DNA of 64,000 nt from the NCBI RefSeq assembly GCF_023015695.1, contig NZ_JALKAS010000001.1:186001-250000 (forward strand), in the 5' to 3' direction. Under the pieces are notes generated by a model. It ran no database searches and was not told the origin of the DNA. It saw nothing but the letters and a program-made list of their open reading frames with translations. This DNA is from Jannaschia sp. S6380. GTDB lineage: Bacteria; Pseudomonadota; Alphaproteobacteria; Rhodobacterales; Rhodobacteraceae. Shown piece by piece: positions 1 to 64,000 of the stretch; the first letter of the stretch is position 1; each line of letters opens with the position of its first letter. The position numbers were made by a program, and so were the translations under genes.

Positions 1-1
1 A

Positions 2-52
2 CCGGCAGACCTGCTGGCGTTGGCGGCGTTTTTGGAGGGGGTTCAGGGGTGA
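2..52 (+). CDS. C-terminal end of an unidentified protein (partial)
   Basis: The first bases of the window read in one frame as 16 residues, PADLLALAAFLEGVQG, followed by TGA at 50-52. The composition (Ala/Leu-rich helix) and high GC fit the tail of a real gene entering from the left. The piece is too short to assign a family. It could also be chance open frame. Confidence 0.35.
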   Translation, partial: PADLLALAAFLEGVQG

Positions 53-161
53 GGGGGCGGAAAGAGCTTCCCTGGATAGAAGGGGCAATAAACCAACATC
101 GTTGGTAGCGTGCGGGTTCAATGATGCATAGGTGTCATGTAACCATCCAACCTGCCAAGCA
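53..161. other. Short intergenic stretch, nothing recognised
   Basis: A mixed-composition spacer between the tail of the upstream gene and the convergent frameshifted gene. I see no convincing terminator or promoter in it. Confidence 0.4.
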
Positions 162-892
162 TCACTCTTCGGTAAAACTAGAGCAGCGATAAAGGCTGCC
201 CCACTCGAAATCCAAATCAACGGTGATGGGGCTAGGGGGTTGGAGGCTGTTAGATACTCGCGGCAGCAAATCTATTGAAATAACGCCGGCCTTTTGGCTT
301 GACAAGATATTAGCAAAGGACTCGAGTTGTTTGCAGTTATTCTTATAATGAGAGAAGACAAGAATGATAAGGTGGGGCGTGTCGCTAGCCAATAGGATGC
401 CGTCTTCGCCGCCTGCGCTAAGGAATTGGGGCTTTTGATGCATATCTCTGAGCCATCCGGGCTGTATTTCTTTGCGCAACTCCTGATGTATAATTGTTCC
501 GTATGGGCCATTTATTTTTGTTTCCGTTCCCAAATATCTGCCTGGACCGTCTTTAACTCGAATTTCAACCGGAAGTTCGATCCTCAACCGAAATTTGTCG
601 TAATCAAGTTCGGAGTCGTAGGCAAGATAAAGCGGTGCTGGCGCTGTGTCAGGTAGTTCGTGGTCAATGCGTGGTTCAATACTTACACCGCCCGGAATAT
701 GATTGTCCAAGATGGCTTCCATTCGACGCTCGGCTCGATCGACGAAACTCGTGACTTCACCTCGACTAAAGGTGTAGAACCATACACTGCCACCGGTGAG
801 AATTAGTACGATCGCGGCAAGAAACTTACTTTGATTGCTGGAATATCGTTGATCAGTTTCCTAAATTGAAGTAATATCTTTATGGATTCCAT
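162..892 (-). pseudogene. Unknown single-pass membrane protein gene broken by a frameshift
   Basis: The main open part (about 186 residues from an internal ATG at 722) has no recognisable family. Reading upstream of that ATG in the same frame gives a coherent membrane helix (FLAAIVLILTGG...) but no usable start codon before a stop at 861-863. The neighbouring frame has an ATG at 890-892, with AAGGA seven bases upstream, and reads MESIKILLQFRKLINDIPAIK before running into a stop. Joining the two frames near 825-835 gives one protein: a short cytoplasmic N-terminus, one membrane helix, and a roughly 200-residue exterior domain. One missing base explains it. The gene is clearly AT-richer than its neighbours, suggesting transfer. 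It may be real decay or a base-calling error. Confidence 0.55.
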
Positions 893-977
893 CAAGTTGT
901 CCTTGGAGGTATGCGGTCCTGCCACCTTCCGTCCGTGGCTCAGTCCCGCTCTCGATAGAGCTATTCATTTTCGGTTC

Positions 978-2936
978 TCATACATCCAAATCCCCGGCAA
1001 ACCGCGCATTCTCACTAATATACTGAAACCGCATCTCCGGTTTCTTCCCCATCAACCGCTCGACAAGATCGCCCGTCTCGCCGGGTTCGTCCTCGTCCAC
1101 GGTCACGCGGATCAGTTTGCGCGATGCCGGGTCCATGGTGGTTTCCTTCAGGTCCTTCGCGTCCATCTCGCCCAGGCCCTTGAAGCGTGAGACGTCGATC
1201 TTGCCCTTTCCGCCCAGGCCCTTTGCCAGCCATTCGTCCCGTTCGGCCTCGTCGAGGCAATAGACGCGCCTGGCCCCCTGCGTCAGCCGGAACAGGGGCG
1301 GGCAGGCGAGGTAGAGGTGGCCCGCGTCGATCATCGGGCGCATCTGGGTGAAGAAGAACGTCATCAGGAGAGATGCGATATGGGCGCCGTCGACATCGGC
1401 GTCGGTCATGATGATGACCTTGTCGTAGCGCAGGTCGTCGATGTTGAACCTGGTGCCCAAGGCCACGCCCAGGGCCTGGCTCAGGTCCGAGATCTCGGCG
1501 TTCGACGTCAGCTTGCCGGAGGCCGCGCCCAGCACGTTCAGGATCTTGCCGCGCAGCGGCAGGAGGGCCTGGGTCTTGCGGTTCCGCGCCATCTTGGCGG
1601 AGCCGCCGGCGCTGTCGCCTTCGACGATGAAAAGCTCGGTGCCCTCGCGGGTGTTAGCGGAACAATCGACCAGCTTGCCGGGCAGGCGCAGCTTCTTGGT
1701 CGCGGACTTGCGCGCGGTCTCCTTTTCCTGCCGGCGACGGAGGCGTTCTTCGGCACGCAGAACCAGGAAATCGAGGATGGCGCCGGCCGATTTCGTGTCC
1801 GAGGCCAGCCAGTTGTCGAAACGGTCGCGGACCGCGCCTTCGGTCATCTTGGCGGCAGCCTCGGTCGACAGGCGGTCCTTGGTCTGGCCGACGAAGGCGG
1901 GTTCGGCGATGAAACACGACACGAGTGCGCAGCCGCCCGACATCAGGTCGTCGCGGGTGATCTGCGCCGCCTTCTTGTTGTTCGCCAGTTCGCCATAGGC
2001 CTTGATGCCCTTGAGGATGGCGGCCCAGAAGCCCTGGACATGCGTTCCGCCCTCGGGCGTGGGCACCGTGTTGCAGTAGGATTGCAGGAAGCCGTCGCGC
2101 GCGGGCGTCCAGTTGATGGCCCACTCGACCTTGCCGGCGGCGCCGAACTTCTCCTGAAAGTCGACGGTGCCGGCGAAGGCGGCGTCGGCATAGGTCGAGG
2201 CGGTGCCGAGCGTCTCGGTCAGATAGTCCGACAGGCCGCCGGGAAAGTGGAACGTCGCAGTGGTGGGCGTCTCGCCGTCGTCAATCTCGGACTTCCAGCG
2301 GATCTCCACGCCCGAAAAGAGATACGCTTTGGACCGGATCGACTTGAACAGGCGGGCGGGCTTGAACTTCTGGGCGCCGAAGATCTCGGGGTCGGCATGG
2401 AAGGTGACGGTGGTGCCGCGCCGGTTCGGAGTGGCGCCGATCCTTTCCACGGGGCCGAGCGGCAGCCCGCGCGAGAAGCGCTGCTCCCACAACTCCCGGT
2501 CGCGGGCGACCTGGACGACCATGCTGTCCGACAATGCGTTGACGACCGAGGCGCCCACGCCGTGCAACCCGCCGGACGTCTGGTACGCTTTGCCGCTGAA
2601 CTTGCCGCCCGCGTGCAGGGTGCAGAGAATGACCTCCAAAGCGGACTTGTCGGGGAACTTGGGATGCGGGTCGATCGGAATGCCGCGCCCGTTGTCGCGG
2701 ATCGTGATCGACCCGTCGGCGCGCAGTTCCACCTCGATCCGATTGGCATGGCCCGCGACCGCCTCGTCCATCGAGTTGTCGAGGACCTCGGCCACCATGT
2801 GATGCAGTGCGCGTTCGTCGGTGCCGCCGATATACATTCCGGGGCGCTTGCGAACGGGCTCCAACCCCTCCAGCACCTCGATGGAGGAGGCATCGTAGGT
2901 CTCGGACGGCGCCGTGTTGAGGAGGTCGTCGGGCAT
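978..2936 (-). CDS. parE: DNA topoisomerase IV subunit B
   Basis: This is the ATPase subunit of topoisomerase IV, which pairs with ParC to decatenate daughter chromosomes. The 652-residue length fits ParE rather than the longer GyrB. An N-terminal GHKL ATPase domain is visible (EVLDNSMDEAV, DNGRGIP, GLHGVGASVVNALS), followed by the transducer domain. The TOPRIM region has EGDSAGG near residue 438 and DADVDG near 513. The C-terminal segment ends RFKGLGEMDAKDLKETTMDP, the usual ParE/GyrB tail. The ATG at 2936 gives a normal N-terminus for the family. The gene stands alone, transcribed away from the frameshifted gene at 162-892. Confidence 0.95.
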   Translation of the reverse strand: MPDDLLNTAPSETYDASSIEVLEGLEPVRKRPGMYIGGTDERALHHMVAEVLDNSMDEAVAGHANRIEVELRADGSITIRDNGRGIPIDPHPKFPDKSALEVILCTLHAGGKFSGKAYQTSGGLHGVGASVVNALSDSMVVQVARDRELWEQRFSRGLPLGPVERIGATPNRRGTTVTFHADPEIFGAQKFKPARLFKSIRSKAYLFSGVEIRWKSEIDDGETPTTATFHFPGGLSDYLTETLGTASTYADAAFAGTVDFQEKFGAAGKVEWAINWTPARDGFLQSYCNTVPTPEGGTHVQGFWAAILKGIKAYGELANNKKAAQITRDDLMSGGCALVSCFIAEPAFVGQTKDRLSTEAAAKMTEGAVRDRFDNWLASDTKSAGAILDFLVLRAEERLRRRQEKETARKSATKKLRLPGKLVDCSANTREGTELFIVEGDSAGGSAKMARNRKTQALLPLRGKILNVLGAASGKLTSNAEISDLSQALGVALGTRFNIDDLRYDKVIIMTDADVDGAHIASLLMTFFFTQMRPMIDAGHLYLACPPLFRLTQGARRVYCLDEAERDEWLAKGLGGKGKIDVSRFKGLGEMDAKDLKETTMDPASRKLIRVTVDEDEPGETGDLVERLMGKKPEMRFQYISENARFAGDLDV

Positions 2937-3015
2937 CTTACGCTCTATCTTGTGTGCTCGGCGTCAAGCTAGGCGATATGCGGGGCGGGGAAAAGGGTGC
3001 GACGGCCCGGGGACC

Positions 3016-3627
3016 TCAGGCTGTGGACCACAGGTCGCGCAGCGCGGCGAAGGCCGTCAGCGCCTGCCGCGCGCGAGCTTCGACGAAGGGCCGATCCGGC
3101 ACCGCAGTCGCACCGATGACGCGACGGATCTGCAGATCGCCGATAAGGAGGTTCAGAAACAGCGTGGCTGCGACCTCAGGTTCGGGCACCTTCCGCCCGC
3201 GCGCTTCGGCCGCTCGCACGATCAGGTCCGCGATGCGGGGCGCGATCTCCTGCCGGCCGCCCTGTGCGATCGCGCGACCCAGTTCCCCGGACGGATCGCC
3301 CGCCGCCGCGCGGTTGAGCAGGATCGCCGGGTCGTCCAGCAGCATGGTCAGAAGGATCGGCGCCACGTTTGCCAGAACCTTCTCCGGGTCGTCGGTGCCG
3401 GTCAGGCCTTCGTCCAGATGCCGTCGTACCCGCTCGGCGTTGCGGCGGGTCAGGGCGACGAACAGACCGCGCTTGTCGCCATACCAGCGATAAAGTGTCT
3501 CGTTCGACGCGCGCGAGGCCCGCGCGATCGCCAGCATGGATGCGCCGCCATAGCCCTTTTCCGCAAGCACGGCATAAGCGGCTTTGGCGATCCGTGACTC
3601 CCGGTCGTCGTGATCCAGCTTGGTCAT
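3016..3627 (-). CDS. TetR/AcrR family transcriptional regulator
   Basis: A 203-residue one-component repressor. The N-terminal helix-turn-helix is typical (RIAKAAYAVLAEKGYGG, then NETLYRWYGDKRGLF at about residues 43-57). The C-terminal ligand domain is helical and not assignable to a ligand. The start at 3627 (MTKLD) is chosen because a longer upstream reading would run through the operator region and into the divergent gene. The gene is divergent from the DUF1772 membrane protein, with 72 bp between the start codons that hold two near-identical dyads. It probably represses both itself and that neighbour. Confidence 0.9.
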   Translation of the reverse strand: MTKLDHDDRESRIAKAAYAVLAEKGYGGASMLAIARASRASNETLYRWYGDKRGLFVALTRRNAERVRRHLDEGLTGTDDPEKVLANVAPILLTMLLDDPAILLNRAAAGDPSGELGRAIAQGGRQEIAPRIADLIVRAAEARGRKVPEPEVAATLFLNLLIGDLQIRRVIGATAVPDRPFVEARARQALTAFAALRDLWSTA

Positions 3628-3638
3628 TGCAAAATACC

Positions 3639-3652
3639 GTACATATCTGTAC
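3639..3652. promoter_or_regulatory. TetR-type operator, copy 1 (GTACA-N4-TGTAC)
   Basis: GTACATATCTGTAC lies between the divergent TetR and DUF1772 genes. Its half-sites GTACA and TGTAC are perfect inverted repeats, and a second copy starts 27 bp away. The placement and duplication make it the likely binding site of the adjacent TetR regulator. Confidence 0.7.
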
Positions 3653-3665
3653 GCGCAAGGCAAAC

Positions 3666-3679
3666 GTACAGATGTGTAC
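3666..3679. promoter_or_regulatory. TetR-type operator, copy 2 (GTACA-N4-TGTAC)
   Basis: GTACAGATGTGTAC is the second copy of the same dyad, 20 bp before the DUF1772 start codon. Two copies 27 bp apart, between two divergent starts, suggest that one TetR dimer covers each promoter. Confidence 0.7.
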
Positions 3680-3699
3680 GCCAGGTTGGGAGATCGCTC

Positions 3700-4257
3700 A
3701 TGACACGTTTCATCCTCGCCGCACTTGGCACATCCGTCCTGTTCACGGGGGCGGTGTTCGGCTTGTTCTTCGCCTGGGTATCGACCGTGATGTGGGGCTT
3801 CGACGCGGCCGATCCGCGGGTGGCGATCCCCGCGATGCAGGCGGTCAACGCGAACGTCCGGAACGCGACGTTCGGCACCGTCTTCTTCGGCGCGCCGATT
3901 GTCCTGCTGGCCACGGCGGCGCTGCTGGCATGGATCGGCGCACGTCGCAGCGCCAGTTGGACGTTGCTGGCAGCGGCCGTGTTCGTCTTCGGCACTCTCG
4001 CGCCGACGTTCCTGGTGAACGTTCCGATGAACGAGGCGCTGGCGACCATCGCCGTCCCGCGCGATCCGACCGCCGCCGCGCAAGTATGGGCGGACTTTTC
4101 CGGACCTTGGCAGGTCTGGAACGGTTTGCGCACGGCGATGGCGGGTCTCGCCCTGCTCGGGGTCGTCGCGGCATTCGTGGCCCTGCCCGGTGGGCGCGTC
4201 CCCGCGCGGGGCGGCGACTGGCGGAAAGGTGATGCAACGCCCGGTCACGCTTGCTAA
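3700..4257 (+). CDS. DUF1772 family membrane protein
   Basis: A 185-residue inner-membrane protein with four predicted helices. The layout, with a conserved N(x)NxxN-like region after helix 1 (QAVNANVRNATFG) and PMNEAL before the last third, matches the DUF1772 / anthrone-oxygenase-like family, whose bacterial role is unknown. I chose the ATG at 3700 (MTRFILAALG) because a longer reading starts inside the divergent tetR gene and covers both operators. It is probably induced when the adjacent TetR regulator binds its ligand. Confidence 0.8.
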   Translation: MTRFILAALGTSVLFTGAVFGLFFAWVSTVMWGFDAADPRVAIPAMQAVNANVRNATFGTVFFGAPIVLLATAALLAWIGARRSASWTLLAAAVFVFGTLAPTFLVNVPMNEALATIAVPRDPTAAAQVWADFSGPWQVWNGLRTAMAGLALLGVVAAFVALPGGRVPARGGDWRKGDATPGHAC

Positions 4258-4286
4258 GGCACGGCGCGACAGCAGGCTGAGGTTTC

Positions 4287-5303
4287 ATGACGCGTATCCT
4301 TCTGACCGGCGGCGCCGGATATATCGGCTCGCACACTTTCGTCGCGCTGCGCGAGGCGGGCTTCGACGTCACGATCCTCGACGACTTCTCGAATGCGGAG
4401 CCGTCGGTGATCGACCGCCTCGCGCGGCTGACCGGCGGTCCGGTGGACGTGGTGCGGGGCTCCGTGATGGACCGCGATGCGCTGGACGCGCTGTTTGCCG
4501 CGAAACCCTATGACGGGGTGGTCCATTTCGCGGCGCGAAAGGCCGTGGGGGAGAGCACCGAAAGGCCGCTGGACTACTTCGAAACCAATATCGGCGGCCT
4601 GACCACGTTGATGCAGGCGATGCGGGCCGCCGACGTCTGGCGGATCGTCTTCAGCTCCACCGCCACGGTCTATGGCGAGCCGGAGGTGTTCCCCCTGACG
4701 GAGGATCTGCCGCTGTCGCACACCTCGCCCTATGCCTTCACCAAGCTGACCTGCGAGCGGATCCTGGAACAGGCCGCAAGGGCCGACCCCTGGTGCGTCG
4801 GCGTGCTGCGCTACTTCAATCCGGTCGGTGCCCATTCCAGCGCCATGATCGGAGAGGACCCGCGCGGCGTCCCCGACAACCTGATGCCCTTCATCGCCAA
4901 GGTCGCTCTGGGCGAACTGGCGGAGCTTCAGGTCTTCGGCGACGACTACGACACGCCGGACGGGACTGCCTGGCGCGACTATATCCACGTGATGGACCTG
5001 GCAGATGCGCATGTCCGGTCGCTGCAGGCGCTGATGGATGGGCGTGCGCATGTCCTGAACATCGGGACGGGGCGGCCGATCTCGGTTCTGGACATGCACG
5101 CGGCCTATTCCGCCGCCGCCGGTCGGGATCTGCCCTATCGCATCGCGCCCCGGAGGCCGGGTGACGTGCCGAAACTCTATGCCGACCCCTCCCGCGCGCG
5201 GCAGGTTCTGGGGTTCCAGGCAAAGCGCGATCTGGACGAGATGTGCCGGTCCAGTTGGGAGTGGGTCCAGGCCCGCGCCCAGGGGTGGCGGTTCAACTCC
5301 TGA
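4287..5303 (+). CDS. galE: UDP-glucose 4-epimerase
   Basis: This enzyme interconverts UDP-glucose and UDP-galactose, supplying sugars for polysaccharide and LPS. It is 338 residues, the normal GalE length. The Rossmann motif GGAGYIGSH is at residues 8-16. The catalytic SSTATVYGE segment sits near residue 124 and the YxxxK pair (YAFTK) near 149-153. The C-terminal GTGRPISVLDM and RRPGDVPKLYADP segments are standard. It is convergent with ccmG, and the stop codons are only seven bases apart, with a hairpin across the junction. Confidence 0.95.
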   Translation: MTRILLTGGAGYIGSHTFVALREAGFDVTILDDFSNAEPSVIDRLARLTGGPVDVVRGSVMDRDALDALFAAKPYDGVVHFAARKAVGESTERPLDYFETNIGGLTTLMQAMRAADVWRIVFSSTATVYGEPEVFPLTEDLPLSHTSPYAFTKLTCERILEQAARADPWCVGVLRYFNPVGAHSSAMIGEDPRGVPDNLMPFIAKVALGELAELQVFGDDYDTPDGTAWRDYIHVMDLADAHVRSLQALMDGRAHVLNIGTGRPISVLDMHAAYSAAAGRDLPYRIAPRRPGDVPKLYADPSRARQVLGFQAKRDLDEMCRSSWEWVQARAQGWRFNS

Positions 5304-5304
5304 C

Positions 5305-5326
5305 GGCCCGCTAGGGTGTGCGGGCC
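5305..5326 (+). terminator. Hairpin after galE, overlapping the ccmG stop
   Basis: GGCCCGC (5305-5311) and GCGGGCC (5320-5326) form a 7-bp perfect GC stem with an 8-base loop, followed by TTCTC. It lies directly after the galE stop and can end galE transcription. It also overlaps the last codons of the convergent ccmG gene. Confidence 0.55.
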
Positions 5327-5838
5327 TTCTCGATCTCGGGCAGCAGGGTGTCCGTGACCACCGATTGGGTGATCGGCCCGACGAAACGGTAGGTGACGAT
5401 GCCTTCGCCATCGACAACGAACGTCTCGGGCAGGCCGTAGACGCCCCAGTCAAGGCCGGTGCGGGCGGTCGCGTCGGCCCCGATGGCCGCGTAGGGGTCC
5501 CCCAGTTCCTCCAGGAACCTCAGCGCGTCGGACGGCGCATCCTTGTAGTTTACGCCATAGACCGGCAGCGTCCCGGACAGGGTTTCGAGCTGCGGATGCT
5601 CCACCCGGCAGGGCACGCACCAACTGGCCCAGAAATTGACCAGCTTGACGTTGCCGTCGGTCAGCATATTGGGCGTCAGCGGCGTCCGGCCGGGCAGGGC
5701 GGTGACCGTCAGCGTGGGCGCCGGCTGGCCCACCCGGACCGAGGGCAGCGTGTCGGGATCGTCGCGCCACATTCCCTTGAGGAACAGCCCGCCCAGGAAA
5801 GCGAAGACCGCGACGGGGAGGAGGGCCAGCCATCTCAT
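5311..5838 (-). CDS. ccmG: Periplasmic thiol:disulfide interchange protein CcmG/DsbE
   Basis: A membrane-anchored thioredoxin that helps keep apocytochrome c and CcmH cysteines reduced for haem attachment. The 175-residue protein has an N-terminal anchor (residues 3-20) and the active site WASWCVPC with Cys74 and Cys77. The later GLPETFVVDGEGIV segment carries the cis-proline region typical of CcmG. It is the last gene of the ccmABCDG unit and its ATG overlaps the ccmD stop (ATGA). In Rhodobacter this gene is helX. A second ccmG copy lies at 50597-51148. Confidence 0.93.
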   Translation of the reverse strand: MRWLALLPVAVFAFLGGLFLKGMWRDDPDTLPSVRVGQPAPTLTVTALPGRTPLTPNMLTDGNVKLVNFWASWCVPCRVEHPQLETLSGTLPVYGVNYKDAPSDALRFLEELGDPYAAIGADATARTGLDWGVYGLPETFVVDGEGIVTYRFVGPITQSVVTDTLLPEIEKARTP

Positions 5839-5972
5839 TCCTCGGCCTCCTCCAACGCGCGCTTGGCGGCCTTTCCGGCCAGAACGGACTGCACGACCAG
5901 TCCGCCGATCAGCAGGGCCGAGAGACCGTAGGCCAAAAGGATGTCGAAGGCGTAGCGGCCGAGGTCGATCAT
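5835..5972 (-). CDS. ccmD: Haem exporter protein CcmD
   Basis: A 45-residue small membrane protein with one helix (about residues 9-32, ILLAYGLSALLIGGLVVQSV) and a charged C-terminal tail. CcmD joins the CcmABC complex and helps release holo-CcmE. The start at 5972 (MIDLGRY) overlaps the ccmC stop and the stop overlaps the ccmG start, both as ATGA. That coupling, plus size and position between ccmC and ccmG, makes the call firm although the sequence is short. Confidence 0.9.
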   Translation of the reverse strand: MIDLGRYAFDILLAYGLSALLIGGLVVQSVLAGKAAKRALEEAEE

Positions 5973-6697
5973 GCGTGGCGCCTCCGCAGGGCGAGGGCGT
6001 GAAGGCGACGGCGTCGGATCTCCGTCCGCGTCCGCACGAGGACGAGCGCGAGGAACAGCGCGACGAAGCCCACGATGGTCACCACCAGCGGCAGCCAGAA
6101 GACATCGGCCACGTTCTCCTCGGCATCGAGGGAAAGCGACGCGCCCTGATGCAGGCCCTGGTTCCAGAATTGCGCTGCATAGCGCGACAGGACGGCGAAG
6201 ACCGTGCCGACGAGGCACAGCACGGATGTCAGGTCGGCCGCCTGGTCCTGCCCCTCGATCGACTGCCACAAGGCGATGTATCCGAGATAGAACAGCCCCA
6301 GGATCAGGAACGACGTCAGGCGCGGATCCCATTCCCAATAGGTGCCCCACATCGGTTTGCCCCAGATGGCCCCCGTCAGCAGGGCGACCACGGTCATCAC
6401 CAAGCCGATCGGTGCGGCGGCCCGCGCGGCCAGCGCCGAGACATGGTGCCGTCGGATCAGCCAGATGAGCGAGGTCACCAGCATCATGAACCACGCATTG
6501 ATCGCGATGAAGGCAGACGGGACGTGGATATAGATGATCTTGACCGAATGCCCCATTCGGAAATCCTCAGGCGTGAGGAAGAAGCCCCAAGCCAACCCCG
6601 TGACGCACAGCAGCGCCGCCAGCCCGGCGACCCAGGGCAGGATACGGGCCGAAAGCGACATGAAGCGGCGCGGGTTGGCATATTCCCAGACAGACAT
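5969..6697 (-). CDS. ccmC: Haem-handling protein CcmC
   Basis: An integral membrane protein that loads haem onto the chaperone CcmE. It is 242 residues with six predicted helices. The tryptophan-rich haem-handling motif is present (WGTYWEWDPRLTS), and flanking periplasmic histidines occur at HVPSAF and in the QGLHQGASLSL segment. It sits downstream of ccmB and is coupled to ccmD by an ATGA overlap. This matches helC of the Rhodobacter hel operon. Confidence 0.95.
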   Translation of the reverse strand: MSVWEYANPRRFMSLSARILPWVAGLAALLCVTGLAWGFFLTPEDFRMGHSVKIIYIHVPSAFIAINAWFMMLVTSLIWLIRRHHVSALAARAAAPIGLVMTVVALLTGAIWGKPMWGTYWEWDPRLTSFLILGLFYLGYIALWQSIEGQDQAADLTSVLCLVGTVFAVLSRYAAQFWNQGLHQGASLSLDAEENVADVFWLPLVVTIVGFVALFLALVLVRTRTEIRRRRLHALALRRRHA

Positions 6698-6798
6698 TCG
6701 GCAGTCCTATGTTCGCGGGCACGGGTCGGCAAGGGAGCCTGTGCGACGATCCGTTCACGTGACCGTGGATCGCTCCGCCAGCCGGTGAGGGCGGTCCG

Positions 6799-7455
6799 TC
6801 ATCGCAAGTTGGCCCGCAGGACTGCCGCCGTCGCGAACGGCAGCAGTGCGATGCAGCCCAACGTGATCGCGGCGAGAAGCGCGAGTGGGGTGGCGACGGA
6901 CAGGCCCTCGCCACCCCGGCGCACGATCTCGGCGCCGAAGACCAGTGTCGGAATGTAGAGCGGCAAGACGAGGAGCGACAGGAGCAGCGATCCCCGGCGG
7001 AGCCCGACGGTCACCGCCGCGCCGAACGTGCCGAGCCAGGACAGCGCCGGCGTTCCGATGGCCAGCGAGAGCACCAGCCAGGGCAAGGCGGCGGGCGGCA
7101 GGAACAGCAGAAGCGACAGCGGGGCTGCGGCAACCGTCAGGGGCAGCCCGGTCGTCAGCCAGTGCGCCAGCGCCTTGATGGCGGCGACGCCTTCCAGCGG
7201 GATGGGGGCGGTGGCGAGCAGCTCCAGCGAGCCGTCCTCGGCATCGAGCGCGAAGAGCCGGTCGAGCGACAGGAGGCAGGCCAGCAGGGCGCCGAGCCAC
7301 AGGATGCCCGGTGCGATCGGGCCCAGTCGGTCGGGCTGCGGCCCGACGCCCAGCGGCACGAGCGTCGCGAGGATCAGAAAGAACGCGAGGCCGAGGCCGA
7401 ACCCCCCGCCCGCACGGATCGCCAGCCGCAGGTCACGGATCAGGAGCGCGATCAT
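6799..7455 (-). CDS. ccmB: Haem exporter permease CcmB
   Basis: The membrane subunit of the CcmAB ABC transporter needed for cytochrome c maturation. It is 218 residues, the family norm, with six hydrophobic segments. The [22 protein letters not shown] segment is characteristic of CcmB. Its start overlaps the ccmA stop by four bases, so the two are co-translated, while a 101-bp gap precedes ccmC. Confidence 0.93.
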
Positions 7456-8072
7456 TCCACCGCCTCTGCAAAGGGATCGTCGCCCGTTCGGGACATCGTT
7501 TCCGCGAATGTTGAGACATCAAGGCTCCGCGTCTGAGGCAGGCCGAGGTCGATATGCGTGGCGAGGATGGCGCAGCCGCCTTGCACCAGATGCGCCGAGA
7601 CCGCCGCCGCGAACCGCGCGACATTCGCCGCGTCGAGCGACACGGTCGGCTCGTCCAGCAGCCAGATCGGACGGCCCGTCAACGGAAGGCGCGCGAGACT
7701 GGTGCGCCGCTTCTGACCCGCCGACAGGTCCGCCACGCGTCGCGGCAGCAGATCGCCAAGGTCGAACGCCGCGATGGCCGGGACGAGGTCCCGTGCGCCG
7801 AAGATCCGTGCCCAGAAATCCAGGTTCTCGGCCACGGTCAGCTGCGCCTTCAGCCCGTCGGAATGGGCGGCGTAGGCCACGGTGTCGGACGGGGGTGCGC
7901 GCCCCGTGACCGGGGGCGTCAGTCCGGCCAGCGTTCGCAACAGGGTCGTCTTGCCCGATCCGTTCGGCCCCCGCAGGATCAGCGCCGTGCCCGCCGCGAC
8001 GGTGACGGCCACGTCGCGCAGCACGATCGTCTCGCCGCGGCGGCAGGTCAGGTTGACGACGTCGAGGTCCAT
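7452..8072 (-). CDS. ccmA: Haem exporter ATP-binding protein CcmA
   Basis: The ATPase of the CcmAB transporter, whose ATP hydrolysis drives release of haem-loaded CcmE. The Walker A GPNGSGKT is at residues 35-42, the ABC signature appears as [14 protein letters not shown], and Walker B as IWLLDEPT. I chose the ATG at 8072 ([10 protein letters not shown]), which gives 206 residues, the usual CcmA length. A longer reading to 8192 adds a non-conserved, arginine-rich extension. It heads the ccmABCDG operon and is divergent from acnA. Confidence 0.93.
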
Positions 8073-8208
8073 CCGGGCGGTGTAGCGACCCCGCGCACCG
8101 AAGGGGAGGGGGTGAGTTCGTCGTCCGGTCTCCATCATCGCTGCCGACCCACGAAGTTTGAGGGAACCGCCCGCCGACCCGTCGGGACGCACATCATATA
8201 TGTAAGAG

Positions 8209-8224
8209 CATCGCGACCGCGATG
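8209..8224. promoter_or_regulatory. Perfect dyad between ccmA and acnA
   Basis: CATCGCG-AC-CGCGATG is a 7-bp perfect inverted repeat in the 240-bp divergent region between ccmA and acnA. It is followed by an AT-richer piece at about 8190-8202 (CATATATG) that could serve as a -10 element for one direction. The regulator is not known. It could also be a chance GC palindrome. Confidence 0.4.
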
Positions 8225-8312
8225 TTCAGCATACCACGGTATACCCTTGAACCCCGGGGGCGGTTGAGGCATTGACCGGGCGAACCCTGCCAGCCCCCTC
8301 GGAGGACCAACC

Positions 8313-11087
<2,775 letters not shown>

Positions 11088-11109
11088 TTGCATGATCGGT
11101 GGCCGCCAC

Positions 11110-11137
11110 GCGGGGCCCTTCGTGGCCCCGCTATTCG
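11110..11137 (+). terminator. Rho-independent terminator of acnA
   Basis: GCGGGGCC (11110-11117) pairs perfectly with GGCCCCGC (11124-11131) around a 6-base loop and is followed by TATTCGTT. The 8-bp GC stem lies 22 bases after the acnA stop. Confidence 0.8.
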
Positions 11138-11184
11138 TTGCGTCTTCCGAATCTTGGTGCTCGGCCGGCATTCACGGTCGGGCC

Positions 11185-11527
11185 ATGGACGAGGACCGCA
11201 GCTGGAACTCACGACGGAACAGGCGACGCTGTCCGAAAAGCGACCTCAAAGCGAATTCAAGATCTTGGTCATGGCCTATCTGCTCTGGGCTTTCTCGGTA
11301 GCGCGGCCGTGCATCGCTTCTACCTCGGTCGCATCGGTTCAGATGCCTTCCAGCTTGGCCTGTTCCTGGTCGGATTTCTGACTTTGGGGCCTGGCGTGGG
11401 CTTCCTTCTCGTCGGGATCCTCCTCGTCTGGGTCCTTGCCGATACGTTTCTGATGCCCGGTATCGCCCGCCGGGACGCGGAACTGAGGCGTGCGGTGCTG
11501 ATGGCCGAAGCTCTGGCGCCAGGTTGA
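11185..11527 (+). pseudogene. TM2-domain membrane protein gene with a frameshift
   Basis: Two frames together encode a TM2-domain protein. The frame of TTEQATLSEKRPQSEF continues into MAYLLWAF, and the next frame picks up FLGSAAVHRFYLGR, two hydrophobic helices, and a tail ending at 11527. The classic TM2 signature YLLWxFLGxxxxHRFYLGR is split exactly at TTT 11291-11293, where one missing base restores it. The true start is unclear: the ATG at 11185 is in a third frame, so another small lesion near the start is possible. TM2 proteins have no settled function in bacteria. This may be a decayed gene or a base-calling error. Confidence 0.6.
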
Positions 11528-11614
11528 TCGCGCTGCGAGACATTCACCAAGGGGTGATTGGCGCCCGGGGCCCAGTCGGTCTAGACCGGTCGGGCTGTTC
11601 AGGAACGGAACCCG

Positions 11615-12301
11615 ATGACGACATCCCTTGCGCGCGCGACCTTTCTTGCCACGGCCCTGGCTTTGCCCGCCGGCGTTGCGGCCGATCCCGTCGTGGTGGA
11701 ATTGTTCACATCCCAGGGGTGTTCGTCCTGCCCCCCGGCCGACGAGATGCTGGGCCAGCTTGCACATCGCGACGATGTTATCGCATTGTCGCTGCATGTC
11801 GATTACTGGGACTGGATCGGTTGGGCGGACACTTTCGCCGATCCGGCTTATAGCGACCGGCAGCGGGGCTATGCCGCCGCCGCGGGGTCCAGCGTCGTCT
11901 ACACTCCGCAATTCGTGGTCGGCGGCGTCGATCAGGTCGCGGGACCGTCGGGGATGGAACTGGCCGACCTGATTGTCGCACATGACGGCGTGACGGGCGA
12001 TATCCTCCGCCAGGGCGAGGGGCGCAAAGTCGTTGCCGCGTCGAGCGGAAAGCGCGGACAGCTGATCCGGGTGATCTATCGGCCCGAGACCACCGTCCGC
12101 ATCCTTCGGGGTGAGAACGCGGGACGGAACATCACCTACCACAATGTCGTCGAAAGCTGGACCGTGTTGTCGGACTGGGACGGACGCGAACTGCAGATCG
12201 ACGTGCCCGCGGCGCCCGACGGAATGGCGCAGGCGGTCCTTGCGCAGGCGGTGAATGACGGCAAACCCGGCGCGATCCTCGGCGCGGTTCGCGTGGACTG
12301 A
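11615..12301 (+). CDS. DUF1223 thioredoxin-like secreted protein
   Basis: A 228-residue protein with a signal peptide ending around residue 23 (...PAGVAA). The DUF1223 motif FTSQGCSSCPPAD has Cys36 and Cys39, a CxxC pair in a thioredoxin-like fold. HVDYWDWIGWADTFADP and YTPQFVVGG are conserved in the family. The biochemical role is not established. It is probably an exported redox protein. It stands between the TM2 remnant and a HAD phosphatase on the same strand, with a 41-bp gap downstream. Confidence 0.85.
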   Translation: MTTSLARATFLATALALPAGVAADPVVVELFTSQGCSSCPPADEMLGQLAHRDDVIALSLHVDYWDWIGWADTFADPAYSDRQRGYAAAAGSSVVYTPQFVVGGVDQVAGPSGMELADLIVAHDGVTGDILRQGEGRKVVAASSGKRGQLIRVIYRPETTVRILRGENAGRNITYHNVVESWTVLSDWDGRELQIDVPAAPDGMAQAVLAQAVNDGKPGAILGAVRVD

Positions 12302-12342
12302 CGCGCTGGACGCGCGGGCGCCGTCCGTCCAACGTCCGCGGC

Positions 12343-13050
12343 ATGATACGCGCGATTCTCTTCGACAAGGACGGCACGCTTACGGATTTTCGCGCCACGT
12401 GGGAGGCATGGATGCCCGGCATGATCGCTGATCTGGCCCGTGCCTCGGGTCAGGATGCCCACGTGATCGCACGGGGCTTCGGGTTCGACCTGGCCGCAGG
12501 GACGATCCGCCCCGACGGGCTGTTCGTGACCGCGCCGGGCCATGTCGTGGCTGCAAGGATCGCCGAGCTGATCGGATGGCGCCCCCGCGACGTCTCGGCC
12601 TGGCTCGGCCCCCGCACCGCCGAGGTGCCGCAGGTTCCCGTCGACGGTCTGCCCGCCTTGATGCGACGCCTCCGGTCTGCCGGGTTGACGCTGGGCGTTC
12701 TGACAAATGCCGACACTGCCGAGGCCGCGCATCATCTGGAACGGATCGGCGTCCGCGATGCAATATCGCGGATCATCGGCTGTGACAGCGGTTTCGGCGC
12801 CAAGCCCGATCCGCGCGGTGCCGCGGATTTCGCCGATGCTCTGGGACTTCGGCGGGCCGAGGTGCTGATGGTCGGCGATGGCACGACCGATATCGCCGCC
12901 GCCCGTGGGGCCGGCCTTCCCGTCATAGGCGTCCTGACGGGTACGCTGGATGCCGCCACCTTGTCGTGCGAAACCGATGCGGTTCTGCCCGATGTGACCC
13001 ACCTGCCGGAGTGGTTGGCCACGCGGGGCCTCGCGATTCCCGCCGCTTAA
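12343..13050 (+). CDS. HAD-superfamily hydrolase, phosphoglycolate-phosphatase-like
   Basis: A 235-residue soluble phosphatase-like protein. All HAD motifs are visible: motif I DKDGTLTD at residues 8-15, motif II LTNAD, motif III lysine in AKPDP, and motif IV GDGTTDIAAA. A helical cap lies between motifs I and II. The substrate cannot be told from sequence; phosphoglycolate or another small phosphate ester is likely. It probably shares a transcript with the DUF1223 gene upstream. Confidence 0.88.
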   Translation: MIRAILFDKDGTLTDFRATWEAWMPGMIADLARASGQDAHVIARGFGFDLAAGTIRPDGLFVTAPGHVVAARIAELIGWRPRDVSAWLGPRTAEVPQVPVDGLPALMRRLRSAGLTLGVLTNADTAEAAHHLERIGVRDAISRIIGCDSGFGAKPDPRGAADFADALGLRRAEVLMVGDGTTDIAAARGAGLPVIGVLTGTLDAATLSCETDAVLPDVTHLPEWLATRGLAIPAA

Positions 13051-13106
13051 CCCGATCTTCAGCTTCGACTGCGAGACCTCGCGGAAACGTCGTCTCGGAG
13101 ACCGCG

Positions 13107-13703
13107 ATGCATGGTTTGATCTGCAAGGCACTGGAAGGGTTCGTGATCGACCAGCACGGCCTGCCCGAATGGGTAGCGATCTGCGACGCCGGAGGGTCGC
13201 CCGTCCGCCGGTTCGAGGCGATGCGCATCTACGATGACGCGGTGATGCTGCGACTGGTCGCAGCGGGTGCACATCGCCTGGACCGCAGCCGCATGAGTCT
13301 TTGCGAGGATGTGGGGCATTGGGTCTGCACGCATCCCCCCCTGGAACCGGTGCGGCGGCTTTTCCGGTTTTCCGGGTCCGAGTTCGTGGATCTTCTGCAT
13401 TCCCTGGATGAGTTGCACGAACGCGCACAGATGGCGGTGCCGGGCATCGACGTGCCGCGCTATCGCCTGACGGCCGTGGCTCCGGGCCGGTACCGGGTCG
13501 CGTCCCGCTGGTCTGTCGCGGGCGGCGGGGCCGTCCTGACGGGAATCCTGCGCGCGATGGCGGACGACTATGGAACGCTCGCGATGATCGAACCAGGTCC
13601 CATGCGCGAGATCGACGCGGCATGGCATGAGACGGTCGAGATCCACATTGCCGAGCAGGATTTCAGCGAAGGACGTACCTTCGCCCTGGGGGGCGCGGCA
13701 TGA
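13107..13703 (+). CDS. H-NOX (haem nitric oxide binding) sensor protein
   Basis: A 198-residue haem-NO-binding domain protein. The N-terminus MHGLICKALEGFV is diagnostic, and the proximal haem ligand His104 sits in LDELHE, the expected place. In the usual YxSxR haem-propionate motif only the serine is kept: the aligned stretch is V131-A-S133-R-W135. The ATG at 13107 is chosen because the family begins MxGLI; a longer reading overlaps the HAD gene. Its stop overlaps the start of the next gene (ATGA), a diguanylate cyclase, so the pair probably converts an NO or redox signal into c-di-GMP output. Confidence 0.88.
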   Translation: MHGLICKALEGFVIDQHGLPEWVAICDAGGSPVRRFEAMRIYDDAVMLRLVAAGAHRLDRSRMSLCEDVGHWVCTHPPLEPVRRLFRFSGSEFVDLLHSLDELHERAQMAVPGIDVPRYRLTAVAPGRYRVASRWSVAGGGAVLTGILRAMADDYGTLAMIEPGPMREIDAAWHETVEIHIAEQDFSEGRTFALGGAA

Positions 13704-14755
13704 GTTCCGTGACGTTGCCCCTCGACGTGCTGGATCGGACGATGCCGATGTGCCTGGTGGCCGATGGGAACGGGCGTATCGTCCATGTCGGTCCGACGCT
13801 GTTGCGCATCGCGCCGAACCTCGTGGGCCAGCATCTGGACGCCGCCATCCACGTCGCCCAATCCGCCCTCGTCGCGGAGCCAGCATCCACCTTGTTGCGA
13901 CGCGGCAGACGGCTGCGTCTGGCTTTGGCGGGCGAGGTGGATGTCGATGGACCCGATGCGTCGACGCGATTCCGGGGCATCGGACTGCCGCTGTCGGATG
14001 GCGGCCTGCTGCTGCATCTGGCCTTCTGCGCCGACCCGGGTCCGGCCCTGCGGCGCCATGGGCTCACCGCGCGGGACCTGTCGCCGATCGACCCGACCGT
14101 CGACCTGCTGTTCCTGATCGAGGCGAACGCGGTCGTCCTGTCGGAGTTCGGGCGGCTGGGCGACCGTCTGGATGCCGCCCGTGCCGCTGCGGAGGACGAC
14201 GCGGCGACGGATACCCTAACCGGACTTCGCAACCGGCGCGCGCTGGATGTGCATCTTACCCGACTGATCGATGGTCGGGACGTCCGGTTTGGTCTGATGC
14301 ACCTGGATCTCGACTACTTCAAATCGGTCAATGACCGCCTCGGACACGCCGCCGGAGACCATGTTCTGAAAAAGGTCGCCGAGATCCTGCAGCAGGAGGT
14401 CCGGCGAGGTGACCTCGTCGCGCGCGTGGGCGGCGACGAGTTCGTGCTCGTTTTCGCCGGCTGCGCGGACGTAGAGATCCTCCGCCGGATCGCCGACCGT
14501 ATCATCGACCGGCTCGAGGCGCCGATCGAATGGCAGGGTGAGGTTTGCCGGGTTTCGGCCAGCATTGGGATCACGATGTCCGATTTTTACGAAGCGATCG
14601 AATTGGGCCGGATGGGCAACGACGCCGATGCCGCGCTCTACGCGTCGAAGCGGGCGGGTCGATCCCGGCATTCCGTCGCCGGCGTGATCACGACGCCAGA
14701 AGCGAACGCCGGCGCATCGGCCTATCCGACCGAAAAGAGTGCGGGGCTGGCGTGA
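13700..14755 (+). CDS. H-NOX-associated diguanylate cyclase (GGDEF)
   Basis: A 351-residue cyclase that would make c-di-GMP from two GTP. The N-terminal half (to about residue 150) resembles the H-NOX-associated (HNOBA) region, followed by a short coiled linker (RLDAARAAAEDDAATDTLTGLRNRR). The GGDEF site is intact at residues 247-251, with RxxD (RRGD) nine residues before it, so product inhibition is likely. It is translationally coupled to the H-NOX gene, which supplies the sensory partner. A small inverted repeat (AGACAA...TTGTCT) just after the stop may help end transcription. Confidence 0.9.
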   Translation: MSSVTLPLDVLDRTMPMCLVADGNGRIVHVGPTLLRIAPNLVGQHLDAAIHVAQSALVAEPASTLLRRGRRLRLALAGEVDVDGPDASTRFRGIGLPLSDGGLLLHLAFCADPGPALRRHGLTARDLSPIDPTVDLLFLIEANAVVLSEFGRLGDRLDAARAAAEDDAATDTLTGLRNRRALDVHLTRLIDGRDVRFGLMHLDLDYFKSVNDRLGHAAGDHVLKKVAEILQQEVRRGDLVARVGGDEFVLVFAGCADVEILRRIADRIIDRLEAPIEWQGEVCRVSASIGITMSDFYEAIELGRMGNDADAALYASKRAGRSRHSVAGVITTPEANAGASAYPTEKSAGLA

Positions 14756-15497
14756 CACCAAGCCGGAGACAAACAACGGTTGTCTTCGTCGACTTTCAGG
14801 TCTGCTATGGGAGACAAGCGCCGAAGTGGCAGCCCGTAGGGGGCGGGAATAAGGGCGAAGAAACAGAAGGTTAGGACGGAGTGGGACACTCGAAGTTCCC
14901 ATAGTTTTCCGTAGCTTTCTGAGGAAAAGTCCCACTGATGGATTGGAAATATTACCTTTTATTTACAGCTATTTGTGTGTTCCCGTGTGCAGTCGATGTG
15001 CAGGCCATGACCATGCGGTGGGGCGCGGCGTAGGATGAGTTGCGTGAGACCTCCGGAACGACAGCCACTCTCTTTGATCGTCCACTGGCGTCATCGATAT
15101 ACCGACAGTCCATAGCGAAGGGACTGACAGCGCGCCTTCGACGGAGGTTCGTAAGCTTGCAACAAATGGCTCTGCCGACCTACCCGGAGGGCCGCGAGAT
15201 CTCGATCCTTCGAGGCAGCAGAGAAGAGATCGCCTTCCCCATGTGGACCACTGGCAAGCGACAGGGCAAATATCGCGGACGCTCGACCCGCGCTTGAACT
15301 GCCGAAACAGCCCTCGTCGAGCGACGTTTCGAAGAGAAGGATTAGCCGGTTCGTGGACACGCATCCTATCTGACTAGAGCGTTTCCTTTGGGTCTAAGGC
15401 CCGGTCGTCGGACCGGTTCATTTCTTTAGAACAACCCTTTTGATACACCCCATTCGTTTCAGTGCGTGGTTGCAGATGAGTGCACCTCACCGAACCG
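14756..15497. other. Gene-poor stretch, probable left edge of the metal region
   Basis: No convincing gene is present. Small open frames here lack start signals and family features. The stretch is AT-richer around 14935-14985. It contains AGTGGGAC (14880-14887) opposite GTCCCACT (14929-14936), with a nested TTTTCC (14905-14910) / GGAAAA (14923-14928) pair, and a second hairpin CCGGTC-GTCG-GACCGG at 15401-15416 followed by a T-rich run. It separates core-type genes from the mercury operon, so an attachment or recombination site is plausible but not shown. Confidence 0.5.
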
Positions 15498-15926
15498 TCA
15501 CTCGTCCATCAGTGCTTCGATCACGGCGCAATCCGGGACCTGCTCTCCGGAGCATCGTGCGGAGACGTCCGCCAGCGTCCGCTCCAGCCGCCGCAGCTCC
15601 GTGATGCGGGCGCGGACGCCCTCCAGGTGACGCAGCGTGGTCTCGCGCACCTCGGCGCAGGTGACGCGCTCGCCGTCGACCAGCGACAGCAGCCCGCGCA
15701 CCTCCTCGATCGTCAGGCCCAGCCGCCGGGCGCGGCCGATGAAGCCGAGGCGGCGGACGTCCTCCTGACCGTAGAGGCGGTAGCCGTTCGGACCCCGGTC
15801 GGGTTCGGGCATGAGGCCCGAATCCTCGTAGTAGCGCACGGTCTCGATCCCGCAGCCGGCGCGGTCGGCGAGGCCCTTGCGGGTGAGGGGGCGGCCGGGG
15901 GCGGGGGTCGTCGCCATGTCGCGCAT
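15498..15926 (-). CDS. merR: MerR-family regulator of the mercury operon
   Basis: A 142-residue MerR-type activator. The helix-turn-helix is RKGLADRAGCGIETVRYYEDSGL, and metal-site cysteines are Cys90, Cys125 and Cys133. The 35-residue spacing between the first two matches Hg-type MerR, where all three cysteines bind Hg(II) at the dimer interface. I chose the ATG at 15926, preceded by AAGGAG ten bases upstream; the ATG at 15917 is an alternative. It is divergent from the merT-like/merF/merA genes, and the promoter between them has the 19-nt spacer that MerR proteins need. Confidence 0.88.
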   Translation of the reverse strand: MRDMATTPAPGRPLTRKGLADRAGCGIETVRYYEDSGLMPEPDRGPNGYRLYGQEDVRRLGFIGRARRLGLTIEEVRGLLSLVDGERVTCAEVRETTLRHLEGVRARITELRRLERTLADVSARCSGEQVPDCAVIEALMDE

Positions 15927-15940
15927 CGTCGTCTCTCTCC

Positions 15941-15971
15941 TTGACCCTGTAGCTGGTGCAGACCCTACATC
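15941..15971 (+). promoter_or_regulatory. mer operon promoter with 19-nt spacer
   Basis: The -35 is TTGACC (15941-15946), the spacer is exactly 19 nt, and the -10 is TACATC (15966-15971). The elongated spacer is the hallmark of promoters untwisted by metal-bound MerR. The spacer holds an imperfect CTGTAG...GCAGAC dyad. It drives the merT-like, merF and merA genes, and MerR is divergent from the same region. Confidence 0.85.
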
Positions 15972-16010
15972 GGTTTGCGAACAGGATCGAGAGACACCGG
16001 ACCCGCCGAT

Positions 16011-16478
16011 ATGCGACCCGACATGCCCCCCAACGCCGCCCCCGCCGACGCGCCGTGCGAACATGCTCTGAACGGCCCCGCCCTGAACGGCCCCGCCCTG
16101 AACGGCCCCGCCCTGCTCGGGATCGGGGGCGCCGGGCTGGCGGCGCTGCTGTCGGCTTCCTGCTGCTTGCTGCCGCTGGCGCTGTCGCTCGCGGGCCTGG
16201 GCGGGACGTGGCTGGCGGTGCTGGGCCCGTTCACCGTCTGGCGCGTGCCGATCCTGATCGCGGCCGGCCTCGTCGTCGCGGTTGCCTGGATCGTGATGGC
16301 CCGCCGGGGGCTGCGCCGGGTCCGCCCCCGCGCCCTCGTCGTCGCCGGACTGGCGACCGCCTCGCTCGGCCTCGCCGCGACGACGCCGCTCTGGGAGCGG
16401 GGGGCGCAGCGGGCGCTCCTCGACCTCTACTACGCGCGCCTGGACGCGCGCGCCCCTGATACGGAGATCACGCGATGA
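16011..16478 (+). CDS. merT: MerT-like mercuric transport protein
   Basis: A 155-residue inner-membrane protein placed between merR and merF. The first helix carries the vicinal cysteines that accept Hg(II) in MerT (SASCCLLPLALSLAG), and two further helices follow. The second, cytoplasmic cysteine pair of classical MerT is not seen, and no merP is present. The ATG at 16011 is chosen because an upstream TTG would precede the expected transcription start. Residues 21-35 consist of three perfect NGPAL repeats. The stop overlaps the merF start (ATGA). Function as an Hg importer feeding MerA is inferred. Confidence 0.78.
   Translation: MRPDMPPNAAPADAPCEHALNGPALNGPALNGPALLGIGGAGLAALLSASCCLLPLALSLAGLGGTWLAVLGPFTVWRVPILIAAGLVVAVAWIVMARRGLRRVRPRALVVAGLATASLGLAATTPLWERGAQRALLDLYYARLDARAPDTEITR
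16071..16115 (+). repeat. Three perfect 15-bp tandem repeats inside merT
   Basis: The unit AACGGCCCCGCCCTG occurs three times in a row and encodes NGPAL x3 just before the first membrane helix of the MerT-like protein. It keeps the frame, so copy number could vary without breaking the gene. Confidence 0.85.
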
Positions 16479-16693
16479 CCGACGACAAGCTTCTCGGCAT
16501 CGGCATCGCGGGCACGGTCGTCGCCGCGCTGTGCTGCTTCACGCCTGTCCTTGTCGTCCTGCTGGGCGCGGTCGGGCTGTCCGCCATGCTCGGATGGCTC
16601 GACTACGTGCTGCTGCCCGCGCTCGGGCTCTTCCTCCTTCTGACCCTCTACGCCCTGTGGCGGCGCGCGCGCCGCATGAAAGGCTCGTCATGA
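16475..16693 (+). CDS. merF: Mercury transporter MerF
   Basis: A 72-residue inner-membrane protein with two helices. The core AALCCFTPVLVVLLGAVGLS and LDYVLLPALGLF are the MerF signature, with the vicinal Cys pair at about residues 20-21. The C-terminal cysteine pair of some MerF proteins is missing; this one ends WRRARRMKGSS. MerF passes Hg(II) across the membrane to MerA. Both ends overlap neighbours as ATGA, so it is tightly coupled to merT and merA. Confidence 0.88.
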   Translation: MTDDKLLGIGIAGTVVAALCCFTPVLVVLLGAVGLSAMLGWLDYVLLPALGLFLLLTLYALWRRARRMKGSS

Positions 16694-18096
16694 CCGATAC
16701 CTACGACATCGCCGTGATCGGCGCCGGCTCCGCCGGCTTCTCGGCCGCCATCACCGCCGCGGGGCAGGGGGCGAAGGTCGCGCTCGTCGGGCACGGCACG
16801 ATCGGGGGGACCTGCGTCAATTTCGGCTGCGTGCCGTCGAAGACGATGATCCGCGCGGCCGAGGCGCTGCACGCCGCCCGCGCCGCCGGGCGCTTTCCCG
16901 GCCTGCACGGCGAGGCGACGCTGACGGACTGGTCTGCGCTGTTGGGCGCGAAGGACGATCTGGTCGAGACGCTGCGGCAGGCGAAATATGCCGACCTCCT
17001 GGCCGACTATCCGGGCATCGATTACCGCGAGGACCGCGCGCGCCTGGGCGCTGGCGGGCTGGTGCTGGAGGGCGGGGACCGCCTGTCCGCCGGACGGGTC
17101 GTCATCGCCACCGGATCGCGCCCGGCCATGCCGGACGTGCCGGGCCTGGAGGGCGTGCCGGTGCTCGACTCGACCGCGGCCCTCGCGCTCGAGGAACGGC
17201 CCCGATCCCTGATCGTAGTGGGCGGGGGCTATATCGGGTGCGAGCTGGCGCAGATGTTCGCCCGGTTGGGCGTCGAGGTTGCGCTCGTGACCCGCTCGCG
17301 ACTGCTGCCCGAGGCGGAGCCGGAGGTCTCGGAGGCCCTGACCCGCTACCTGCGAAACGAGGGGATCGCCGTCCATGACGGGCTGACCTACGACCGGGTC
17401 GAGCGGACGCCGGACGGCGTCGCCCTGCGCCTGCGGACGGAGGCGGGCAAGGACCGGAGACTCGACGCGCAGCATCTCGTCGTCACCACGGGCCGGACGC
17501 CCAACTCGGACGGCATGGGGCTGGACGCGGCCGGCGTGGCGCGCGGCCCCCGCGGCGGGATCGAGGTCGACGACCGCCTGCGCACCACGCGGCCCGGCAT
17601 CTATGCGGCGGGCGACGTCACCGGGCGCGATGCTTTCGTCTACATGGCGGCCTACGGTGCCAAGCTCGCCGCGCTCAACGCGCTGAACGGCGACGCGCAC
17701 CGCTACAGCAGCGAGGCGATGCCTTGGGTCGTCTTCACCGATCCGCAGGTCGCGGGTGCGGGCCTGACCGAGGCGGCGGCACGGGCCAAGGGGATCGACG
17801 TGCGCACCTCCGTGGTGCCGCTCGACCACGTGCCGCGCGCGCTCGCCGCCCGCGACACGCGCGGGCTCGTGAAGCTGGTGGCCGAACGCGGCAGCGACCG
17901 CCTGCTCGGCGCGCAGATCATCGCCCCCGAGGGGGCGGACGCGATCCAGACCATGGTGATGGCGCTCAAGGCGCGCATGACCGTAACAGATCTCGGCGAG
18001 ACGATCTTCCCCTACCTGACCACCGTCGAGGCCTGGAAGCTCGCCGCGCAGAGCTTCGATCAGGACGTCGCCAAGCTGTCCTGCTGCGCGGGCTGA
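16690..18096 (+). CDS. merA: Mercuric reductase
   Basis: An FAD/NADPH enzyme that reduces Hg(II) to volatile Hg(0) in the cytoplasm. It has 468 residues and lacks the N-terminal HMA domain found in Tn501-type MerA. The FAD-binding GAGSAG is at residues 11-16 and the redox pair Cys42/Cys47 lies in GGTCVNFGCVPSK. The essential C-terminal vicinal cysteines are present (SCCAG, residues 464-468), as is FPYLTTVEAWKLA with the conserved tyrosine. These features separate it from ordinary dihydrolipoamide dehydrogenases. The ATG at 16690 overlaps the merF stop. Confidence 0.95.
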   Translation: MTDTYDIAVIGAGSAGFSAAITAAGQGAKVALVGHGTIGGTCVNFGCVPSKTMIRAAEALHAARAAGRFPGLHGEATLTDWSALLGAKDDLVETLRQAKYADLLADYPGIDYREDRARLGAGGLVLEGGDRLSAGRVVIATGSRPAMPDVPGLEGVPVLDSTAALALEERPRSLIVVGGGYIGCELAQMFARLGVEVALVTRSRLLPEAEPEVSEALTRYLRNEGIAVHDGLTYDRVERTPDGVALRLRTEAGKDRRLDAQHLVVTTGRTPNSDGMGLDAAGVARGPRGGIEVDDRLRTTRPGIYAAGDVTGRDAFVYMAAYGAKLAALNALNGDAHRYSSEAMPWVVFTDPQVAGAGLTEAAARAKGIDVRTSVVPLDHVPRALAARDTRGLVKLVAERGSDRLLGAQIIAPEGADAIQTMVMALKARMTVTDLGETIFPYLTTVEAWKLAAQSFDQDVAKLSCCAG

Positions 18097-18108
18097 AGGA
18101 GCATTCCC

Positions 18109-19464
18109 ATGAGCGAGACATACGATCTGGTCGTCCTCGGCGTCGGCATGGCCGGCCTTACGGCCGCCAACCGATGCGCCCGCGAGGGCTGGTCCGTCGC
18201 GGTGGTCGATCCGCTTCCCTATGGCGGCACCTGCGCGCTGCGCGGGTGCGATCCCAAGAAGATGCTACGCCGGGGCGCGGAGGTGGTCGAGGCGGCGCGC
18301 ATGATGTCCAAGCTAGGCGTGCGCGAGGGCGACCTAACGATCGACTGGGCCGAGCTGATGGCGCATAAGCGCAGCTTCACCGACGCCGTGCCGGGCAGGA
18401 TCGAAGGCGGCCTGGACGGCAAGGGCGTGACGACCCTGCACGGCCCCGCCCGTTTCACGGGCGAGCGCAGGCTCGACGTCGACGGCCGGGCGATCGAGGC
18501 GGGCCACGTCCTGATCGCGACCGGCCAGCGCCCGCGCGACCTGGGCGTGCCGGGGGCGGAGCTGGCGACGGACTCGACCGACTTCCTGGAGCTGGACGCG
18601 CTGCCCCGACGTATCCTGTTCGTGGGCGGCGGCTACGTGTCCATGGAGTTCGCGCACATCGCCGCGCGGGCGGGCGCGGAGGTGACGGTCGCGGATCGGG
18701 GCGAGCGGCCGTTGAAGTTCTTCGATCCCGACCTCGTGGACGCGCTGGTCGCGCATTCGCGTGAGGTCGGCATGCGCTTCGAGACGGACGCCGAGCTGGT
18801 GGGGATCGCGCGGCGGGGCGCGGAGCTCGTGGCACGCTTCGCGCGGGCGGGCGACGGCTTCGAGATTGCGGCCGACCTCGTCGTGAACGGCGCGGGCCGG
18901 GTGCCCGAGACCGACGGTCTGGATCTCGATGCGGCAGGCGTCGCGCATGGGCCGAAGGGCGTCACTGTCACCGAGCACCTGCGCTCGACCACGAACGACC
19001 GCGTGTTCGCGGCCGGCGACGTGGCCGACACGGCCGGCTCGCCGCTCACGCCCGTCGCCGTCCACGAGGGCAAGGTCGCCGCCTCCAACATGATCCGCGG
19101 CGACCGCATGGTGCCGGACTACCGCGGCGTCCCGAGCGCGGCCTTCACCTTGCCCGAAATCGTCCGCATCGGCCTGAGCGAGGACGAGGCGCGGTCAGGC
19201 GACCACGCGGTCCGGGTGGCGGTGAACGACACCTCCAGTTGGTACTCCAACCGCCGCATTGGGGCCTCCCTCGGCATGACCAAGGTCATCACCGACGCCG
19301 AGACGGACGAGGTCTTGGGCGTCCACCTCCTCGGCCATCACTACGCGGAAGCGGCGAACCTGTTCGGCCTCGCCATGCGCTCGGGCCTCAAGGCGAGCGA
19401 TCTCAAGCGGATGATCTCGACATATCCCACGGTCGGATCGGACGTGGGGGCGATGCTCGGGTGA
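18109..19464 (+). CDS. Flavin-dependent disulfide oxidoreductase next to merA
   Basis: A 451-residue member of the class I pyridine nucleotide-disulfide oxidoreductases, 12 bp after merA. The FAD motif GVGMAGLTAA begins near residue 11. The redox pair Cys42/Cys47 is in GGTCALRGCDPKK, and a second nucleotide-binding motif (FVGGGYVSMEFA) is near the middle. Unlike glutathione reductase it lacks the HPxxxE catalytic pair: the matching stretch is YPTVGSDV. It also lacks the MerA C-terminal Cys pair. The substrate is unknown; a mercury- or thiol-stress role is suggested by the operon. Confidence 0.82.
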   Translation: MSETYDLVVLGVGMAGLTAANRCAREGWSVAVVDPLPYGGTCALRGCDPKKMLRRGAEVVEAARMMSKLGVREGDLTIDWAELMAHKRSFTDAVPGRIEGGLDGKGVTTLHGPARFTGERRLDVDGRAIEAGHVLIATGQRPRDLGVPGAELATDSTDFLELDALPRRILFVGGGYVSMEFAHIAARAGAEVTVADRGERPLKFFDPDLVDALVAHSREVGMRFETDAELVGIARRGAELVARFARAGDGFEIAADLVVNGAGRVPETDGLDLDAAGVAHGPKGVTVTEHLRSTTNDRVFAAGDVADTAGSPLTPVAVHEGKVAASNMIRGDRMVPDYRGVPSAAFTLPEIVRIGLSEDEARSGDHAVRVAVNDTSSWYSNRRIGASLGMTKVITDAETDEVLGVHLLGHHYAEAANLFGLAMRSGLKASDLKRMISTYPTVGSDVGAMLG

Positions 19465-19516
19465 CGACGCGCGCCGATGCCCAGTAGGGCAGGTCGCTGA
19501 CGGAAGAGACGACGAG

Positions 19517-19651
19517 ATGATGACCGGCGGATGCATGATGGATGGTATGGGGGCGATGATGGGCGTCATGGGGGTCGGGATGCTTTTGGTCACCCTCGCA
19601 CTCGTCGGGATCGGCTTCGGGACCGGATACGCGGTGGCCAAGCGGCGCTAG
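19517..19651 (+). CDS. Met-rich 44-residue membrane peptide, copy 1
   Basis: A short gene with a Met/Gly-rich N-terminus (MMTGGCMMDGMGAMM, then MG repeats, ten methionines in the first 22 residues, one Cys), a single membrane helix (about residues 21-38) and a basic end, AKRR. A clear paralogue lies at 36385-36519. Conservation of the helix GIGFGxGYAVA and of the Met spacing shows that both are real genes. Met clusters of this kind bind Cu(I) or Ag(I) in other proteins; a metal-binding or accessory role is inferred. It follows the merA-linked reductase by 52 bp. Confidence 0.72.
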   Translation: MMTGGCMMDGMGAMMGVMGVGMLLVTLALVGIGFGTGYAVAKRR

Positions 19652-19694
19652 GACCATCAAGGCGTTCCGTTCGGACCGTTCCAGCGAGCCTGCA

Positions 19695-20486
19695 TTACCG
19701 GATCATCCCCACGAGCGGGATCAACACGCCGAGCAGCACGGGCTGGTGGACGAGATAGATCACGAGGCTGTGCCGGCCGAGCCATGCCAGCCACTGCGCG
19801 GCGCGCCCATCCATCGGCGGCGCGCGATGCGCCCAGCCCCGTGCGAGGGCCAGGCGCGCGGCGGCCATGCCGAGCAGCGTCAGTCCGATCCATGGGAAGA
19901 CGGGAACGAAGTCGTTGCTGGGCGGGGGCGCGACCGCGAAGCCGGTCCATGCCAGCCAGCGCGAGTCGAACGCCGACGACGTCCAAACGAAGCCGAGGGC
20001 GTAGGCTACGAGGCCGAGCAGGGCGATGGCGGCGGTGGGCAGGCGCAGCGCAAGGGCGCCGACGAGGCTCGCCACCGCGATGGCATGCAGGATGCCGTAG
20101 TAGACGAAGGTCCCCGGGAAGGCGGCACGGGTCACGAGCGTGATGGCGAGCGCCGCCGCGGCCAGCACGGCGAGGCGCCGCAGGAACGCGGGCCACCGGA
20201 ACCCGTTCGCCGAGGCGAGGACGAGGCTCACCCCGACCAACCCCATGAAGGTGCCGGCGAGCGTGCGGCCGAACAGCAGCCACAGCGGGTAAGACGCGAT
20301 CCCGGCCGGAGCGACGCCGAGATAATCGAGATCCCACACGAGGTGGAACAACACGACGCCCGCGATGGCGATGCCGCGCACGACATCGACGATATCGAGG
20401 CGCGGAATCGCGGACAATCGAACGGCCGCCTGTCGTGTCGACGACGAGCGAGTGACGGCAGAGAGCTCATTGGATCGTCGGGTCAT
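19695..20486 (-). CDS. DUF1624 / HGSNAT-like membrane acyltransferase, copy 1
   Basis: A 263-residue polytopic membrane protein. The segment RLDIVDVVRGIAIAGVVLFHLVWDLDYLG is the signature of the heparan-alpha-glucosaminide N-acetyltransferase-like (DUF1624) family, which moves acetyl groups across membranes; the bacterial substrate is unknown. The later FVPVFPWIGLTLLG and HSLVIYLVHQPVLLG segments are also typical. A paralogue with the same motifs is at 46722-47474. Here it ends a run that begins with the transglutaminase and CDF genes. The first 28 residues are non-conserved, so a later start is possible. Confidence 0.82.
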   Translation of the reverse strand: MTRRSNELSAVTRSSSTRQAAVRLSAIPRLDIVDVVRGIAIAGVVLFHLVWDLDYLGVAPAGIASYPLWLLFGRTLAGTFMGLVGVSLVLASANGFRWPAFLRRLAVLAAAALAITLVTRAAFPGTFVYYGILHAIAVASLVGALALRLPTAAIALLGLVAYALGFVWTSSAFDSRWLAWTGFAVAPPPSNDFVPVFPWIGLTLLGMAAARLALARGWAHRAPPMDGRAAQWLAWLGRHSLVIYLVHQPVLLGVLIPLVGMIR

Positions 20487-20522
20487 GTCGTTCTGACTTA
20501 GCTGGCCTCAGCGCGTGGCGGC

Positions 20523-20909
20523 TCAGCCGGACGCGCTGGCGTCCCCGACCTCCGCGGCGGCCCAGGCGATCGCTTCGTCGCGCTCGTCCGGCGGGAAGCA
20601 GCGCAGTTCGGCGCGGGTGAGCGGATCGCCCGCCTTCGTCGCCCATTCGATCCACGTCTCGTCGGCAACGAGCGCCACGCGTCCGAAATCGCCGGCGTGC
20701 CGCGCGTCGATCCGCATGTCCGCCCAGAGCGCCGAGGGGTCCTCATAGCCCTCGAACGCGTCCATCAGGATCACGAGCGCAGGCCGGTCGTGCCGGGCGA
20801 CCTGCCGGTCGATCCAGGCGTGCATCTCGTCCAGGTCGCGCTCGGACAGACTGCCCGCGCATTCCAGCGCGACGACCCCCGGCGCATCGATCGTGACGTC
20901 CTTCCACAT
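20523..20909 (-). CDS. SpoIIAA-like (STAS-like) domain protein
   Basis: A 128-residue soluble protein. ALVILMDAFEGYED and ALWADMRIDARHAGDFGRVALVADE match the SpoIIAA-like family, often encoded near transporters in proteobacteria. Its role is unknown; a regulatory or scaffolding partner of the adjacent transporter is possible. The ATG at 20909 (MWKDV) is chosen because longer readings overlap the CDF gene and lack similarity. It lies 16 bp after the CDF stop on the same strand. Confidence 0.75.
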   Translation of the reverse strand: MWKDVTIDAPGVVALECAGSLSERDLDEMHAWIDRQVARHDRPALVILMDAFEGYEDPSALWADMRIDARHAGDFGRVALVADETWIEWATKAGDPLTRAELRCFPPDERDEAIAWAAAEVGDASASG

Positions 20910-20925
20910 GGTCCTTCTCCCTATC

Positions 20926-21840
20926 TCAGCCGTGCCCGTAGCGCTCGGCGTCCTCGTGCTTGCGGCCCGAAGGCTCGAACTCCAGCGTCGAGTGCGCGAT
21001 GCCGAACCGCTCCTCCAGCCGACCCTTGATCGCGCGCTTGATGTCCTCGACCTCGCCCCAGCGATCGTCCGGGACGACGACATGGGCGTCGAGCGCGGCC
21101 GCGTGCTCGCCCATCTGCCAGAAATGCGCGTGATGGATTTCTACCACGCCGTCCACGCCCTCGGCCGCAGCGATCACCGCGTCGGTGTCGACGTCAGGCG
21201 GGCTGCCCAGCATCAGCGTACGGATCGGCCCGCCGATCTCGGTCAGCGCGAGCCAGAGGATGTAGGCCGCGATGCCGATGGTGATGGCCGGGTCCACCCA
21301 GTATAGATCGTAGAGCAGGATCAACGTGCCGCCCACGATCACGGCGACCGAGGCCAGCGCGTCCGACAGGTTGTGCAGGAAGAGCGCGCGGATGTTCACG
21401 CTGCCCTTCTGCATCGAGTAGGTCAGCAGCGCCGTCAGCGTGTCCACCGCCAGCGCCACGCCGCCCAGGATCACCACCGTCCAGCCCGCGACCTCCGAGG
21501 GCTCGATCCAGCGCATCGCGCCCTCGTAGAGCAGGTAGACCCCGATCAGGACCAGCGAGGTGTAGTTGATCAGCGCGGCCACGATCTCGACGCGACCGTA
21601 GCCGAAGGTCATCTTCGCATCGGCCGGGCGGCGCGCGATCTTTCGCGCCCCGAAGGCGATCACCAGCGAGGCCATGTCCGAGAAGTTGTGGATGGCATCG
21701 GCGATCAGCGCGAGGCTGCCCGACAAGATGCCGCCCACGATCTGCGCGACGGTGAGCAGGCCGTTGGCCCAGATGGCGACGGCGACACGGCGGTCGCCGG
21801 AGGCGGGGTCGATATGGGCGTGGCCGTGGTCGTGGGGCAT
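20926..21840 (-). CDS. Cation diffusion facilitator (CzcD/ZitB-type zinc exporter)
   Basis: A 304-residue inner-membrane antiporter expected to export Zn(II), Cd(II) or Co(II). It has six helices, an N-terminal His-rich stretch (MPHDHGHAH), and both transport-site motifs intact: HNFSD in helix 2 (DAIHNFSD) and HNLSD in helix 5. The C-terminal cytoplasmic domain (VDGVVEIHHAHFW) is present. It lies 18 bp after the transglutaminase-like gene, probably in one transcript from the MerR-type promoter at 22647-22677. Confidence 0.92.
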   Translation of the reverse strand: MPHDHGHAHIDPASGDRRVAVAIWANGLLTVAQIVGGILSGSLALIADAIHNFSDMASLVIAFGARKIARRPADAKMTFGYGRVEIVAALINYTSLVLIGVYLLYEGAMRWIEPSEVAGWTVVILGGVALAVDTLTALLTYSMQKGSVNIRALFLHNLSDALASVAVIVGGTLILLYDLYWVDPAITIGIAAYILWLALTEIGGPIRTLMLGSPPDVDTDAVIAAAEGVDGVVEIHHAHFWQMGEHAAALDAHVVVPDDRWGEVEDIKRAIKGRLEERFGIAHSTLEFEPSGRKHEDAERYGHG

Positions 21841-21858
21841 GACGGTTCCTCGGATGCC

Positions 21859-22617
21859 TCAGGCCGGGCGCTGCGCATGCGCGTGCACATGGCCGGGGAT
21901 GGCGGGAACGCGGCCCGCCCGGATGCGGCGCACCCGGGCGTTCATCCAGTGCCGGATCGCCTGACGATAGAGCAGGCCGCGCAGGAAGCCGAAGGTCTGC
22001 CCATGGGCGGCGTAGAAGGCGTCGGGCGTGTCGAAGAGGCCGAGATCGTCCTCGATGCCCGTGCGTTGGATGTAGGTGTCGCCGCCGGTCCAGGCGACGG
22101 GCGGGCGCGACAGGCAATCCGTGCCCGCGCCGTAGCCGCAGAGCGCCTCGCCCTCGCCGGCGAACCGGTCCTGCAACGCCTTCAGGAACCCGCGGTCCAG
22201 GATGAAGCCCTCGAGGTTCACCCAGCGGCCCTCATGCGCGATCTCGACCCACGAATGCAGGATGCGGTCGGGAGCGATCGGGTAGACGGCTTCGGGCACG
22301 ACGCCGCGCTGGAGCGCCTTGTGGATCGTGAAGCCGTGCAGGCGGCAGGGGATGCCCAAGGCCCGCAGCAGCGCCATCAGGAGGGTGCCCTTGGTGTTGC
22401 ACTGCCCATAGCCGTCGGCGAGGACCCGGCTCGCCGGGATGTCGTCGGCGCGGTTGTAGCCGAAGGCGATCTCGTTGCGAACGAAGTCGTAGGCCGCGCC
22501 GATGCGGTCGTGCTCCGGCAGGGCACGCCAGCCGCGCGCGTCGATCAGCGCGGCGATGGCCGGATGACCGTGGTCCAGAAGCGGCGTGGCCGCGAGCAGC
22601 CGGTCGGCGGGGGGCAT
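21859..22617 (-). CDS. Transglutaminase-like cysteine protein
   Basis: A 252-residue soluble protein with a transglutaminase-like core: the Cys is in YGQCNTKGTLLMALLRALGIP, followed by a His region (HSWVEIAHEGRWVNLEGF). No signal peptide is visible. The biochemical role is unknown. Proteins of this type occur with CDF exporters in metal regions. It is the first gene after a MerR-type promoter and is followed closely by the CDF gene. The start at 22617 leaves a 30-base leader after the -10. Confidence 0.75.
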   Translation of the reverse strand: MPPADRLLAATPLLDHGHPAIAALIDARGWRALPEHDRIGAAYDFVRNEIAFGYNRADDIPASRVLADGYGQCNTKGTLLMALLRALGIPCRLHGFTIHKALQRGVVPEAVYPIAPDRILHSWVEIAHEGRWVNLEGFILDRGFLKALQDRFAGEGEALCGYGAGTDCLSRPPVAWTGGDTYIQRTGIEDDLGLFDTPDAFYAAHGQTFGFLRGLLYRQAIRHWMNARVRRIRAGRVPAIPGHVHAHAQRPA

Positions 22618-22646
22618 GGGAACTCTCCTCGAATCATCTGTCGAGG

Positions 22647-22677
22647 GGTGTAGCAGCTACAGCGACTGTAGCTTCAA
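22647..22677 (-). promoter_or_regulatory. MerR-type promoter with perfect CTACAG dyad
   Basis: Read on the minus strand: -35 TTGAAG (22677-22672), a 19-nt spacer and -10 TACACC (22652-22647). The spacer holds GCTACAG-TCG-CTGTAGC, a perfect 7-bp dyad (22656-22672). This is the layout of CadR/ZntR/PbrR-controlled promoters. It drives the transglutaminase/CDF/SpoIIAA-like/acyltransferase run. The likely regulator is the MerR protein at 23712-24140. Confidence 0.85.
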
Positions 22678-22688
22678 GCCCTGCTGTT

Positions 22689-23015
22689 TTATGCACCACG
22701 CGGCGCAGCCAGAATGATCGCCGCGCCGACGAGGCAGATCGTGGTGCCGATCAGGTCCCACCTGTCCGGCCGCTGTCCCTCGGCCAGCCACATCCAGAGC
22801 ACCGAAGCGGCAATGTAGACGCCGCCATAGGCCGCGAAGGCGCGCCCCGCCGTCGCGGTCTCGACCTGAGCGAGCAGCCACCCGAAGATCGCGAGCGCGA
22901 GGAGGCCGGGCGCCAGCCAGAGCGGCGAGGCGCCCAGGCGCCACCACGCCCAGATGGCGAAGCAGCCGGCGATCTCGGCCAGCGCGGCCAGTGGATATGC
23001 GATCGCCGCGGGCAT
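22689..23015 (-). CDS. YnfA/UPF0060 family membrane protein
   Basis: A 108-residue protein with four helices. [21 protein letters not shown] and [27 protein letters not shown] are the YnfA signature; the family is related to small multidrug exporters and often sits beside metal genes. No substrate is known. It lies 20 bp after a CDF gene and probably shares its transcript. Confidence 0.88.
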
Positions 23016-23035
23016 GTCAGGCGCCGATCCGCGTC

Positions 23036-23650
23036 CTATGCATCCGGGCCGTCATGCACTGCCTTGTGGTGCTCGCCATGCGCGTCGCGCAGGATCTCGA
23101 CGCCGCCCCAGGCCGCGATCGCCGCCACCGCGACACCGACCACGAGGTCGGGCCAGTTGCCGCCGAGCCAGGCTACCAGCCCGCCCGCCACGAGGATGCC
23201 GAGATTGGCCACGAAGTCGTTGAGGCTGAACGTGTTGGCCGCGCGCACGTTCACGTCCGGATCCTGGATGCGGCGCAGCAGGAGGACGCAGGCCAGGTTC
23301 ACGGCCGCGGCGATCACCGCCATCACGATCATCACCGGGCCGAGCGGGTCGGAGCCTTCGAGGAAGCGGCGCCCGGCGTCGAACAGGATCCCGATGGCGA
23401 AGAGGATGAGGAGGCCGCCCGACACGTTTGCCGCGCCGCGCTTCCACCGGCCGGACCGGGACATCGCGAACAGGCTGAGGGCGTAGACGAAGGCGTCGGA
23501 GGTGTTGTCGAGCCCGTTGGCGATCAGCGCCGAGGAGTCGCCGACCGCGCCGGTGCCGAAGAAACCCAGGGCGATGGCGACGTTCAGGATCAGGACGATC
23601 CAGAGGATGCGCCGTTGCTGCGCGTTTCGCGGCCGGATCGCCTCGCTCAT
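23036..23650 (-). CDS. Short cation diffusion facilitator without C-terminal domain
   Basis: A 204-residue CDF-superfamily membrane protein with about six helices. The helix 2 motif reads [13 protein letters not shown] (DxxxD instead of HxxxD), and the helix 5 region is [11 protein letters not shown]. The usual cytoplasmic dimer domain is missing; the protein ends in a His-bearing tail ([13 protein letters not shown]). Such short forms are found near CadR/PbrR regulators and are thought to export divalent metals. It lies 61 bp after the MerR-family gene, suggesting one transcript: regulator, CDF, YnfA. Confidence 0.82.
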
Positions 23651-23711
23651 GCCGTTCCTCCCGGTTCGGGGACGAACGGGGGCGGGGCCGGAGCCGTTCC
23701 GGAGGCGATTC

Positions 23712-24140
23712 TCACGCCCCGATCTCCTCGTGCTGCGTCAGGCATTCGGAATGGTCCCGCAGGACCTCAAGAACCCGGCACTCGGCCACGCTGTCGCCGT
23801 CGCAATCGTCCACCATGCGCTTGAGCTCCTTGCGCAGCGCCCGGAGCCGCTCGATGCGCAGCTCGACCTGCCGCAGCTGCCGCCGCGCGATCGCATCGGC
23901 GTCGGCGCAAGGACGTGAGGGGGCGTCGGAGAGATCCAGCAACTCGCGGATCGCGTCGAGCGGGAAGCCGAGCTGGCGGGAGTGGCGGATGAAGGCGAGG
24001 CGGTCGAGGTCGGCGTCGTGGTAGCGCCGCTGGCCGCCGGACGACCGGCCCGGCTCGCGCATCAGGCCGATCTGCTCGTAGTAGCGGATCGTCTGGACCT
24101 TGGTCCCGGTCCGCTTCGACAGGGTTCCGATCGTGTGCAT
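23712..24140 (-). CDS. cadR: CadR/PbrR-like MerR-family regulator
   Basis: A 142-residue metal-sensing activator. The helix-turn-helix is TIGTLSKRTGTKVQTIRYYEQIGLM. Cysteines at 78, 113 and 121 match the three-Cys site of PbrR/CadR proteins, which sense Pb(II), Cd(II) or Zn(II), and the tail adds His130, Cys133 and His137. The ATG at 24140 is chosen because the family starts just before TIG; an upstream ATG would pass through the operator. CTACAG-type dyads lie before its own start and before the runs starting at 22617 and 24316. Confidence 0.85.
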   Translation of the reverse strand: MHTIGTLSKRTGTKVQTIRYYEQIGLMREPGRSSGGQRRYHDADLDRLAFIRHSRQLGFPLDAIRELLDLSDAPSRPCADADAIARRQLRQVELRIERLRALRKELKRMVDDCDGDSVAECRVLEVLRDHSECLTQHEEIGA

Positions 24141-24144
24141 GGCC

Positions 24145-24175
24145 GCTCCTACGTCTACATTCGCTGTAGGTTCTA
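24145..24175 (-). promoter_or_regulatory. MerR-type box before cadR-like gene
   Basis: Minus strand: TAGAAC (24175-24170), then a 19-nt spacer beginning CTACAGCGAATGTAG, an imperfect CTACA...TGTAG dyad. The dyad sits at the same offset as in the 22647-22677 promoter. It points to autoregulation of the MerR-family gene whose start is at 24140. The -10 (AGGAGC) is weak and partly serves as the ribosome site. Confidence 0.6.
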
Positions 24176-24248
24176 GGTCGTCCGGCACCCGGAGGCGAGG
24201 GCGGCTTCACGGTTTCGTGACGCGATGCCGCACCGGGCGGATCGCCCC

Positions 24249-24279
24249 TTGAACCTCTACCCGCTGTAGGTCCTATTTC
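24249..24279 (+). promoter_or_regulatory. MerR-type promoter of the SCO/Dsb operon
   Basis: TTGAAC (24249-24254), a 19-nt spacer and TATTTC (24274-24279). The spacer contains CTCTAC...GTAGG, a looser dyad than its neighbours. It lies 37 bp before the first SCO gene and should make the whole 24316-28830 operon metal-inducible. The cadR-like regulator is divergent on the other side. Confidence 0.78.
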
Positions 24280-24315
24280 CCGACTCATGATGATTTCGAC
24301 GCATTTTCTTTTCGC

Positions 24316-24915
24316 ATGAGGACGGTTCGAACGGCGGCCTGGATACTGGTCGGCATCGCCGTGTTCGCGCTCGTCTGGCTGCTGCTTTGGGCAGATTATC
24401 GCGCAGCCCAAGTTGAAGAGGGCGGCCCGACGTTCCAGGCGGCTTTCGAACTGACGGACCACGAGGGCATGATCCGAACGCAGGAGGATTTCGCAGGCCA
24501 ATGGATGCTGGTCTTCTTCGGCTTCGCGAACTGCCCGGACGTCTGCCCCACGACCCTCGCGGAGGTCGCGGCCGTGATGGACGGCCTGGGCGAGGATGCC
24601 GGCCGGGTCCAGCCGCTCTTCGTCTCGATCGATCCGGAACGGGACACGCCGACCGCGCTCGCGGAGTTCGTGCCGGCCTTCGGCGCGGGCATCGTAGGGC
24701 TGACCGGCACGCCGGAGCAGATCGCGCGAACGGCGGACGGCTTCCACATCTACTACGATAAGGTCGAGGAGGCCGCGGCACCGGGCGGCTACACGATGGG
24801 CCATTCCTCGCAGCTGTTCCTCTTCGGTCCGGAGGCCGGCTACGTCCGGTCCTGGCCCTACGGCACGCCGGCCGAGGAGATCCTCGCCGACCTGAACGAG
24901 CACCTCGCATCATGA
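24316..24915 (+). CDS. SCO1/SenC family copper chaperone, copy 1
   Basis: A 199-residue membrane-anchored thioredoxin-fold protein. The N-terminal anchor is at about residues 7-26. The Cu-binding CPDVCP has Cys73 and Cys77, and the distal histidine is in YTMGHSS near residue 163. SCO proteins deliver copper to, or keep reduced, the CuA site of cytochrome oxidase, and also act in periplasmic thiol chemistry. It heads an operon with dsbB-like, dsbA-like, PCuAC and a second SCO gene. Its stop overlaps the next start (ATGA). Confidence 0.92.
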   Translation: MRTVRTAAWILVGIAVFALVWLLLWADYRAAQVEEGGPTFQAAFELTDHEGMIRTQEDFAGQWMLVFFGFANCPDVCPTTLAEVAAVMDGLGEDAGRVQPLFVSIDPERDTPTALAEFVPAFGAGIVGLTGTPEQIARTADGFHIYYDKVEEAAAPGGYTMGHSSQLFLFGPEAGYVRSWPYGTPAEEILADLNEHLAS

Positions 24916-25337
24916 TCAACAAGGTCAGAGGAGAGGCCGCGCTGGCGGCCGCCTGGGCCGTCGCGCTCGTCGCGTCGCTGTCCGTCCTGTTCATCGGCGA
25001 GGTGCTGGGCCAGATGCCCTGCCTGCTCTGCTGGTACCAGCGCGCCTTCATGTTCCCGCTGGCGATCGTACTGGGGCTCGGGCTGTGGTGGCGGGACGCG
25101 CGGGTCGGGCGCTACGGCGTCGCGCTGGCCCTCGGCGGCGGGGCGGTCGCGCTCTGGCATATGGGGCTGTATGTCGGCCTCGTTCCCGAGCCGATCCAGC
25201 CCTGCACCGCGACCGGCCCGTCCTGCACCGACGAGAACCAGCTGGTCCTCGGCATTCCCATCCCCCTCCTGTCGCTGATCGCCTTCGCGCTCGTCGCAGG
25301 TCTTTCGGCGCTTTCCCTCAAGGAGACCCGTTCATGA
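24912..25337 (+). CDS. DsbB/BdbC-like disulfide bond formation protein
   Basis: A 141-residue, four-helix membrane protein that reoxidises DsbA-type proteins with quinone. The first cysteine pair is Cys37/Cys40 in MPCLLCWYQR, which is diagnostic of DsbB/BdbC, and the second periplasmic pair is Cys98/Cys105 in QPCTATGPSCTDENQ. It is coupled to the preceding SCO gene and the following DsbA-like gene by ATGA overlaps, so the three make a redox unit. Confidence 0.9.
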   Translation: MINKVRGEAALAAAWAVALVASLSVLFIGEVLGQMPCLLCWYQRAFMFPLAIVLGLGLWWRDARVGRYGVALALGGGAVALWHMGLYVGLVPEPIQPCTATGPSCTDENQLVLGIPIPLLSLIAFALVAGLSALSLKETRS

Positions 25338-25993
25338 ACCGCAGACCCCTGATCCTGGGCGTCCTCGTCGTCGCCCTCGCGGCCTTCGTCGCCGCGGCCT
25401 GGTACGCCACCCGGCCCGCCCCGGTGGTCGCCGCCGCATCCGTCCCGGCCGAGCAGGCGGAGGCGCTGCTGCGTCCCCACGCGCCGATCCTCGGTCCGGA
25501 GGACGCGCCAGTCACCATCGTCGAGTTCTTCGACCCGGCCTGCGAGGCGTGTCGCGCGTTCCATCCCATCGTGAAGGACATCATGGCCGAGCACGGCGAC
25601 GCGGTGCGCGTGGCGATCCGCTACACGCCGTTCCACGGCGAGGCCTCCGAGGAGGCGATCCGTGTTCTGGAGGCGGCCCGGATGCAGGGCGTCTACGAGC
25701 CCGTGCTGGAAGTCGTGCTGCGCGAGCAGCCCCGATGGGCATCGCATGGCGCGCCGAACGCGGATCTGGTGCTCGACATTGCCGCCTCCGCGGGCCTCGA
25801 TCCCGAGCTCGCGCGCGATCAGATGCGGGCGCCGGATGTCGTCGGCATCCTCAACCAGGACCGCGCCGACGTCGAGACCGTGGGCATCCGCGGGACGCCG
25901 ACCTTTTTCGTCAACGGCAAGCCGGTGGAGCCGTTCGGCGAGGCCACGCTGCGCGCGCTGGTGGCGGCCGAGGTCGCGGCGGCCGGGTCCTGA
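25334..25993 (+). CDS. DsbA-like thiol:disulfide oxidoreductase
   Basis: A 219-residue exported protein with an N-terminal signal or anchor (residues 7-23). The active site is FFDPACEACRAFHP with Cys70 and Cys73. The cis-proline loop is GIRGTPTFFVNGKPV. It probably introduces disulfides into periplasmic proteins and is recharged by the DsbB-like protein encoded just upstream. It belongs to the BdbD/DsbA branch rather than classical E. coli DsbA. The ATG at 25334 overlaps the dsbB stop. Confidence 0.9.
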   Translation: MNRRPLILGVLVVALAAFVAAAWYATRPAPVVAAASVPAEQAEALLRPHAPILGPEDAPVTIVEFFDPACEACRAFHPIVKDIMAEHGDAVRVAIRYTPFHGEASEEAIRVLEAARMQGVYEPVLEVVLREQPRWASHGAPNADLVLDIAASAGLDPELARDQMRAPDVVGILNQDRADVETVGIRGTPTFFVNGKPVEPFGEATLRALVAAEVAAAGS

Positions 25994-26024
25994 TCGCGTG
26001 GGTAGGGTGCGAGGAGGAGTCCGC

Positions 26025-26486
26025 ATGAACCGGATAGCCATGGCCGCGCTGGCGGCTCTGACGGCGGCCGCGGGCCTGGGCCCGGCGCAGGCCGGTTCGG
26101 AGGACGTCGTGGTCGAGAACGCCTGGGCCCGCGCCACCATCGGCACGGCCCGTCCGGGCGCCGCCTACCTGACGCTTCGCAACGCGGGCGATGCGACCCT
26201 GACGCTGACGGGCGTCGCCGCGCCGATCGCCGGGCGGGCCGAGATCCATCTGAGCTCCATGGACGACAATGGCGTCAGCTCCATGATGCCGGCAGGCGAA
26301 ATCGCGGTCGGTCCCAGCGAAAGTATACCGCTGGAGCCCGGCGGGCTGCACGTGATGCTGATGGACCTGCAAAGTTCGCTGGACGAGGGCGACGCCTTCG
26401 AGCTGATGCTGACCTTCTCGGACGGCGGCGAGGTGACGGTCCCCGTCGCCGTGCTCGGCATCACCGCCCGCGGGCCCGGGGGCTGA
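26025..26486 (+). CDS. PCuAC family periplasmic copper chaperone
   Basis: A 153-residue secreted protein with a signal peptide ending at AQA (about residue 23). It has the PCuAC core: VVVENAWARATIG...GAAYLTLRNAGDA, then EIHLSSMDDNGVSSMMPAG and GGLHVMLMDL, which supply the His and Met copper ligands. PCuAC hands Cu(I) to SCO and cytochrome oxidase. GGAGGAG upstream supports the ATG at 26025. The stop overlaps the start of the second SCO gene (TGATG). Confidence 0.93.
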   Translation: MNRIAMAALAALTAAAGLGPAQAGSEDVVVENAWARATIGTARPGAAYLTLRNAGDATLTLTGVAAPIAGRAEIHLSSMDDNGVSSMMPAGEIAVGPSESIPLEPGGLHVMLMDLQSSLDEGDAFELMLTFSDGGEVTVPVAVLGITARGPGG

Positions 26487-27115
26487 TGCGGCGCAGGACG
26501 ATCCTCGGCACCGGCGCAGGCGGCGTCGCCGCGCTCGGGCTGACACTGCTGGCGGGGTGGTGGCAGGTGGACGGACCCGGCGCGCCGGATGCCGCCGAGG
26601 ATCCGTTGCCCCTGCCGCTCACGGCGATGGCGTTCGATCTGGTGGACCACGAGGGGCGCCCCGTGGGCCCCGAGACGCTAGTCGGGCGCCCGACGCTCCT
26701 GTTCTTCGGCTTCACCTGGTGCCCCGATGTCTGCCCCACGACGCTGGCCGACATCTCGGGCTGGCTGGACGACCTGGGCGACGAGGCCAGCGACATGAAC
26801 GTCGTCCTGGTCTCGGTGGACCCGGAACGGGACACGCCGGAGGTGCTCGCGGAGTATGTCGGCTACTTCCACCCGGCGATCCGCGGCTGGACCGGGGCGC
26901 CCCGCGAAGTTAGCCGGGCGCTCGACGGCTTCCGGGCGCGGGCCGAGAAGGTTCCGACCGGGGACGGCGACTACACGATGAACCACACCGCGGGCGTCTT
27001 CCTGTTCGACGCGGCGGGCCGGTTCGCGAGCATCATCGACTATCACGAGCCGAGGGAGTTCGCAGTGCCGAAGATACGGCGCGCGTTGAGGCGGAACACA
27101 GAGGGGCAGACATGA
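26486..27115 (+). CDS. SCO1/SenC family copper chaperone, copy 2
   Basis: A 209-residue SCO protein with an N-terminal anchor starting MRRRTILGTGAGG. The CPDVCP site has Cys79 and Cys83, and the distal His is in YTMNHTAG. It is clearly a diverged paralogue of the SCO gene at 24316 and is coupled to PCuAC, its usual copper donor partner. Its stop overlaps the start of the M23 peptidase gene. Confidence 0.92.
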   Translation: MRRRTILGTGAGGVAALGLTLLAGWWQVDGPGAPDAAEDPLPLPLTAMAFDLVDHEGRPVGPETLVGRPTLLFFGFTWCPDVCPTTLADISGWLDDLGDEASDMNVVLVSVDPERDTPEVLAEYVGYFHPAIRGWTGAPREVSRALDGFRARAEKVPTGDGDYTMNHTAGVFLFDAAGRFASIIDYHEPREFAVPKIRRALRRNTEGQT

Positions 27116-28479
27116 GATTGAGATACTTGGCCGCGGGGCTGACCGTGGCGGGCGGCGCGTCGATGGCGGCGGTCGGTATGGCTTCGTTCGGAAAGGAGCC
27201 CGTCCCCCCGGCGCTGGCCGCGGCGGCCGCTTGGCAACCCGAGATGCCGACGCTTCCGCCGCCGGAGACGCTCGCGCCGGACCTCGTCGCCCTGCCATTG
27301 GACTCCCCGCCGGGTGTCCGCCCCCCGGTCGTCCTGGCCGCCGCCGCCGCCCCCGCGCCGATGCTGGAGGTCGAGCCGCCGCTGCCGACTTGGTCGCGCG
27401 AGGTCGCGCCGGGCGAGACGCTCGACGCGGTGCTGGCGGAAGCCGGCCTCGCCGCGGCGGACCGGGCGGAGGCCGCACTCGCCCTGGGCGCGGAGTACGA
27501 TCTGCGGCGGCTGCGCCCGGGTCATGGAGTCGACGTGGTCAAGGCGCCGGAAGGCGGGCCCCGCGCCGTCACCCTTCGCGTCGACGACGGCGTGCGGATC
27601 GAGGCGTCGTTCGGCGCGCGGCCGGTGGTCCGTGTGATGGCCCCCGAGCCCGAGATTGTGTCCCTGGCCGGCGAGACGCGCGTCGAGTCCTCGCTCTTCG
27701 CGGCGCTGGACGCGGCCGACATGCCTGCCCGCTTCGCCGTCGACCTCGCGCAGATGCTGGGCGGCGCGGTGGACTTCCGCCGCGACCTGGGCGGCGGCGA
27801 GACGCTGCGCGTGATGTGGCGCGAGGCGCGGGTCGGGGACGACCTCGTGGGCCAGCCCGAGCTCGCCTTCGCGGCGCTCGACCTCGGCGACGCGCTCTTC
27901 GAGGTGGCCTGGCCCGAGGACGGGACCGGCCGCGCGACGATCTACCTCGACGGCGAGGTGCAGCGCATCTTCGCACAGCCCGTGGAGGGCGCGCGTCTTA
28001 GCTCGGTCTTCGGCCGCCGGGTCCATCCGGTCTTCGGCAACGTGCGGATGCATACGGGCGTCGACTTCGCCGCCGCGCAGGGCACGCCGGTCCGCGCCAC
28101 CGCGCCGGGTCGCGTCTCCTTCGTCGGCTGGCGCGGCGGCTACGGACGCGTCGTCGAGATCGCCCACGACCCCGAGATCATGACGCGCTACGCGCATCTG
28201 AGCGCGGTGCCGGGCGGGCTGTCCGAAGGGCAGCGCGTGGCGGCCGGGGACATGATCGGCCGGGTCGGCGCGACCGGAACGGCCACGGGGCCGAACCTGC
28301 ATTACGAGGTGCGGGTGGACGGACGGCCGACCGATCCGCTGTCGGACGAGCGGCTGGCGGAAGCGGCCGAGCACGATGGGCAGGCCGACGTGGCGCTGGA
28401 GCGGCTGGCGGAGGCGCGCGCGACGCTCGAGGACGCGCTCACCGGCGCGTCGCCCGATGATCCGAACGAAAGGCTCTGA
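27112..28479 (+). CDS. M23 family metallopeptidase (peptidoglycan endopeptidase)
   Basis: A 455-residue exported protein. After a signal or anchor (residues 6-25) and a Pro/Ala-rich linker come two helical/LysM-like modules, then the LytM domain. Zinc ligands are visible: HTGVD in MHTGVDFA, and HYEV in NLHYEVRVDG, with YAHLS between. It should cleave peptidoglycan cross-links. Its place after SCO/PCuAC genes, before a lipoprotein and near L,D-transpeptidases, links envelope remodelling to the metal response. Confidence 0.9.
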   Translation: MRLRYLAAGLTVAGGASMAAVGMASFGKEPVPPALAAAAAWQPEMPTLPPPETLAPDLVALPLDSPPGVRPPVVLAAAAAPAPMLEVEPPLPTWSREVAPGETLDAVLAEAGLAAADRAEAALALGAEYDLRRLRPGHGVDVVKAPEGGPRAVTLRVDDGVRIEASFGARPVVRVMAPEPEIVSLAGETRVESSLFAALDAADMPARFAVDLAQMLGGAVDFRRDLGGGETLRVMWREARVGDDLVGQPELAFAALDLGDALFEVAWPEDGTGRATIYLDGEVQRIFAQPVEGARLSSVFGRRVHPVFGNVRMHTGVDFAAAQGTPVRATAPGRVSFVGWRGGYGRVVEIAHDPEIMTRYAHLSAVPGGLSEGQRVAAGDMIGRVGATGTATGPNLHYEVRVDGRPTDPLSDERLAEAAEHDGQADVALERLAEARATLEDALTGASPDDPNERL

Positions 28480-28482
28480 ACC

Positions 28483-28830
28483 ATGGAACCACGCCACTCG
28501 AAGATCGAGTCGGAGAAGCCCGTGCATCCCCTGGGCCCCGCCCTGCGGCGAACGGGCAGGGGGGCGCTCCTGACCGGCGCCCTGCTGACGCTCGGAGCTT
28601 GCGCGGTTCCAGTCGGAACGGAGAGAGCGCCGGAGCAGGGCATCTCGCCCGAGGCAATGGAGCAGATCGCCGTCCTGGCGGCCCCGTATCAGGATCTGAG
28701 CACCGTCGAACGGCGACCCGGCGACGGGTGCTACTGGTACCGCCATGTCGGACCGGTCGAGACGACGATGCTCCCGCTGCGCACGCCCGAAGGAAATCCG
28801 ATCTGCTCCGGGACGTCGGCCGGGTCATGA
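28483..28830 (+). CDS. Small lipoprotein of an unnamed family, copy 1
   Basis: A 115-residue lipoprotein with lipobox LTLGAC (Cys at about residue 40), though the signal starts late after a 25-residue hydrophilic stretch, so an internal start is possible. The C-terminal motif DGCYWYRHVGPVE...LPLRTPEGNPIC is nearly repeated in the lipoprotein at 57193-57465. No known domain is recognised. The gene is tail to tail with an L,D-transpeptidase gene, as is its paralogue. A role in cell-wall or metal homeostasis is inferred from context only. Confidence 0.75.
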   Translation: MEPRHSKIESEKPVHPLGPALRRTGRGALLTGALLTLGACAVPVGTERAPEQGISPEAMEQIAVLAAPYQDLSTVERRPGDGCYWYRHVGPVETTMLPLRTPEGNPICSGTSAGS

Positions 28831-28913
28831 GGACGCGGCGTTGCGACTGTCCAACCGTCGCCATTCCGGCGCCCCGCTGGGCAGCGGCCCGGCAGGGCGG
28901 GATCATGAGGCCG

Positions 28914-29585
28914 TCAGCTGTGCGCCACCGACGGCCCGTCGCCCGCAGGCTTGTAGAGGAAGGCCGTCACCCCGGTCTCGACCCGGTCGTAGAGGTCGTT
29001 GATGTGGGGCATGACCATCCGCACGCAGCCCGAGCTGGCGCGCGAGCCGATCGAGCCCGGCGACGGCGTGCCGTGGATGCGCAGATAGGTGTCGCGGCCG
29101 CCATCGAAAAGGTAGAGCGCGCGCGAGCCGAGCGCGTTCTGGGGGCCCGGCTCCATCCCGTCCTCGTACTGCGCATAGGCCTCGGGCTCGCGCCGGATCA
29201 TGTCCTGCGTGGGCGTCCAGTGCGGCCACCGCACCTTGCGGCCGATCCGGTAGGTGCCCGGCTCGTAGAGGCCGTCGCGGCCGATGGCCACGCCGTAGCG
29301 CATGGCGGTGCCGCCCTCCTCGATATGGTAGAGGTAGCGCGCCGTCGCGTCCACGTGGATGTCGCCGGGCACGAGGCCGGGCCGGGCCGTGACCCGCTGC
29401 GGCAGCAGGCGCGGATGCAGGCCCCAGGGATTGGTCGTGGCCGGGTCGTAGCCCGGCGGCGTGACCTGCGCGTCCCAGGCCGCTTTCTGCGCGTCCGTGG
29501 GCCAGCGGCTCGCGAGGGCCGGGCCTGTGGCCGCGGTCGAGAGCAGGGCGGAGGTCGTCGCGATGAAATGGCGTCTGGTCAGCAT
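28914..29585 (-). CDS. L,D-transpeptidase (YkuD domain), copy 1
   Basis: A 223-residue exported enzyme with a Tat-like leader (TRRHFIATTSALL). The YkuD site is RIHGTPSPGSIGSRASSGCVRM: conserved His, Ser-Gly-Cys with the catalytic Cys, and Arg. It forms 3-3 cross-links in peptidoglycan or anchors proteins to it. The protein is a close paralogue of the one at 56485-57177; both share PPGYDPATxNPWGL and LGSRALYLxxGGRDTYLRIHG. It is convergent with the small lipoprotein gene. Confidence 0.9.
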   Translation of the reverse strand: MLTRRHFIATTSALLSTAATGPALASRWPTDAQKAAWDAQVTPPGYDPATTNPWGLHPRLLPQRVTARPGLVPGDIHVDATARYLYHIEEGGTAMRYGVAIGRDGLYEPGTYRIGRKVRWPHWTPTQDMIRREPEAYAQYEDGMEPGPQNALGSRALYLFDGGRDTYLRIHGTPSPGSIGSRASSGCVRMVMPHINDLYDRVETGVTAFLYKPAGDGPSVAHS

Positions 29586-29791
29586 GGGATAGGCCTATTC
29601 CTTGAAGATTTCGCCTCCGCGCTACACGCAGGGGGCTCATGTTTCAAACCGGCGACGGCAAGTCCGGGTTCCGGCGCGGGCCGTGGGAGTTCGTCGGGGC
29701 TCGAGGCGTCGGCCCGCGAACTTCACGCGATTTTGCGTGGCCGGACCGTGAGCGTCGTCGGGCCGTCCATCCCGGCATCGGGGGGGCGACG
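29586..29791. other. Intergenic region between L,D-transpeptidase and ZIP genes
   Basis: A 206-bp divergent promoter region. I see no clear 19-nt-spacer MerR promoter. A small dyad, CACGC-GATTTT-GCGTG, is at 29724-29739 and could be an operator for the ZIP unit. Confidence 0.4.
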
Positions 29792-30574
29792 ATGACCGAA
29801 CTATCCCCCATCATGCTGGGCCTCCTGGGCAGCCTCGCCGCCGGCTCCATGACGGCGATCGGGGCGGTCCCGGTCCTGTTCGGCCGGCTCCCGTCGCGCT
29901 CCACGCGGGACATGGCGCTCGGCTTCGCGGCTGGCGTGATGCTGGCTGCGTCCTTCTTTTCCCTCATAATCCCCGCGCTCGATGCCGCCGAGCCGATGTT
30001 CGAGAACGGCGCGATGCCCGCCGCCGTGGTCTGCGTCTCGATCCTTCTGGGCATGGGCGCGGTCGCGCTGATGAACGAGCGGCTTCCGCACGAGCACTTC
30101 GCCTCGGGGCGCGAGGGGCCGCAGGCCGCTTCGCTCAGGCGCGTCTGGCTCTTCATCATCGCCATCACCATCCACAACTTCCCCGAGGGCCTCGCCGTGG
30201 GCGTGGGCTTCGGCGCGGACGGGATGTCCGGCGGCCTGCCGCTCGCCATCGGCATCGGGTTGCAGAACGCCCCCGAGGGGCTGGCGGTGGCCGTCTCGCT
30301 GCTGGGCGAAGGGTACTCGAAGGTCCGGGCCTGGGGCATCGCAGCGCTGACCGGCATGGTCGAGCCCCTGGGCGGCCTTCTCGGCGCGGGCGTCGTCACC
30401 CTGTCCCAGCCGCTCCTGCCCTGGGGCCTCGCCTTTGCGGCGGGCGCGATGCTCTACGTCATCAGCCACGAGATCATCCCCGAGACGCACCGCAGCGGCC
30501 ATCAGAACCGCGCGACGCTGGGGCTCGCCGTGGGCCTCGTCATCATGCTGTTCCTCGACGTGTGGCTGGGATGA
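29792..30574 (+). CDS. ZIP family metal transporter
   Basis: A 260-residue membrane protein with about eight helices. The metal site HNFPEGLAVGVGFG in helix 4 (near residue 127) and QNAPEGLAVAVSLL in helix 5 are the ZIP signature. A variable loop has HEHFASGREG. ZIP proteins move Zn(II) or other divalent metals into the cytoplasm. It is surprising in an export region and may restore zinc after strong efflux. The ATG at 29792 is used; the stop overlaps the lspA start (ATGA). Confidence 0.88.
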   Translation: MTELSPIMLGLLGSLAAGSMTAIGAVPVLFGRLPSRSTRDMALGFAAGVMLAASFFSLIIPALDAAEPMFENGAMPAAVVCVSILLGMGAVALMNERLPHEHFASGREGPQAASLRRVWLFIIAITIHNFPEGLAVGVGFGADGMSGGLPLAIGIGLQNAPEGLAVAVSLLGEGYSKVRAWGIAALTGMVEPLGGLLGAGVVTLSQPLLPWGLAFAAGAMLYVISHEIIPETHRSGHQNRATLGLAVGLVIMLFLDVWLG

Positions 30575-31053
30575 GCGAGTTGGCGATGCGACGTCGGAAC
30601 CTTGTCCCGGGCAGCGGCGCGCTGCTGGCCGCCCTCACTGCCGATCAGGCGAGCAAGGCACTGGTCGTCGCGGAGGCCGCGCGTCTCGCGGGCGGCGTGC
30701 CGTTCGCGCCCGGCTTCAACCTTGTCTTCGGGCGCAACTCCGGCGTGACCTTCGGGCTCTTCGGTGATGTGCCCTGGTGGGGGCTCGCCCTCGTCGCGGC
30801 CGCGATCTGCGCGTGGCTTCTGCGGATCATGGTCGCGGCCCCGACGCGCAGCGAGGCCGTCGCCGCCGGGATGATCGTGGGCGGCGCGCTCGGAAACGTC
30901 GTGGACCGCATCCGCTTCGGCGCGGTCACCGACTTCCTCGATTTCTATGCCGGGGCCTGGCACTGGCCGGCCTTCAACTTCGCCGACGTGGCGGTGGTGT
31001 GCGGCGCGGCGCTGCTGGTCCTGCGCCCGCTCATGGGCCGCCGCGCCGCATGA
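30571..31053 (+). CDS. lspA: Lipoprotein signal peptidase
   Basis: The 160-residue aspartic protease that cuts the signal peptide from diacylated prolipoproteins. It has four helices and both catalytic motifs: GNVVDRIRFGAVTDF and FNFADVAV. It is shorter at the N-terminus than many LspA proteins. As part of a ZIP-lspA-lnt operon inside a metal region it is probably a second copy, the housekeeping lspA being expected elsewhere. ATGA overlaps occur on both sides. Confidence 0.9.
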   Translation: MSELAMRRRNLVPGSGALLAALTADQASKALVVAEAARLAGGVPFAPGFNLVFGRNSGVTFGLFGDVPWWGLALVAAAICAWLLRIMVAAPTRSEAVAAGMIVGGALGNVVDRIRFGAVTDFLDFYAGAWHWPAFNFADVAVVCGAALLVLRPLMGRRAA

Positions 31054-32573
31054 CGGCCGCCGTCGCGGGCCTCGGCCGCGGCGTGCCGGTCCTGCCGCTG
31101 GCCTTCGCGGCGGGTGCCGCGGCGGTCCTCGCCCTGCCGCCCTTCTCGGTGCTGCCGGCCGCGCCGCTGGCCTTCGGGGCGCTGTTCCTTCTGGTGTCGG
31201 GGGCAGGGACATGGCGGGCCTTCGCGCTCGGCTGGGTCTTCGGGCTGGGGCATTTCGCTTTCGGGCTCTCCTGGATCGCGGAAAGTTTCACTGTCGAGGC
31301 CGAGCGCTACGGCTGGATGGCCGTTCCCGCCATCTCGGGCCTGAGCGCGCTTCTCGCTCTGTTCCCGGCCCTGGCCTGCGCGGCCTTCGCGCGGCTGCGG
31401 ATTGGCGGCGCGACGGGCGCGACCGCCTTCGCGGCCTGTTGGACGGCGACCGAGTGGCTGCGCGGCCATGTGCTAACCGGGTTTCCCTGGAACCTTTCGG
31501 GGTACGCCCTGGCGGAGTTCGACCCGCTCCGGCAACCCGCCGCCTGGATCGGCAGCTACGGCCTTGGGTTCGTGTTGGTCCTAGTCTCCGCGCTCGCGGC
31601 GGGCGCGCTGCGGGCTGAGGGGCGGCGGCGGGCGGGCGCGCTGGCCCTCGCCGGGCTTCTCTGTTTCGCGCTCGCGGGCGCCGGATGGCTGCGGCTGGCC
31701 GCGGCGCCGGTCAAGGAGACGGGGATCCGCCTTCGGATCGTGCAGGGCAACGTCGCACAGGCCGACAAGTGGCGTCCCGAGCTGCGCGCGGAGACCTTCG
31801 CGCGCTACCTGCGCCTGTCGAGCCGGCCCGGCGCGTTCGACGTGCTGCTCTGGCCGGAGACGGCCTTTCCGGGCTATCTCGACGAGGATGCGGCGGCCGC
31901 GGATCGCATCGCGGGGATGCTCGGGCCGGGCCGGGTCCTGCTGACGGGAGCGCCCAGCCGCGTCGCGGACGGGCAGGGCGCGCGCTACTTCAACGCCGTG
32001 CAGGCCTTTGACGCCGGCGGCCCGGTCGGCCGATACGCGAAGCACCACCTCGTTCCCTTCGGAGAGTACGTGCCGCGCTGGCTGCCCATCGAGCGCCTGG
32101 TGGAGACGCCGGGCGACTTCACGCCGGGGCCGGGGCCGCGCACGCTGGCGCTGCCGGGCCTGCCGCCGGTCGGGGTCGCCATCTGCTACGAGATCGTCTT
32201 CCCGGGTGCCGTGGTGGACGACGCCATCCGGCCGGACTGGATCTTCAACGCCACCAACGACGCGTGGTTCGGCACCTCGATCGGACCCCGCCAGCATCTC
32301 GCCTCCGCCCGGATGCGCGCGGTCGAGGAAGGGCTGCCGGTCGTGCGGGCGGCGAACACGGGCATCTCGGCGGTGATCGATGCGGAGGGCCGCATCCGCG
32401 ACCGTCTGGAGATGAAGCGGACCGGTGTCATCGACGCCGCGCTTCCCGCCCCCCGGCCCGCGACGCTTTACGCGCGGCTCGGCGATCTGGTGCTGGCACC
32501 CCTCGTGCTGATGGCGCTGCTGCTGGCATGGCTGACGGATGGCGGAAGGGCCGGCCTGCGGCGGCGGGCCTGA
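31050..32573 (+). CDS. lnt: Apolipoprotein N-acyltransferase
   Basis: The 507-residue enzyme adds the third acyl chain to lipoproteins. It has an N-terminal bundle of membrane helices, then a nitrilase-like domain with the catalytic triad: Glu in WPETAFPGY (about 270), Lys in YAKHHLVPFGEY (about 331) and Cys in ICYEIVFPG (about 378). NATNDAWFG is also conserved. It is coupled to lspA by ATGA. Its catalytic thiol is a likely target of soft metals, which gives a reason for an inducible copy here. Confidence 0.92.
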   Translation: MTAAVAGLGRGVPVLPLAFAAGAAAVLALPPFSVLPAAPLAFGALFLLVSGAGTWRAFALGWVFGLGHFAFGLSWIAESFTVEAERYGWMAVPAISGLSALLALFPALACAAFARLRIGGATGATAFAACWTATEWLRGHVLTGFPWNLSGYALAEFDPLRQPAAWIGSYGLGFVLVLVSALAAGALRAEGRRRAGALALAGLLCFALAGAGWLRLAAAPVKETGIRLRIVQGNVAQADKWRPELRAETFARYLRLSSRPGAFDVLLWPETAFPGYLDEDAAAADRIAGMLGPGRVLLTGAPSRVADGQGARYFNAVQAFDAGGPVGRYAKHHLVPFGEYVPRWLPIERLVETPGDFTPGPGPRTLALPGLPPVGVAICYEIVFPGAVVDDAIRPDWIFNATNDAWFGTSIGPRQHLASARMRAVEEGLPVVRAANTGISAVIDAEGRIRDRLEMKRTGVIDAALPAPRPATLYARLGDLVLAPLVLMALLLAWLTDGGRAGLRRRA

Positions 32574-32594
32574 AGGAGAGGCGCCACCGGGCCG

Positions 32595-33104
32595 TCAGGC
32601 GTAGATGTCGACGGGCGTGCCGTCGCGGACCATGGCATAGACCTCCTCGATCTGGCGATCGGTGACGGCGATGCAGCCCGCCGTCCAGTCGCGCAGGTCG
32701 GTCGGGTCGATGCCGCGCCTGGGCCCGCCATGGATGAAGATGTCGCCGCCCGGCTTCTTGCCGGCGGCCTCGGCGAAGGCGATGTCGGCTTCGTTCGGGT
32801 AGGAGATGCCGATGGACAGATGGAACTTGCTGTCGGGGTTGCGGCGGTCGATGACGTAGGTCCCTTCGGGCGTCTTGCCGTCCCCCTCGAACTGCTTGTG
32901 GCCCACCGGCGCGAAACCCAGCCCGATCGGATAGGTCCGCAGGATGCCTTCACTGCCCTCCAAGGCCAGCAGCCGTCGGCTCTTGAAGAGCCGCAGCCGC
33001 GTCACCGCCGGTCCGTCATAGGATCGGAACTTGCCGGCGCAGCCGGAAAGGAGGGCGCCCGCGCCCCCCAGAAGCGCCGCGCGGCGCGTCAATATCGTGG
33101 TCAT
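32595..33104 (-). CDS. L,D-transpeptidase family lipoprotein (YafK-like)
   Basis: A 169-residue protein with a lipobox (LLSGC, Cys near residue 22). The YkuD-type site is DIFIHGGP...DLRDWTAGCIAVTD, with His and catalytic Cys conserved; TAGCIAV is typical of the YafK-like branch. FEGDGKTPEGTYVIDRRNP is also typical. It is expected to act on peptidoglycan in the periplasm and to be processed by Lgt/LspA/Lnt, copies of which lie close by. It is convergent with lnt, 21 bp away. Confidence 0.88.
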   Translation of the reverse strand: MTTILTRRAALLGGAGALLSGCAGKFRSYDGPAVTRLRLFKSRRLLALEGSEGILRTYPIGLGFAPVGHKQFEGDGKTPEGTYVIDRRNPDSKFHLSIGISYPNEADIAFAEAAGKKPGGDIFIHGGPRRGIDPTDLRDWTAGCIAVTDRQIEEVYAMVRDGTPVDIYA

Positions 33105-33176
33105 GCCTGCCCCTCGCGCCCCGTGTTCCGGTGGCCGCTGTTATTGCGTCGAGACTACGCGGCGGCGGGCCGCCGA

Positions 33177-35525
33177 TCAATGCCCGTGCGCCAGCGCCCC
33201 CTGCGCCATGCGCGTAGCCACCCGCTCGCCGCCTTCAGGCGGCGGCGCGTCGCCCCCGGCCCGCAGAAGGCGCATCGCATTGGCCACGACCAGGAGCGAC
33301 ACGCCCACGTCGGCGGCGATGGCGCCCCACATGGAGGCCAGTCCGAACGCCGTCAGTCCGACGAACAGCGCCTTGGTGGCGAGCGCCAGCGCGATGTTCT
33401 GGCGGATGACGCCCATGGTCCGTCGCGAGTGCCCGACGAGCCACGGAACCTTGCCGATGTCGTCGGTCATCAGCGCGATGTCCGCCGTCTCGATGGCCGC
33501 ATCCGAACCGACGGCGCCCATCGCGATGGCGAAATGCGCCCGCGCCATGGCCGGCGCGTCGTTCACCCCGTCGCCGATCATGGCGACCACGTCATGGCGC
33601 GCGACCAGTTCCTCGATGGCTGCGACCTTGTCCTCGGGCAGCAGCTCCGCGCGGACCTCGTCGATGCCGACCTCGGCGGCGACCGCGCGCGCCGTGCGTT
33701 CGTTGTCGCCCGTGAGCATGACGATGGTCGTCACGCCTTGTTCATGGAGCCGCGCCACGATCCCCCTTGCGTCGAGACGGATGCGGTCGCGCAGCGCGAT
33801 GAGCCCCATCAGCCGGTCGCCCGACCCGACGGCCACAAGGGTGCTGCCCGCGCCTTCGATCCGCTCCGCCAGGTCGCGCGGGATCGCGTCCCCCAGCCCC
33901 TTCTCGGCGGCGAAACGGTCGGAGCCGAGCCAGATCGGCGCCCCCCGCCACGTCCCCTCGACGCCGCGGCCGGGAACGGTGCGCGTGTCCTCAGCGGCCG
34001 CGCGGGCGATGCCGTCGCGCTCGCCACGGGCCAGGATCGCGCGCGCCAAGGGGTGCGAGGAACGCGCCTCGAGCGCCACGGCCGCCTCCAGCAGGTCGCG
34101 CTCGGAGGCGTCGCCCAAGGGGTGCAGCCCCGCCACCTCCGGCTCGCCCATCGTGATCGTGCCGGTCTTGTCCATGGCCAGCGCGGTCATCCGGGCAGGC
34201 GCCTCGACATAGGCCCCGCCCTTGATCAGAACGCCGCTGCGCGCCGAGGAGGCCAGCGCCGCGACGATCGAGACGGGGGTGGAGATGACCAGCGCGCAGG
34301 GGCAGGCGATCACCAGCAGCACCAGCGCGTTGTAGATCCAGTAATCCCAGGCCGCGCCCAACAGGAGCGGCGGCAGAAGCGCGATCAGCACGGCCAGGGC
34401 CATGACGATGGGCGTGTAGACGCGGGCGAAGCGGGCCACCCACTGCTCGACCTCGGCGCGGCGCGAATGAGCGTCCCCCACCATGCGGATGATCTTGGAC
34501 AGCACCGTGTCCGAAGCGGGCTTGGTCGCGCGCACCGTCAGCGTGCCCTCGCCGTTGATCGTGCCGGCATAGACCTCGTCGCCGGCCTCCTTGGGAACGA
34601 GCGCGCTCTCGCCGGTGATCGGCGCCTGGTCGACGGCACCCGCGCCGTCCGTCACCTCGCCGTCGAGAGGGATGCGGTCGCCGCCGCGCACCACGAAGCG
34701 CGCGCCGACCGCGACCTCGGCGGCCGGCACGTCCGCCTCCGAGCCGTCGTCCCGGATCACCCGCGCCGTGGGCGGCGCGAGGTCCAGCAGCGCGGCGACC
34801 GCGTTCCTTGCGCGCCCCACGCTCCAGCTCTCAAGCGTCAGCGACAGGGCGAAGAAGAAGGCCACCGTCGCCGCCTCGAAATACTCGCCGAGCGCGATGG
34901 CGCCCGCGACGGCCACGACCATCAGCAGGTTCATGTCGGGCGCGAGCCGCCGCGCCGCCGACCACGCCTTCGGCGCGACGAGCCAGACGCCGAACAGGAT
35001 CGCGATCAGGAAGGCGACCACCTCGATCAGCGGCATGGGCACCTCGCCATGACCCGAGAACAACCCGACCGCGCCGATGGCGCCGGACTCGAAGACGTGC
35101 CAGCCGAAGCCGGCCGCCCAGAAGCCGCCCGAGATGGCGGTGAAAAGCCGCTGGCGGCGGAAATGCGCGGCCTGGTCGGCCTCCGCGGTTTCCGCGTCCC
35201 AGGGCTTGGCGCTCATCCCGGTGGAGCCGACGATCTTCACGATCTGGTCGTCGCGCAGGGGCTTCGCGCCCTCCAGCACGGTCATCCGGCCGTTGAGCAC
35301 GTCGAAGGCCAGATGCTCGGCGCCGCCCACCTCGGGCCCGACCACGCGGCTCAGGATCGCTACCTCCTCGGCGCAGTCGAGGCCGTTGACGCGGAAGCTG
35401 CGCCCCGCCTCGGGCGGCGGCGCGCTCGAGGCCTGCGGGACCTCCGAGGCCTGCAAGGCCTGCCCGCCGCAGCAGGTGTCGTTTGCCACTCCGTGCTCGT
35501 CTTCGTGCTCTGCGCGCCGTTCCAT
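33177..35525 (-). CDS. zntA: Zn/Cd/Pb-exporting P1B-type ATPase
   Basis: A 782-residue inner-membrane pump. The N-terminus has a CC pair (DTCCGG) and an HMA-like domain with VNGLDCAEEV rather than the CxxC form. The transmembrane CPC is in VIACPCALVISTPVS near residue 408, the phosphorylation site DKTGT near 452, and GDGVNDAPAMA near the end. The CPC with DCAEE-type sensor fits the Zn(II)/Cd(II)/Pb(II) subgroup. It has its own MerR-type promoter at 35555-35585 and is divergent from a CDF gene. Confidence 0.95.
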   Translation of the reverse strand: MERRAEHEDEHGVANDTCCGGQALQASEVPQASSAPPPEAGRSFRVNGLDCAEEVAILSRVVGPEVGGAEHLAFDVLNGRMTVLEGAKPLRDDQIVKIVGSTGMSAKPWDAETAEADQAAHFRRQRLFTAISGGFWAAGFGWHVFESGAIGAVGLFSGHGEVPMPLIEVVAFLIAILFGVWLVAPKAWSAARRLAPDMNLLMVVAVAGAIALGEYFEAATVAFFFALSLTLESWSVGRARNAVAALLDLAPPTARVIRDDGSEADVPAAEVAVGARFVVRGGDRIPLDGEVTDGAGAVDQAPITGESALVPKEAGDEVYAGTINGEGTLTVRATKPASDTVLSKIIRMVGDAHSRRAEVEQWVARFARVYTPIVMALAVLIALLPPLLLGAAWDYWIYNALVLLVIACPCALVISTPVSIVAALASSARSGVLIKGGAYVEAPARMTALAMDKTGTITMGEPEVAGLHPLGDASERDLLEAAVALEARSSHPLARAILARGERDGIARAAAEDTRTVPGRGVEGTWRGAPIWLGSDRFAAEKGLGDAIPRDLAERIEGAGSTLVAVGSGDRLMGLIALRDRIRLDARGIVARLHEQGVTTIVMLTGDNERTARAVAAEVGIDEVRAELLPEDKVAAIEELVARHDVVAMIGDGVNDAPAMARAHFAIAMGAVGSDAAIETADIALMTDDIGKVPWLVGHSRRTMGVIRQNIALALATKALFVGLTAFGLASMWGAIAADVGVSLLVVANAMRLLRAGGDAPPPEGGERVATRMAQGALAHGH

Positions 35526-35554
35526 GAAGGTCTCCTGCCGAACGTCCGGCCCGT

Positions 35555-35585
35555 AAGATGGGTGCTCTAGCCGCTAGAGGTTCAA
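35555..35585 (-). promoter_or_regulatory. zntA promoter with perfect CTCTAG dyad
   Basis: Minus strand: -35 TTGAAC (35585-35580), a 19-nt spacer and -10 CATCTT (35560-35555). The spacer contains CTCTAG-CGG-CTAGAG, a perfect 6-bp dyad (35565-35579). This is the ZntR/PbrR operator pattern and differs from the CueR-type boxes of the copper section. The cognate regulator may be the cadR-like gene at 23712-24140 or one outside the window. Confidence 0.85.
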
Positions 35586-35680
35586 GGGGTTTCGGCATGG
35601 GCATCGACCTTTTCCACAGTTCGCGAACCGATCGGGCGGCTTTCGCGTTTCTGGAAGGACTTGTCACGCGGAGGCCTGCC

Positions 35681-36331
35681 ATGGCGGGGAAGAACGACCG
35701 GGACGCGAACCTCAAGCGCGGCATTCGCGTCGAGATCGCCAGCCTCGTCTACAACATCTTGGAGGTCGTCGTGTCCGTAACCGCGGGTCTGCTCACGGAC
35801 AGCGCGGCGCTGGTCAGCTGGGGTCTGGACAGCACGGTCGAGGCCACTTCGGCGGGCACGCTCATCTGGCGGCTGCGCGGTGAGGCGAAGGGCGGGGACC
35901 GCCGCACGGTGCTGCACCGCAAGAAGGTCGCGCTCTCGGTCGTGGCCTGCGCCTTCTGGATCGTGGTCGCGGCGATCCTCTACGAGGCGGTAAGCGCTTT
36001 CCTGTCGCAGGAGGCGCCCGGCTTCAACTGGTGGGGCATCTCGATCCTGTTCGTCTCGCTCGTGGTCAACCCGTTCCTGGCTTGGGGAAAGTACCGCTAC
36101 GGCAAGCGGCTGGACTCGCCCGCCCTGAAATACGACGCCAAGGACACGATGATCTGCCAGTACCAGACGGTGGTGGTCCTGGTTGGGATCGGCCTGACGC
36201 AGTGGCAGGGCTGGTGGTGGGCCGACCCCGTGGCGGCGCTGCTGATCGTGCCCTATGTCGCCTGGGAAGGGTTCGAGGCCACGAAGGACGCCTGGTCGGT
36301 CGATCCGGACGATGTCGAGGCCGCCGCCTGA
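35681..36331 (+). CDS. Cation transporter of the CDF superfamily
   Basis: A 216-residue membrane protein with five to six helices. LLTDSAALVSWGLDSTVEA gives a DxxxE-type site in helix 2 and LKYDAKDTMICQYQT a second acidic site. There is no large cytoplasmic domain. The metal is unknown. I chose the ATG at 35681 because GGAGG lies six bases upstream and earlier ATGs (35558, 35597) overlap or adjoin the divergent zntA promoter. It is followed after 53 bp by the second Met-rich micro-gene. Confidence 0.8.
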   Translation: MAGKNDRDANLKRGIRVEIASLVYNILEVVVSVTAGLLTDSAALVSWGLDSTVEATSAGTLIWRLRGEAKGGDRRTVLHRKKVALSVVACAFWIVVAAILYEAVSAFLSQEAPGFNWWGISILFVSLVVNPFLAWGKYRYGKRLDSPALKYDAKDTMICQYQTVVVLVGIGLTQWQGWWWADPVAALLIVPYVAWEGFEATKDAWSVDPDDVEAAA

Positions 36332-36384
36332 CGTTCGGAAGCCTGGTTGAAATCGGCAAAACCGGTGACGAAGGAGCCAACGAC

Positions 36385-36519
36385 ATGATGATCGACGGAT
36401 GCATGATGGGTGGGATGGGGTCGATGATGGGCGTCATGGGAGCCGGGACGCTCGTGATTACCGTCGTCCTCGTCGGGATCGGCTTCGGGGCCGGATACGC
36501 GGTGGCCGGGCGGCGCTAG
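36385..36519 (+). CDS. Met-rich 44-residue membrane peptide, copy 2
   Basis: The gene has AAGGAG eight bases before the ATG at 36385. The product starts MMIDGCMMGGMGSMM, continues with MG repeats, has one membrane helix (about residues 21-38) and ends AGRR. It matches the peptide at 19517-19651 at about two-thirds of positions, with the same Met and Cys spacing. The last four bases overlap the end of the convergent arsR-like gene. Methionine clusters suggest Cu(I)/Ag(I) or other soft-metal binding; this is inference. Confidence 0.75.
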   Translation: MMIDGCMMGGMGSMMGVMGAGTLVITVVLVGIGFGAGYAVAGRR

Positions 36520-36803
36520 CGCCGCCCGGCCGTTTTGTGCAGACCGTTCCAACGAGAATACCGGCTCACCCCGCGGCAGAACGTGTCGTACGGCGCGGCC
36601 ATGACGGCTTCGATCTGCGGGTCGGCAAGACGATAGTGGATGGTTTGGGCCTCGCACCGGGTAGCGAACACGCCGCCCCCGCGCAGCTTGGCGAGGTGCT
36701 GGGACAGTGCGGCCTGGCTCAGGCCCACCACATCCTGCAGCGCGCCGGCCGACGCCTCGCCCTCGGCCAAAAGGCACAGGATCAAGCTGATGTATCCCAA
36801 CAT
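36516..36803 (-). pseudogene. ArsR-family regulator with its N-terminus replaced
   Basis: A 95-residue winged-helix protein. LILCLLAEGEASAGALQDVVGLSQAALSQHLAKLRGGGVFATR is a typical ArsR/BigR-type core, and the tail includes TFCRGVSRYSRW. Normal members have about 20 more residues before LILCLL (the first helix with LANPxRL). Here the frame starts MLGYIS at a junction with a metallo-hydrolase fragment. DNA binding and dimer contacts probably fail, so I class it as broken, although a shorter functional protein cannot be excluded. Confidence 0.65.
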
Positions 36804-37161
36804 GGGGTCGAGCCGGGCCGACTTCCCCGACGGCTCGGTGTCCGAACTGTGGGACTCGATCCAGGCGGTCCTGGCCTTGCCCGAGGAGACGCGCCTGTTC
36901 GTCGGTCACGACTACGGCACCGAGGATCGCGGCGAGCCGATGTGGGGGGGGCACCGTGGCCGAGCACCTGGCATCGAACAAGCAAGTCGGGCGGGGCGCA
37001 ACGAAGGCGGAGTTCATCGAGACCCGCGAGGCGCGCGACGCTCTCCTGTCGTTGCCCGACCGGATGCTGCATGCGTGCAGGTCAACCTGTGCGGCGGCGC
37101 ACTGCCCGCGCCGGAGGCGGACGGGCACGCCTACTTCAAGATCCCCGCCAACCGGTTCTAG
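36790..37161 (+). pseudogene. Metallo-beta-lactamase-fold hydrolase remnant (Blh/persulfide dioxygenase-like)
   Basis: Only the C-terminal half remains: MGSSRADFPDGS, LPEETRLFVGHDYG, then VAEHLASNKQVGRGATKAEFIE, and a tail APEADGHAYFKIPANRF. This is the second half of the MBL-fold hydrolases often paired with BigR/ArsR regulators and rhodaneses. The N-terminal HxHxDH half is absent. Two compensating frameshifts are visible: an extra base in the run of eight G at 36944-36951, and a missing base near 37073-37076. The gene cannot make an active enzyme. Confidence 0.75.
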
Positions 37162-37189
37162 ACCGAGGCGCAAGCGAAAGGACGACGGC

Positions 37190-37558
37190 ATGAGCATGAG
37201 CATGAAGGACTTGGTGGTCGAGGCGCGCGAACGGATCGCGCCGGTCGCCCCAAAGGACGCGGGGGAGGGGCTGATCCTCGACGTGCGCGAGCCGGGCGAG
37301 CTGGAGCAGAAGGGCCGCGTGCCGGACGCGCTGCACGTCCCGCACGGCCTGCTGGAGGCGCATGCCGATCCCGAAAGCCCGATGGCCAGCGCGCGGCTGA
37401 CGGCGGCGCGGGGCGGCGCGACGGTGGACGTGCTCTGCGCTTCGGGGGCGCGGGCGGCGCTGGCGGCGGCGATGCTGGACCGGATGGGCTACCGCGCCCG
37501 CGTGATCGAGGGCGGGCTGGAGGGCTGGGCGGCGGCGGGCCTGCCGGTCGAGCGCTGA
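37190..37558 (+). CDS. Single-domain rhodanese
   Basis: A 122-residue sulfurtransferase. Catalytic Cys83 is in the CASGAR loop, and GLILDVREPGELEQKGRVPDALHVPHG and GGLEGWAAAGLPVE are standard rhodanese segments. It probably handles persulfide sulfur. It follows the decayed MBL hydrolase by 28 bp, consistent with an original arsR-hydrolase-rhodanese sulfur cluster of which only this gene seems intact. AAAGGA before the ATG at 37190 supports the start. Confidence 0.9.
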   Translation: MSMSMKDLVVEARERIAPVAPKDAGEGLILDVREPGELEQKGRVPDALHVPHGLLEAHADPESPMASARLTAARGGATVDVLCASGARAALAAAMLDRMGYRARVIEGGLEGWAAAGLPVER

Positions 37559-37580
37559 GGCGGGGGCGGGGCGGGCCCCG

Positions 37581-38132
37581 TCAGGACGCCAAGGACGAGA
37601 GGAGCGTGAATGCCGCGACGCAAAGGAGCGTCCAAGCGATCATTCCCGCGGCAGCCCGTCGCCATCGCCCGCCGCCCCGTCGCAGCGTCGCGGCCTGCGC
37701 GGGCAGGGAGGCCAGCAGGGTCGCGTAGAGGTAGACGCCAGATAGGTTCTCGAAGGCGGCCGCCCGCGCCAGCGTCGGCGCCACGACCCGCAGCGCCGTC
37801 ATCCTGTCGCCCCCGAAGGAGCCGAACCAGCCGGCGGCGAAGACGAAGACGGCCGCATGCAGCAGCGCGAGGACGGCAAGCCGCAGCGGCGCGTCGATCA
37901 GCAGCGCGGGCCGTCCACGCCGGGCCGTGCCGTGCAGGACGGCACCCGCCCAGGTGGCGATGAAGACGACCGGCAGGCCGTTCACCACGACCTGCCGGAT
38001 CAGCAGCCACAGGGCCGCCGACCCGCCGTGCCGCAGCATCTCGGCCGCGCCGGGGCGGAACGCAATGTAGGCCGCCAGCGGCAGGGTCAATGCGGCGAGG
38101 CTGAGCGCCAGGAGGTTGCGCGCGAAGCGCAT
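37581..38132 (-). CDS. Five-helix membrane protein of unknown function
   Basis: A 183-residue inner-membrane protein with about five hydrophobic segments (near residues 6-25, 42-62, 85-105, 112-135 and 155-178). I do not recognise a family. The segments FAAGWFGSFGGDRMTALRVVAPT and AAAFENLSGVYLYATLLASLP look structured rather than random. It lies 38 bp after an L,D-transpeptidase gene on the same strand and should share its CueR-type promoter, so it may assist that enzyme or the copper response. Confidence 0.65.
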   Translation of the reverse strand: MRFARNLLALSLAALTLPLAAYIAFRPGAAEMLRHGGSAALWLLIRQVVVNGLPVVFIATWAGAVLHGTARRGRPALLIDAPLRLAVLALLHAAVFVFAAGWFGSFGGDRMTALRVVAPTLARAAAFENLSGVYLYATLLASLPAQAATLRRGGGRWRRAAAGMIAWTLLCVAAFTLLSSLAS

Positions 38133-38170
38133 CGGCCGCAGGCTCGGGTCGAAATGCCGGTCGAGGCTTT

Positions 38171-38728
38171 TCAGATGAGCACGACCTTCACCCCCACGGG
38201 CACCTTCGCGTAAAGGTCCTCAATCATCGTGTTGTAGAGGCCGATGCAGCCCGAGGACGAACGCCGCCCGATCTTGCGCGTGTCGTGGGTGCCGTGGATC
38301 AGGTAGGCCGGCCAGTCGAGATAGAGTGCGCGCGTGCCCAGCGGGTTGCCCGGATCGCCCCCCTCCATACGGATCGGCAGCGAAGGGTCGCGCTCGCGCA
38401 TGTCGGGCGTGGGCGTCCAGGACGGGTTCTCGCGCTTGCGCACGACTTCCGTGTAGCCGCGGCGCGTCAACTCGTCGGTCATCGGCACCGAGGTCGGATA
38501 GAGCGTCATTCGTCCGTCCGCGTCCCAATGCTGAAGGGCGCGGGTGTTCGTGTCCGAGACGATGCGACCGGATCCGAGGGCGTCGAAATGATCGCGCCAG
38601 TCGTGTGGGACGAAATAGGATGTATTGCGGCGGGTCTCGGACTGCGCCAGGGCGGGGGCCGCCAGGCCGGTCAACGCTGCGGCCATGCCGCCCGTGATCA
38701 CGGCGCGGCGCCGTTGGTAATCGGACAT
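38171..38728 (-). CDS. L,D-transpeptidase family protein with altered motif
   Basis: A 185-residue exported protein with a Tat-like start (RRRAVITGGMAAALTG) and a signal cut near AQA. The YkuD-type site is LIHGTHDTRKIGRRSSSGCIGL: His and catalytic Cys are kept, but the Arg that normally follows GC-x is Gly. NPLGTRALYLDWPAY resembles ErfK/YbiS-type enzymes. A CueR-type box lies at 38777-38807. It should act on peptidoglycan cross-links, but activity with the altered residue is uncertain. Confidence 0.85.
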   Translation of the reverse strand: MSDYQRRRAVITGGMAAALTGLAAPALAQSETRRNTSYFVPHDWRDHFDALGSGRIVSDTNTRALQHWDADGRMTLYPTSVPMTDELTRRGYTEVVRKRENPSWTPTPDMRERDPSLPIRMEGGDPGNPLGTRALYLDWPAYLIHGTHDTRKIGRRSSSGCIGLYNTMIEDLYAKVPVGVKVVLI

Positions 38729-38776
38729 CTTCGGTCTCCTCTGCTCGATGCCGCGACATGCGTCCGGCCGGAGGAT

Positions 38777-38807
38777 CGGCTCGGGCCTTCCAGCGCGGAA
38801 AGGTCAA
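38777..38807 (-). promoter_or_regulatory. CueR-type box before L,D-transpeptidase (38728)
   Basis: Minus strand: TTGACC (38807-38802), a 19-nt spacer TTTCCGCGCTGGAAGGCCC, then GAGCCG as a poor -10. The core TTCC-GCGCT-GGAA is a near-perfect dyad. Confidence 0.7.
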
Positions 38808-38893
38808 GCGCCATCGCCGCCTCGGCGCAGGTTCGCCGACATGGCGCCGGCGGCCTTGCGCTCCGTCCGGGGCGACGGTCCGACGACCGGGGA

Positions 38894-39622
38894 TCAGCGC
38901 GCCTCGCGCACCCTCGCGACCGCCTCCGCCAGCGTCCCGGCGTCGACGAGGCCGGGCAGCAGGGTCTCGCCCACCACGAAGGAAGGCGTGCCGGAGAAGC
39001 CGAGCAGATCGGCCAGCCGCATGGATTCCTCGATGTGGGCGTCGACCTCCGGCGCCTCCATGTCCGCCAGCAGCCGCTCGACGTCGAGCCCGACCTCCCC
39101 GGCGACGCGCAGCACCGAGGCGCGCTCGGCCCGGCCCGACAGGCCCATGAGGGCCCAGTGGAACGGCTCGTAGAGGCCCTGCTCGCGGGCGGCCAGCGCC
39201 GCGCGGGCGGCGAACACGCTGCCCTCGCCCAGGATCGGCCATTCGCGGCCGACGACGCGCACGCCGGGATCGTCCGACATGAGCTCGGACAGGACCGGCT
39301 TGGCGCGGCGGCAATAGGGGCAGTTGTAGTCGAAGAACTCGATCACCGCGACGTCGCCGGCCGGGTCGCCCAGCACGGGCGCGTCAGCGAGCAGCGCCTG
39401 CCGCTCCGCCGCGACCACGGAGCGGGCCGCGTCCATGCGGGCGGTCTCCTCCCGCTGTTGCAGGATGCCCACGGCCTCCATGACAATCTCGGGATTTTCC
39501 AGGATCGCCTCAAGGGCGAGACGCTTGACCTCCTCCGCCGTCATCTCGTCGGCGAGGGCGGGGGCGCCGGTGAGCGCGGCGGCCAGCAGGGCCGTGGCGA
39601 GACGGAGAGACGGTATGGGCAT
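38894..39622 (-). CDS. DsbA-family thiol:disulfide oxidoreductase (Com1/BdbD-like)
   Basis: A 242-residue secreted protein with signal peptide cut near ALA-DE (residue 24). An N-terminal helical segment (VKRLALEAILENPEIVMEAVGIL) is typical of Com1-like proteins. The active site is FFDYNCPYCRRAKP with Cys101 and Cys104, and the cis-Pro loop is GFSGTPSFVVGETLL. It likely oxidises or isomerises periplasmic thiols. It is preceded by a CueR-type box at 39690-39720, so it should be induced by copper. Confidence 0.9.
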   Translation of the reverse strand: MPIPSLRLATALLAAALTGAPALADEMTAEEVKRLALEAILENPEIVMEAVGILQQREETARMDAARSVVAAERQALLADAPVLGDPAGDVAVIEFFDYNCPYCRRAKPVLSELMSDDPGVRVVGREWPILGEGSVFAARAALAAREQGLYEPFHWALMGLSGRAERASVLRVAGEVGLDVERLLADMEAPEVDAHIEESMRLADLLGFSGTPSFVVGETLLPGLVDAGTLAEAVARVREAR

Positions 39623-39689
39623 CGTGGAGCCTCATGTCCATGGCAGGGCAGGGCGCGATCGCGCACCCGGCGCCCGGTCTACGAAGCGG

Positions 39690-39720
39690 ACCGTCGGACC
39701 CTCCCATGCGGGAAGGTCAA
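39690..39720 (-). promoter_or_regulatory. CueR-type box before dsbA-like gene (39622)
   Basis: Minus strand: TTGACC (39720-39715), a 19-nt spacer TTCCCGCATGGGAGGGTCC, then GACGGT. The spacer keeps the TTCC half, while the other half is degenerate (GGGAGG). Confidence 0.65.
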
Positions 39721-39725
39721 GCGCC

Positions 39726-42242
39726 TCATTCCGCCGGGGCGGCCATCGTGTCGCCGCGGGGCGCCGGCACCGGAACGGACGTCTCGCGCATCGGCGGCGA
39801 CCAGCGGCGCAGGCGCAGCGCGTTGCCGAGGACGAAGACCGAGGAGAGGGCCATCGCTCCGGCGGCGAAGATCGGCGAGAGCAGGAGGCCGAAGGCGGGA
39901 TAGAGCACGCCCGCCGCGACCGGCAGGAGCGCCGTATTGTAGGCGAAGGCCCAGAACAGGTTCTGCCGGATGTTGCGCAGCGTCGCCTTGGACAGCGCGA
40001 TGGCGTTCGGCACGCCCCTGAGCGAGCCCGACATCAGCACTACGTCGGCCGCTTCGATCGCCACGTCGGTGCCGGTGCCGATGGCGAGGCCCACATCCGC
40101 CTCGGCCAACGCGGGGGCGTCGTTGAGCCCGTCTCCCACGAAGGCCAGCCGGCCATGCGCGGCCCGGAGCGCCTTGACGGCCTCGACCTTACCATCGGGC
40201 AGGACCTCGGCGACGACCTCGTCGATCCCGAGGCGGCGCGCGATGGCGTCCGCCGTCCGGCGGTTGTCGCCGGTGATCATCGCGACCTTAAGGCCGAGAT
40301 CGTGCAGGGTGCGGATCGCCTCGGGGGTGGTCTCCTTGATCGGGTCGGCGACCGCGACGATGGCGGCGAGCTTGCCGCCCACGGCCGCGTAGAGCGGCGT
40401 CTTGCCCTCGTCGCCGAGCCGCTCGGCGGCCTCGGTGAAGACCGAGACGTCATATCCGAGGGAGACCATGTACCGATCGGCGCCGATCTCGATGGGCCTG
40501 CCGCCCACCATGGCCGAGACGCCCATGCCCGTCACGCTCTCGAAGCTCGCGACCTCGGGGAGATCGAGCCCCTCCGCCTCCGCGGCCGCGACGATGGCGC
40601 GCGCGATGGGATGCTCGGACTTCGCCTCGCCGGCGGCGACGCGGGCCAGCACGTCCGCCGGGTCGAAGCCGTCCGCGACGTCGAGATCCGTCATCCGCGG
40701 CTCGCCCTCGGTCAGCGTGCCGGTCTTGTCGAGCGCGACCACGCGGGCCTCGTTGAGAAGCTGAAGCGCTTCGCCCTTGCGGAAGAGGACGCCCATCTCT
40801 GCGCCGCGCCCGGTGCCCACCATGATCGAGGTCGGCGTGGCGAGCCCCATGGCGCAGGGGCAGGCGATGATGAGGACGGCCACCGCGTTGACGAGGCCGA
40901 AGGTCAGCGCCGGGTCGGGCCCGAAGAAGAACCACACGCCGAAGGTCAGGGCCGCGAGCGTGATGACGGCGGGGACGAAGTACATCGTCACCTTGTCCAC
41001 GAGGGCCTGGATCGGCAGCTTCCCGCCCTGCGCCTCCTCGACCATGCGGATGATTTGCGAGAGCATCGTGTCGCCGCCGACGGCCGTGGCGCGGAAGGAC
41101 AGTGCCCCGGTCTGGTTGACCGTCCCGCCGACGACGGTGGCGCCCGCTTCCTTGGACACCGGGATGGGCTCGCCGGTGATCATCGACTCGTCGACGTAGC
41201 TCCCGCCCTCGACCACCTCGCCGTCCACCGGCACGCGCTCACCCGGGCGCAGCTCGACCACGTCGCCTGGGGCCACGTCGGCCACGGCGATCTCGATGAT
41301 CTCGCCGTCCCGGCGCACGCGCGCCGTCTTGGCCTGGAGCCCGACGAGACGCTGGATCGCCTCCGAGGTGCGCCCCTTGGCGCGGGCTTCCAGCCAGCGG
41401 CCGACGAGGATCAGCGTGGCGATCACGGCGGCCGCCTCGAAGTAGACGTTCACCGTGCCCTCGGGCAGCAGCCCCGGGGCGAAGAGCGCCACGACCGAGA
41501 AGAGATATGCGGCGGACGTGCCCACGGCGACGAGGCTGTTCATGTCCGGCGCGCCCTTGAAGAGCGCCGGGAAGCCCTTGGCGTAGAACTGGAGACCGGG
41601 TCCGAAGAGGACGAGGGTGGTTAGAGCAAACTGGATCATCCAGTTGGCCTGCATCCCGATCGTGTTCATGACGAGGTCGTGGATGGCGGGGATCAGGTGG
41701 CTGCCCATCTCCAGGGCGAAGATCGGGAGCGTCAGCAGGCCGGCGATCAGGATGCTGCGACGCAGGCGACCGGCCTCCTCGTCGCGCTTCGCCGCGGCCG
41801 CGTCCCGCGATCCCTGGTCTCCCGCGACCTCGCGCGCCGCGTATCCGGCGGCCCCGGCGGCCGCGATCAGCGCCGCGGGATCGGCCGTCCCGCGCACCGT
41901 CGCACGCCCCGTGGCGAGGTTGACGTTCGCTTCCGCGACGCCGGGAACCGCTGCCAGTGCCCTTTCGACCCGGCCCGTACAGGACGCGCAGGACATGTCC
42001 TCCACCGCAAGCTCAACGGTCGTGGCGGGCACGGCGTAGCCCGCCGTCTCGACGGCGTGCACCAGCGCGGCCCGGTCGGCCGTGCCGCGCACCGACGCGC
42101 GCCCCGTGGCGAGGTTGACGCTGGCCTCCGCGACGCCCGGAACGGCCCGCAGAGTCCGCTCGACGCGGCCGACGCAGGACGCGCAGGACATGCCTTCGAC
42201 GGGTAAGGTCTGCGGGGGCGGGGCGGGGGCTGGCATCGGCAC
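39726..42242 (-). CDS. copA: Cu(I)-exporting P1B-type ATPase
   Basis: An 838-residue inner-membrane copper pump. Two N-terminal HMA domains each carry MSCASC (within the first 100 residues). Eight helices follow, with CPC in [15 protein letters not shown] near residue 462, DKTGT near 504 and [11 protein letters not shown] near the C-terminal third. The double CxxC domains and CPC are the Cu(I)/Ag(I) type. It has its own CueR-type promoter and is divergent from the small secreted protein and cueR genes. Confidence 0.96.
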
Positions 42243-42272
42243 GGGTCCTCGGGCGGGCTTCGGTCGGCCGCA

Positions 42273-42303
42273 GACATGGAGCTTCCCCCCGCTGGAAGGT
42301 CAA
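42273..42303 (-). promoter_or_regulatory. CueR-type promoter of copA
   Basis: Minus strand: TTGACC (42303-42298), a 19-nt spacer TTCCAGCGGGGGGAAGCTC, then CATGTC (42278-42273). It is close in form to classical CueR/HmrR promoters of copA genes and sits 31 bp before the copA start. Confidence 0.82.
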
Positions 42304-42355
42304 GGGCCGATGCCGTGAACTTGAGATCACTGGGCATCGGTCTTATCTTCCGGTC

Positions 42356-42691
42356 ATGGCACTGTTCCGAACCCTCTACTCTCTGCTCGTCGTCGCCTTG
42401 TTGACAGCAAGCCTGTTCGGGGCCGGTCTTGCCGCCGCCGCGGATGCCCATGGGCATGGCGAGACCCAGTTCGAACAGGGTCTTCCTACCGAAAGCACCG
42501 GCTCCATGGACGAATGCTGCCAGGACGCGAGCGACCGGGGGGCATCCTGCATGAGCGTCCTGGGCATGGCGCCCGACGCATCGGAGCCTTGCCTAGCTGC
42601 GCAGTTCCACAAGGCGATTGCAGTCCGGCCGGTCGGTTTGTCCGACGGCCGCGACCCTCACGACCTCCTCGATCCGCCGCGAACGGCCTGA
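42356..42691 (+). CDS. Small secreted His/Cys-containing protein of unknown function
   Basis: A 111-residue protein with a signal peptide (residues 1-28, ending ...LAAAADA). The mature part begins with HGHGET and contains MDECCQDASDRGASCMS and a later PCLAAQFH, giving Cys, Met and His groups that could bind copper. No known domain is recognised. It is divergent from copA and lies upstream of cueR on the same strand, with a GC palindrome hairpin at 42693-42713 between them. Metal binding is inference only. Confidence 0.6.
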   Translation: MALFRTLYSLLVVALLTASLFGAGLAAAADAHGHGETQFEQGLPTESTGSMDECCQDASDRGASCMSVLGMAPDASEPCLAAQFHKAIAVRPVGLSDGRDPHDLLDPPRTA

Positions 42692-42692
42692 C

Positions 42693-42713
42693 GGCGCGCC
42701 CCGGTGGCGCGCC
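42693..42713 (+). other. GC hairpin between small secreted gene and cueR
   Basis: GGCGCGCC-CCGGT-GGCGCGCC: two copies of an 8-bp palindrome that can pair around a 5-base loop. There is no T-run after it, so it may act as an attenuator or mRNA stabiliser rather than a terminator. Confidence 0.4.
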
Positions 42714-42824
42714 GACCCTCGTCGCGCCCGAACGGCGCGCAGCGGGCTATCGCGCCAATTAAACCGAGGAACCTGTCATGTCATTTCATTCCACTTGCCG
42801 TCCCTCCTCCGCGGGAGGTCCGTC

Positions 42825-43226
42825 ATGAACATCGGAGAAGCCGCCGAGCGGACCGGCGTCCCCCCCAAGACGATCCGCTACTACGAGGATATCGGTCTCG
42901 TCAGGCCGACCCGGTCGGGAAACGGATACCGGGCCTTCTCGATGCGGGACGTCCACAAGCTGAACTTCCTGGGCCGGGCCCGGGCGCTCGGGTTCTCGAT
43001 CGAGGATTGCCGTGCGCTACTCGCGCTTTGGAACGACGAGACGCGGTCCAGCGCCGAGGTCAAGCGGCTCGCCCAAGACCACCTCACCGCGATCGAGGCT
43101 AAGATCACCGCCCTGCGGGAGATGCGCGACACGCTCACGGGACTGGTCGAGTCCTGCGCCGGCGACGACCGGCCGGACTGTCCAATCATCGAGACGCTGA
43201 GCGCGCGCGACGGTGCCCATGCCTGA
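42825..43226 (+). CDS. cueR: CueR/HmrR-type copper-responsive MerR regulator
   Basis: A 133-residue activator. The helix-turn-helix is NIGEAAERTGVPPKTIRYYEDIGL, and the C-terminal metal loop CAGDDRPDC gives the Cys-x7-Cys pair that binds one Cu(I), Ag(I) or Au(I) in CueR. GGAGG before the ATG at 42825 supports the start; the open frame continues upstream but without similarity. It overlaps the next CDF gene by 14 bases. It is the only CueR-type regulator in the window, and thirteen matching boxes occur between 38.7 and 62.5 kb. Confidence 0.92.
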   Translation: MNIGEAAERTGVPPKTIRYYEDIGLVRPTRSGNGYRAFSMRDVHKLNFLGRARALGFSIEDCRALLALWNDETRSSAEVKRLAQDHLTAIEAKITALREMRDTLTGLVESCAGDDRPDCPIIETLSARDGAHA

Positions 43227-44142
43227 ACATCGCCACCGAGGGCACGGCAGCCACATCGCCGGAAGCGGCCGTGCCCTCGCGATCTCCGCGTGGCTGACGG
43301 GGGTCTACTTCCTGATCGAGCTCGCCGTCGGCCTCTGGATCGGCTCGGTCGCCGTCCTGTCGGACGCGCTACACACCTTTTCGGCCGTGGGCGGGGTGCT
43401 GGTCGCCTTGGTCGCAGCCCGGATCGCTCGCCGCCCGGCGGACGCGGCCTACAGCTTCGGCCGCAAGCGCGCGGAGGTGATCGGCGCGCTCGTCAACGGC
43501 GCGTTCCTGCTGGGCATGGCGGTCCTGGTGATCGTCATGGGGGCGATGCGCCTCGGGCAGCCGATCGACCTGCCCACGGCGCCGATGCTGTGGGTCGCGG
43601 CGGGCGGGCTGGTCACGGAAATCGTCTCGCTGGCGCTGCTCTGGCAACAGCAGAAGATCGACCTCAACGTGCGCGGGGCCTATTGGCATATCCTTCAGAC
43701 CTTCGTCGGCAGCCTCATCATCGTCGTCGCGGCGGTCGTCATCCGGTTCACCGGGTTCCTCGCGATCGACCCGCTTCTGGGCATGGCCTTCGGGCTCGTA
43801 CTGCTCTGGGCTGGGTGGGGCATCCTGCGCGAGGCCCTCCGCATCCTGATGGACGCGACCCCGCCGGAGATCGACCTTGCGGCCGTCGTAGCGCGTCTGG
43901 CGAAGATCGATGGGGTCCGGGAAGTCTACCACGCGCATGCCTGGCGCTTGTCCGACGGGCGCGATCTGTTCACCGCACATATCGCGCCGGAGATGGGTGC
44001 GATCAGGGCCTACGTCCTCGAGGACGCCCACCGGTTCCTGATCGAGGCCGGGTTCGGATTCTCGACGTTGCAGATCGAGGAAAGGGTCGCTGTCGACGAT
44101 CCCGCGCCCGATTTAAACGTCGTCCGGAACGGCCGCTCCTGA
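43213..44142 (+). CDS. Cation diffusion facilitator with altered transport site
   Basis: A 309-residue, six-helix membrane protein with an N-terminal HRHRGHGSH stretch and a C-terminal cytoplasmic domain (VREVYHAHAWRL). The two transport motifs lack their aspartates: helix 2 reads DALHTFSAVGG (HxxxA instead of HxxxD) and helix 5 reads HILQTFVGS (HxxxT). This implies a different metal or coupling from Zn-type CDF proteins. It overlaps cueR and so should be made with it. A role in copper or silver handling is inferred from that link. Confidence 0.82.
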   Translation: MPMPEHRHRGHGSHIAGSGRALAISAWLTGVYFLIELAVGLWIGSVAVLSDALHTFSAVGGVLVALVAARIARRPADAAYSFGRKRAEVIGALVNGAFLLGMAVLVIVMGAMRLGQPIDLPTAPMLWVAAGGLVTEIVSLALLWQQQKIDLNVRGAYWHILQTFVGSLIIVVAAVVIRFTGFLAIDPLLGMAFGLVLLWAGWGILREALRILMDATPPEIDLAAVVARLAKIDGVREVYHAHAWRLSDGRDLFTAHIAPEMGAIRAYVLEDAHRFLIEAGFGFSTLQIEERVAVDDPAPDLNVVRNGRS

Positions 44143-44149
44143 GGCTGCC

Positions 44150-44180
44150 GGAACCTTCCAGCGCTGGACCTACGTTCAAT
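44150..44180 (+). promoter_or_regulatory. CueR-type box before the DUF305 gene
   Basis: GGAACC (44150-44155), a 19-nt spacer TTCCAGCGCTGGACCTACG, then TTCAAT (44175-44180). The core TTCCAGCGCTGGA is a strong dyad. The -35 departs from TTGACC, while the -10 is better than in most copies. Confidence 0.65.
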
Positions 44181-44233
44181 CCAAGACTGGTGGGCGAACG
44201 CCGCGCCCGCAAACACGCGCGACGGAGGATACT

Positions 44234-45172
44234 ATGGCCGACGAGACGATGCATTCGGGACATTCGGGCGACGCTGAGGCGCAGGGCAAATCCGAGAGCG
44301 GCCCCAACTGGAAGATGTACGCCAACCTGCTGGCGATGGTGACCACGTCGACGGTGGTCATGTACTTCTTCATGTACTGGAACATCTACCGCTGGAGCGA
44401 CTTCTGGCTGTCGGAGACGCGGGCCTACATGTCGATGCTGATGTTCGGCACGATGCTGGCCATAATGCTCTCCTTCATGATCTTCATGTACAAGACGAAG
44501 TGGCTGAACCTGACGCTCTACGCGGCGTCCCTGCTGTTCTTCGCGGTCGGGCTGTGGCTCGTACGCTCGCAGATCACCGTGCAGGACGAGAGCTGGATGA
44601 AGTCCATGATCCCGCACCACTCCATCGCCATCATGGTCTCCGAGCGGGCGACGATCACGGACCCGCGCGCCCGCAAGCTCGCCGACGAGATCATCGCCGC
44701 GCAGGAGAAGGAGATCGCGGAGATGGACTACTTGATCCGGTATATCCGCGATAACGGCGAGGTGGGCGGCGAGTATCCGAACGGCGAGACCGCGGGGCCG
44801 ACTCCCGTGGCGGCTTCGGTCGCGGAGGCGCTGTCGCGCCCGGCGCTTGCGGGCGTGGACGTTGGTGGGATGACAGACGAGGAGGTCGCGCAGGTCGTGC
44901 CGGACGCGGCCTGCGCCTTCCGTTTCTCGGAAGGTCAACAAACCGTGGTCGCGGTGAACACGGCGGGAGAAGGCGTGATGAAGATCACCGGCCAACTCGT
45001 GCCCGTATCGCTCGTCGAGGGCGACCTGACGCGCAGCCCCGTGCTCGGAGCCGAGGGCGTGCGCCTCAGCGTCGTCCCGCAGGACGATGGCGCGGGCAGC
45101 GATCTGATCTTCGACCTCGAAACCGACCCTGCCCTTCGCGCCGGCTACGGCGGCGTCTACATCTGCACCTGA
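44234..45172 (+). CDS. DUF305 membrane protein with extra C-terminal domain
   Basis: A 312-residue protein. The N-terminus has three membrane helices (about residues 27-50, 64-84 and 90-110) rich in Met and aromatic residues. A DUF305 core follows with MIPHHSIAIM and SERATITDPRARKLADEIIAAQEKEI; DUF305 proteins are widespread in copper loci and bind metal through His/Met. After about residue 190 a separate domain (VVPDAACAFRFSEG...GYGGVYICT) has two cysteines and no family I recognise. It is followed after 11 bp by the Grx-MauE gene. Confidence 0.82.
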   Translation: MADETMHSGHSGDAEAQGKSESGPNWKMYANLLAMVTTSTVVMYFFMYWNIYRWSDFWLSETRAYMSMLMFGTMLAIMLSFMIFMYKTKWLNLTLYAASLLFFAVGLWLVRSQITVQDESWMKSMIPHHSIAIMVSERATITDPRARKLADEIIAAQEKEIAEMDYLIRYIRDNGEVGGEYPNGETAGPTPVAASVAEALSRPALAGVDVGGMTDEEVAQVVPDAACAFRFSEGQQTVVAVNTAGEGVMKITGQLVPVSLVEGDLTRSPVLGAEGVRLSVVPQDDGAGSDLIFDLETDPALRAGYGGVYICT

Positions 45173-45183
45173 GGAGGCTTCCG

Positions 45184-45954
45184 ATGCCCAAGGACACCAT
45201 GACAGATGGCGCCACGCGCGCCACCATCTACCGGATGGACATGCCGGGCCACACCTGCCCCTACGGCCTGAAATCCGTCGACCTGCTCCAGCGCGAGGGC
45301 TTCGAGGTCGACGACAACCTGCTGACCACGCGCGAGGAGACCGACGCCTTCAAGGAGAAGCATGGCGTCGAGACCACGCCGCAGACCTGGATCGGCGAGG
45401 AGCGGGTGGGCGGCTATGACGACCTGCAGGTCCATCTGGGCAAGAAGAAGCCCGAGGCCGAACGCTCCGACACGTCCTACCAGCCGGTGATCGCGCTGTT
45501 CGCGGTGGCGGCGGCGTTGGCGGTGGCCTTCACCTGGTTCACCTTCGACACGCTGCTGACCTGGCAGACGCTGGCCTGGTTCATCTCGGTCTCGATGGTC
45601 CTGCTGGGGTTGCAGAAGCTCAAGGACATCGAGGGGTTCTCGACGATGTTCCTCAACTACGACCTGCTGGCCAAGCGATGGGTGCGCTACGGCTACGTCT
45701 ATCCGTGGGTCGAGACCGGCGCGGGCCTGCTGATGACAGCCATGGTCTGGCACTGGCTGTCGGTGCCGTCGGCGCTGTTCATCGGCACCGTGGGCGCGGT
45801 CTCGGTGTTCAAGGCGGTCTATGTCGACAAGCGCGAGCTCAAATGCGCCTGCGTGGGCGGCGACAGCAACGTGCCGCTCGGCTTCGTGTCGCTGACCGAG
45901 AACCTGATGATGGTCGCGATGGCGGTCTGGATGGGCTGGCGTTTCCTGCTGTGA
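45184..45954 (+). CDS. Glutaredoxin-MauE fusion membrane protein
   Basis: A 256-residue fusion. Residues 1-95 form a glutaredoxin fold with CPYG in GHTCPYGLKSVDLL and TPQTWIGEERVGGYDDL. Then come four helices of the MauE/DoxX type, ending with ELKCACVGGDSNVPLG, the MauE CxC motif. MauE proteins pass electrons or thiols to periplasmic maturation systems. In the same run as DUF305, it may supply reducing power for copper-stressed proteins; this is inferred. Confidence 0.85.
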   Translation: MPKDTMTDGATRATIYRMDMPGHTCPYGLKSVDLLQREGFEVDDNLLTTREETDAFKEKHGVETTPQTWIGEERVGGYDDLQVHLGKKKPEAERSDTSYQPVIALFAVAAALAVAFTWFTFDTLLTWQTLAWFISVSMVLLGLQKLKDIEGFSTMFLNYDLLAKRWVRYGYVYPWVETGAGLLMTAMVWHWLSVPSALFIGTVGAVSVFKAVYVDKRELKCACVGGDSNVPLGFVSLTENLMMVAMAVWMGWRFLL

Positions 45955-45975
45955 GGGATGTGGAGCGCGTCGCCG

Positions 45976-46545
45976 TCAGCCAATGGTCAGCGTTCCGTCT
46001 TCTGCCAGCGCATAGGGAGGAATGTGCAGGTTCTCCGGCGCCGGGCCCCTTCGGATGCGACCTGCCGCGTCGTAGTGCGAGCCGTGGCAGGGGCAGAACC
46101 AGCCGCCAAAATCGCCGGCCCCGTCGCCAAGAGGAACGCAGCCCAGATGCGTGCACACGCCGATCTGCACCAGAAGAGCCTCCTGGTCCGGCACCACCCG
46201 GTTGGCATCGACGGCCGGCGCGTCGGCGGGCAGGTTGGCGTTGCGGGCGAATGGGTCGGGAAGATCGGCGACCTCCTCCGCCAGCGCCGCCTCGATCTCG
46301 GCCGGCGTCCTGTTGCGAATGAAGACCGGCTTGCCCTGCCACATGACCGTGAGTTGCGTCCCGGGCTCCACCCCCGAGATATCGACCTGAATCGACAGCA
46401 GTGCCCGCACGTCCGCGGACGGGTTCATCTGGTCCACGAGCGGCCACATGGCTGCCCCGGTCACCACCACGCCGGCACCGGCCGTCGCGTAGTAGAGGAA
46501 GTCCCGTCGTGTTCCTTCGGGGGCTTCGTCTGCTTTCGTATCCAT
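45976..46545 (-). CDS. petA: Rieske iron-sulfur protein (ubiquinol-cytochrome c reductase type)
   Basis: A 189-residue Rieske subunit with Tat-type leader ([13 protein letters not shown]) and one membrane helix. The [2Fe-2S] ligands are in CTHLGC (Cys131, His133, Cys136) and CPCHGSHYD (Cys151, Cys153, His154). [13 protein letters not shown] is the typical hinge. The cytochrome b and c1 genes are not here, so this is a stand-alone second copy, presumably a spare for the bc1 complex. The start at 46545 and the CueR-type box at 46598-46628 suggest copper induction. Confidence 0.93.
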
Positions 46546-46597
46546 CGTCGACCTCCTCGCGAGAGCGGCGGCCCCCTCGGAAGCTGCCCATGGAGGT

Positions 46598-46628
46598 CGC
46601 GAACCACCTTCCCACGGAGTAAGGTCAA
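46598..46628 (-). promoter_or_regulatory. CueR-type box before the Rieske gene
   Basis: Minus strand: TTGACC (46628-46623), a 19-nt spacer TTACTCCGTGGGAAGGTGG, then TTCGCG. One half-site (GGGAAGG) is good. It is nearly back to back with the box at 46654-46684. Confidence 0.65.
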
Positions 46629-46653
46629 GCCCCCGCCGCGGATGCGGCTGTCC

Positions 46654-46684
46654 CTTCCCTTCCAGCGCGGGACCTCGCGTAACC
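46654..46684 (+). promoter_or_regulatory. CueR-type box before the DUF1624 gene (46722)
   Basis: CTTCCC (46654-46659), a 19-nt spacer TTCCAGCGCGGGACCTCGC, then GTAACC. The TTCCAGCG half is perfect and the other half degenerate. Confidence 0.6.
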
Positions 46685-46721
46685 GTCCATGGATCGCATC
46701 GTTTAAGCACAGGTCACTTGC

Positions 46722-47474
46722 ATGGACGTCTCGCTCTCGCAGCCCTGCACCCCAAGCCGTCACGCACGCTACCCTACCGTGGATGTGCTGCGGGGCTGGG
46801 CCATCCTCGGGGTCGTGCTGTTCCACCTCGCCTGGGACCTCGCGTTCCTCGGCCTGATCCCCTCGCAATGGGCGGTGGAGCCCGCATGGATCGCCTTTGG
46901 CCGGACGGTCGCTGCGACGTTCATGGCGCTAGTGGGCGTCAGTCTCGCGCTGGCGGCGCGCGGCGGCCTGGACCCCGCCGCGTTCGGCGCGCGGCTGGTG
47001 AAGATCGCCGCCGCCGCCCTGGCGATCACGGTGGCGACGCGCCTCGCGATGCCGGGCGCCTGGGTCTATTTCGGCATCCTCCACGCCATCGTGGTAGCGA
47101 GCCTGATCGGGGCGGCGTTCCTGCGCGCGCCCTCCGTCGTCACGTTCCTGCTGGGCGGCGCGACCATCGCCTTCGGCCTGGCCTGGACGGACCCCGCCTT
47201 CGACGCCCGGACCGTCGCCTGGATCGGTTTCGCCGCCGGCCCCGCGCCCTCCGTCGACTTTGCGCCCGTCTTCCCGTGGGTCGGGTTCACCCTGATCGGC
47301 CTCGCCGCCACGCGCGCGGCGCTGCACCGGGGGTGGCTGGATCGGCTGCCGAGACCCGAGGGGCGCCTTGCACGTGGGCTGTCGCGGATCGGACGCCGGA
47401 CGCTCGCCATCTACCTGCTGCACCAGCCGGTCCTCCTGGCGATCCTCTATCCGGTCGCTTGGGTGGCGGGATGA
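46722..47474 (+). CDS. DUF1624 / HGSNAT-like membrane acyltransferase, copy 2
   Basis: A 250-residue polytopic protein, paralogous to the one at 19695-20486. Shared motifs include TVDVLRGWAILGVVLFHLAWDL near the start, FAPVFPWVGFTLIG, and RTLAIYLLHQPVLLAIL at the end. It lacks the long N-terminal extension of copy 1. It is expected to acylate an envelope glycan from the membrane; the substrate is unknown. The copies sit in two differently regulated units (CTACAG-type and CueR-type). Confidence 0.83.
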   Translation: MDVSLSQPCTPSRHARYPTVDVLRGWAILGVVLFHLAWDLAFLGLIPSQWAVEPAWIAFGRTVAATFMALVGVSLALAARGGLDPAAFGARLVKIAAAALAITVATRLAMPGAWVYFGILHAIVVASLIGAAFLRAPSVVTFLLGGATIAFGLAWTDPAFDARTVAWIGFAAGPAPSVDFAPVFPWVGFTLIGLAATRAALHRGWLDRLPRPEGRLARGLSRIGRRTLAIYLLHQPVLLAILYPVAWVAG

Positions 47475-47487
47475 GCGCCGCGCGGGG

Positions 47488-48402
47488 TCAGGCGCGGGGC
47501 AGGTCCGGCCGCAATCGCTCGCCCCGAAAGGCCCGCAGGGCCAGCCAGAGCCCGGCCGCGATCATCGGCAGCGAGAGGATCTGCCCCATCGTCAGGCCGG
47601 CCTGCCCCAGTTGCAGCGCGTAGCCCAGCGGGTTGCCCGGCCCGGCGAACTGGGCGTCCGGCTGGCGCACCAGCTCGACCAGCGCGCGCGCCGTGCCGTA
47701 ACCCATGAGGAACACGCCCGTCAGAAGGCCGGGCCGCTGGAAGGCGCCGCGGCGCCAGGCCAGCCACAGCAGCACCGCGCCCAGAAGCACCCCCTCCAGC
47801 AGCGCCTCGTAGAGCTGCGAGGGGTGACGGGCGCACAGCCCGGCGACACCGGCGCAGTCCTGCGCGGCCGCGCCGGGGAAGATCACCGCCCAGGGTAGAT
47901 CGGTCGGACGGCCCCACAACTCGGCGTTCACGAAGTTGGCGAGCCGCCCGAGGAAGAGCCCGATCGGCGTCGCCAGCGCGAGAAGGTCGGCCAGCGGCAG
48001 CAGCGGCACGCGGTGGCGCAGGTGGAACAGGATCAGCGCGACCGCGACGCCCAGCATCCCGCCGTGGAAGGACATGCCCCCTTGCCAGACCATCAGGATC
48101 TCGGCCGGGTTGGCGAGGTAGTAGCCCGGCTGGTAGAACAGCACGAAACCGAGGCGTCCGCCCAAGATCACCCCGAGCACGATCCAGGTGACCAGATCCT
48201 CCAGTCGCGCGGGCGCGAGCGGCGGGCCGGCGGCCCCCCAGAGGCGCGGCGTCAGCACCGCCCGGCGGCACAGCCACCAGCCCAGCACGATGCCGGCGAT
48301 GTAGGCCATCGCGTACCAGCGCAGGGCGAAGGTAAAGGACCCGAGGTCGATCGAGAAGATGTCGGGCCCGATCTCGGGGAAGGGAAGGGCGAGCAGGGTC
48401 AT
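47488..48402 (-). CDS. lgt: Prolipoprotein diacylglyceryl transferase
   Basis: A 304-residue membrane enzyme that adds diacylglycerol to the lipobox Cys, the first step of lipoprotein maturation. [35 protein letters not shown] and [12 protein letters not shown] are all diagnostic. The start at 48402 is chosen for a normal N-terminus; the open frame continues far upstream antisense to ccmF. With lspA and lnt in this region, a full lipoprotein pathway is duplicated. A CueR-type box at 48461-48491 precedes it. Confidence 0.94.
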
Positions 48403-48460
48403 CGGGTCCTTCGGAAGCTGGGATGGGGCCGGTCGACGGGACCGCCCTTCGTCGCGGCGA

Positions 48461-48491
48461 CCCCTGCGGGCCTGCTCCGCTGGAGGGTCAA
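48461..48491 (-). promoter_or_regulatory. CueR-type box before lgt
   Basis: Minus strand: TTGACC (48491-48486), a 19-nt spacer CTCCAGCGGAGCAGGCCCG, then CAGGGG. It is divergent from the ccmF box, with 47 bp between the two -35 elements. Confidence 0.65.
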
Positions 48492-48538
48492 GCGCCGACC
48501 CGTCACGAGGCCGTGATCCCGACCCTGCCGATCTCGCC

Positions 48539-48569
48539 TTGACCCTCCCCCGATGGAACCCCCGACCTG
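48539..48569 (+). promoter_or_regulatory. CueR-type box before ccmF
   Basis: TTGACC (48539-48544), a 19-nt spacer CTCCCCCGATGGAACCCCC, then GACCTG. The -35 is exact and the dyad is weak. It lies 28 bp before the ccmF start. Confidence 0.6.
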
Positions 48570-48597
48570 CCCCTCCGAGACAATGGGGACGACGACC

Positions 48598-50592
48598 ATG
48601 ATACCCGAACTCGGCCATTTCGCCCTGATCCTGGCCCTGATGCTCGCGCTGGTGCAAAGCGTGCTTCCGATGATCGGCGCGCGGGCCGGGCGGGCGGACT
48701 GGATGGACAGCGCCCGGACGACCGCGGCGCTTCAGGTGGCGCTGCTCGCGCTGGCCTTCGCGGCGCTGATCCGGTCCTTCGTGATCAGCGACTTCACCGT
48801 CGTGAACGTCGTCGAGAACTCGCACTCGCTCAAGCCGATGCTCTTCAAGGTCGCCGGAAGCTGGGGCAGCCACGAGGGCTCGCTGCTGCTCTGGACGCTG
48901 ATCCTCGCCGTGTTCGGGGCGGGGGTCGCGCTGCTTGGCGGCAACATCCCGGCGGGGCTGAAGGCGCGCACGCTGTCGGTGCAGGCCTGGATCAGCGTGG
49001 GCTTCCTGACCTTCATGCTGTTCACCTCCAACCCGTTCGACCGCGTCTTCCCCGCGCCGCTGGACGGGCAGGACCTCAACCCGCTGCTGCAGGATGTCGG
49101 GTTGGCGCTGCACCCGCCGCTTCTGTACTTCGGCTATGTCGGCTTCTCGATCGTGTTCTCCTTCGCCGTCGCCGCGCTGATCGAGGGGCGGGTCGATCCG
49201 GCCTGGGCCCGTTGGGTCCGGCCCTGGACGCTCGCGGCCTGGATCAGCCTGACCGCCGGCATCGCGCTCGGCTCCTGGTGGGCCTATTACGAGCTGGGCT
49301 GGGGCGGCTGGTGGTTCTGGGACCCGGTCGAGAACGTCAGCTTCATGCCTTGGCTGCTGGGCACGGCCCTGCTGCATTCGGCGATCGTCACCGAGAAGCG
49401 CGACGCCTTCAAGAGCTGGACGATCCTGCTGGCCATCCTGACCTTCTCGCTGTCGCTCCTGGGCACGTTCATCGTGCGCTCGGGCCTGCTGACCTCGGTG
49501 CATGCCTTCGCCGTGGACCCCGAACGCGGGCTCTACATCCTGGGGCTGCTGGGCGTCACGGTCGTCGGCTCGCTGACGCTCTATGCCTGGCGCGCCCCGC
49601 AGCTCGAGCCGGGGGGCCTGTTCCGCCCCGTCAGCCGCGAGGCGGGGCTGCTCATCAACAACCTGCTGCTGGCGACGGCGACCGGGACGGTTCTTGTGGG
49701 CACGCTCTACCCGCTCTTCGTCGAGGCGCTGACCGGCGAGAAGCTGACGGTCGGCCCGCCCTTCTTCAACGCCGTCTTCATCCCGGTGATGCTGCCCTTG
49801 GTGGTCGTCATGGGCGTGGGCCCGCTTTTGTCGTGGAAGCGCGCGGACCTGCCCGGCGTCGCGCAGCGGCTGCGGCTGGCGCTTCTCGTGACGGCCGCCG
49901 TCGCCGGGATCGTCTGGTACCTGCAGACTGGAGGCCCGCTGCTGGCCGTGCTGTCCATCGCGATCGCGGCCTGGCTCTTCGCGGCCAGCCTGCGGGAATG
50001 GGCGCTGCGCATCCGGCTGGGCGACGTCCCTCTGCGCGAGGCGGCGCGCCGGGCGCGGGGCCTGCCGCGCGCGGCCCATGGCATGACGCTGGCCCATCTG
50101 GGGGTGGCGGCCCTGATCCTGGGCTTCGTCGGCTCGTCGGCCTGGAAGGAAGAGCAGGTCCTCTTCGCCCGCGCCGGCACGGTGGTGGAGATCGCGGGCT
50201 TCGAGGTCGTGTTCGAGGGCGTCGAGCAGGTGCGTGGCCCCAACTACGTGGCCCAGCAGGCGCAGCTGCGCGTCCTGAAGGGGGGCGAGGAGATCGCCCG
50301 GCTGCGCCCGGAGCGCCGGTCCTACCCGGTCGCCGGGACCACGACGACCGAATCGGCCATCCGCTCCACCCTCGTGGGCGATCTCTACACCACGGTCGGC
50401 GAGCCCGCCGCCGGGCCGCAGACGGGGCAGTGGACGCTGCGCATCCTCTACGAGCCGCTTGTGAACTGGATTTGGATCGGGTCGGCCATGCTGATCCTCG
50501 GCGGCCTTCTGTCCATGTCCGACCGGCGGCTGCGCGTCGGCGCCCCCCGGCGCGCCGCGCGGCCCGTGCCGGCCGCCCAACCCGCGGAGTAG
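48598..50592 (+). CDS. ccmF: Cytochrome c haem lyase subunit CcmF
   Basis: A 664-residue membrane protein that, with CcmH and CcmI, attaches haem to apocytochrome c. It has about 15 helices. The WWD motif is [18 protein letters not shown], with flanking conserved His (HPPLLYFGY, and VHAFAVDP later). I chose the ATG at 48598 ([11 protein letters not shown]), the normal family start; MGTTT at 48583 is an alternative. It heads ccmF-ccmG-ccmH-ccmI, the second half of a Ccm system, away from the ccmABCDG locus at 5-8 kb. Confidence 0.94.
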
Positions 50593-50596
50593 CGCC

Positions 50597-51148
50597 ATGT
50601 CCCGCCTCCTCCTCGCCCTGCCGGCGCTTCTGGCCGTGGCGGTCGGCGGCTTCCTCCTCTGGGGGCTGGACCCCGCGCGCGACCCGAACGCCGTCCCCTC
50701 GGCGCGCATCGCCGCGCCCGTGCCAGAATTCGCCCTGCCTCCCGTCGCGGGCACCGGCATGCCGGGCCTGTCGGCCGCCGACCTGCGCGACACGGGCGAG
50801 CCGGTCCTCGTCAACGTCTTCGCCTCCTGGTGCGTGCCCTGCCGGGCCGAGCATGCCGTGCTGACGCGGCTCGTGCGCGAGGAGGGGGTGAAGCTCATGG
50901 GCCTGAACTACCAGGACGATCCCGCCGACGCGGCCCGCTGGCTGGACGACCTGGGCAACCCCTACGAGCGGATCGGCTCCGACATCGAGGGCCGCGTCGG
51001 GATCGACTGGGCGATCTCGGGCGTGCCGGAGACCTTCGTGATCGACGGCGACGGCGTCGTCACCTTCCGCTACGTGGGCCCGATCATCGAGCCCGACGCG
51101 CAGGCGGAGGTCCGCGCGGCCCTGGCGGCGGCAGGGGCCCGGTCATGA
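50597..51148 (+). CDS. ccmG: Thiol:disulfide interchange protein CcmG/DsbE, copy 2
   Basis: A 183-residue anchored thioredoxin. The membrane anchor is at residues 4-22 and the active site FASWCVPC has Cys79 and Cys82. [14 protein letters not shown] is the CcmG cis-Pro region. It is clearly diverged from the copy at 5311-5838. It follows ccmF by four bases and overlaps ccmH (ATGA), so it belongs to the copper-section haem lyase unit. Confidence 0.93.
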
Positions 51149-51624
51149 GGCGCCTGATCCTCGCCCTCGTGCTGTCGCTCGCCGCGGGCCTCGCCTGGGC
51201 GGTCGAGCCCGACGAGATGCTCGCCGACCCCGTCCTGGAGGAACGCGCCCGCGTGCTGTCGAGGCAGCTGCGCTGCGTCGTCTGCCTCAACCAAGACATC
51301 GACAGCTCCAACGCCGGCGTGGCGCGCACGATGCGCCTCCTGCTGCGCGAGCGCCTGGTGGAGGGCGACAGCGACGCGGAGGTGCTGGCCTTCTTCGTGG
51401 AGCGCTACGGCGACTTCGTGCTGTTCCGCCCGCCCCTGAAGGGGTCGACCTACGTGCTGTGGCTCGCGCCCTTCACGATCTTCGGGGCCGGCGCCACGGC
51501 GGTCGCGTTGACGCTGCGCCGGCGGCGGCCCGGGGCAGGGCAGGCGGGTCCGACCGCGCTGAGCCCGGAGGAGGAGCGGGAGCTTATGCAATTCGCCACC
51601 ACCGAGGAGGCCGACCGGCCATGA
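51145..51624 (+). CDS. ccmH: Cytochrome c maturation thiol protein CcmH/CycL
   Basis: A 159-residue protein with signal peptide (residues 1-19), the redox motif LRCVVC (Cys44, Cys47) followed by LNQDIDSSNAGVARTMR, one C-terminal membrane helix and a cytoplasmic tail. It handles apocytochrome thiols together with CcmG. ATGA overlaps at both ends link it to ccmG and ccmI. Confidence 0.94.
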   Translation: MRRLILALVLSLAAGLAWAVEPDEMLADPVLEERARVLSRQLRCVVCLNQDIDSSNAGVARTMRLLLRERLVEGDSDAEVLAFFVERYGDFVLFRPPLKGSTYVLWLAPFTIFGAGATAVALTLRRRRPGAGQAGPTALSPEEERELMQFATTEEADRP

Positions 51625-52772
51625 CCCTGTGGATTTTTCTCGCTCTGCTTGCGCTCGCAAGCGGCGCGCTCCTGTTCTTTGGGCTGGGCGGGCGCCCGGT
51701 CGCCCTGACGCGCCGCGACGGCAGCGTCGCGATCCTGAACGACCAGCTCGCCGAGGTGGCGGCCGACCGCGACCGGGGCCTGATCTCCGGCGCGGAGGCG
51801 GAGGCCGCGGAGATCGAGATCAAGCGCCGCCTCCTTTCGGTGGCGCGTCGGACGGAGGCGGCGCCGGAGCGCCGGGGCTCGGGCCGCGCGACCGGCGCGC
51901 TGCTGGCCGTCGCCGTGCCCGCGGCGGCGGTGCTTCTCTACCTCCAGATCGGTGCCCCCGAGGTCGCGGGTCGACCGTCCGAGGAGGTCGCCGCGCAGCG
52001 GGCCGAGGCGGCGCAGGTCGCCGCCCTGACCGCCGAGCTGAAGGCGCGGCTGGAAGGCGACCCGGAGGGCGGCCCGACCGAGGGCTGGGTGCTGCTGGGC
52101 CAGACCTACATGACCATGGGCCGCTACGAGGACGCGGCCGGCGCCTTCGCCAGCGTGGCGGGTCGCGAGGAGGCGGATTCGTCTATTCAGTCGCGCTATG
52201 CCGAGGCGTTGATCGCCGCCGAGAGCGGGGTCGTCACGCCCAAGGCGCGCCGCGTCATCGACAGGGCCATCGCCCTCGACCCCGCGAACCCGGCGGCCGT
52301 GTTCTTCCTGTCGCAGGCCCGCGAGCAGGAAGGCGCGCTCGTCGCGGCCCGCGCGCTGCTGGTCGAGCGGCTGGACTCGGCGGACGGGTTCCAGCCCTGG
52401 ATGGAGCTGTTCATCGCCTCGGCCGACCGGCTGGGCGAGCAGACGGGCGACGCGCCGCTCGACCTCGCGCGCTACGCGCCGATGCTCGGCGGCGGGCGGG
52501 GGCCCGGCGCGGCCGATGTCGCCGCGGCGCAGGACATGGCCCCGGCGGACCGGATGGCCTTCATCGAATCGATGGTCGAAGGGCTGGCCGCGCGGCTGGA
52601 GGACGAGCCGGGCGACGTCGAGGGCTGGATGCGCCTGATCCGGGCCTACGACGTGCTGGGCCGGACGCAGGACGCGGCGCAGGCCCGCGCCGGTGCCCGT
52701 GCGGCGGCCGAGGCGCTGCCCGGGGACGATCCGCGACGGGACGCGGTGCTGCGCGCGCTGGACGGGGGCTGA
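51621..52772 (+). CDS. ccmI: Cytochrome c assembly protein CcmI/CycH
   Basis: A 383-residue protein with two N-terminal membrane helices (residues 3-22 and about 92-110) flanking a cytoplasmic leucine-rich loop, then a periplasmic TPR domain (WVLLGQTYMTMGRYEDAAGAFASV and similar repeats). CcmI chaperones apocytochrome c to CcmFH. The start at 52772-1151 (ATG at 51621) overlaps the ccmH stop. It ends the ccmFGHI run, convergent with the dsbD-like gene eight bp away. Confidence 0.9.
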   Translation: MTLWIFLALLALASGALLFFGLGGRPVALTRRDGSVAILNDQLAEVAADRDRGLISGAEAEAAEIEIKRRLLSVARRTEAAPERRGSGRATGALLAVAVPAAAVLLYLQIGAPEVAGRPSEEVAAQRAEAAQVAALTAELKARLEGDPEGGPTEGWVLLGQTYMTMGRYEDAAGAFASVAGREEADSSIQSRYAEALIAAESGVVTPKARRVIDRAIALDPANPAAVFFLSQAREQEGALVAARALLVERLDSADGFQPWMELFIASADRLGEQTGDAPLDLARYAPMLGGGRGPGAADVAAAQDMAPADRMAFIESMVEGLAARLEDEPGDVEGWMRLIRAYDVLGRTQDAAQARAGARAAAEALPGDDPRRDAVLRALDGG

Positions 52773-52773
52773 G

Positions 52774-52788
52774 GCGGGGGCTACTCCC
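52774..52788. terminator. Small hairpin between convergent ccmI and dsbD-like genes
   Basis: GGGGG-CTACT-CCCCC lies between the two convergent stops. It is short and lacks a T-run, so it is a weak bidirectional terminator at best. Confidence 0.3.
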
Positions 52789-54892
52789 CCGGCGCGCCCG
52801 CGACCCGCGTCCCCGCGGCGGTGGCCAGCGCGTCCATCACCGCCCCCGGCGTCAGCACCTCGGACAGCACGATCCCCTCCGGCGCGGTCGGGCCGAAGAC
52901 GATGTTGAACGGGATGCCGAAGCGCCCGTTCGCCTCTAGGAAGGCACTGATGCGCGGATCGGGCCGCGTCCAGTCGGCCTGCATCGCCAGGACCGAGGGC
53001 AAGGCCAGCGCATCGACCACCGGCGCACGCTCCAGCACCAGCGACTTGTTGGCGATGCAGGTCAGGCACCAGTCCGCGGTCACGTCCACGAAGACGGCGT
53101 GCCCCTCGCTCACGTGGCGCGCGATCTCGGCGCGCTCGAACGGGACCCAGGCGATCGGCCCGTCCTCCGCGGCCGCGCGCGCCTCGGGCCGCATCACAGC
53201 CGGCAGGGCGACCATCGCCACCGCAAGCCCGAGCGCGGCCGCCATGGCCCCGCCCCGCCATGCCGGCCGCGCGCGCATCAGGCCCATCGCCGCGATCACC
53301 CCGGCCAGCACGGCCGCGACCGACCAGGCCAGCGCCTCGGAGCGGACCCCGGCCAGCACCCAGAGCAGCCAAGCCGCCGTCCCCGCCAGCATCAGGCCCA
53401 GCACGGCCTTGACGGCCAGCATCCAGCGGCCCGGCCGGGGCAACGCGGCGACGAGACCCGGGCGCGCGGCCACGATCAGGTAAGGCAGGGCGAGGCCCAG
53501 CCCCATCGCGGCGAAGATCGCCACGACCTCGAAGGCTGAGCCGGTCAGCGCGAAGGCCACCGCCGTCCCCAGCAGCGGGGCCGAGCAAGGCGTGGCCAGC
53601 ACCGCCGCGAAGGCCCCGGTGGCGAAGTCCCCGGCATGGCCGCGCCCGCCCGCCGCCGCGAGCCGGGTGGCGAGGCCGGGGGGCAACGCGATATCGAACA
53701 GGCCGAAGAAGGAGGCCGCGAAGAGCCCCAGCACGAGCGTGAGGACGGTGAGGAAGTAGGGGTTCTGGAACTGCGTCCCCCAGCCGATCGCGTAGCCCAG
53801 GGCTTGCAGCCCGATCACCACGCCGGCCAGCGCCAGCATGAAGGCCATCGTCCCGGCCGCCGTCGCGAGGAACCCCGTGCGGACCCGCCGCCACGACGTC
53901 TGGGCGGCGTTCAGCGCGGAGGACAGCTTGATCGACAGGACCGGCAGGACGCAGGGCATCGCGTTGAGGATCAGCCCCCCGCCGAAGGCCAGGGCGAGGG
54001 TCCAGGCCAGCGCCGACCAGGGCCGGGCCGCGCCCTCCGCGGCGTAGGGCGGCGGGGGCGGCGCGGCGGCGATCGCCACGTCCTCGAAGGTCGTGGCGTC
54101 CGGGCCGTCCGTGACCGTCAGGGTCAGCGGTCCGGGCGGGTCGGCCAGCGCCAGCACCGGCAGCGCGGCCCAGAGCGTGCGGCCGTCCGCCGACACGCGG
54201 ATGTCCGGCCCGCCGAAGGCGGTGCCTTGGCCCAGCTCGGGGAACACGTCCGGCGACCGCCAGCCCGACGCCCGCTCCAGCGCGACGGTCAGCGCGCCGT
54301 CCTCCGCCGGCAGGGCGGCCGCGCGCAGCTCCATGTCCGACGCCTCGGGCGCGGCGGGCACGCGCGCGGCCCATTCGGCAATCGTCGCAGCCGAGACCTG
54401 GTCGATGCCCGTCCCTGCGGGGATGTCGAGCGCGAGGTCGAACTGGAGCGGCACGCAGATGTCGGAGCAGGCCAGCATCGAGACGGCGGCGCGCAGGCGG
54501 GCGGACTCCCCGGGCTCCGCGAGGGTGATGCGGATCGGGTGGACGACCTCGCCCGCATAGCCGAAGTTCTCGATGCCGAAGGCGCGGAAGCGCATGGGCG
54601 CGGGCCACTGGAACTCCGCCGCGGCGACGTTCTCCGACCCCTTCCAGTCCACCTCGGGCGGCAGGCCGACCTCGCCGGGGGAGCGCCAGTAGGTCTTCCA
54701 CCCCTCGGCGATGTCGAGGGCGAGCCCGGCCGAGACGCCGCCCGCGTCGGGCCCGATCCCGTCCTCGACGGTGACGAGCCGCGCCGTGAGCGCGGGCGAC
54801 TCGAAGGGGTTCGACACGGCGGCGACGGCGGGGCCGCCGAGCGTGGCCACGCATAAAGCAACAGGGAGGACGCGCCGGATCAGGCCGATCAT
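52781..54892 (-). CDS. ScsB/DsbD-family protein-disulfide reductase
   Basis: A 703-residue membrane protein that carries electrons from cytoplasmic thioredoxin to the periplasm. After a signal peptide comes a large N-terminal domain with a Cys pair (MLACSDICVPLQ). The membrane core has two conserved cysteines (NAMPCVLPVLSIK and LATPCSAPLLG), and the C-terminal thioredoxin domain has ADWCLTCIANK. The N-terminal domain is larger than E. coli DsbD, as in ScsB, the copper-tolerance form. The ATG at 54892 overlaps the DsbA-like gene stop (ATGA), its likely partner. Confidence 0.9.
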   Translation of the reverse strand: MIGLIRRVLPVALCVATLGGPAVAAVSNPFESPALTARLVTVEDGIGPDAGGVSAGLALDIAEGWKTYWRSPGEVGLPPEVDWKGSENVAAAEFQWPAPMRFRAFGIENFGYAGEVVHPIRITLAEPGESARLRAAVSMLACSDICVPLQFDLALDIPAGTGIDQVSAATIAEWAARVPAAPEASDMELRAAALPAEDGALTVALERASGWRSPDVFPELGQGTAFGGPDIRVSADGRTLWAALPVLALADPPGPLTLTVTDGPDATTFEDVAIAAAPPPPPYAAEGAARPWSALAWTLALAFGGGLILNAMPCVLPVLSIKLSSALNAAQTSWRRVRTGFLATAAGTMAFMLALAGVVIGLQALGYAIGWGTQFQNPYFLTVLTLVLGLFAASFFGLFDIALPPGLATRLAAAGGRGHAGDFATGAFAAVLATPCSAPLLGTAVAFALTGSAFEVVAIFAAMGLGLALPYLIVAARPGLVAALPRPGRWMLAVKAVLGLMLAGTAAWLLWVLAGVRSEALAWSVAAVLAGVIAAMGLMRARPAWRGGAMAAALGLAVAMVALPAVMRPEARAAAEDGPIAWVPFERAEIARHVSEGHAVFVDVTADWCLTCIANKSLVLERAPVVDALALPSVLAMQADWTRPDPRISAFLEANGRFGIPFNIVFGPTAPEGIVLSEVLTPGAVMDALATAAGTRVAGAPGE

Positions 54893-55665
54893 GCGCAGGC
54901 CTCGATGGCGCCGTCGGCCCGTTCGCGCTCGATCAGCCGCTTCAGGCGCGCGTCGCCTATCTCGCCCTGCACGATCGTGCGCCCGACCACGAGCGCGGGC
55001 GTCCCGACGAAGGCGAATATGTCCGCCAGCGCGCCGCTCTCGCGCAGCTCGCGCCGGACGTCCTCGCTCGCCATGTCGGCGCGCAGGCGCGCGCCGTCGA
55101 CGCCGATATCCTCGGCCAGCACGTCGAGATATTCCGGTGTCGTCCCGAACGGCGTGCGCATCAGGCGCTTGTGGAACGCCACGTAGGCGTCCTGCCGTTT
55201 GGCGGCGAGCGCGGCCTGCGCCGCCATCGTCGACGCCTCGCCCAGCAGGGGCAACTCGTGCCACGCGATCCGCACGCGGCCGGCGGACGCCTCCTCGATC
55301 TTCGACAACCGGATCGTCAGCGCCCGGCAATACGGGCAATTGTAATCCGAGAAGGAGGCCATCTGGACCACCCCCGGCTCGGTCTGGGCACCGTAGAGCG
55401 TCTCGCAGACCCGACCCTCGACCCGCTCCACGGTCGCGGCCATCGCGGGGTCGGGGCCGTCGTCGAGCCCCATGAACAGGTCGAAGCCGGAGGAGCTGTC
55501 CCCGCCGGCGATCCTGCGGAAGCCGGCCGGTCGAGCGACCGGCTCGAAATCCAAATCCCCGGCGAACAGTTCGGCTGCCGCCGGCGGCCCGAACCTGAGC
55601 GCCGCGTAGCCTCCGGCGATCGCCAGCCCTCCGATCAGCAGGTTCCGTCTTGAACTCGGCACCAT
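54889..55665 (-). CDS. ScsC/DsbA-like periplasmic thiol isomerase
   Basis: A 258-residue protein with a Tat-like or anchor start (SSRRNLLIGGLAIAGGYAAL). The active site is SFSDYNCPYCRALT with Cys110 and Cys113, and the cis-Pro loop is FAFVGTPALVVGRTIV. It is translationally coupled to the ScsB/DsbD-like gene, the usual redox partner, and preceded by a CueR-type box. In Salmonella, ScsB/ScsC protect against copper; the same role is inferred here. The start at 55665 avoids a long non-conserved extension. Confidence 0.88.
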   Translation of the reverse strand: MVPSSRRNLLIGGLAIAGGYAALRFGPPAAAELFAGDLDFEPVARPAGFRRIAGGDSSSGFDLFMGLDDGPDPAMAATVERVEGRVCETLYGAQTEPGVVQMASFSDYNCPYCRALTIRLSKIEEASAGRVRIAWHELPLLGEASTMAAQAALAAKRQDAYVAFHKRLMRTPFGTTPEYLDVLAEDIGVDGARLRADMASEDVRRELRESGALADIFAFVGTPALVVGRTIVQGEIGDARLKRLIERERADGAIEACA

Positions 55666-55689
55666 AGCACTCCTTTGCCCGTCAGGCCG

Positions 55690-55720
55690 CCGGTGCGGCC
55701 TTCCAGCGCCGCAAGGTCCA
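55690..55720 (-). promoter_or_regulatory. CueR-type box before the ScsC/ScsB-like genes
   Basis: Minus strand: TGGACC (55720-55715), a 19-nt spacer TTGCGGCGCTGGAAGGCCG, then CACCGG. The GCGCTGGAAGG half is good, and it lies 25 bp before the start. Confidence 0.62.
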
Positions 55721-55843
55721 GTCACAATTTTGCGAAGAGGCAAGGCCTTCACAATCGCTGCGTCGGGCGTCATCCCCAATGGAAACACCGGCTCGACGGG
55801 CGGCCAATGCACGTCGGTCAATGGAGCAAAGGGACGACGGGCT

Positions 55844-56377
55844 ATGCAGATCACGAAACCCGCTCGGATGCACGGCGACGGCGACCGGATGCGCCGCACG
55901 TCCCTACATCTCGGATATGCCGCGGCCGCCGGATCGGCGGCGTTGCTGGGAGCGGCTTATCTTTACCAGCTGGCGGGCTATGCCCCCTGCACCATGTGCA
56001 TCTGGCAGCGTTACCCGCATGGCGTGGCCATCGCGCTCGGGCTCGCGCTACTCGTGCTCGGGCGAAGCCAAGTCGTCCTAGCGCTCGGCGCGCTGGCGGC
56101 GGGCACGACGGCCGCGCTCGGCCTGTATCACACCGGCGTGGAGCGCGACTGGTGGGACGGGCCGTCCGCCTGCACGGGCGGGGCCTCGGAGCTGTCGGGC
56201 ATGACCGGCGCGGACCTGCTGTCCTTCGACACGGCCGAGACGCTGGTCCTGTGCGACGAGGTGGTCTGGGAGTTCCTGTCGCTCTCGATGGCCAGCTGGA
56301 ACGCCATCCTCAGCGCGCTCCTGGCCGGGGTCTGGATCGCGGCGCTCGTGCTGTCGCGGCGCGCGGGCCGCGCGTAG
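55844..56377 (+). CDS. DsbB-family disulfide bond formation protein, second type
   Basis: A 177-residue, four-helix membrane protein. The first redox pair is Cys49/Cys52 in APCTMCIWQRYPH, and the second is Cys110 (SACTGG) and Cys137 (LVLCDEV) in the long periplasmic loop, as in alphaproteobacterial DsbB. It should reoxidise one of the DsbA-like proteins, perhaps the divergent one at 54889. The ATG at 55844 is used; MHGDG at 55868 is an alternative. The gene differs from the shorter BdbC-like copy at 24912. Confidence 0.87.
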   Translation: MQITKPARMHGDGDRMRRTSLHLGYAAAAGSAALLGAAYLYQLAGYAPCTMCIWQRYPHGVAIALGLALLVLGRSQVVLALGALAAGTTAALGLYHTGVERDWWDGPSACTGGASELSGMTGADLLSFDTAETLVLCDEVVWEFLSLSMASWNAILSALLAGVWIAALVLSRRAGRA

Positions 56378-56416
56378 CGGAGCCGCGCCGGATTATCGCG
56401 CAAGGCTCGATCCGCT

Positions 56417-56447
56417 CTTGCCTTCCGGCGCTGGAGGTCGGCCACAC
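56417..56447 (+). promoter_or_regulatory. CueR-type box before L,D-transpeptidase (56485)
   Basis: CTTGCC (56417-56422), a 19-nt spacer TTCCGGCGCTGGAGGTCGG, then CCACAC. The dyad TTCC-GGCGC-TGGA is mostly kept. Confidence 0.62.
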
Positions 56448-56484
56448 GCATCGTCGAGGATGGGACCTGATCGGAGACCCCGGA

Positions 56485-57177
56485 ATGCTGACACGCCGAC
56501 ACTTCATCTCGTCGACCGCCGCGCTGTTCTCCGCGCCGATCGCCGCACCCGCCCTCGCGCAGACGCTCCCCGAGGGCGTCGAGGGCCGCGCGCCGCGATC
56601 CGACCGGAGCATGTGGGACGTCTGGGACGCGCAGGTGACGCCGCCGGGCTACGACCCCGCGACGTCCAACCCGTGGGGCCTGGAGCCGCGCTTCCTGCCC
56701 CGGCTCGTCGAGGCGAAGCCCGGCCTCCTGCCCGGCGACGTCCATGTCGACGCCGTGGCCCGCTACCTCTACCACATCCGCCCCGGCGGTCTGGCGATGC
56801 GATACGGCGTCGCCATCGCGCGGGGCGACCTCTACGAGCCCGGCATCTACACGATCGCGCGAAAGGCGCGCTGGCCGATCTGGACGCCCACGCGGAACAT
56901 GATCCGACGCGACCCCGAGCTCTACGCGCAGTTCGAGGGCGGTGTGGATGGCGGGCCACTCAACCCGCTCGGCTCTCGCGCGCTCTATCTCTACGAGGGC
57001 GGGCGGGACACCTACCTGCGCATCCACGGCTCGCCCGAGGCCCGCTCGATCGGCGGGCGGGCGAGCTCCGGCTGCGTGCGCATGGTCATGGCGCACATCA
57101 TCGGCCTCTACGATCTGGTCGAGACTGGGTCCACGGCGTTCCTCTATCCGCCCGAGGATGCCTTGGGCGCGGTCTAA
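56485..57177 (+). CDS. L,D-transpeptidase (YkuD domain), copy 2
   Basis: A 230-residue exported enzyme with Tat-like leader (TRRHFISSTAALF). The site is RIHGSPEARSIGGRASSGCVRM with catalytic Cys and Arg intact. It is closely similar along its whole length to the protein at 28914-29585. It is convergent with a small lipoprotein gene, exactly as that copy is, so the pair has been duplicated as a module in the opposite orientation. Here a CueR-type box precedes it. It should make 3-3 cross-links in the cell wall. Confidence 0.9.
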   Translation: MLTRRHFISSTAALFSAPIAAPALAQTLPEGVEGRAPRSDRSMWDVWDAQVTPPGYDPATSNPWGLEPRFLPRLVEAKPGLLPGDVHVDAVARYLYHIRPGGLAMRYGVAIARGDLYEPGIYTIARKARWPIWTPTRNMIRRDPELYAQFEGGVDGGPLNPLGSRALYLYEGGRDTYLRIHGSPEARSIGGRASSGCVRMVMAHIIGLYDLVETGSTAFLYPPEDALGAV

Positions 57178-57192
57178 GGCCAAGCCGCGTCC

Positions 57193-57465
57193 TCAGGAGG
57201 ACGCCTGGCATATCGGGTTTCCCTCTGGCGTGCGCAGCGGCAGCAGCGTCATCTCCACCGGCCCGTCATGCCAGTACCAGTAGCAGCCGTCCTCGGGCCG
57301 GAACTCGATCGCGCCGAGGTTCTGGTAGGGCGCGGCGAGCGCCACGACCTCGGCCGGGACCGCGCCGTCGGCGGAAAGGCCTGGCTCGGCCGTCGGGCCG
57401 ATGGCTACGCAGCCTCCGAGGGCGAGGGTCGCCACGCCGAGCGTGATGCTGGAACGTCTCTTCAT
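57193..57465 (-). CDS. Small lipoprotein of an unnamed family, copy 2
   Basis: A 90-residue lipoprotein with lipobox LALGGC (Cys19). The C-terminal motif DGCYWYWHDGPVE...LPLRTPEGNPIC is shared with the protein at 28483-28830. The LAAPYQNL segment is also shared (LAAPYQDL). It is 15 bp from, and convergent with, the L,D-transpeptidase gene. No known domain; the two cysteines and the CYWYxH cluster might bind metal or haem, which is speculation. Confidence 0.78.
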   Translation of the reverse strand: MKRRSSITLGVATLALGGCVAIGPTAEPGLSADGAVPAEVVALAAPYQNLGAIEFRPEDGCYWYWHDGPVEMTLLPLRTPEGNPICQASS

Positions 57466-57494
57466 GTCGGGTCTTTCTGTTGTGTCAGGTCGAA

Positions 57495-57710
57495 TCAGGA
57501 TTGAACCGCGAAGCCCGTCCGGCCGCCGTCGCAGGACAGCAGAAGCAGGCTTCCAGCACCGTCAGGCGTCGCCGTACAGTCGGGCGGGATCACCGGATGG
57601 CCCCGCGCGTCCTCCGGGCAGAGGCCGCTGCCGGAACATGCGGATAGGAGAAGAAGGCCCCAGAGGCAGGCTAGGCGCTTGGCGCACCGTCCTCTGAGTC
57701 CGATCGTCAT
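57495..57710 (-). CDS. Very small lipoprotein, unknown function
   Basis: A 71-residue product with a basic N-terminus, a hydrophobic stretch and lipobox LLSAC (Cys25), then a short exported part with three more cysteines (LCPED, PPDCTAT, LLSCDGG). No family is recognised. It lies 29 bp upstream of the lipoprotein gene at 57193-57465 on the same strand, so the two may be co-transcribed. Confidence 0.58.
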   Translation of the reverse strand: MTIGLRGRCAKRLACLWGLLLLSACSGSGLCPEDARGHPVIPPDCTATPDGAGSLLLLSCDGGRTGFAVQS

Positions 57711-57858
57711 ACTTGACCTCCGAGGTGGCGAATTCCGAGTGCCGATCGGAGATCCGGCGGTGATCTTCGTATCTCAGCTCGAAGCCTCCGGCAGAGGAAG
57801 GGCAACGCCTTTCTTGCCGGATTTCCCAACGTTCGACCCCGAAAATGTGTGATGGCGC

Positions 57859-58341
57859 TCAACCGCCGGCCGCCTGCGTCCGGGCCGCTTGCGCGGCGCG
57901 TTCGCGGTCGGGCCAGGTGGACTTGATGTATTTTAGCACGTCGCGGATCTCGGCGTCGGTCAGGGTGCCCTCGAAGCCGGGCATCCCGCTGTCGAAGCCC
58001 TCGACCCCCTGCGCGGCCAGCGCGGCCGCCCCGCCCAGCTTGGTGTAGGCGAAGAGCGTGGCGTCGTCGTGGTGCCAGGTGTGGCCGGTCGCGTCGTGGG
58101 GCGGGGCGGGCAGGCGGCCGTCAGGGCCGGGGCTGCGCCAGTCGGGCTGGCCTTCGAGGTTTGCGCCGTGGCAGGACGCGCAGTAATCGCCGTAGAGAGC
58201 CTCGCCCCGGGCCAGGTCCACCGGCGCGGCGATGGCGGGCATGGCGCCGGGGGCGGCCGGGTCCGCGCGGGAGCCGAGCGCCCACCACGCGCCGCCCGCC
58301 GCCAGCGCGGCGCCGGCCAAGGCGAGCGCCGCTACCCTCAC
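57859..58341 (-). CDS. Class I cytochrome c, anchored
   Basis: A 160-residue protein with an N-terminal membrane anchor (residues 3-22) and one haem site CASCH (Cys54, Cys57, His58). A distal Met is likely in GMPGFEGTLTDAEIRDVLKYIKS, a typical class I tail. I chose a GTG start at 58341 because it overlaps the multicopper oxidase stop as GTGA; the ATG at 58398 would lie inside that gene and adds unrelated residues. It probably exchanges electrons with the oxidase encoded upstream. Confidence 0.85.
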   Translation of the reverse strand: MRVAALALAGAALAAGGAWWALGSRADPAAPGAMPAIAAPVDLARGEALYGDYCASCHGANLEGQPDWRSPGPDGRLPAPPHDATGHTWHHDDATLFAYTKLGGAAALAAQGVEGFDSGMPGFEGTLTDAEIRDVLKYIKSTWPDRERAAQAARTQAAGG

Positions 58342-59738
58342 GCGGCGACCCGCAGGAAGGCCATCATGCCCGAGGCGGCGTGGCTGAGCATGTGGCAATG
58401 CAGCATCCAGTCACCCGGCGCGGCCGCACTGAACGCGACCTCCACCGTTTCGCCGCCCGGCACCAGCGTGGTGTCGCGCAGGTCGCCCAAGGCGCCGTCC
58501 GCGACCTCATGGAAGTGCATCCCGTGCAGGTGCATCGCGTGCGGCCAGTTCGAGCGGTTCTCGATCGTCAAGCGCACGGTCTCGCCCGCGGCCAGCTCGG
58601 CCAGCGGCGCCATCGCATCCTCGGCCGTCCAGTCGGCGCGGCCGTTGAACGCCCAGTAGAAGCCCGCGCCCGCCATCTCGCGGAAGCCCGCCCGGCGGCC
58701 GCCCATCAGCGCGCCGTCCATGCGGCCCATCGCGCCGCCCTCCATCACCAGCCGCAGGGGCCGGGCATCCGCCAGCGCGCCGAGGGCGGGCACCGGGTTG
58801 GGCGGCAGGGGCGCGGGTGCGGGGCGCGTCGCGGCGGTGCCGCCCGCGCGGACGGGGAAGGCCATCTGCACCACCGGCTCGCGCTCCATGTGGATCAGCA
58901 GGGCCTCCTCGCCCGCCCCGGCGGTGACGTCCGCGATCACGTCGGCGCGCTGCGCTGGGGCCAGGACGAGGCGGTCCAGGGGGCGCGGCGCGGGCAGCGG
59001 CATGCCGTCCAGCGCCACGACCCAGCCGGTCATGCCCTGCAGCGCCAGATCGAAGATGCGGGCGTTGGCGGCGTTGATGAGCCGCAGGCGCAGCCGGTCG
59101 CCCCGACGCACGGAGTGGGTGGCCTCGACCTGGCCGTTGGTGGTGACGACGTTGCCGAAGCGGCCGCCATGGCTGGCGTCGTGGGGGGCGGCGAAGTCCA
59201 GCGCCTGCGTGCCGTCCTCGCGCAGCCGCCAGTCGCCCAGCAGGGCCACGACCTCGTCGTCCACGTCCGGGCGTGCGCCCTCCGGCTCCTCCACGATCAG
59301 CGGGGCGTGCAGGCCGCGGCCCACCTGCGCGGCCGAGGCGCGGTGCGCGTGGTACCAGTAGGTGCCCGCGTCAGGCAGGTCGAAGGCGTAGTCGAAGCTC
59401 TCGCCGGGCGCGACGGGCGCCTGCGTCACGCCGGACACGCCGTCCATGCCGTTGGGCAGGCGGATCCCATGCCAGTGGATCGAGGTCGGCTCGGGCAGGG
59501 CGTTGAGGAGCCGCCGCTCCAGCCGCTCGCCCTGCACCATGCGGATGCCCGCGCCGGGGGCGGCGCCGTCATAGCCCCAGACCGGCGTGGCCGGGTAGGG
59601 CGCGGGCAGCAGCTGCGCGGTGCCGGGCCGGGCCTCGATCACGATCGGGTCCATGGCGGCGCGCGCGAGCCGGGGCAGGGCCGGGAGGGCCGCCGAGGCG
59701 GCGAGGAGGGCGCCGAAGCGGCGGCGGGAAAGGGTCAT
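58338..59738 (-). CDS. Multicopper oxidase (CueO/CopA-like)
   Basis: A 466-residue Tat-exported oxidase (LSRRRFGALLAASAALPAL). All copper-binding motifs are present: HWHG, HAHR, HLHGMHFH and HCHMLSHAASGM, giving the T1 and T2/T3 sites. A short Met/Gly segment (MEGGAMGRMDGALMGGR) lies before the third motif. It likely oxidises Cu(I) to less toxic Cu(II) in the periplasm. It lies between two cytochrome c genes, which may donate or accept electrons. Confidence 0.93.
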   Translation of the reverse strand: MTLSRRRFGALLAASAALPALPRLARAAMDPIVIEARPGTAQLLPAPYPATPVWGYDGAAPGAGIRMVQGERLERRLLNALPEPTSIHWHGIRLPNGMDGVSGVTQAPVAPGESFDYAFDLPDAGTYWYHAHRASAAQVGRGLHAPLIVEEPEGARPDVDDEVVALLGDWRLREDGTQALDFAAPHDASHGGRFGNVVTTNGQVEATHSVRRGDRLRLRLINAANARIFDLALQGMTGWVVALDGMPLPAPRPLDRLVLAPAQRADVIADVTAGAGEEALLIHMEREPVVQMAFPVRAGGTAATRPAPAPLPPNPVPALGALADARPLRLVMEGGAMGRMDGALMGGRRAGFREMAGAGFYWAFNGRADWTAEDAMAPLAELAAGETVRLTIENRSNWPHAMHLHGMHFHEVADGALGDLRDTTLVPGGETVEVAFSAAAPGDWMLHCHMLSHAASGMMAFLRVAA

Positions 59739-59781
59739 CTGTCGCGTCCTGTGATAATGGACCGGGGCGGAGGTTCCCGCG

Positions 59782-60240
59782 CTACCCGATCCCGTTCTCG
59801 CGCTGCAGCGCGCGGATGTAGGCGGTGATCGCCTTGACGTCGGCGCGGGTCAGCCCCTCGATGGCGGGCATGTTCCCGAACTGCCAGTGATGCGCCTGCA
59901 CGCCCATCTGCGTGGCGCGCCAGAACGACTCGTCTCCGTGATGGCCGGGCTCGTAGGTGATGTGCACCAGCGGCGGCGCGACCCCGTTCCGGCCGGCCGC
60001 GGCCGCTCCGTGGCAGGCGGCGCAGACGCCCTCGTAGGCGCGCTTGCCGATCGTCTCCAACTCGCCCAGCGTCTCCGGCAGGGCGACCTGCACGATGGGG
60101 GCGCCTTCGGGAATGCCGGAGGTGTCGGGCGGCACCATCGAATGGCCGCCAGCCGGCGGGTTGGCCACGTTCCAGACGAGCGCGCCGGCCCCGGCCAAGA
60201 GCACGGCGCCGACGGTCAGGGTCAGGCCGTCGACCTTCAT
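59782..60240 (-). CDS. Cytochrome c, anchored, upstream of the oxidase
   Basis: A 152-residue protein with an N-terminal anchor (residues 6-24) and haem motif CAACH (Cys73, Cys76, His77). The probable axial Met is in FGNMPAIEGLTRADVKAITAYIRALQ. The region before the haem carries a Pro/Gly-rich linker. Its start overlaps the DUF411 stop, and the oxidase gene follows after 43 bp. Confidence 0.88.
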   Translation of the reverse strand: MKVDGLTLTVGAVLLAGAGALVWNVANPPAGGHSMVPPDTSGIPEGAPIVQVALPETLGELETIGKRAYEGVCAACHGAAAAGRNGVAPPLVHITYEPGHHGDESFWRATQMGVQAHHWQFGNMPAIEGLTRADVKAITAYIRALQRENGIG

Positions 60241-60719
60241 CGCGTGCCGGCCGTCTCGAAGATCGTGCCGTCGCCGGCCGCGCCGCCGAAGGCGAACATG
60301 TCGTACTCCGCCGCCGGGTCGTAGCCCATGCCGGGCGAGCCCATCGGCATGCCGGGCGCGGCGAGCCCCGCGACATCCGGCGCCTCGGTGAGAAGGCGGT
60401 CCATCGCCTCGAAGGAGACGTGCCCCTCAATGACGTAGGCGCGCCCGTCCGGGGCGGTCAGCGTGGCCGTGTGGCAGGACCAGAGGTCGTCGGGCACGCC
60501 CGCATCGAGCTTGGCCTGCGTAATGTCGTCCACGTCCCGGGTCTCGACCGCGTAGCCCGCCGCGCGCGCCATCTCGGCCCAGCCGGTGCAGCAGCCGCAG
60601 GTCGGACTCTTGACGACGGAAAGGGTGGGCGGGGCTGCGGCCAGAAGCGGCGCGGTTCCAGCGACGAGGGCGGCGGCCCCGGTGGCGGCGATCAGGGCGC
60701 GGCGGGTCAGGGTGGTCAT
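60237..60719 (-). CDS. DUF411 metal-binding protein
   Basis: A 160-residue exported protein with a leader (TLTRRALIAATGAAALVAG). The DUF411 motif is VVKSPTCGCCTGW (Cys41, Cys43, Cys44), then WSCHTATL and YVIEGHVSFEAMDRLL. DUF411 proteins are common in copper and silver loci and probably bind Cu(I). The C-terminus is Met/Gly-rich (GMPMGSPGMGYDP). The start at 60719 follows the copZ stop by 16 bp. Confidence 0.88.
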   Translation of the reverse strand: MTTLTRRALIAATGAAALVAGTAPLLAAAPPTLSVVKSPTCGCCTGWAEMARAAGYAVETRDVDDITQAKLDAGVPDDLWSCHTATLTAPDGRAYVIEGHVSFEAMDRLLTEAPDVAGLAAPGMPMGSPGMGYDPAAEYDMFAFGGAAGDGTIFETAGTR

Positions 60720-60735
60720 CGGGAACTCCTCAGGG

Positions 60736-60930
60736 TCAGGCGGGCGCGACGTCGTAGCCGGCATCCTTGAGCGCGGCGCGCATGGCGTCCGCGTCGCGCG
60801 CGGTGTCGATCTCGACCATGCGGTCCTCGGGCGCGAAGGTCACGCGCGCGGCCGGGTCGGCTGCTGCGACGGCCTTCTCGATGCTGGTACGGCAATGGCC
60901 GCAGGACATGTCGGGGACGTGGAATCTCAT
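60736..60930 (-). CDS. copZ: CopZ-like copper chaperone (HMA domain)
   Basis: A 64-residue single HMA domain with MSCGHC (Cys10, Cys13). It should carry Cu(I) in the cytoplasm to CopA and CueR. The ATG at 60930 gives a standard HMA start; a longer reading runs into the promoter. It is the first gene of copZ-DUF411-cytochrome-oxidase-cytochrome, behind a CueR-type promoter. Confidence 0.9.
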   Translation of the reverse strand: MRFHVPDMSCGHCRTSIEKAVAAADPAARVTFAPEDRMVEIDTARDADAMRAALKDAGYDVAPA

Positions 60931-60953
60931 CGGTCTTCTCCTGGCTTGGTGGG

Positions 60954-60984
60954 CAGGTGGGGGTTTCCCCCGCTGGAAGGTCAA
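60954..60984 (-). promoter_or_regulatory. CueR-type promoter of the copZ operon
   Basis: Minus strand: TTGACC (60984-60979), a 19-nt spacer TTCCAGCGGGGGAAACCCC, then CACCTG. It lies 24 bp before the copZ start, and its spacer is nearly the same as that of copA. Confidence 0.75.
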
Positions 60985-61181
60985 GGGCTGCCACGGGCTG
61001 CGTCATCCTGCCGCCGGGGCGGTCCCGACGGGCCGCGTCGGGGGCAGCGCTTGACCGGCCGCCGGCGCGCTGTCTACCCCGGGGCGATGACGCCCTTCGC
61101 AGATCCACGACCATCGGGCACGGGCGCCGTTGGCAGGGGCCGCGGCGCCCCCGGATGGCTCCGGCCGAACGGGTCGCGACC

Positions 61182-62051
61182 ATGAATGTCGTCGCCCTGC
61201 TGGCGGGCGTCGCGCTGATCCTCGCCGCGCTCTGGGACGTGTTCCGGTCGCTCGTGCGCTCGCCGCTCTCCGCCGGGCCGTTCACGAGCTTCGCCGAGTT
61301 CGTGATCTGCCGCGGCCTGCTGCGGCTGTTTCACCTGACGGGCCGCCGCGCAGTCCTCGGTGCGATCGGCCCAATCTCGGTGCCGGCGCGGGCGCTGATT
61401 GTCGTGGCGGCGCTGATCGCGGGCTGGGCGCTGGTGTTCCAGGGCGCCGCGGACTGGGTGCTGGTGTCGAAGACGGACGCGCCGGCGGGGCCCTGGCAGC
61501 GCCTCTACCTGGCCGCCTATTCCGTCGCGACCCTGGGCTTCGGCGCCTACGAACCCGACAGCCCCGCTGGCCGGCTCCTGACGGCGGCCTCGGCGCTGAC
61601 CGGGTTCATCGTGCTGACCTTTTCGGTCGGGGCGGTCTCGACGATCTCGCAGGTGCTGGCGGCGCGCGACGCCGTGATCGCCGCGATGCGCGCCCATGTC
61701 GAGGCGCTCGACGCCGGGGCCGATCCGGCCGAGGCGCTGGAACGCACGCTCGTTCTGGTGGCAGCGCCGTTGTCCTCGGTTGCCTCCGCCGTGCAGACCC
61801 TGCCGGTGCAGCATCGCCTGCACGCGGAGACGGAGGATCGCGCGTTCAGCCGCGCGCTCGACCGGCTCGACCGGGCCCTGCCGGACGCGCCTACCGACCC
61901 GCGCGCCCGGCTCGCGGCGCAGTCCATAGACGAGACGCTGGAGGTGCTGGCGCGGGGCTGGCTGAGGCCGTGGACGGAGGGCGAGGGCCGGCGCGCCCGG
62001 ATCGCGGCGTTCCTTCGCGCCGACCGTCTTGACGGCGCGGCGGGCCGGTGA
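61182..62051 (+). CDS. Two-helix potassium-channel-like membrane protein
   Basis: A 289-residue membrane protein. After an N-terminal helix and a second hydrophobic segment, a pore loop reads SVATLGFGAYEPDSPAG, similar to K+ channel filters (TxGFG), followed by another helix (FIVLTFSVGAVSTISQ). The C-terminal 120 residues are helical and soluble. It is probably an ion-channel-family protein whose selectivity is uncertain because the filter ends GAY rather than GD. The ATG at 61182 is preferred; MAPAER at 61155 is possible. No metal box is seen before it. Confidence 0.72.
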   Translation: MNVVALLAGVALILAALWDVFRSLVRSPLSAGPFTSFAEFVICRGLLRLFHLTGRRAVLGAIGPISVPARALIVVAALIAGWALVFQGAADWVLVSKTDAPAGPWQRLYLAAYSVATLGFGAYEPDSPAGRLLTAASALTGFIVLTFSVGAVSTISQVLAARDAVIAAMRAHVEALDAGADPAEALERTLVLVAAPLSSVASAVQTLPVQHRLHAETEDRAFSRALDRLDRALPDAPTDPRARLAAQSIDETLEVLARGWLRPWTEGEGRRARIAAFLRADRLDGAAGR

Positions 62052-62056
62052 CCTCG

Positions 62057-62356
62057 TCAGGCCAGCTCGGACGCCGTAGCCGGGCGCCTGGCCACGCCGG
62101 GGACGTCGGTGGCGGCCTCGCGCACGGCCGGGGCCTCCGCCTCGTCCGCCTTGCCGTGGCAAGACTTGCCCAGAACCAGGAACATCACGCCGTGCAGCGC
62201 GAGGCAGATCAGCAGCGGCGCGAAGGCGGTCGCCGCGCTCGCGATCCCGGTGATCGTGCCGCCCATCAGGAAGAAGGCGGCGACGGGCGCCAGCATCACC
62301 ACGCAGCACGCCATCATCCCGAGGTTCATCAGGTTCAGGCCGGTCAGTCGTTTCAT
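62057..62356 (-). CDS. Small two-helix membrane protein, Met/Cys-bearing
   Basis: A 99-residue protein with two helices (about residues 13-32 and 40-62). The first starts NLMNLGMMACCVVMLAP, with a Cys pair among methionines, and the second is followed by LGKSCHGKADEAE. I do not recognise the family with certainty. The Cys/Met/His pattern and the CueR-type box at 62391-62421 suggest copper handling; this is inference. Confidence 0.7.
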   Translation of the reverse strand: MKRLTGLNLMNLGMMACCVVMLAPVAAFFLMGGTITGIASAATAFAPLLICLALHGVMFLVLGKSCHGKADEAEAPAVREAATDVPGVARRPATASELA

Positions 62357-62390
62357 CGCTTCGTCCTTCTGGCGGTCGTTGATTCGCGAT

Positions 62391-62421
62391 CTTGCACCAT
62401 GATCCCGCGCGGGAAGGTCAA
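62391..62421 (-). promoter_or_regulatory. CueR-type box before the gene at 62356
   Basis: Minus strand: TTGACC (62421-62416), a 19-nt spacer TTCCCGCGCGGGATCATGG, then TGCAAG. The core TCCCGCGCGGGA is a strong palindrome. Confidence 0.7.
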
Positions 62422-62465
62422 GCAGCTCAGGTCGGCGGAGTCACGCGGCCGTGATCGACGGGGGT

Positions 62466-62496
62466 TTGACCTTCCAGCGCCGGAAGGCTCCAGCGC
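62466..62496 (+). promoter_or_regulatory. CueR-type box, best dyad in the window
   Basis: TTGACC (62466-62471), a 19-nt spacer TTCCAGCGCCGGAAGGCTC, then CAGCGC. Together with the preceding bases it forms CCTTCC-AGCGCC-GGAAGG, perfect 6-bp arms. It faces the secreted His-rich protein and the cytochrome genes at 62587-64000. The -10 is poor. Confidence 0.75.
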
Positions 62497-62586
62497 CGAT
62501 CCGAACGAGCCGCGCAACGCGGCCAGACGAGGCGTCCACCGGGGCAGGGGACAGGACTTGATGCACGCATTCGAGACAATTCGTCG

Positions 62587-62904
62587 ATGACCGTCCTGCG
62601 GCTCCTGGCCGTGCTGGCCCTGGTGCTGGCGGGCTTAGCAGCGGGGGACGTGCAGGCGAGCGGCGCGCATGACGCGCCTGAGGTTTCGACCGACGGGCAC
62701 GGCGCCCATTCCCATGACGCGGCGACGGCGCCCGACTGTGACCCCAAGCCCGACTGCAAGCCCGTTGCCGTCTGGATCACATCGCCGCGGCCCGGAATTG
62801 CGTTGGGCCGGGTGTTGCCGGTGCGGCCCGCCCGACGGGCCACCGGCCCGCTGGCGCCGGTTGGCCACGATCCGCCCGTTCCCATAGACCTGACTCGAGC
62901 ATGA
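62587..62904 (+). CDS. Small secreted His-rich protein of unknown function
   Basis: A 105-residue protein with a signal peptide (residues 1-24, ending VQA) and a His/Asp-rich mature start (GAHDAPEVSTDGHGAHSHDA), then APDCDPKPDC with two cysteines and a basic, Pro-rich tail. No family is recognised. It resembles the protein at 42356-42691 in having a signal, His cluster and Cys, but the sequences do not clearly align. Metal binding is inferred from composition and from the CueR-type box upstream. Confidence 0.6.
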   Translation: MTVLRLLAVLALVLAGLAAGDVQASGAHDAPEVSTDGHGAHSHDAATAPDCDPKPDCKPVAVWITSPRPGIALGRVLPVRPARRATGPLAPVGHDPPVPIDLTRA

Positions 62905-62951
62905 CGCGGCGGGCCGCGCCCGCGAACCGAGATCAGGACAGGACGAACGAC

Positions 62952-63560
62952 ATGAGAACGAAGATTTCCCTTCTGGCGCTTGCCGGAAGCATGGCCGCCG
63001 CGGCGGCCCTCGCCCATACCGGCGCCACCGGCGTCGTGCTGGAGCGCATGCAGGCGATGTCGGAGATGGCCAAGGGCGTGAAGGCCGTCACGCCGATGAT
63101 GCGCGGGACGGCGCCTTACGACGCGGGCGCCGTGCGCGACTTCGCTTCGATGGTCGAGGGCCATTCGGGCGAGACGATGGTCGCGCTGTTCGAGGAGGGC
63201 ACGGGCGGCATGCCGTCCCAGGCCAAGGCCGAGGTCTGGACCGACGCGGAGGGCTTCGCCGCGCTGGCCGAGGAGATGGCGCTGCGCGCCCGGGGCCTCG
63301 CGCTGGCGGCGGAGAACGCGCCCGGCGGCGCGGCCGCGGGCGGCGGCGCCTCGATGATGGGCGGCGGCGGCATGATGGGCGGCACCGGCGGCATGATGGG
63401 CGGCACCGGCGGCATGATGGGCGGCGGGTCGATGATGGGCGGCGCGGGCGGCGCGATGACCCCCGAGGCCATCGGCGCGATGCCGGCCGACCGGGCCTTC
63501 GCCATGGTCAGCCAGACCTGCTCGGCCTGCCACACGCGCTTCCGGGCCGAGGACGACTGA
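62952..63560 (+). CDS. Cytochrome c'-like protein with Met/Gly-rich insert
   Basis: A 202-residue secreted protein. After a signal peptide (to about residue 21) comes a four-helix-bundle-like region (MQAMSEMAKGVKAVTPMM, AVRDFASMVEGHS, FAALAEEMALRARGLALAA) and a C-terminal haem site CSACH (residues 190-194), the cytochrome c' layout. Residues 130-169 form an insert of repeated MMGG and TGG units that interrupts the last helical pair. Methionine clusters of this type bind Cu(I). The ATG at 62952 is chosen for its signal peptide. Confidence 0.85.
   Translation: MRTKISLLALAGSMAAAAALAHTGATGVVLERMQAMSEMAKGVKAVTPMMRGTAPYDAGAVRDFASMVEGHSGETMVALFEEGTGGMPSQAKAEVWTDAEGFAALAEEMALRARGLALAAENAPGGAAAGGGASMMGGGGMMGGTGGMMGGTGGMMGGGSMMGGAGGAMTPEAIGAMPADRAFAMVSQTCSACHTRFRAEDD
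63369..63421 (+). repeat. 21-bp tandem repeats encoding the Met/Gly insert
   Basis: The 21-nt unit GGCATGATGGGCGGCACCGGC occurs twice in full and then in part. It keeps the frame and encodes GMMGGTG. Slippage could change the number of copper-binding methionines. Confidence 0.8.
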
Positions 63561-63561
63561 C

Positions 63562-64000
63562 ATGCGCCGCCTTTTCTGGGGCGTGGCCGCCGCCGGCACC
63601 TTGGCCGGCGGCGCGATCCTCGCCGTCATCGCGTGGCCGGTCGGTGTCGTCCCCCGCCCGATCGAGCTTGCGGGCGATCCCGACCGGGGCGCCTACCTCG
63701 CGCGCGCCGGGGGCTGCATCGCCTGCCATACGGACTTCGAGCGCGGCGGCGCGCCGCTGGCGGGCGGCGTAGCACTGACGACCGATTTCGGCACCATCCG
63801 CTCGCCCAACGTCACGCCGGGGCCCGCCGGCATCGGCGGCTGGAGCGTCGAGGACTTCGCCCGCGCCGTCCGCCAGGGCGTCTCGCCGGAGGGGGAGCCG
63901 TACTATCCGGCCTTCCCCTACCCGTTCTACGCGGGCCTGTCGGATCAGGACATCGCCGACCTCTGGGCGGCGTTCCAGACGGTGCCCCCGTCGGACGCGG
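63562..64000 (+). CDS. Class I cytochrome c (partial, runs off the window)
   Basis: The first 146 residues are visible: a membrane anchor (about residues 7-29), haem site CIACH (Cys52, Cys55, His56), then TTDFGTIRSPNVTPGPAGIGGWSVEDFARAVRQG, typical of diheme/alcohol-dehydrogenase-type cytochrome c subunits. The frame is still open at 64000. It starts one base after the cytochrome c'-like stop, so the two are co-transcribed and perhaps form an electron-transfer pair. Confidence 0.88.
   Translation, partial: MRRLFWGVAAAGTLAGGAILAVIAWPVGVVPRPIELAGDPDRGAYLARAGGCIACHTDFERGGAPLAGGVALTTDFGTIRSPNVTPGPAGIGGWSVEDFARAVRQGVSPEGEPYYPAFPYPFYAGLSDQDIADLWAAFQTVPPSDA

Follow-up and report, generated by a model that had tools for sequence, protein, structure and literature searches.

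The 64,000-nucleotide stretch of DNA analysed here (the window) carries a copper island that, judged from its sequence, is probably a mobile CueR regulon of copper export and spare envelope enzymes. The island holds about 18 boxes: the 13 under study, one likely extra in the window, and four past the window end. The predicted wide copper regulon with a cueR gene inside it, proposed by an earlier sequence-only reading, is well supported by the clustering and conservation of the boxes and their recurrence on plasmids. CueR binding to the N6 boxes (half-site spacing of 6) and copper induction of the island genes are what we infer.

Promoter boxes and their excess in the island

All 13 boxes listed by the sequence-only reading between 38777 and 62496 of the window were found at their positions, each 51–118 bp 5′ of a correct-strand gene when refined gene starts were used (37–128 bp with rougher starts). 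The TTGACC-like −35 element ascribed to all of them was present in 10 (nine TTGACC and one TGGACC), and the boxes at 44150, 46654, and 56417 deviated with GGAACC, CTTCCC, and CTTGCC, respectively. The "exact 19-nt spacer" held for eight boxes, with the −10 A exactly 19 nt behind the −35 element; the other five lacked this A. The sequence-only reading treated all boxes as a single type. The classical CueR operator, a 21-bp dyad of the form TTCC-N7-GGAA, occurred only at copA (42273), and 12 of the 13 were best read as 20-bp even-centred dyads with a half-site spacing of 6 (N6), those at 38777 and 56417 being alternatively readable with a spacing of 5 and those at 44150, 46654, and 48461 having a weak right half-site. 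When spacings of 3–11 were compared, only 6 and 7 stood out. Across loci, boxes close to gene starts had the −10 A (position 26), which played no part in box selection, in 31 of 38 N6 cases and 17 of 17 N7 cases.

The boxes are real, and their number is far greater than expected by chance. A search for ACCTTCC/GGAAGGT with a spacing of 6 and at least 11 of 14 matches yielded 24 occurrences in 79 kb, whereas 50 random sequences from a first-order Markov model averaged 1.9, with a maximum of 5. Genome-wide, all six matches to TTGACCTTCC-N6-GGAAGG with at most one mismatch, and 10 of the 16 with at most two, lay within C1:224.8-257.6 kb. At up to three mismatches, the 55 genome-wide matches did not exceed the 72 of the reversed-pattern control, indicating that the excess is local; a genome-wide excess was rejected. 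The weight-matrix scan suggested by the sequence-only reading was run on the 3.5 Mb genome with a matrix from 26 boxes taken exclusively from other genomes. Among the 150 of 3452 first-look candidates that were scored, the seven best matches all fell in the 33-kb island. The lgt box (48461) was absent among the model matches.

At 10 orthologous promoters of a Jannaschia plasmid, the boxes kept 166 of 201 bases (83%) and the flanks 872 of 1499 (58%; Fisher p 3e-12); the rougher gene starts were used for this count, so that a few coding bases lie inside the counted flanks. The conservation of the lgt box was matched or bettered by many flank windows (44 of 111), and that of the DsbA/ScsC box was no better than that of many flank windows (25 of 111). 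A near-perfect box was also present at 44915, inside the DUF305 coding sequence; it was set aside, its conservation being probably protein-driven.

It is very improbable that the boxes are chance matches or a functionless repeated palindrome, as the GC-rich sequence and the strong match inside a coding sequence might suggest. The random-sequence control, clustering, distance to gene starts, −10 A, and conservation all argue against this, as does the prediction of a small gene.

Table 1. Boxes and genes of the copper island, with positions in the window
Feature	Position	Strand	Basis or remark
N6 box, 5′ of Ldt1	38785..38804	-	
L,D-transpeptidase (YkuD) Ldt1	38171..38728	-	Pfam PF03734
N6 box, 5′ of DsbA/ScsC-like gene	39698..39717	-	15/20 kept in Jannaschia
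DsbA-like protein, ScsC N-terminal domain	38894..39622	-	PF01323, PF18312
N7 box (classical CueR type), 5′ of copA	42280..42300	-	
CopA copper P-type ATPase	39726..42242	-	Sequence
CueR	42825..43226	+	TIGR02044; PDB 1q05
N6 box without TTGACC, 5′ of DUF305 and MauE/glutaredoxin genes	44153..44172	+	Conserved in Jannaschia
DUF305 protein	44234..45172	+	
MauE/glutaredoxin gene, next after DUF305	45184-45954		
N6 box, 5′ of Rieske gene	46606..46625	-	
Second bc1-type Rieske protein	45976..46545	-	TIGR01416; start by eye
N6 box without TTGACC, 5′ of HGSNAT_cat gene	46657..46676	+	17/20 kept in Jannaschia
HGSNAT_cat membrane acyltransferase	46722..47474	+	PF07786
N6 box, 5′ of lgt	48469..48488	-	Weakest of the 13
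Second Lgt, prolipoprotein diacylglyceryl transferase	47488..48402	-	TIGR00544; start by eye
N6 box, 5′ of ccmFGHI	48542..48561	+	
Second ccmF-ccmG-ccmH-ccmI run	48598..52772	+	PF16327, PF03918 and others; start by eye
N6 box, 5′ of DsbA2-ScsB	55698..55717	-	19/20 kept in Jannaschia
ScsB/DsbD-like (52781-54892) and DsbA-like (54889-55665)	52781..55665	-	Starts by eye
DsbB, divergent from DsbA2-ScsB box region	55844..56377	+	PF02600; start by eye
N6 box without TTGACC, 5′ of Ldt2	56420..56439	+	17/20 kept in Jannaschia
L,D-transpeptidase Ldt2	56485..57177	+	PF03734; start by eye
Likely extra N6 box, outside the 13	57783..57805	-	Jannaschia box at corresponding place
Small lipoprotein-like ORF (71 aa) behind the extra box	57495..57710	-	Similar Jannaschia ORF
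N6 box, 5′ of copZ run	60962..60981	-	20/20 kept in Jannaschia
copZ, DUF411, cytochrome c, multicopper oxidase, cytochrome c	57859..60930	-	CopZ PF00403; others by sequence and annotated relatives
N6 box, 5′ of DUF2933-like gene (62057-62356)	62399..62418	-	
N6 box, 5′ of 62587-62904 and cytochrome c-like gene (from ~62952)	62469..62488	+	Top-scoring model match of the genome

Two spacing classes and the regulator

The two spacing classes have distinct targets. In the island loci, the copper ATPases had N7 boxes in 11 of 11 cases, whereas CcmF (6/6), Ldt1 (6/6), and DUF2933 (11/11) had N6 boxes; CopZ had N6 in five loci and N7 in five. A further 30 loci of the family held 31 boxes, in which ATPases lay behind 14 of 22 N7 boxes and none of eight N6 boxes. 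Within the family, envelope genes and cytochromes have N6 boxes and copper ATPases N7, and N6 boxes are nearly absent outside it. The plasmid genes resembling copA carry the annotation heavy metal P-type ATPase.

Cu(I)-bound CueR would twist over-long 19-bp promoters at the approximately 18 boxes, so that N7 boxes would drive copper-exporting ATPases and N6 boxes the envelope genes. The −35/−10 distance is unchanged at the N6 boxes despite half-sites that are one base closer. We tentatively suggest, at somewhat less than even chances, that Rhodobacterales evolved a second, even-centred CueR operator class, with N7 for export and N6 for envelope repair, as a plasmid-spread "target replacement"; such a split would give one sensor two response programmes.

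The island CueR scored 164.2 bits against the curated family model TIGR02044 (cut-off 147.4), and its best PDB sequence match was CueR 1q05. The alignment with 1q05 showed residues that mark CueR proteins, namely two cysteines within the CxGDDxxDCPI loop and, in the SAxVK helix, the serine. A second CueR, 71% identical, is encoded in a second copper island of the genome with three classical boxes; DsbA2/ScsB and Ldt1 homologs in that island had no box scoring at least 13/16. With this second CueR in the genome, it is not certain that one CueR controls the regulon.

The sharp target split could also mean that the island CueR reads N7 only and leaves the N6 boxes to the second CueR or to a different regulator of the MerR type, and the genome does contain eight MerR-family matches, the second CueR included. 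However, the half-sites are identical in both classes, CopZ occurs under either, plasmids with both classes have one annotated cueR in the record stretches covered, and the two CueRs of the genome are nearly alike in their DNA-binding part; we consider this explanation improbable. A MerR gene of Ruegeria intermedia that resembled a second N6 regulator was rejected, since it lies in an apparent mercury operon.

Probable spare envelope genes and the control of ccmF

The genome-wide copy count, which covered ccmF, lgt, and the Rieske gene, found exactly two copies of each. The non-island copies had no box, and box scores in the surroundings retrieved for them reached at most 12/16. The island Rieske protein shared 69% identity with its counterpart on C2, and the island Lgt 56% with that at C1:1.65 Mb. 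In the CcmF tree, which kept 13 of the 15 copper-context proteins, these 13 and two proteins with a ScsB neighbour formed one clade with a support of 100, and the other CcmF of the genome was far from it. Members of this clade are often on plasmids. When the window and L046 were searched for tRNA genes as integration sites, none was found. The median number of CcmF cysteines was 1 in 13 copper-clade proteins and 2 in 70 others (p 4e-4, kinship ignored), in a set of 85 of 90 proteins from which five, two of them copper-context, were dropped for short or missing alignment. This weakly suggests copper hardening of CcmF by cysteine loss.

Copper-poisoned processes described in the sections of the publications covered match the island genes: cytochrome c maturation, L,D-transpeptidases, lipoprotein maturation, and disulfides. 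Lipoprotein maturation at Lgt, L,D-transpeptidases, and disulfides are named there as copper targets (PMC6593411), as is Ccm (PMC8456105); in the parts of the literature searched, no naming of the bc1 Rieske protein was found. The N6 set would supply fresh or spare CcmFGHI, L,D-transpeptidases, Lgt, DsbA/ScsB, a Rieske subunit, and perhaps DsbB as replacements, and would also cover CopZ, multicopper oxidase, and cytochromes, which handle copper.

Alternatively, under the same CueR regulation, the role of the island Ccm, Lgt, and Dsb proteins might be the maturation of cytochromes, lipoproteins, and oxidases encoded by the island itself, in any new host, rather than the replacement of poisoned host enzymes. 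Several c-type cytochrome and lipoprotein-like genes adjoin them in the island, and the plasmids too carry several cytochrome c genes. We consider this explanation unlikely, though worth keeping in mind, since Ccm and Lgt are already present in the host, and no island product would need a spare Rieske subunit or two L,D-transpeptidases for its maturation.

In nine of the 15 copper-context loci, ccmF had no box scoring at least 13/16. Response-regulator and kinase genes lay just 5′ of ccmF in at least four such loci (Mameliella, Phaeobacter, Antarctobacter, and Sagittula). These four annotated relatives would fit real operators combined with copper control mainly by CopRS-type two-component systems, the CueR boxes being marginal outside copA and copZ. 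We give this explanation little credence: ccmF has its own box in six loci (this island, two loci of Ruegeria, and one each of Jannaschia, Martelella, and Tropicimonas), even though a response-regulator/kinase pair is close by in the Martelella and Tropicimonas loci, and inspection by eye of the ORF list for 38-63 kb of the window found no such pair.

Relation to known copper systems

The proposed regulon of copper export and spare enzymes resembles classical CueR/HmrR regulons in CueR itself, the TTCC/GGAA half-sites, the 19-bp spacing, and the copA, copZ, and oxidase targets, and differs from them in having approximately 18 boxes in one island, 20-bp even-centred operators, and envelope-biogenesis targets. 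A reference-list entry gives RSP_2889 as the CueR homologue of Rhodobacter sphaeroides. With the Scs copper-sensitivity suppressor proteins, the island shares the ScsC-type N-terminal domain and a DsbD-like partner; unlike in the Scs system, its Scs-like genes accompany Ccm, Lgt, and Ldt. The scs genes of Salmonella are linked to copper regulation.

The CueR motif is described, in the sections covered, as 21 bp long and at a fixed distance to the −35 element (PMC5045206, PMC1526738), and the N6 class would escape motif scans fixed to this form. Multicopper oxidase, chaperones, and cytochromes c appear as predicted members of CueR/HmrR regulons in the sections covered of Permina et al. 2006 (PMC1526738), so that cytochromes were already predicted as members of the CueR regulon in 2006; ccm, lgt, Rieske, and L,D-transpeptidase genes are absent from the set in those sections. 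A literature search by title and abstract, with most subscription journals outside it, found no description of such a regulon.

Copper resistance is usually described as copper export or oxidation. In this island, one and the same sensor also seems to renew the supply of envelope enzymes published as copper victims; a list of toxicity targets thereby becomes a genetic programme that can be tested. With its two operator spacings, the regulon is also a natural system for testing the influence of half-site spacing on MerR-type activation. If the proposed split is true, these bacteria would resist copper by resupplying copper-poisoned enzymes, and this form of resistance would be spread by plasmids.

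CueR-type boxes of the copper island

The sequence-only reading had proposed thirteen CueR-type boxes, and all 13 were found where it had placed them, 51–118 bp upstream of genes and on the correct strand. The island gene families were assigned by family searches, some by sequence alone. To score the window and the next 15 kb, we used the CueR half-sites ACCTTCC/GGAAGGT. Published CueR/HmrR signals agree with these half-sites (PMC1526738). With 6 bases between TTCC and GGAA (N6), 24 sites had at least 11 of 14 matches, 7 had at least 12, and 3 had at least 13, against random means of 1.9 and 0.14 for the thresholds of 11 and 12, the two scored in 50 first-order Markov sequences. With 7 bases (N7, the classical 21-bp operator), the respective numbers were 7, 2, and 2, and each remaining spacing within 3–11 gave at most one site with at least 12 matches.

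Genome-wide, all six matches to TTGACCTTCC-N6-GGAAGG with up to one mismatch, and 10 of 16 with up to two, lay inside the island (C1:224.8–257.6 kb); with up to three mismatches, the whole genome had 55 matches versus 72 for the reversed control, i.e., no overall excess. This local clustering at up to one or two mismatches, without a genome-wide excess at three, indicates that the boxes belong to this one island. To keep the matrix scan fair, a sequence-only model was trained on 26 N6 boxes from other genomes, and 150 of 3452 first-look candidates of the own genome were scored. Its best seven hits were all in the island; the hit ranked eighth precedes DUF305 in a second copper island, and later ranks mixed island and outside sites. 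The lgt box was absent from the hits among the 150 scored candidates. A likely fourteenth box led us to a small lipoprotein-like ORF.

Features in and around the copper island (window coordinates unless marked C1, contig NZ_JALKAS010000001.1; Ldt, L,D-transpeptidase)
Feature	Position	Strand	Remark
Thirteen boxes	38777–62496		Before Ldt1, DsbA/ScsC, CopA, DUF305, Rieske, HGSNAT_cat, Lgt, CcmFGHI, DsbA2-ScsB (DsbB divergent), Ldt2, CopZ and followers, a DUF2933-like gene, and a small gene ahead of cytochrome c
Likely fourteenth box	57783–57805	-	Counterpart in Jannaschia
Small lipoprotein-like ORF	57495–57710	-	Similar ORF at matching place in Jannaschia plasmid
Island CueR	42825–43226
Model hits past window end			Before PQQ-type dehydrogenase, EF-hand, VTT, and second copper ATPase genes (named by eye or homology)
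Near-perfect N7 box	44915–44935		Antisense within DUF305 coding sequence; also in Jannaschia, probably conserved due to DUF305 protein
MerR-type gene, then apparent mercury-resistance genes	15498–18096		Upstream of copper island; from sequence only
Further Ldt	28483–29585		67% identical to Ldt2; adjoins homolog of 57193 lipoprotein gene; region without model hit
Second copper island (fetched stretches L152, L047, L153)	C1:728–772 kb		Own CueR, CopA, CopZ, DsbA2, ScsB, DUF305; three N7 promoter boxes and N6-like site before DUF305

Two operator spacings and the regulator

The 13 boxes, proposed as one class, held together in part: 12 were best read as spacing 6, some with weak right halves and two readable as spacing 5, whereas copA alone had spacing 7. 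In print, the CueR/HmrR operator is odd-centred with a 19-bp promoter spacing (PMC1526738), and its length was later fixed at 21 bp (PMC5045206). Across the island loci, with identical boxes dropped and near-identical relatives retained, the −10 A kept one position, at spacing 19, in N6 (31/38) and N7 boxes (17/17) alike. In these loci, N7 preceded copper ATPases in 11 of 11 cases, and N6 preceded CcmF (6), Ldt1 (6), DUF2933 (11), DsbA types (4), ScsB (1), Rieske (2), and three others; one more Rieske box, a tie between the classes, was filed as N7, and CopZ had five boxes of each class.

A search of 150 genomes of the family for TTGACCYTCC-N4-9-GGAAG gave at least 148 matches (reversed control, 13). 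Among the 148 matches listed, six of which came from the own genome, spacings 4, 5, 6, 7, 8, and 9 occurred 1, 2, 33, 105, 2, and 5 times, respectively. In 30 fetched family loci with 31 boxes, N7 stood before copper ATPases in 14 of 22, N6 (n = 8) had cytochromes c behind five and CopZ behind three, and one box had spacing 5. Outside the family (186 genomes of a phylum sample), 35 of 45 matches had spacing 7 and one had spacing 6; N6 is also present on a plasmid of Martelella, which belongs to another order. Judging from the spacing counts inside and outside the family, N6 looks like a feature of the organism's own lineage, plus the Martelella plasmid. The common half-sites and promoter geometry suggest that CueR would bind the N6 boxes.

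The identification of the island regulator as CueR was borne out: it passed the CueR equivalog cut-off, its best solved-structure match was CueR (109.8 bits; CadR, 58.2 bits), and the CueR cysteine loop was retained. The further claim that one CueR controls all boxes is weakened by a second CueR, 71% identical, among the eight MerR-family matches in the genome. This gene is located in the second copper island (C1:728–760 kb), where classical boxes precede copA, copZ, and one more gene.

Related islands on plasmids

Much of the gene set was found on plasmids of Jannaschia, Mameliella, Martelella, Ruegeria, Phaeobacter, Antarctobacter, and Sagittula; the Jannaschia plasmid matched at 83% DNA identity across 90% of 12.3 kb. 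At ten promoters orthologous to those of Jannaschia, the boxes kept 166 of 201 bases versus 872 of 1499 in the flanks; conservation varied from promoter to promoter, and the lgt and DsbA/ScsC boxes were unremarkable. On the Antarctobacter plasmid (fetched stretch L186, 1–5200), the copper set also has lspA and genes for disulfide protein B, SCO, and PCuAC close by, in keeping with the envelope theme.

A CcmF tree was built from 85 of 90 collected proteins, the relatives being 80 fetched of at least 590. One clade, with a support of 100, joined the 13 CcmF proteins that have copper neighbours to two that have a ScsB-type neighbour only, and the organism's housekeeping CcmF clustered with those of Paracoccus and other Rhodobacterales. 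An own box preceded ccmF in 6 of the 15 copper-context loci and was missing in nine, four of which had response-regulator and kinase genes directly upstream.

Possible spare copies and copper-poisoned functions

The ccmF, lgt, and bc1 Rieske genes each occur in exactly two copies in the genome, one in the island and one elsewhere, with identities of 53% (CcmF), 56% (Lgt), and 69% (Rieske). The other Rieske copy adjoins an apparent cytochrome b gene, as judged by eye, and no box above 12/16 was found in the fetched loci of the three other copies. The island copies retain the Rieske cysteines, the CcmF tryptophan-rich stretch, and similar motifs. HGSNAT_cat, Ldt2, DsbA, DsbB, and ScsB also have homologs in other fetched stretches of the genome; since some of these are in the second copper island, they were not counted as spare housekeeping copies.

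No paper describing such a regulon was found by title or abstract in the literature collection searched; cytochromes were already predicted as CueR/HmrR targets in 2006 (PMC1526738). Copper is reported to inhibit L,D-transpeptidases and the Lgt step of lipoprotein maturation and to disturb disulfides (PMC6593411), and to impair cytochrome c maturation (PMC8456105). All these functions are present in the island behind boxes, and the Rieske protein may be a further copper target. The simplest reading is that the island would resupply functions poisoned by copper. The main rival is a maturation kit, in which the extra genes would serve to mature the cytochromes and lipoproteins that the island itself encodes. 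Resupply of poisoned functions and maturation of the island's own proteins may both be true together.
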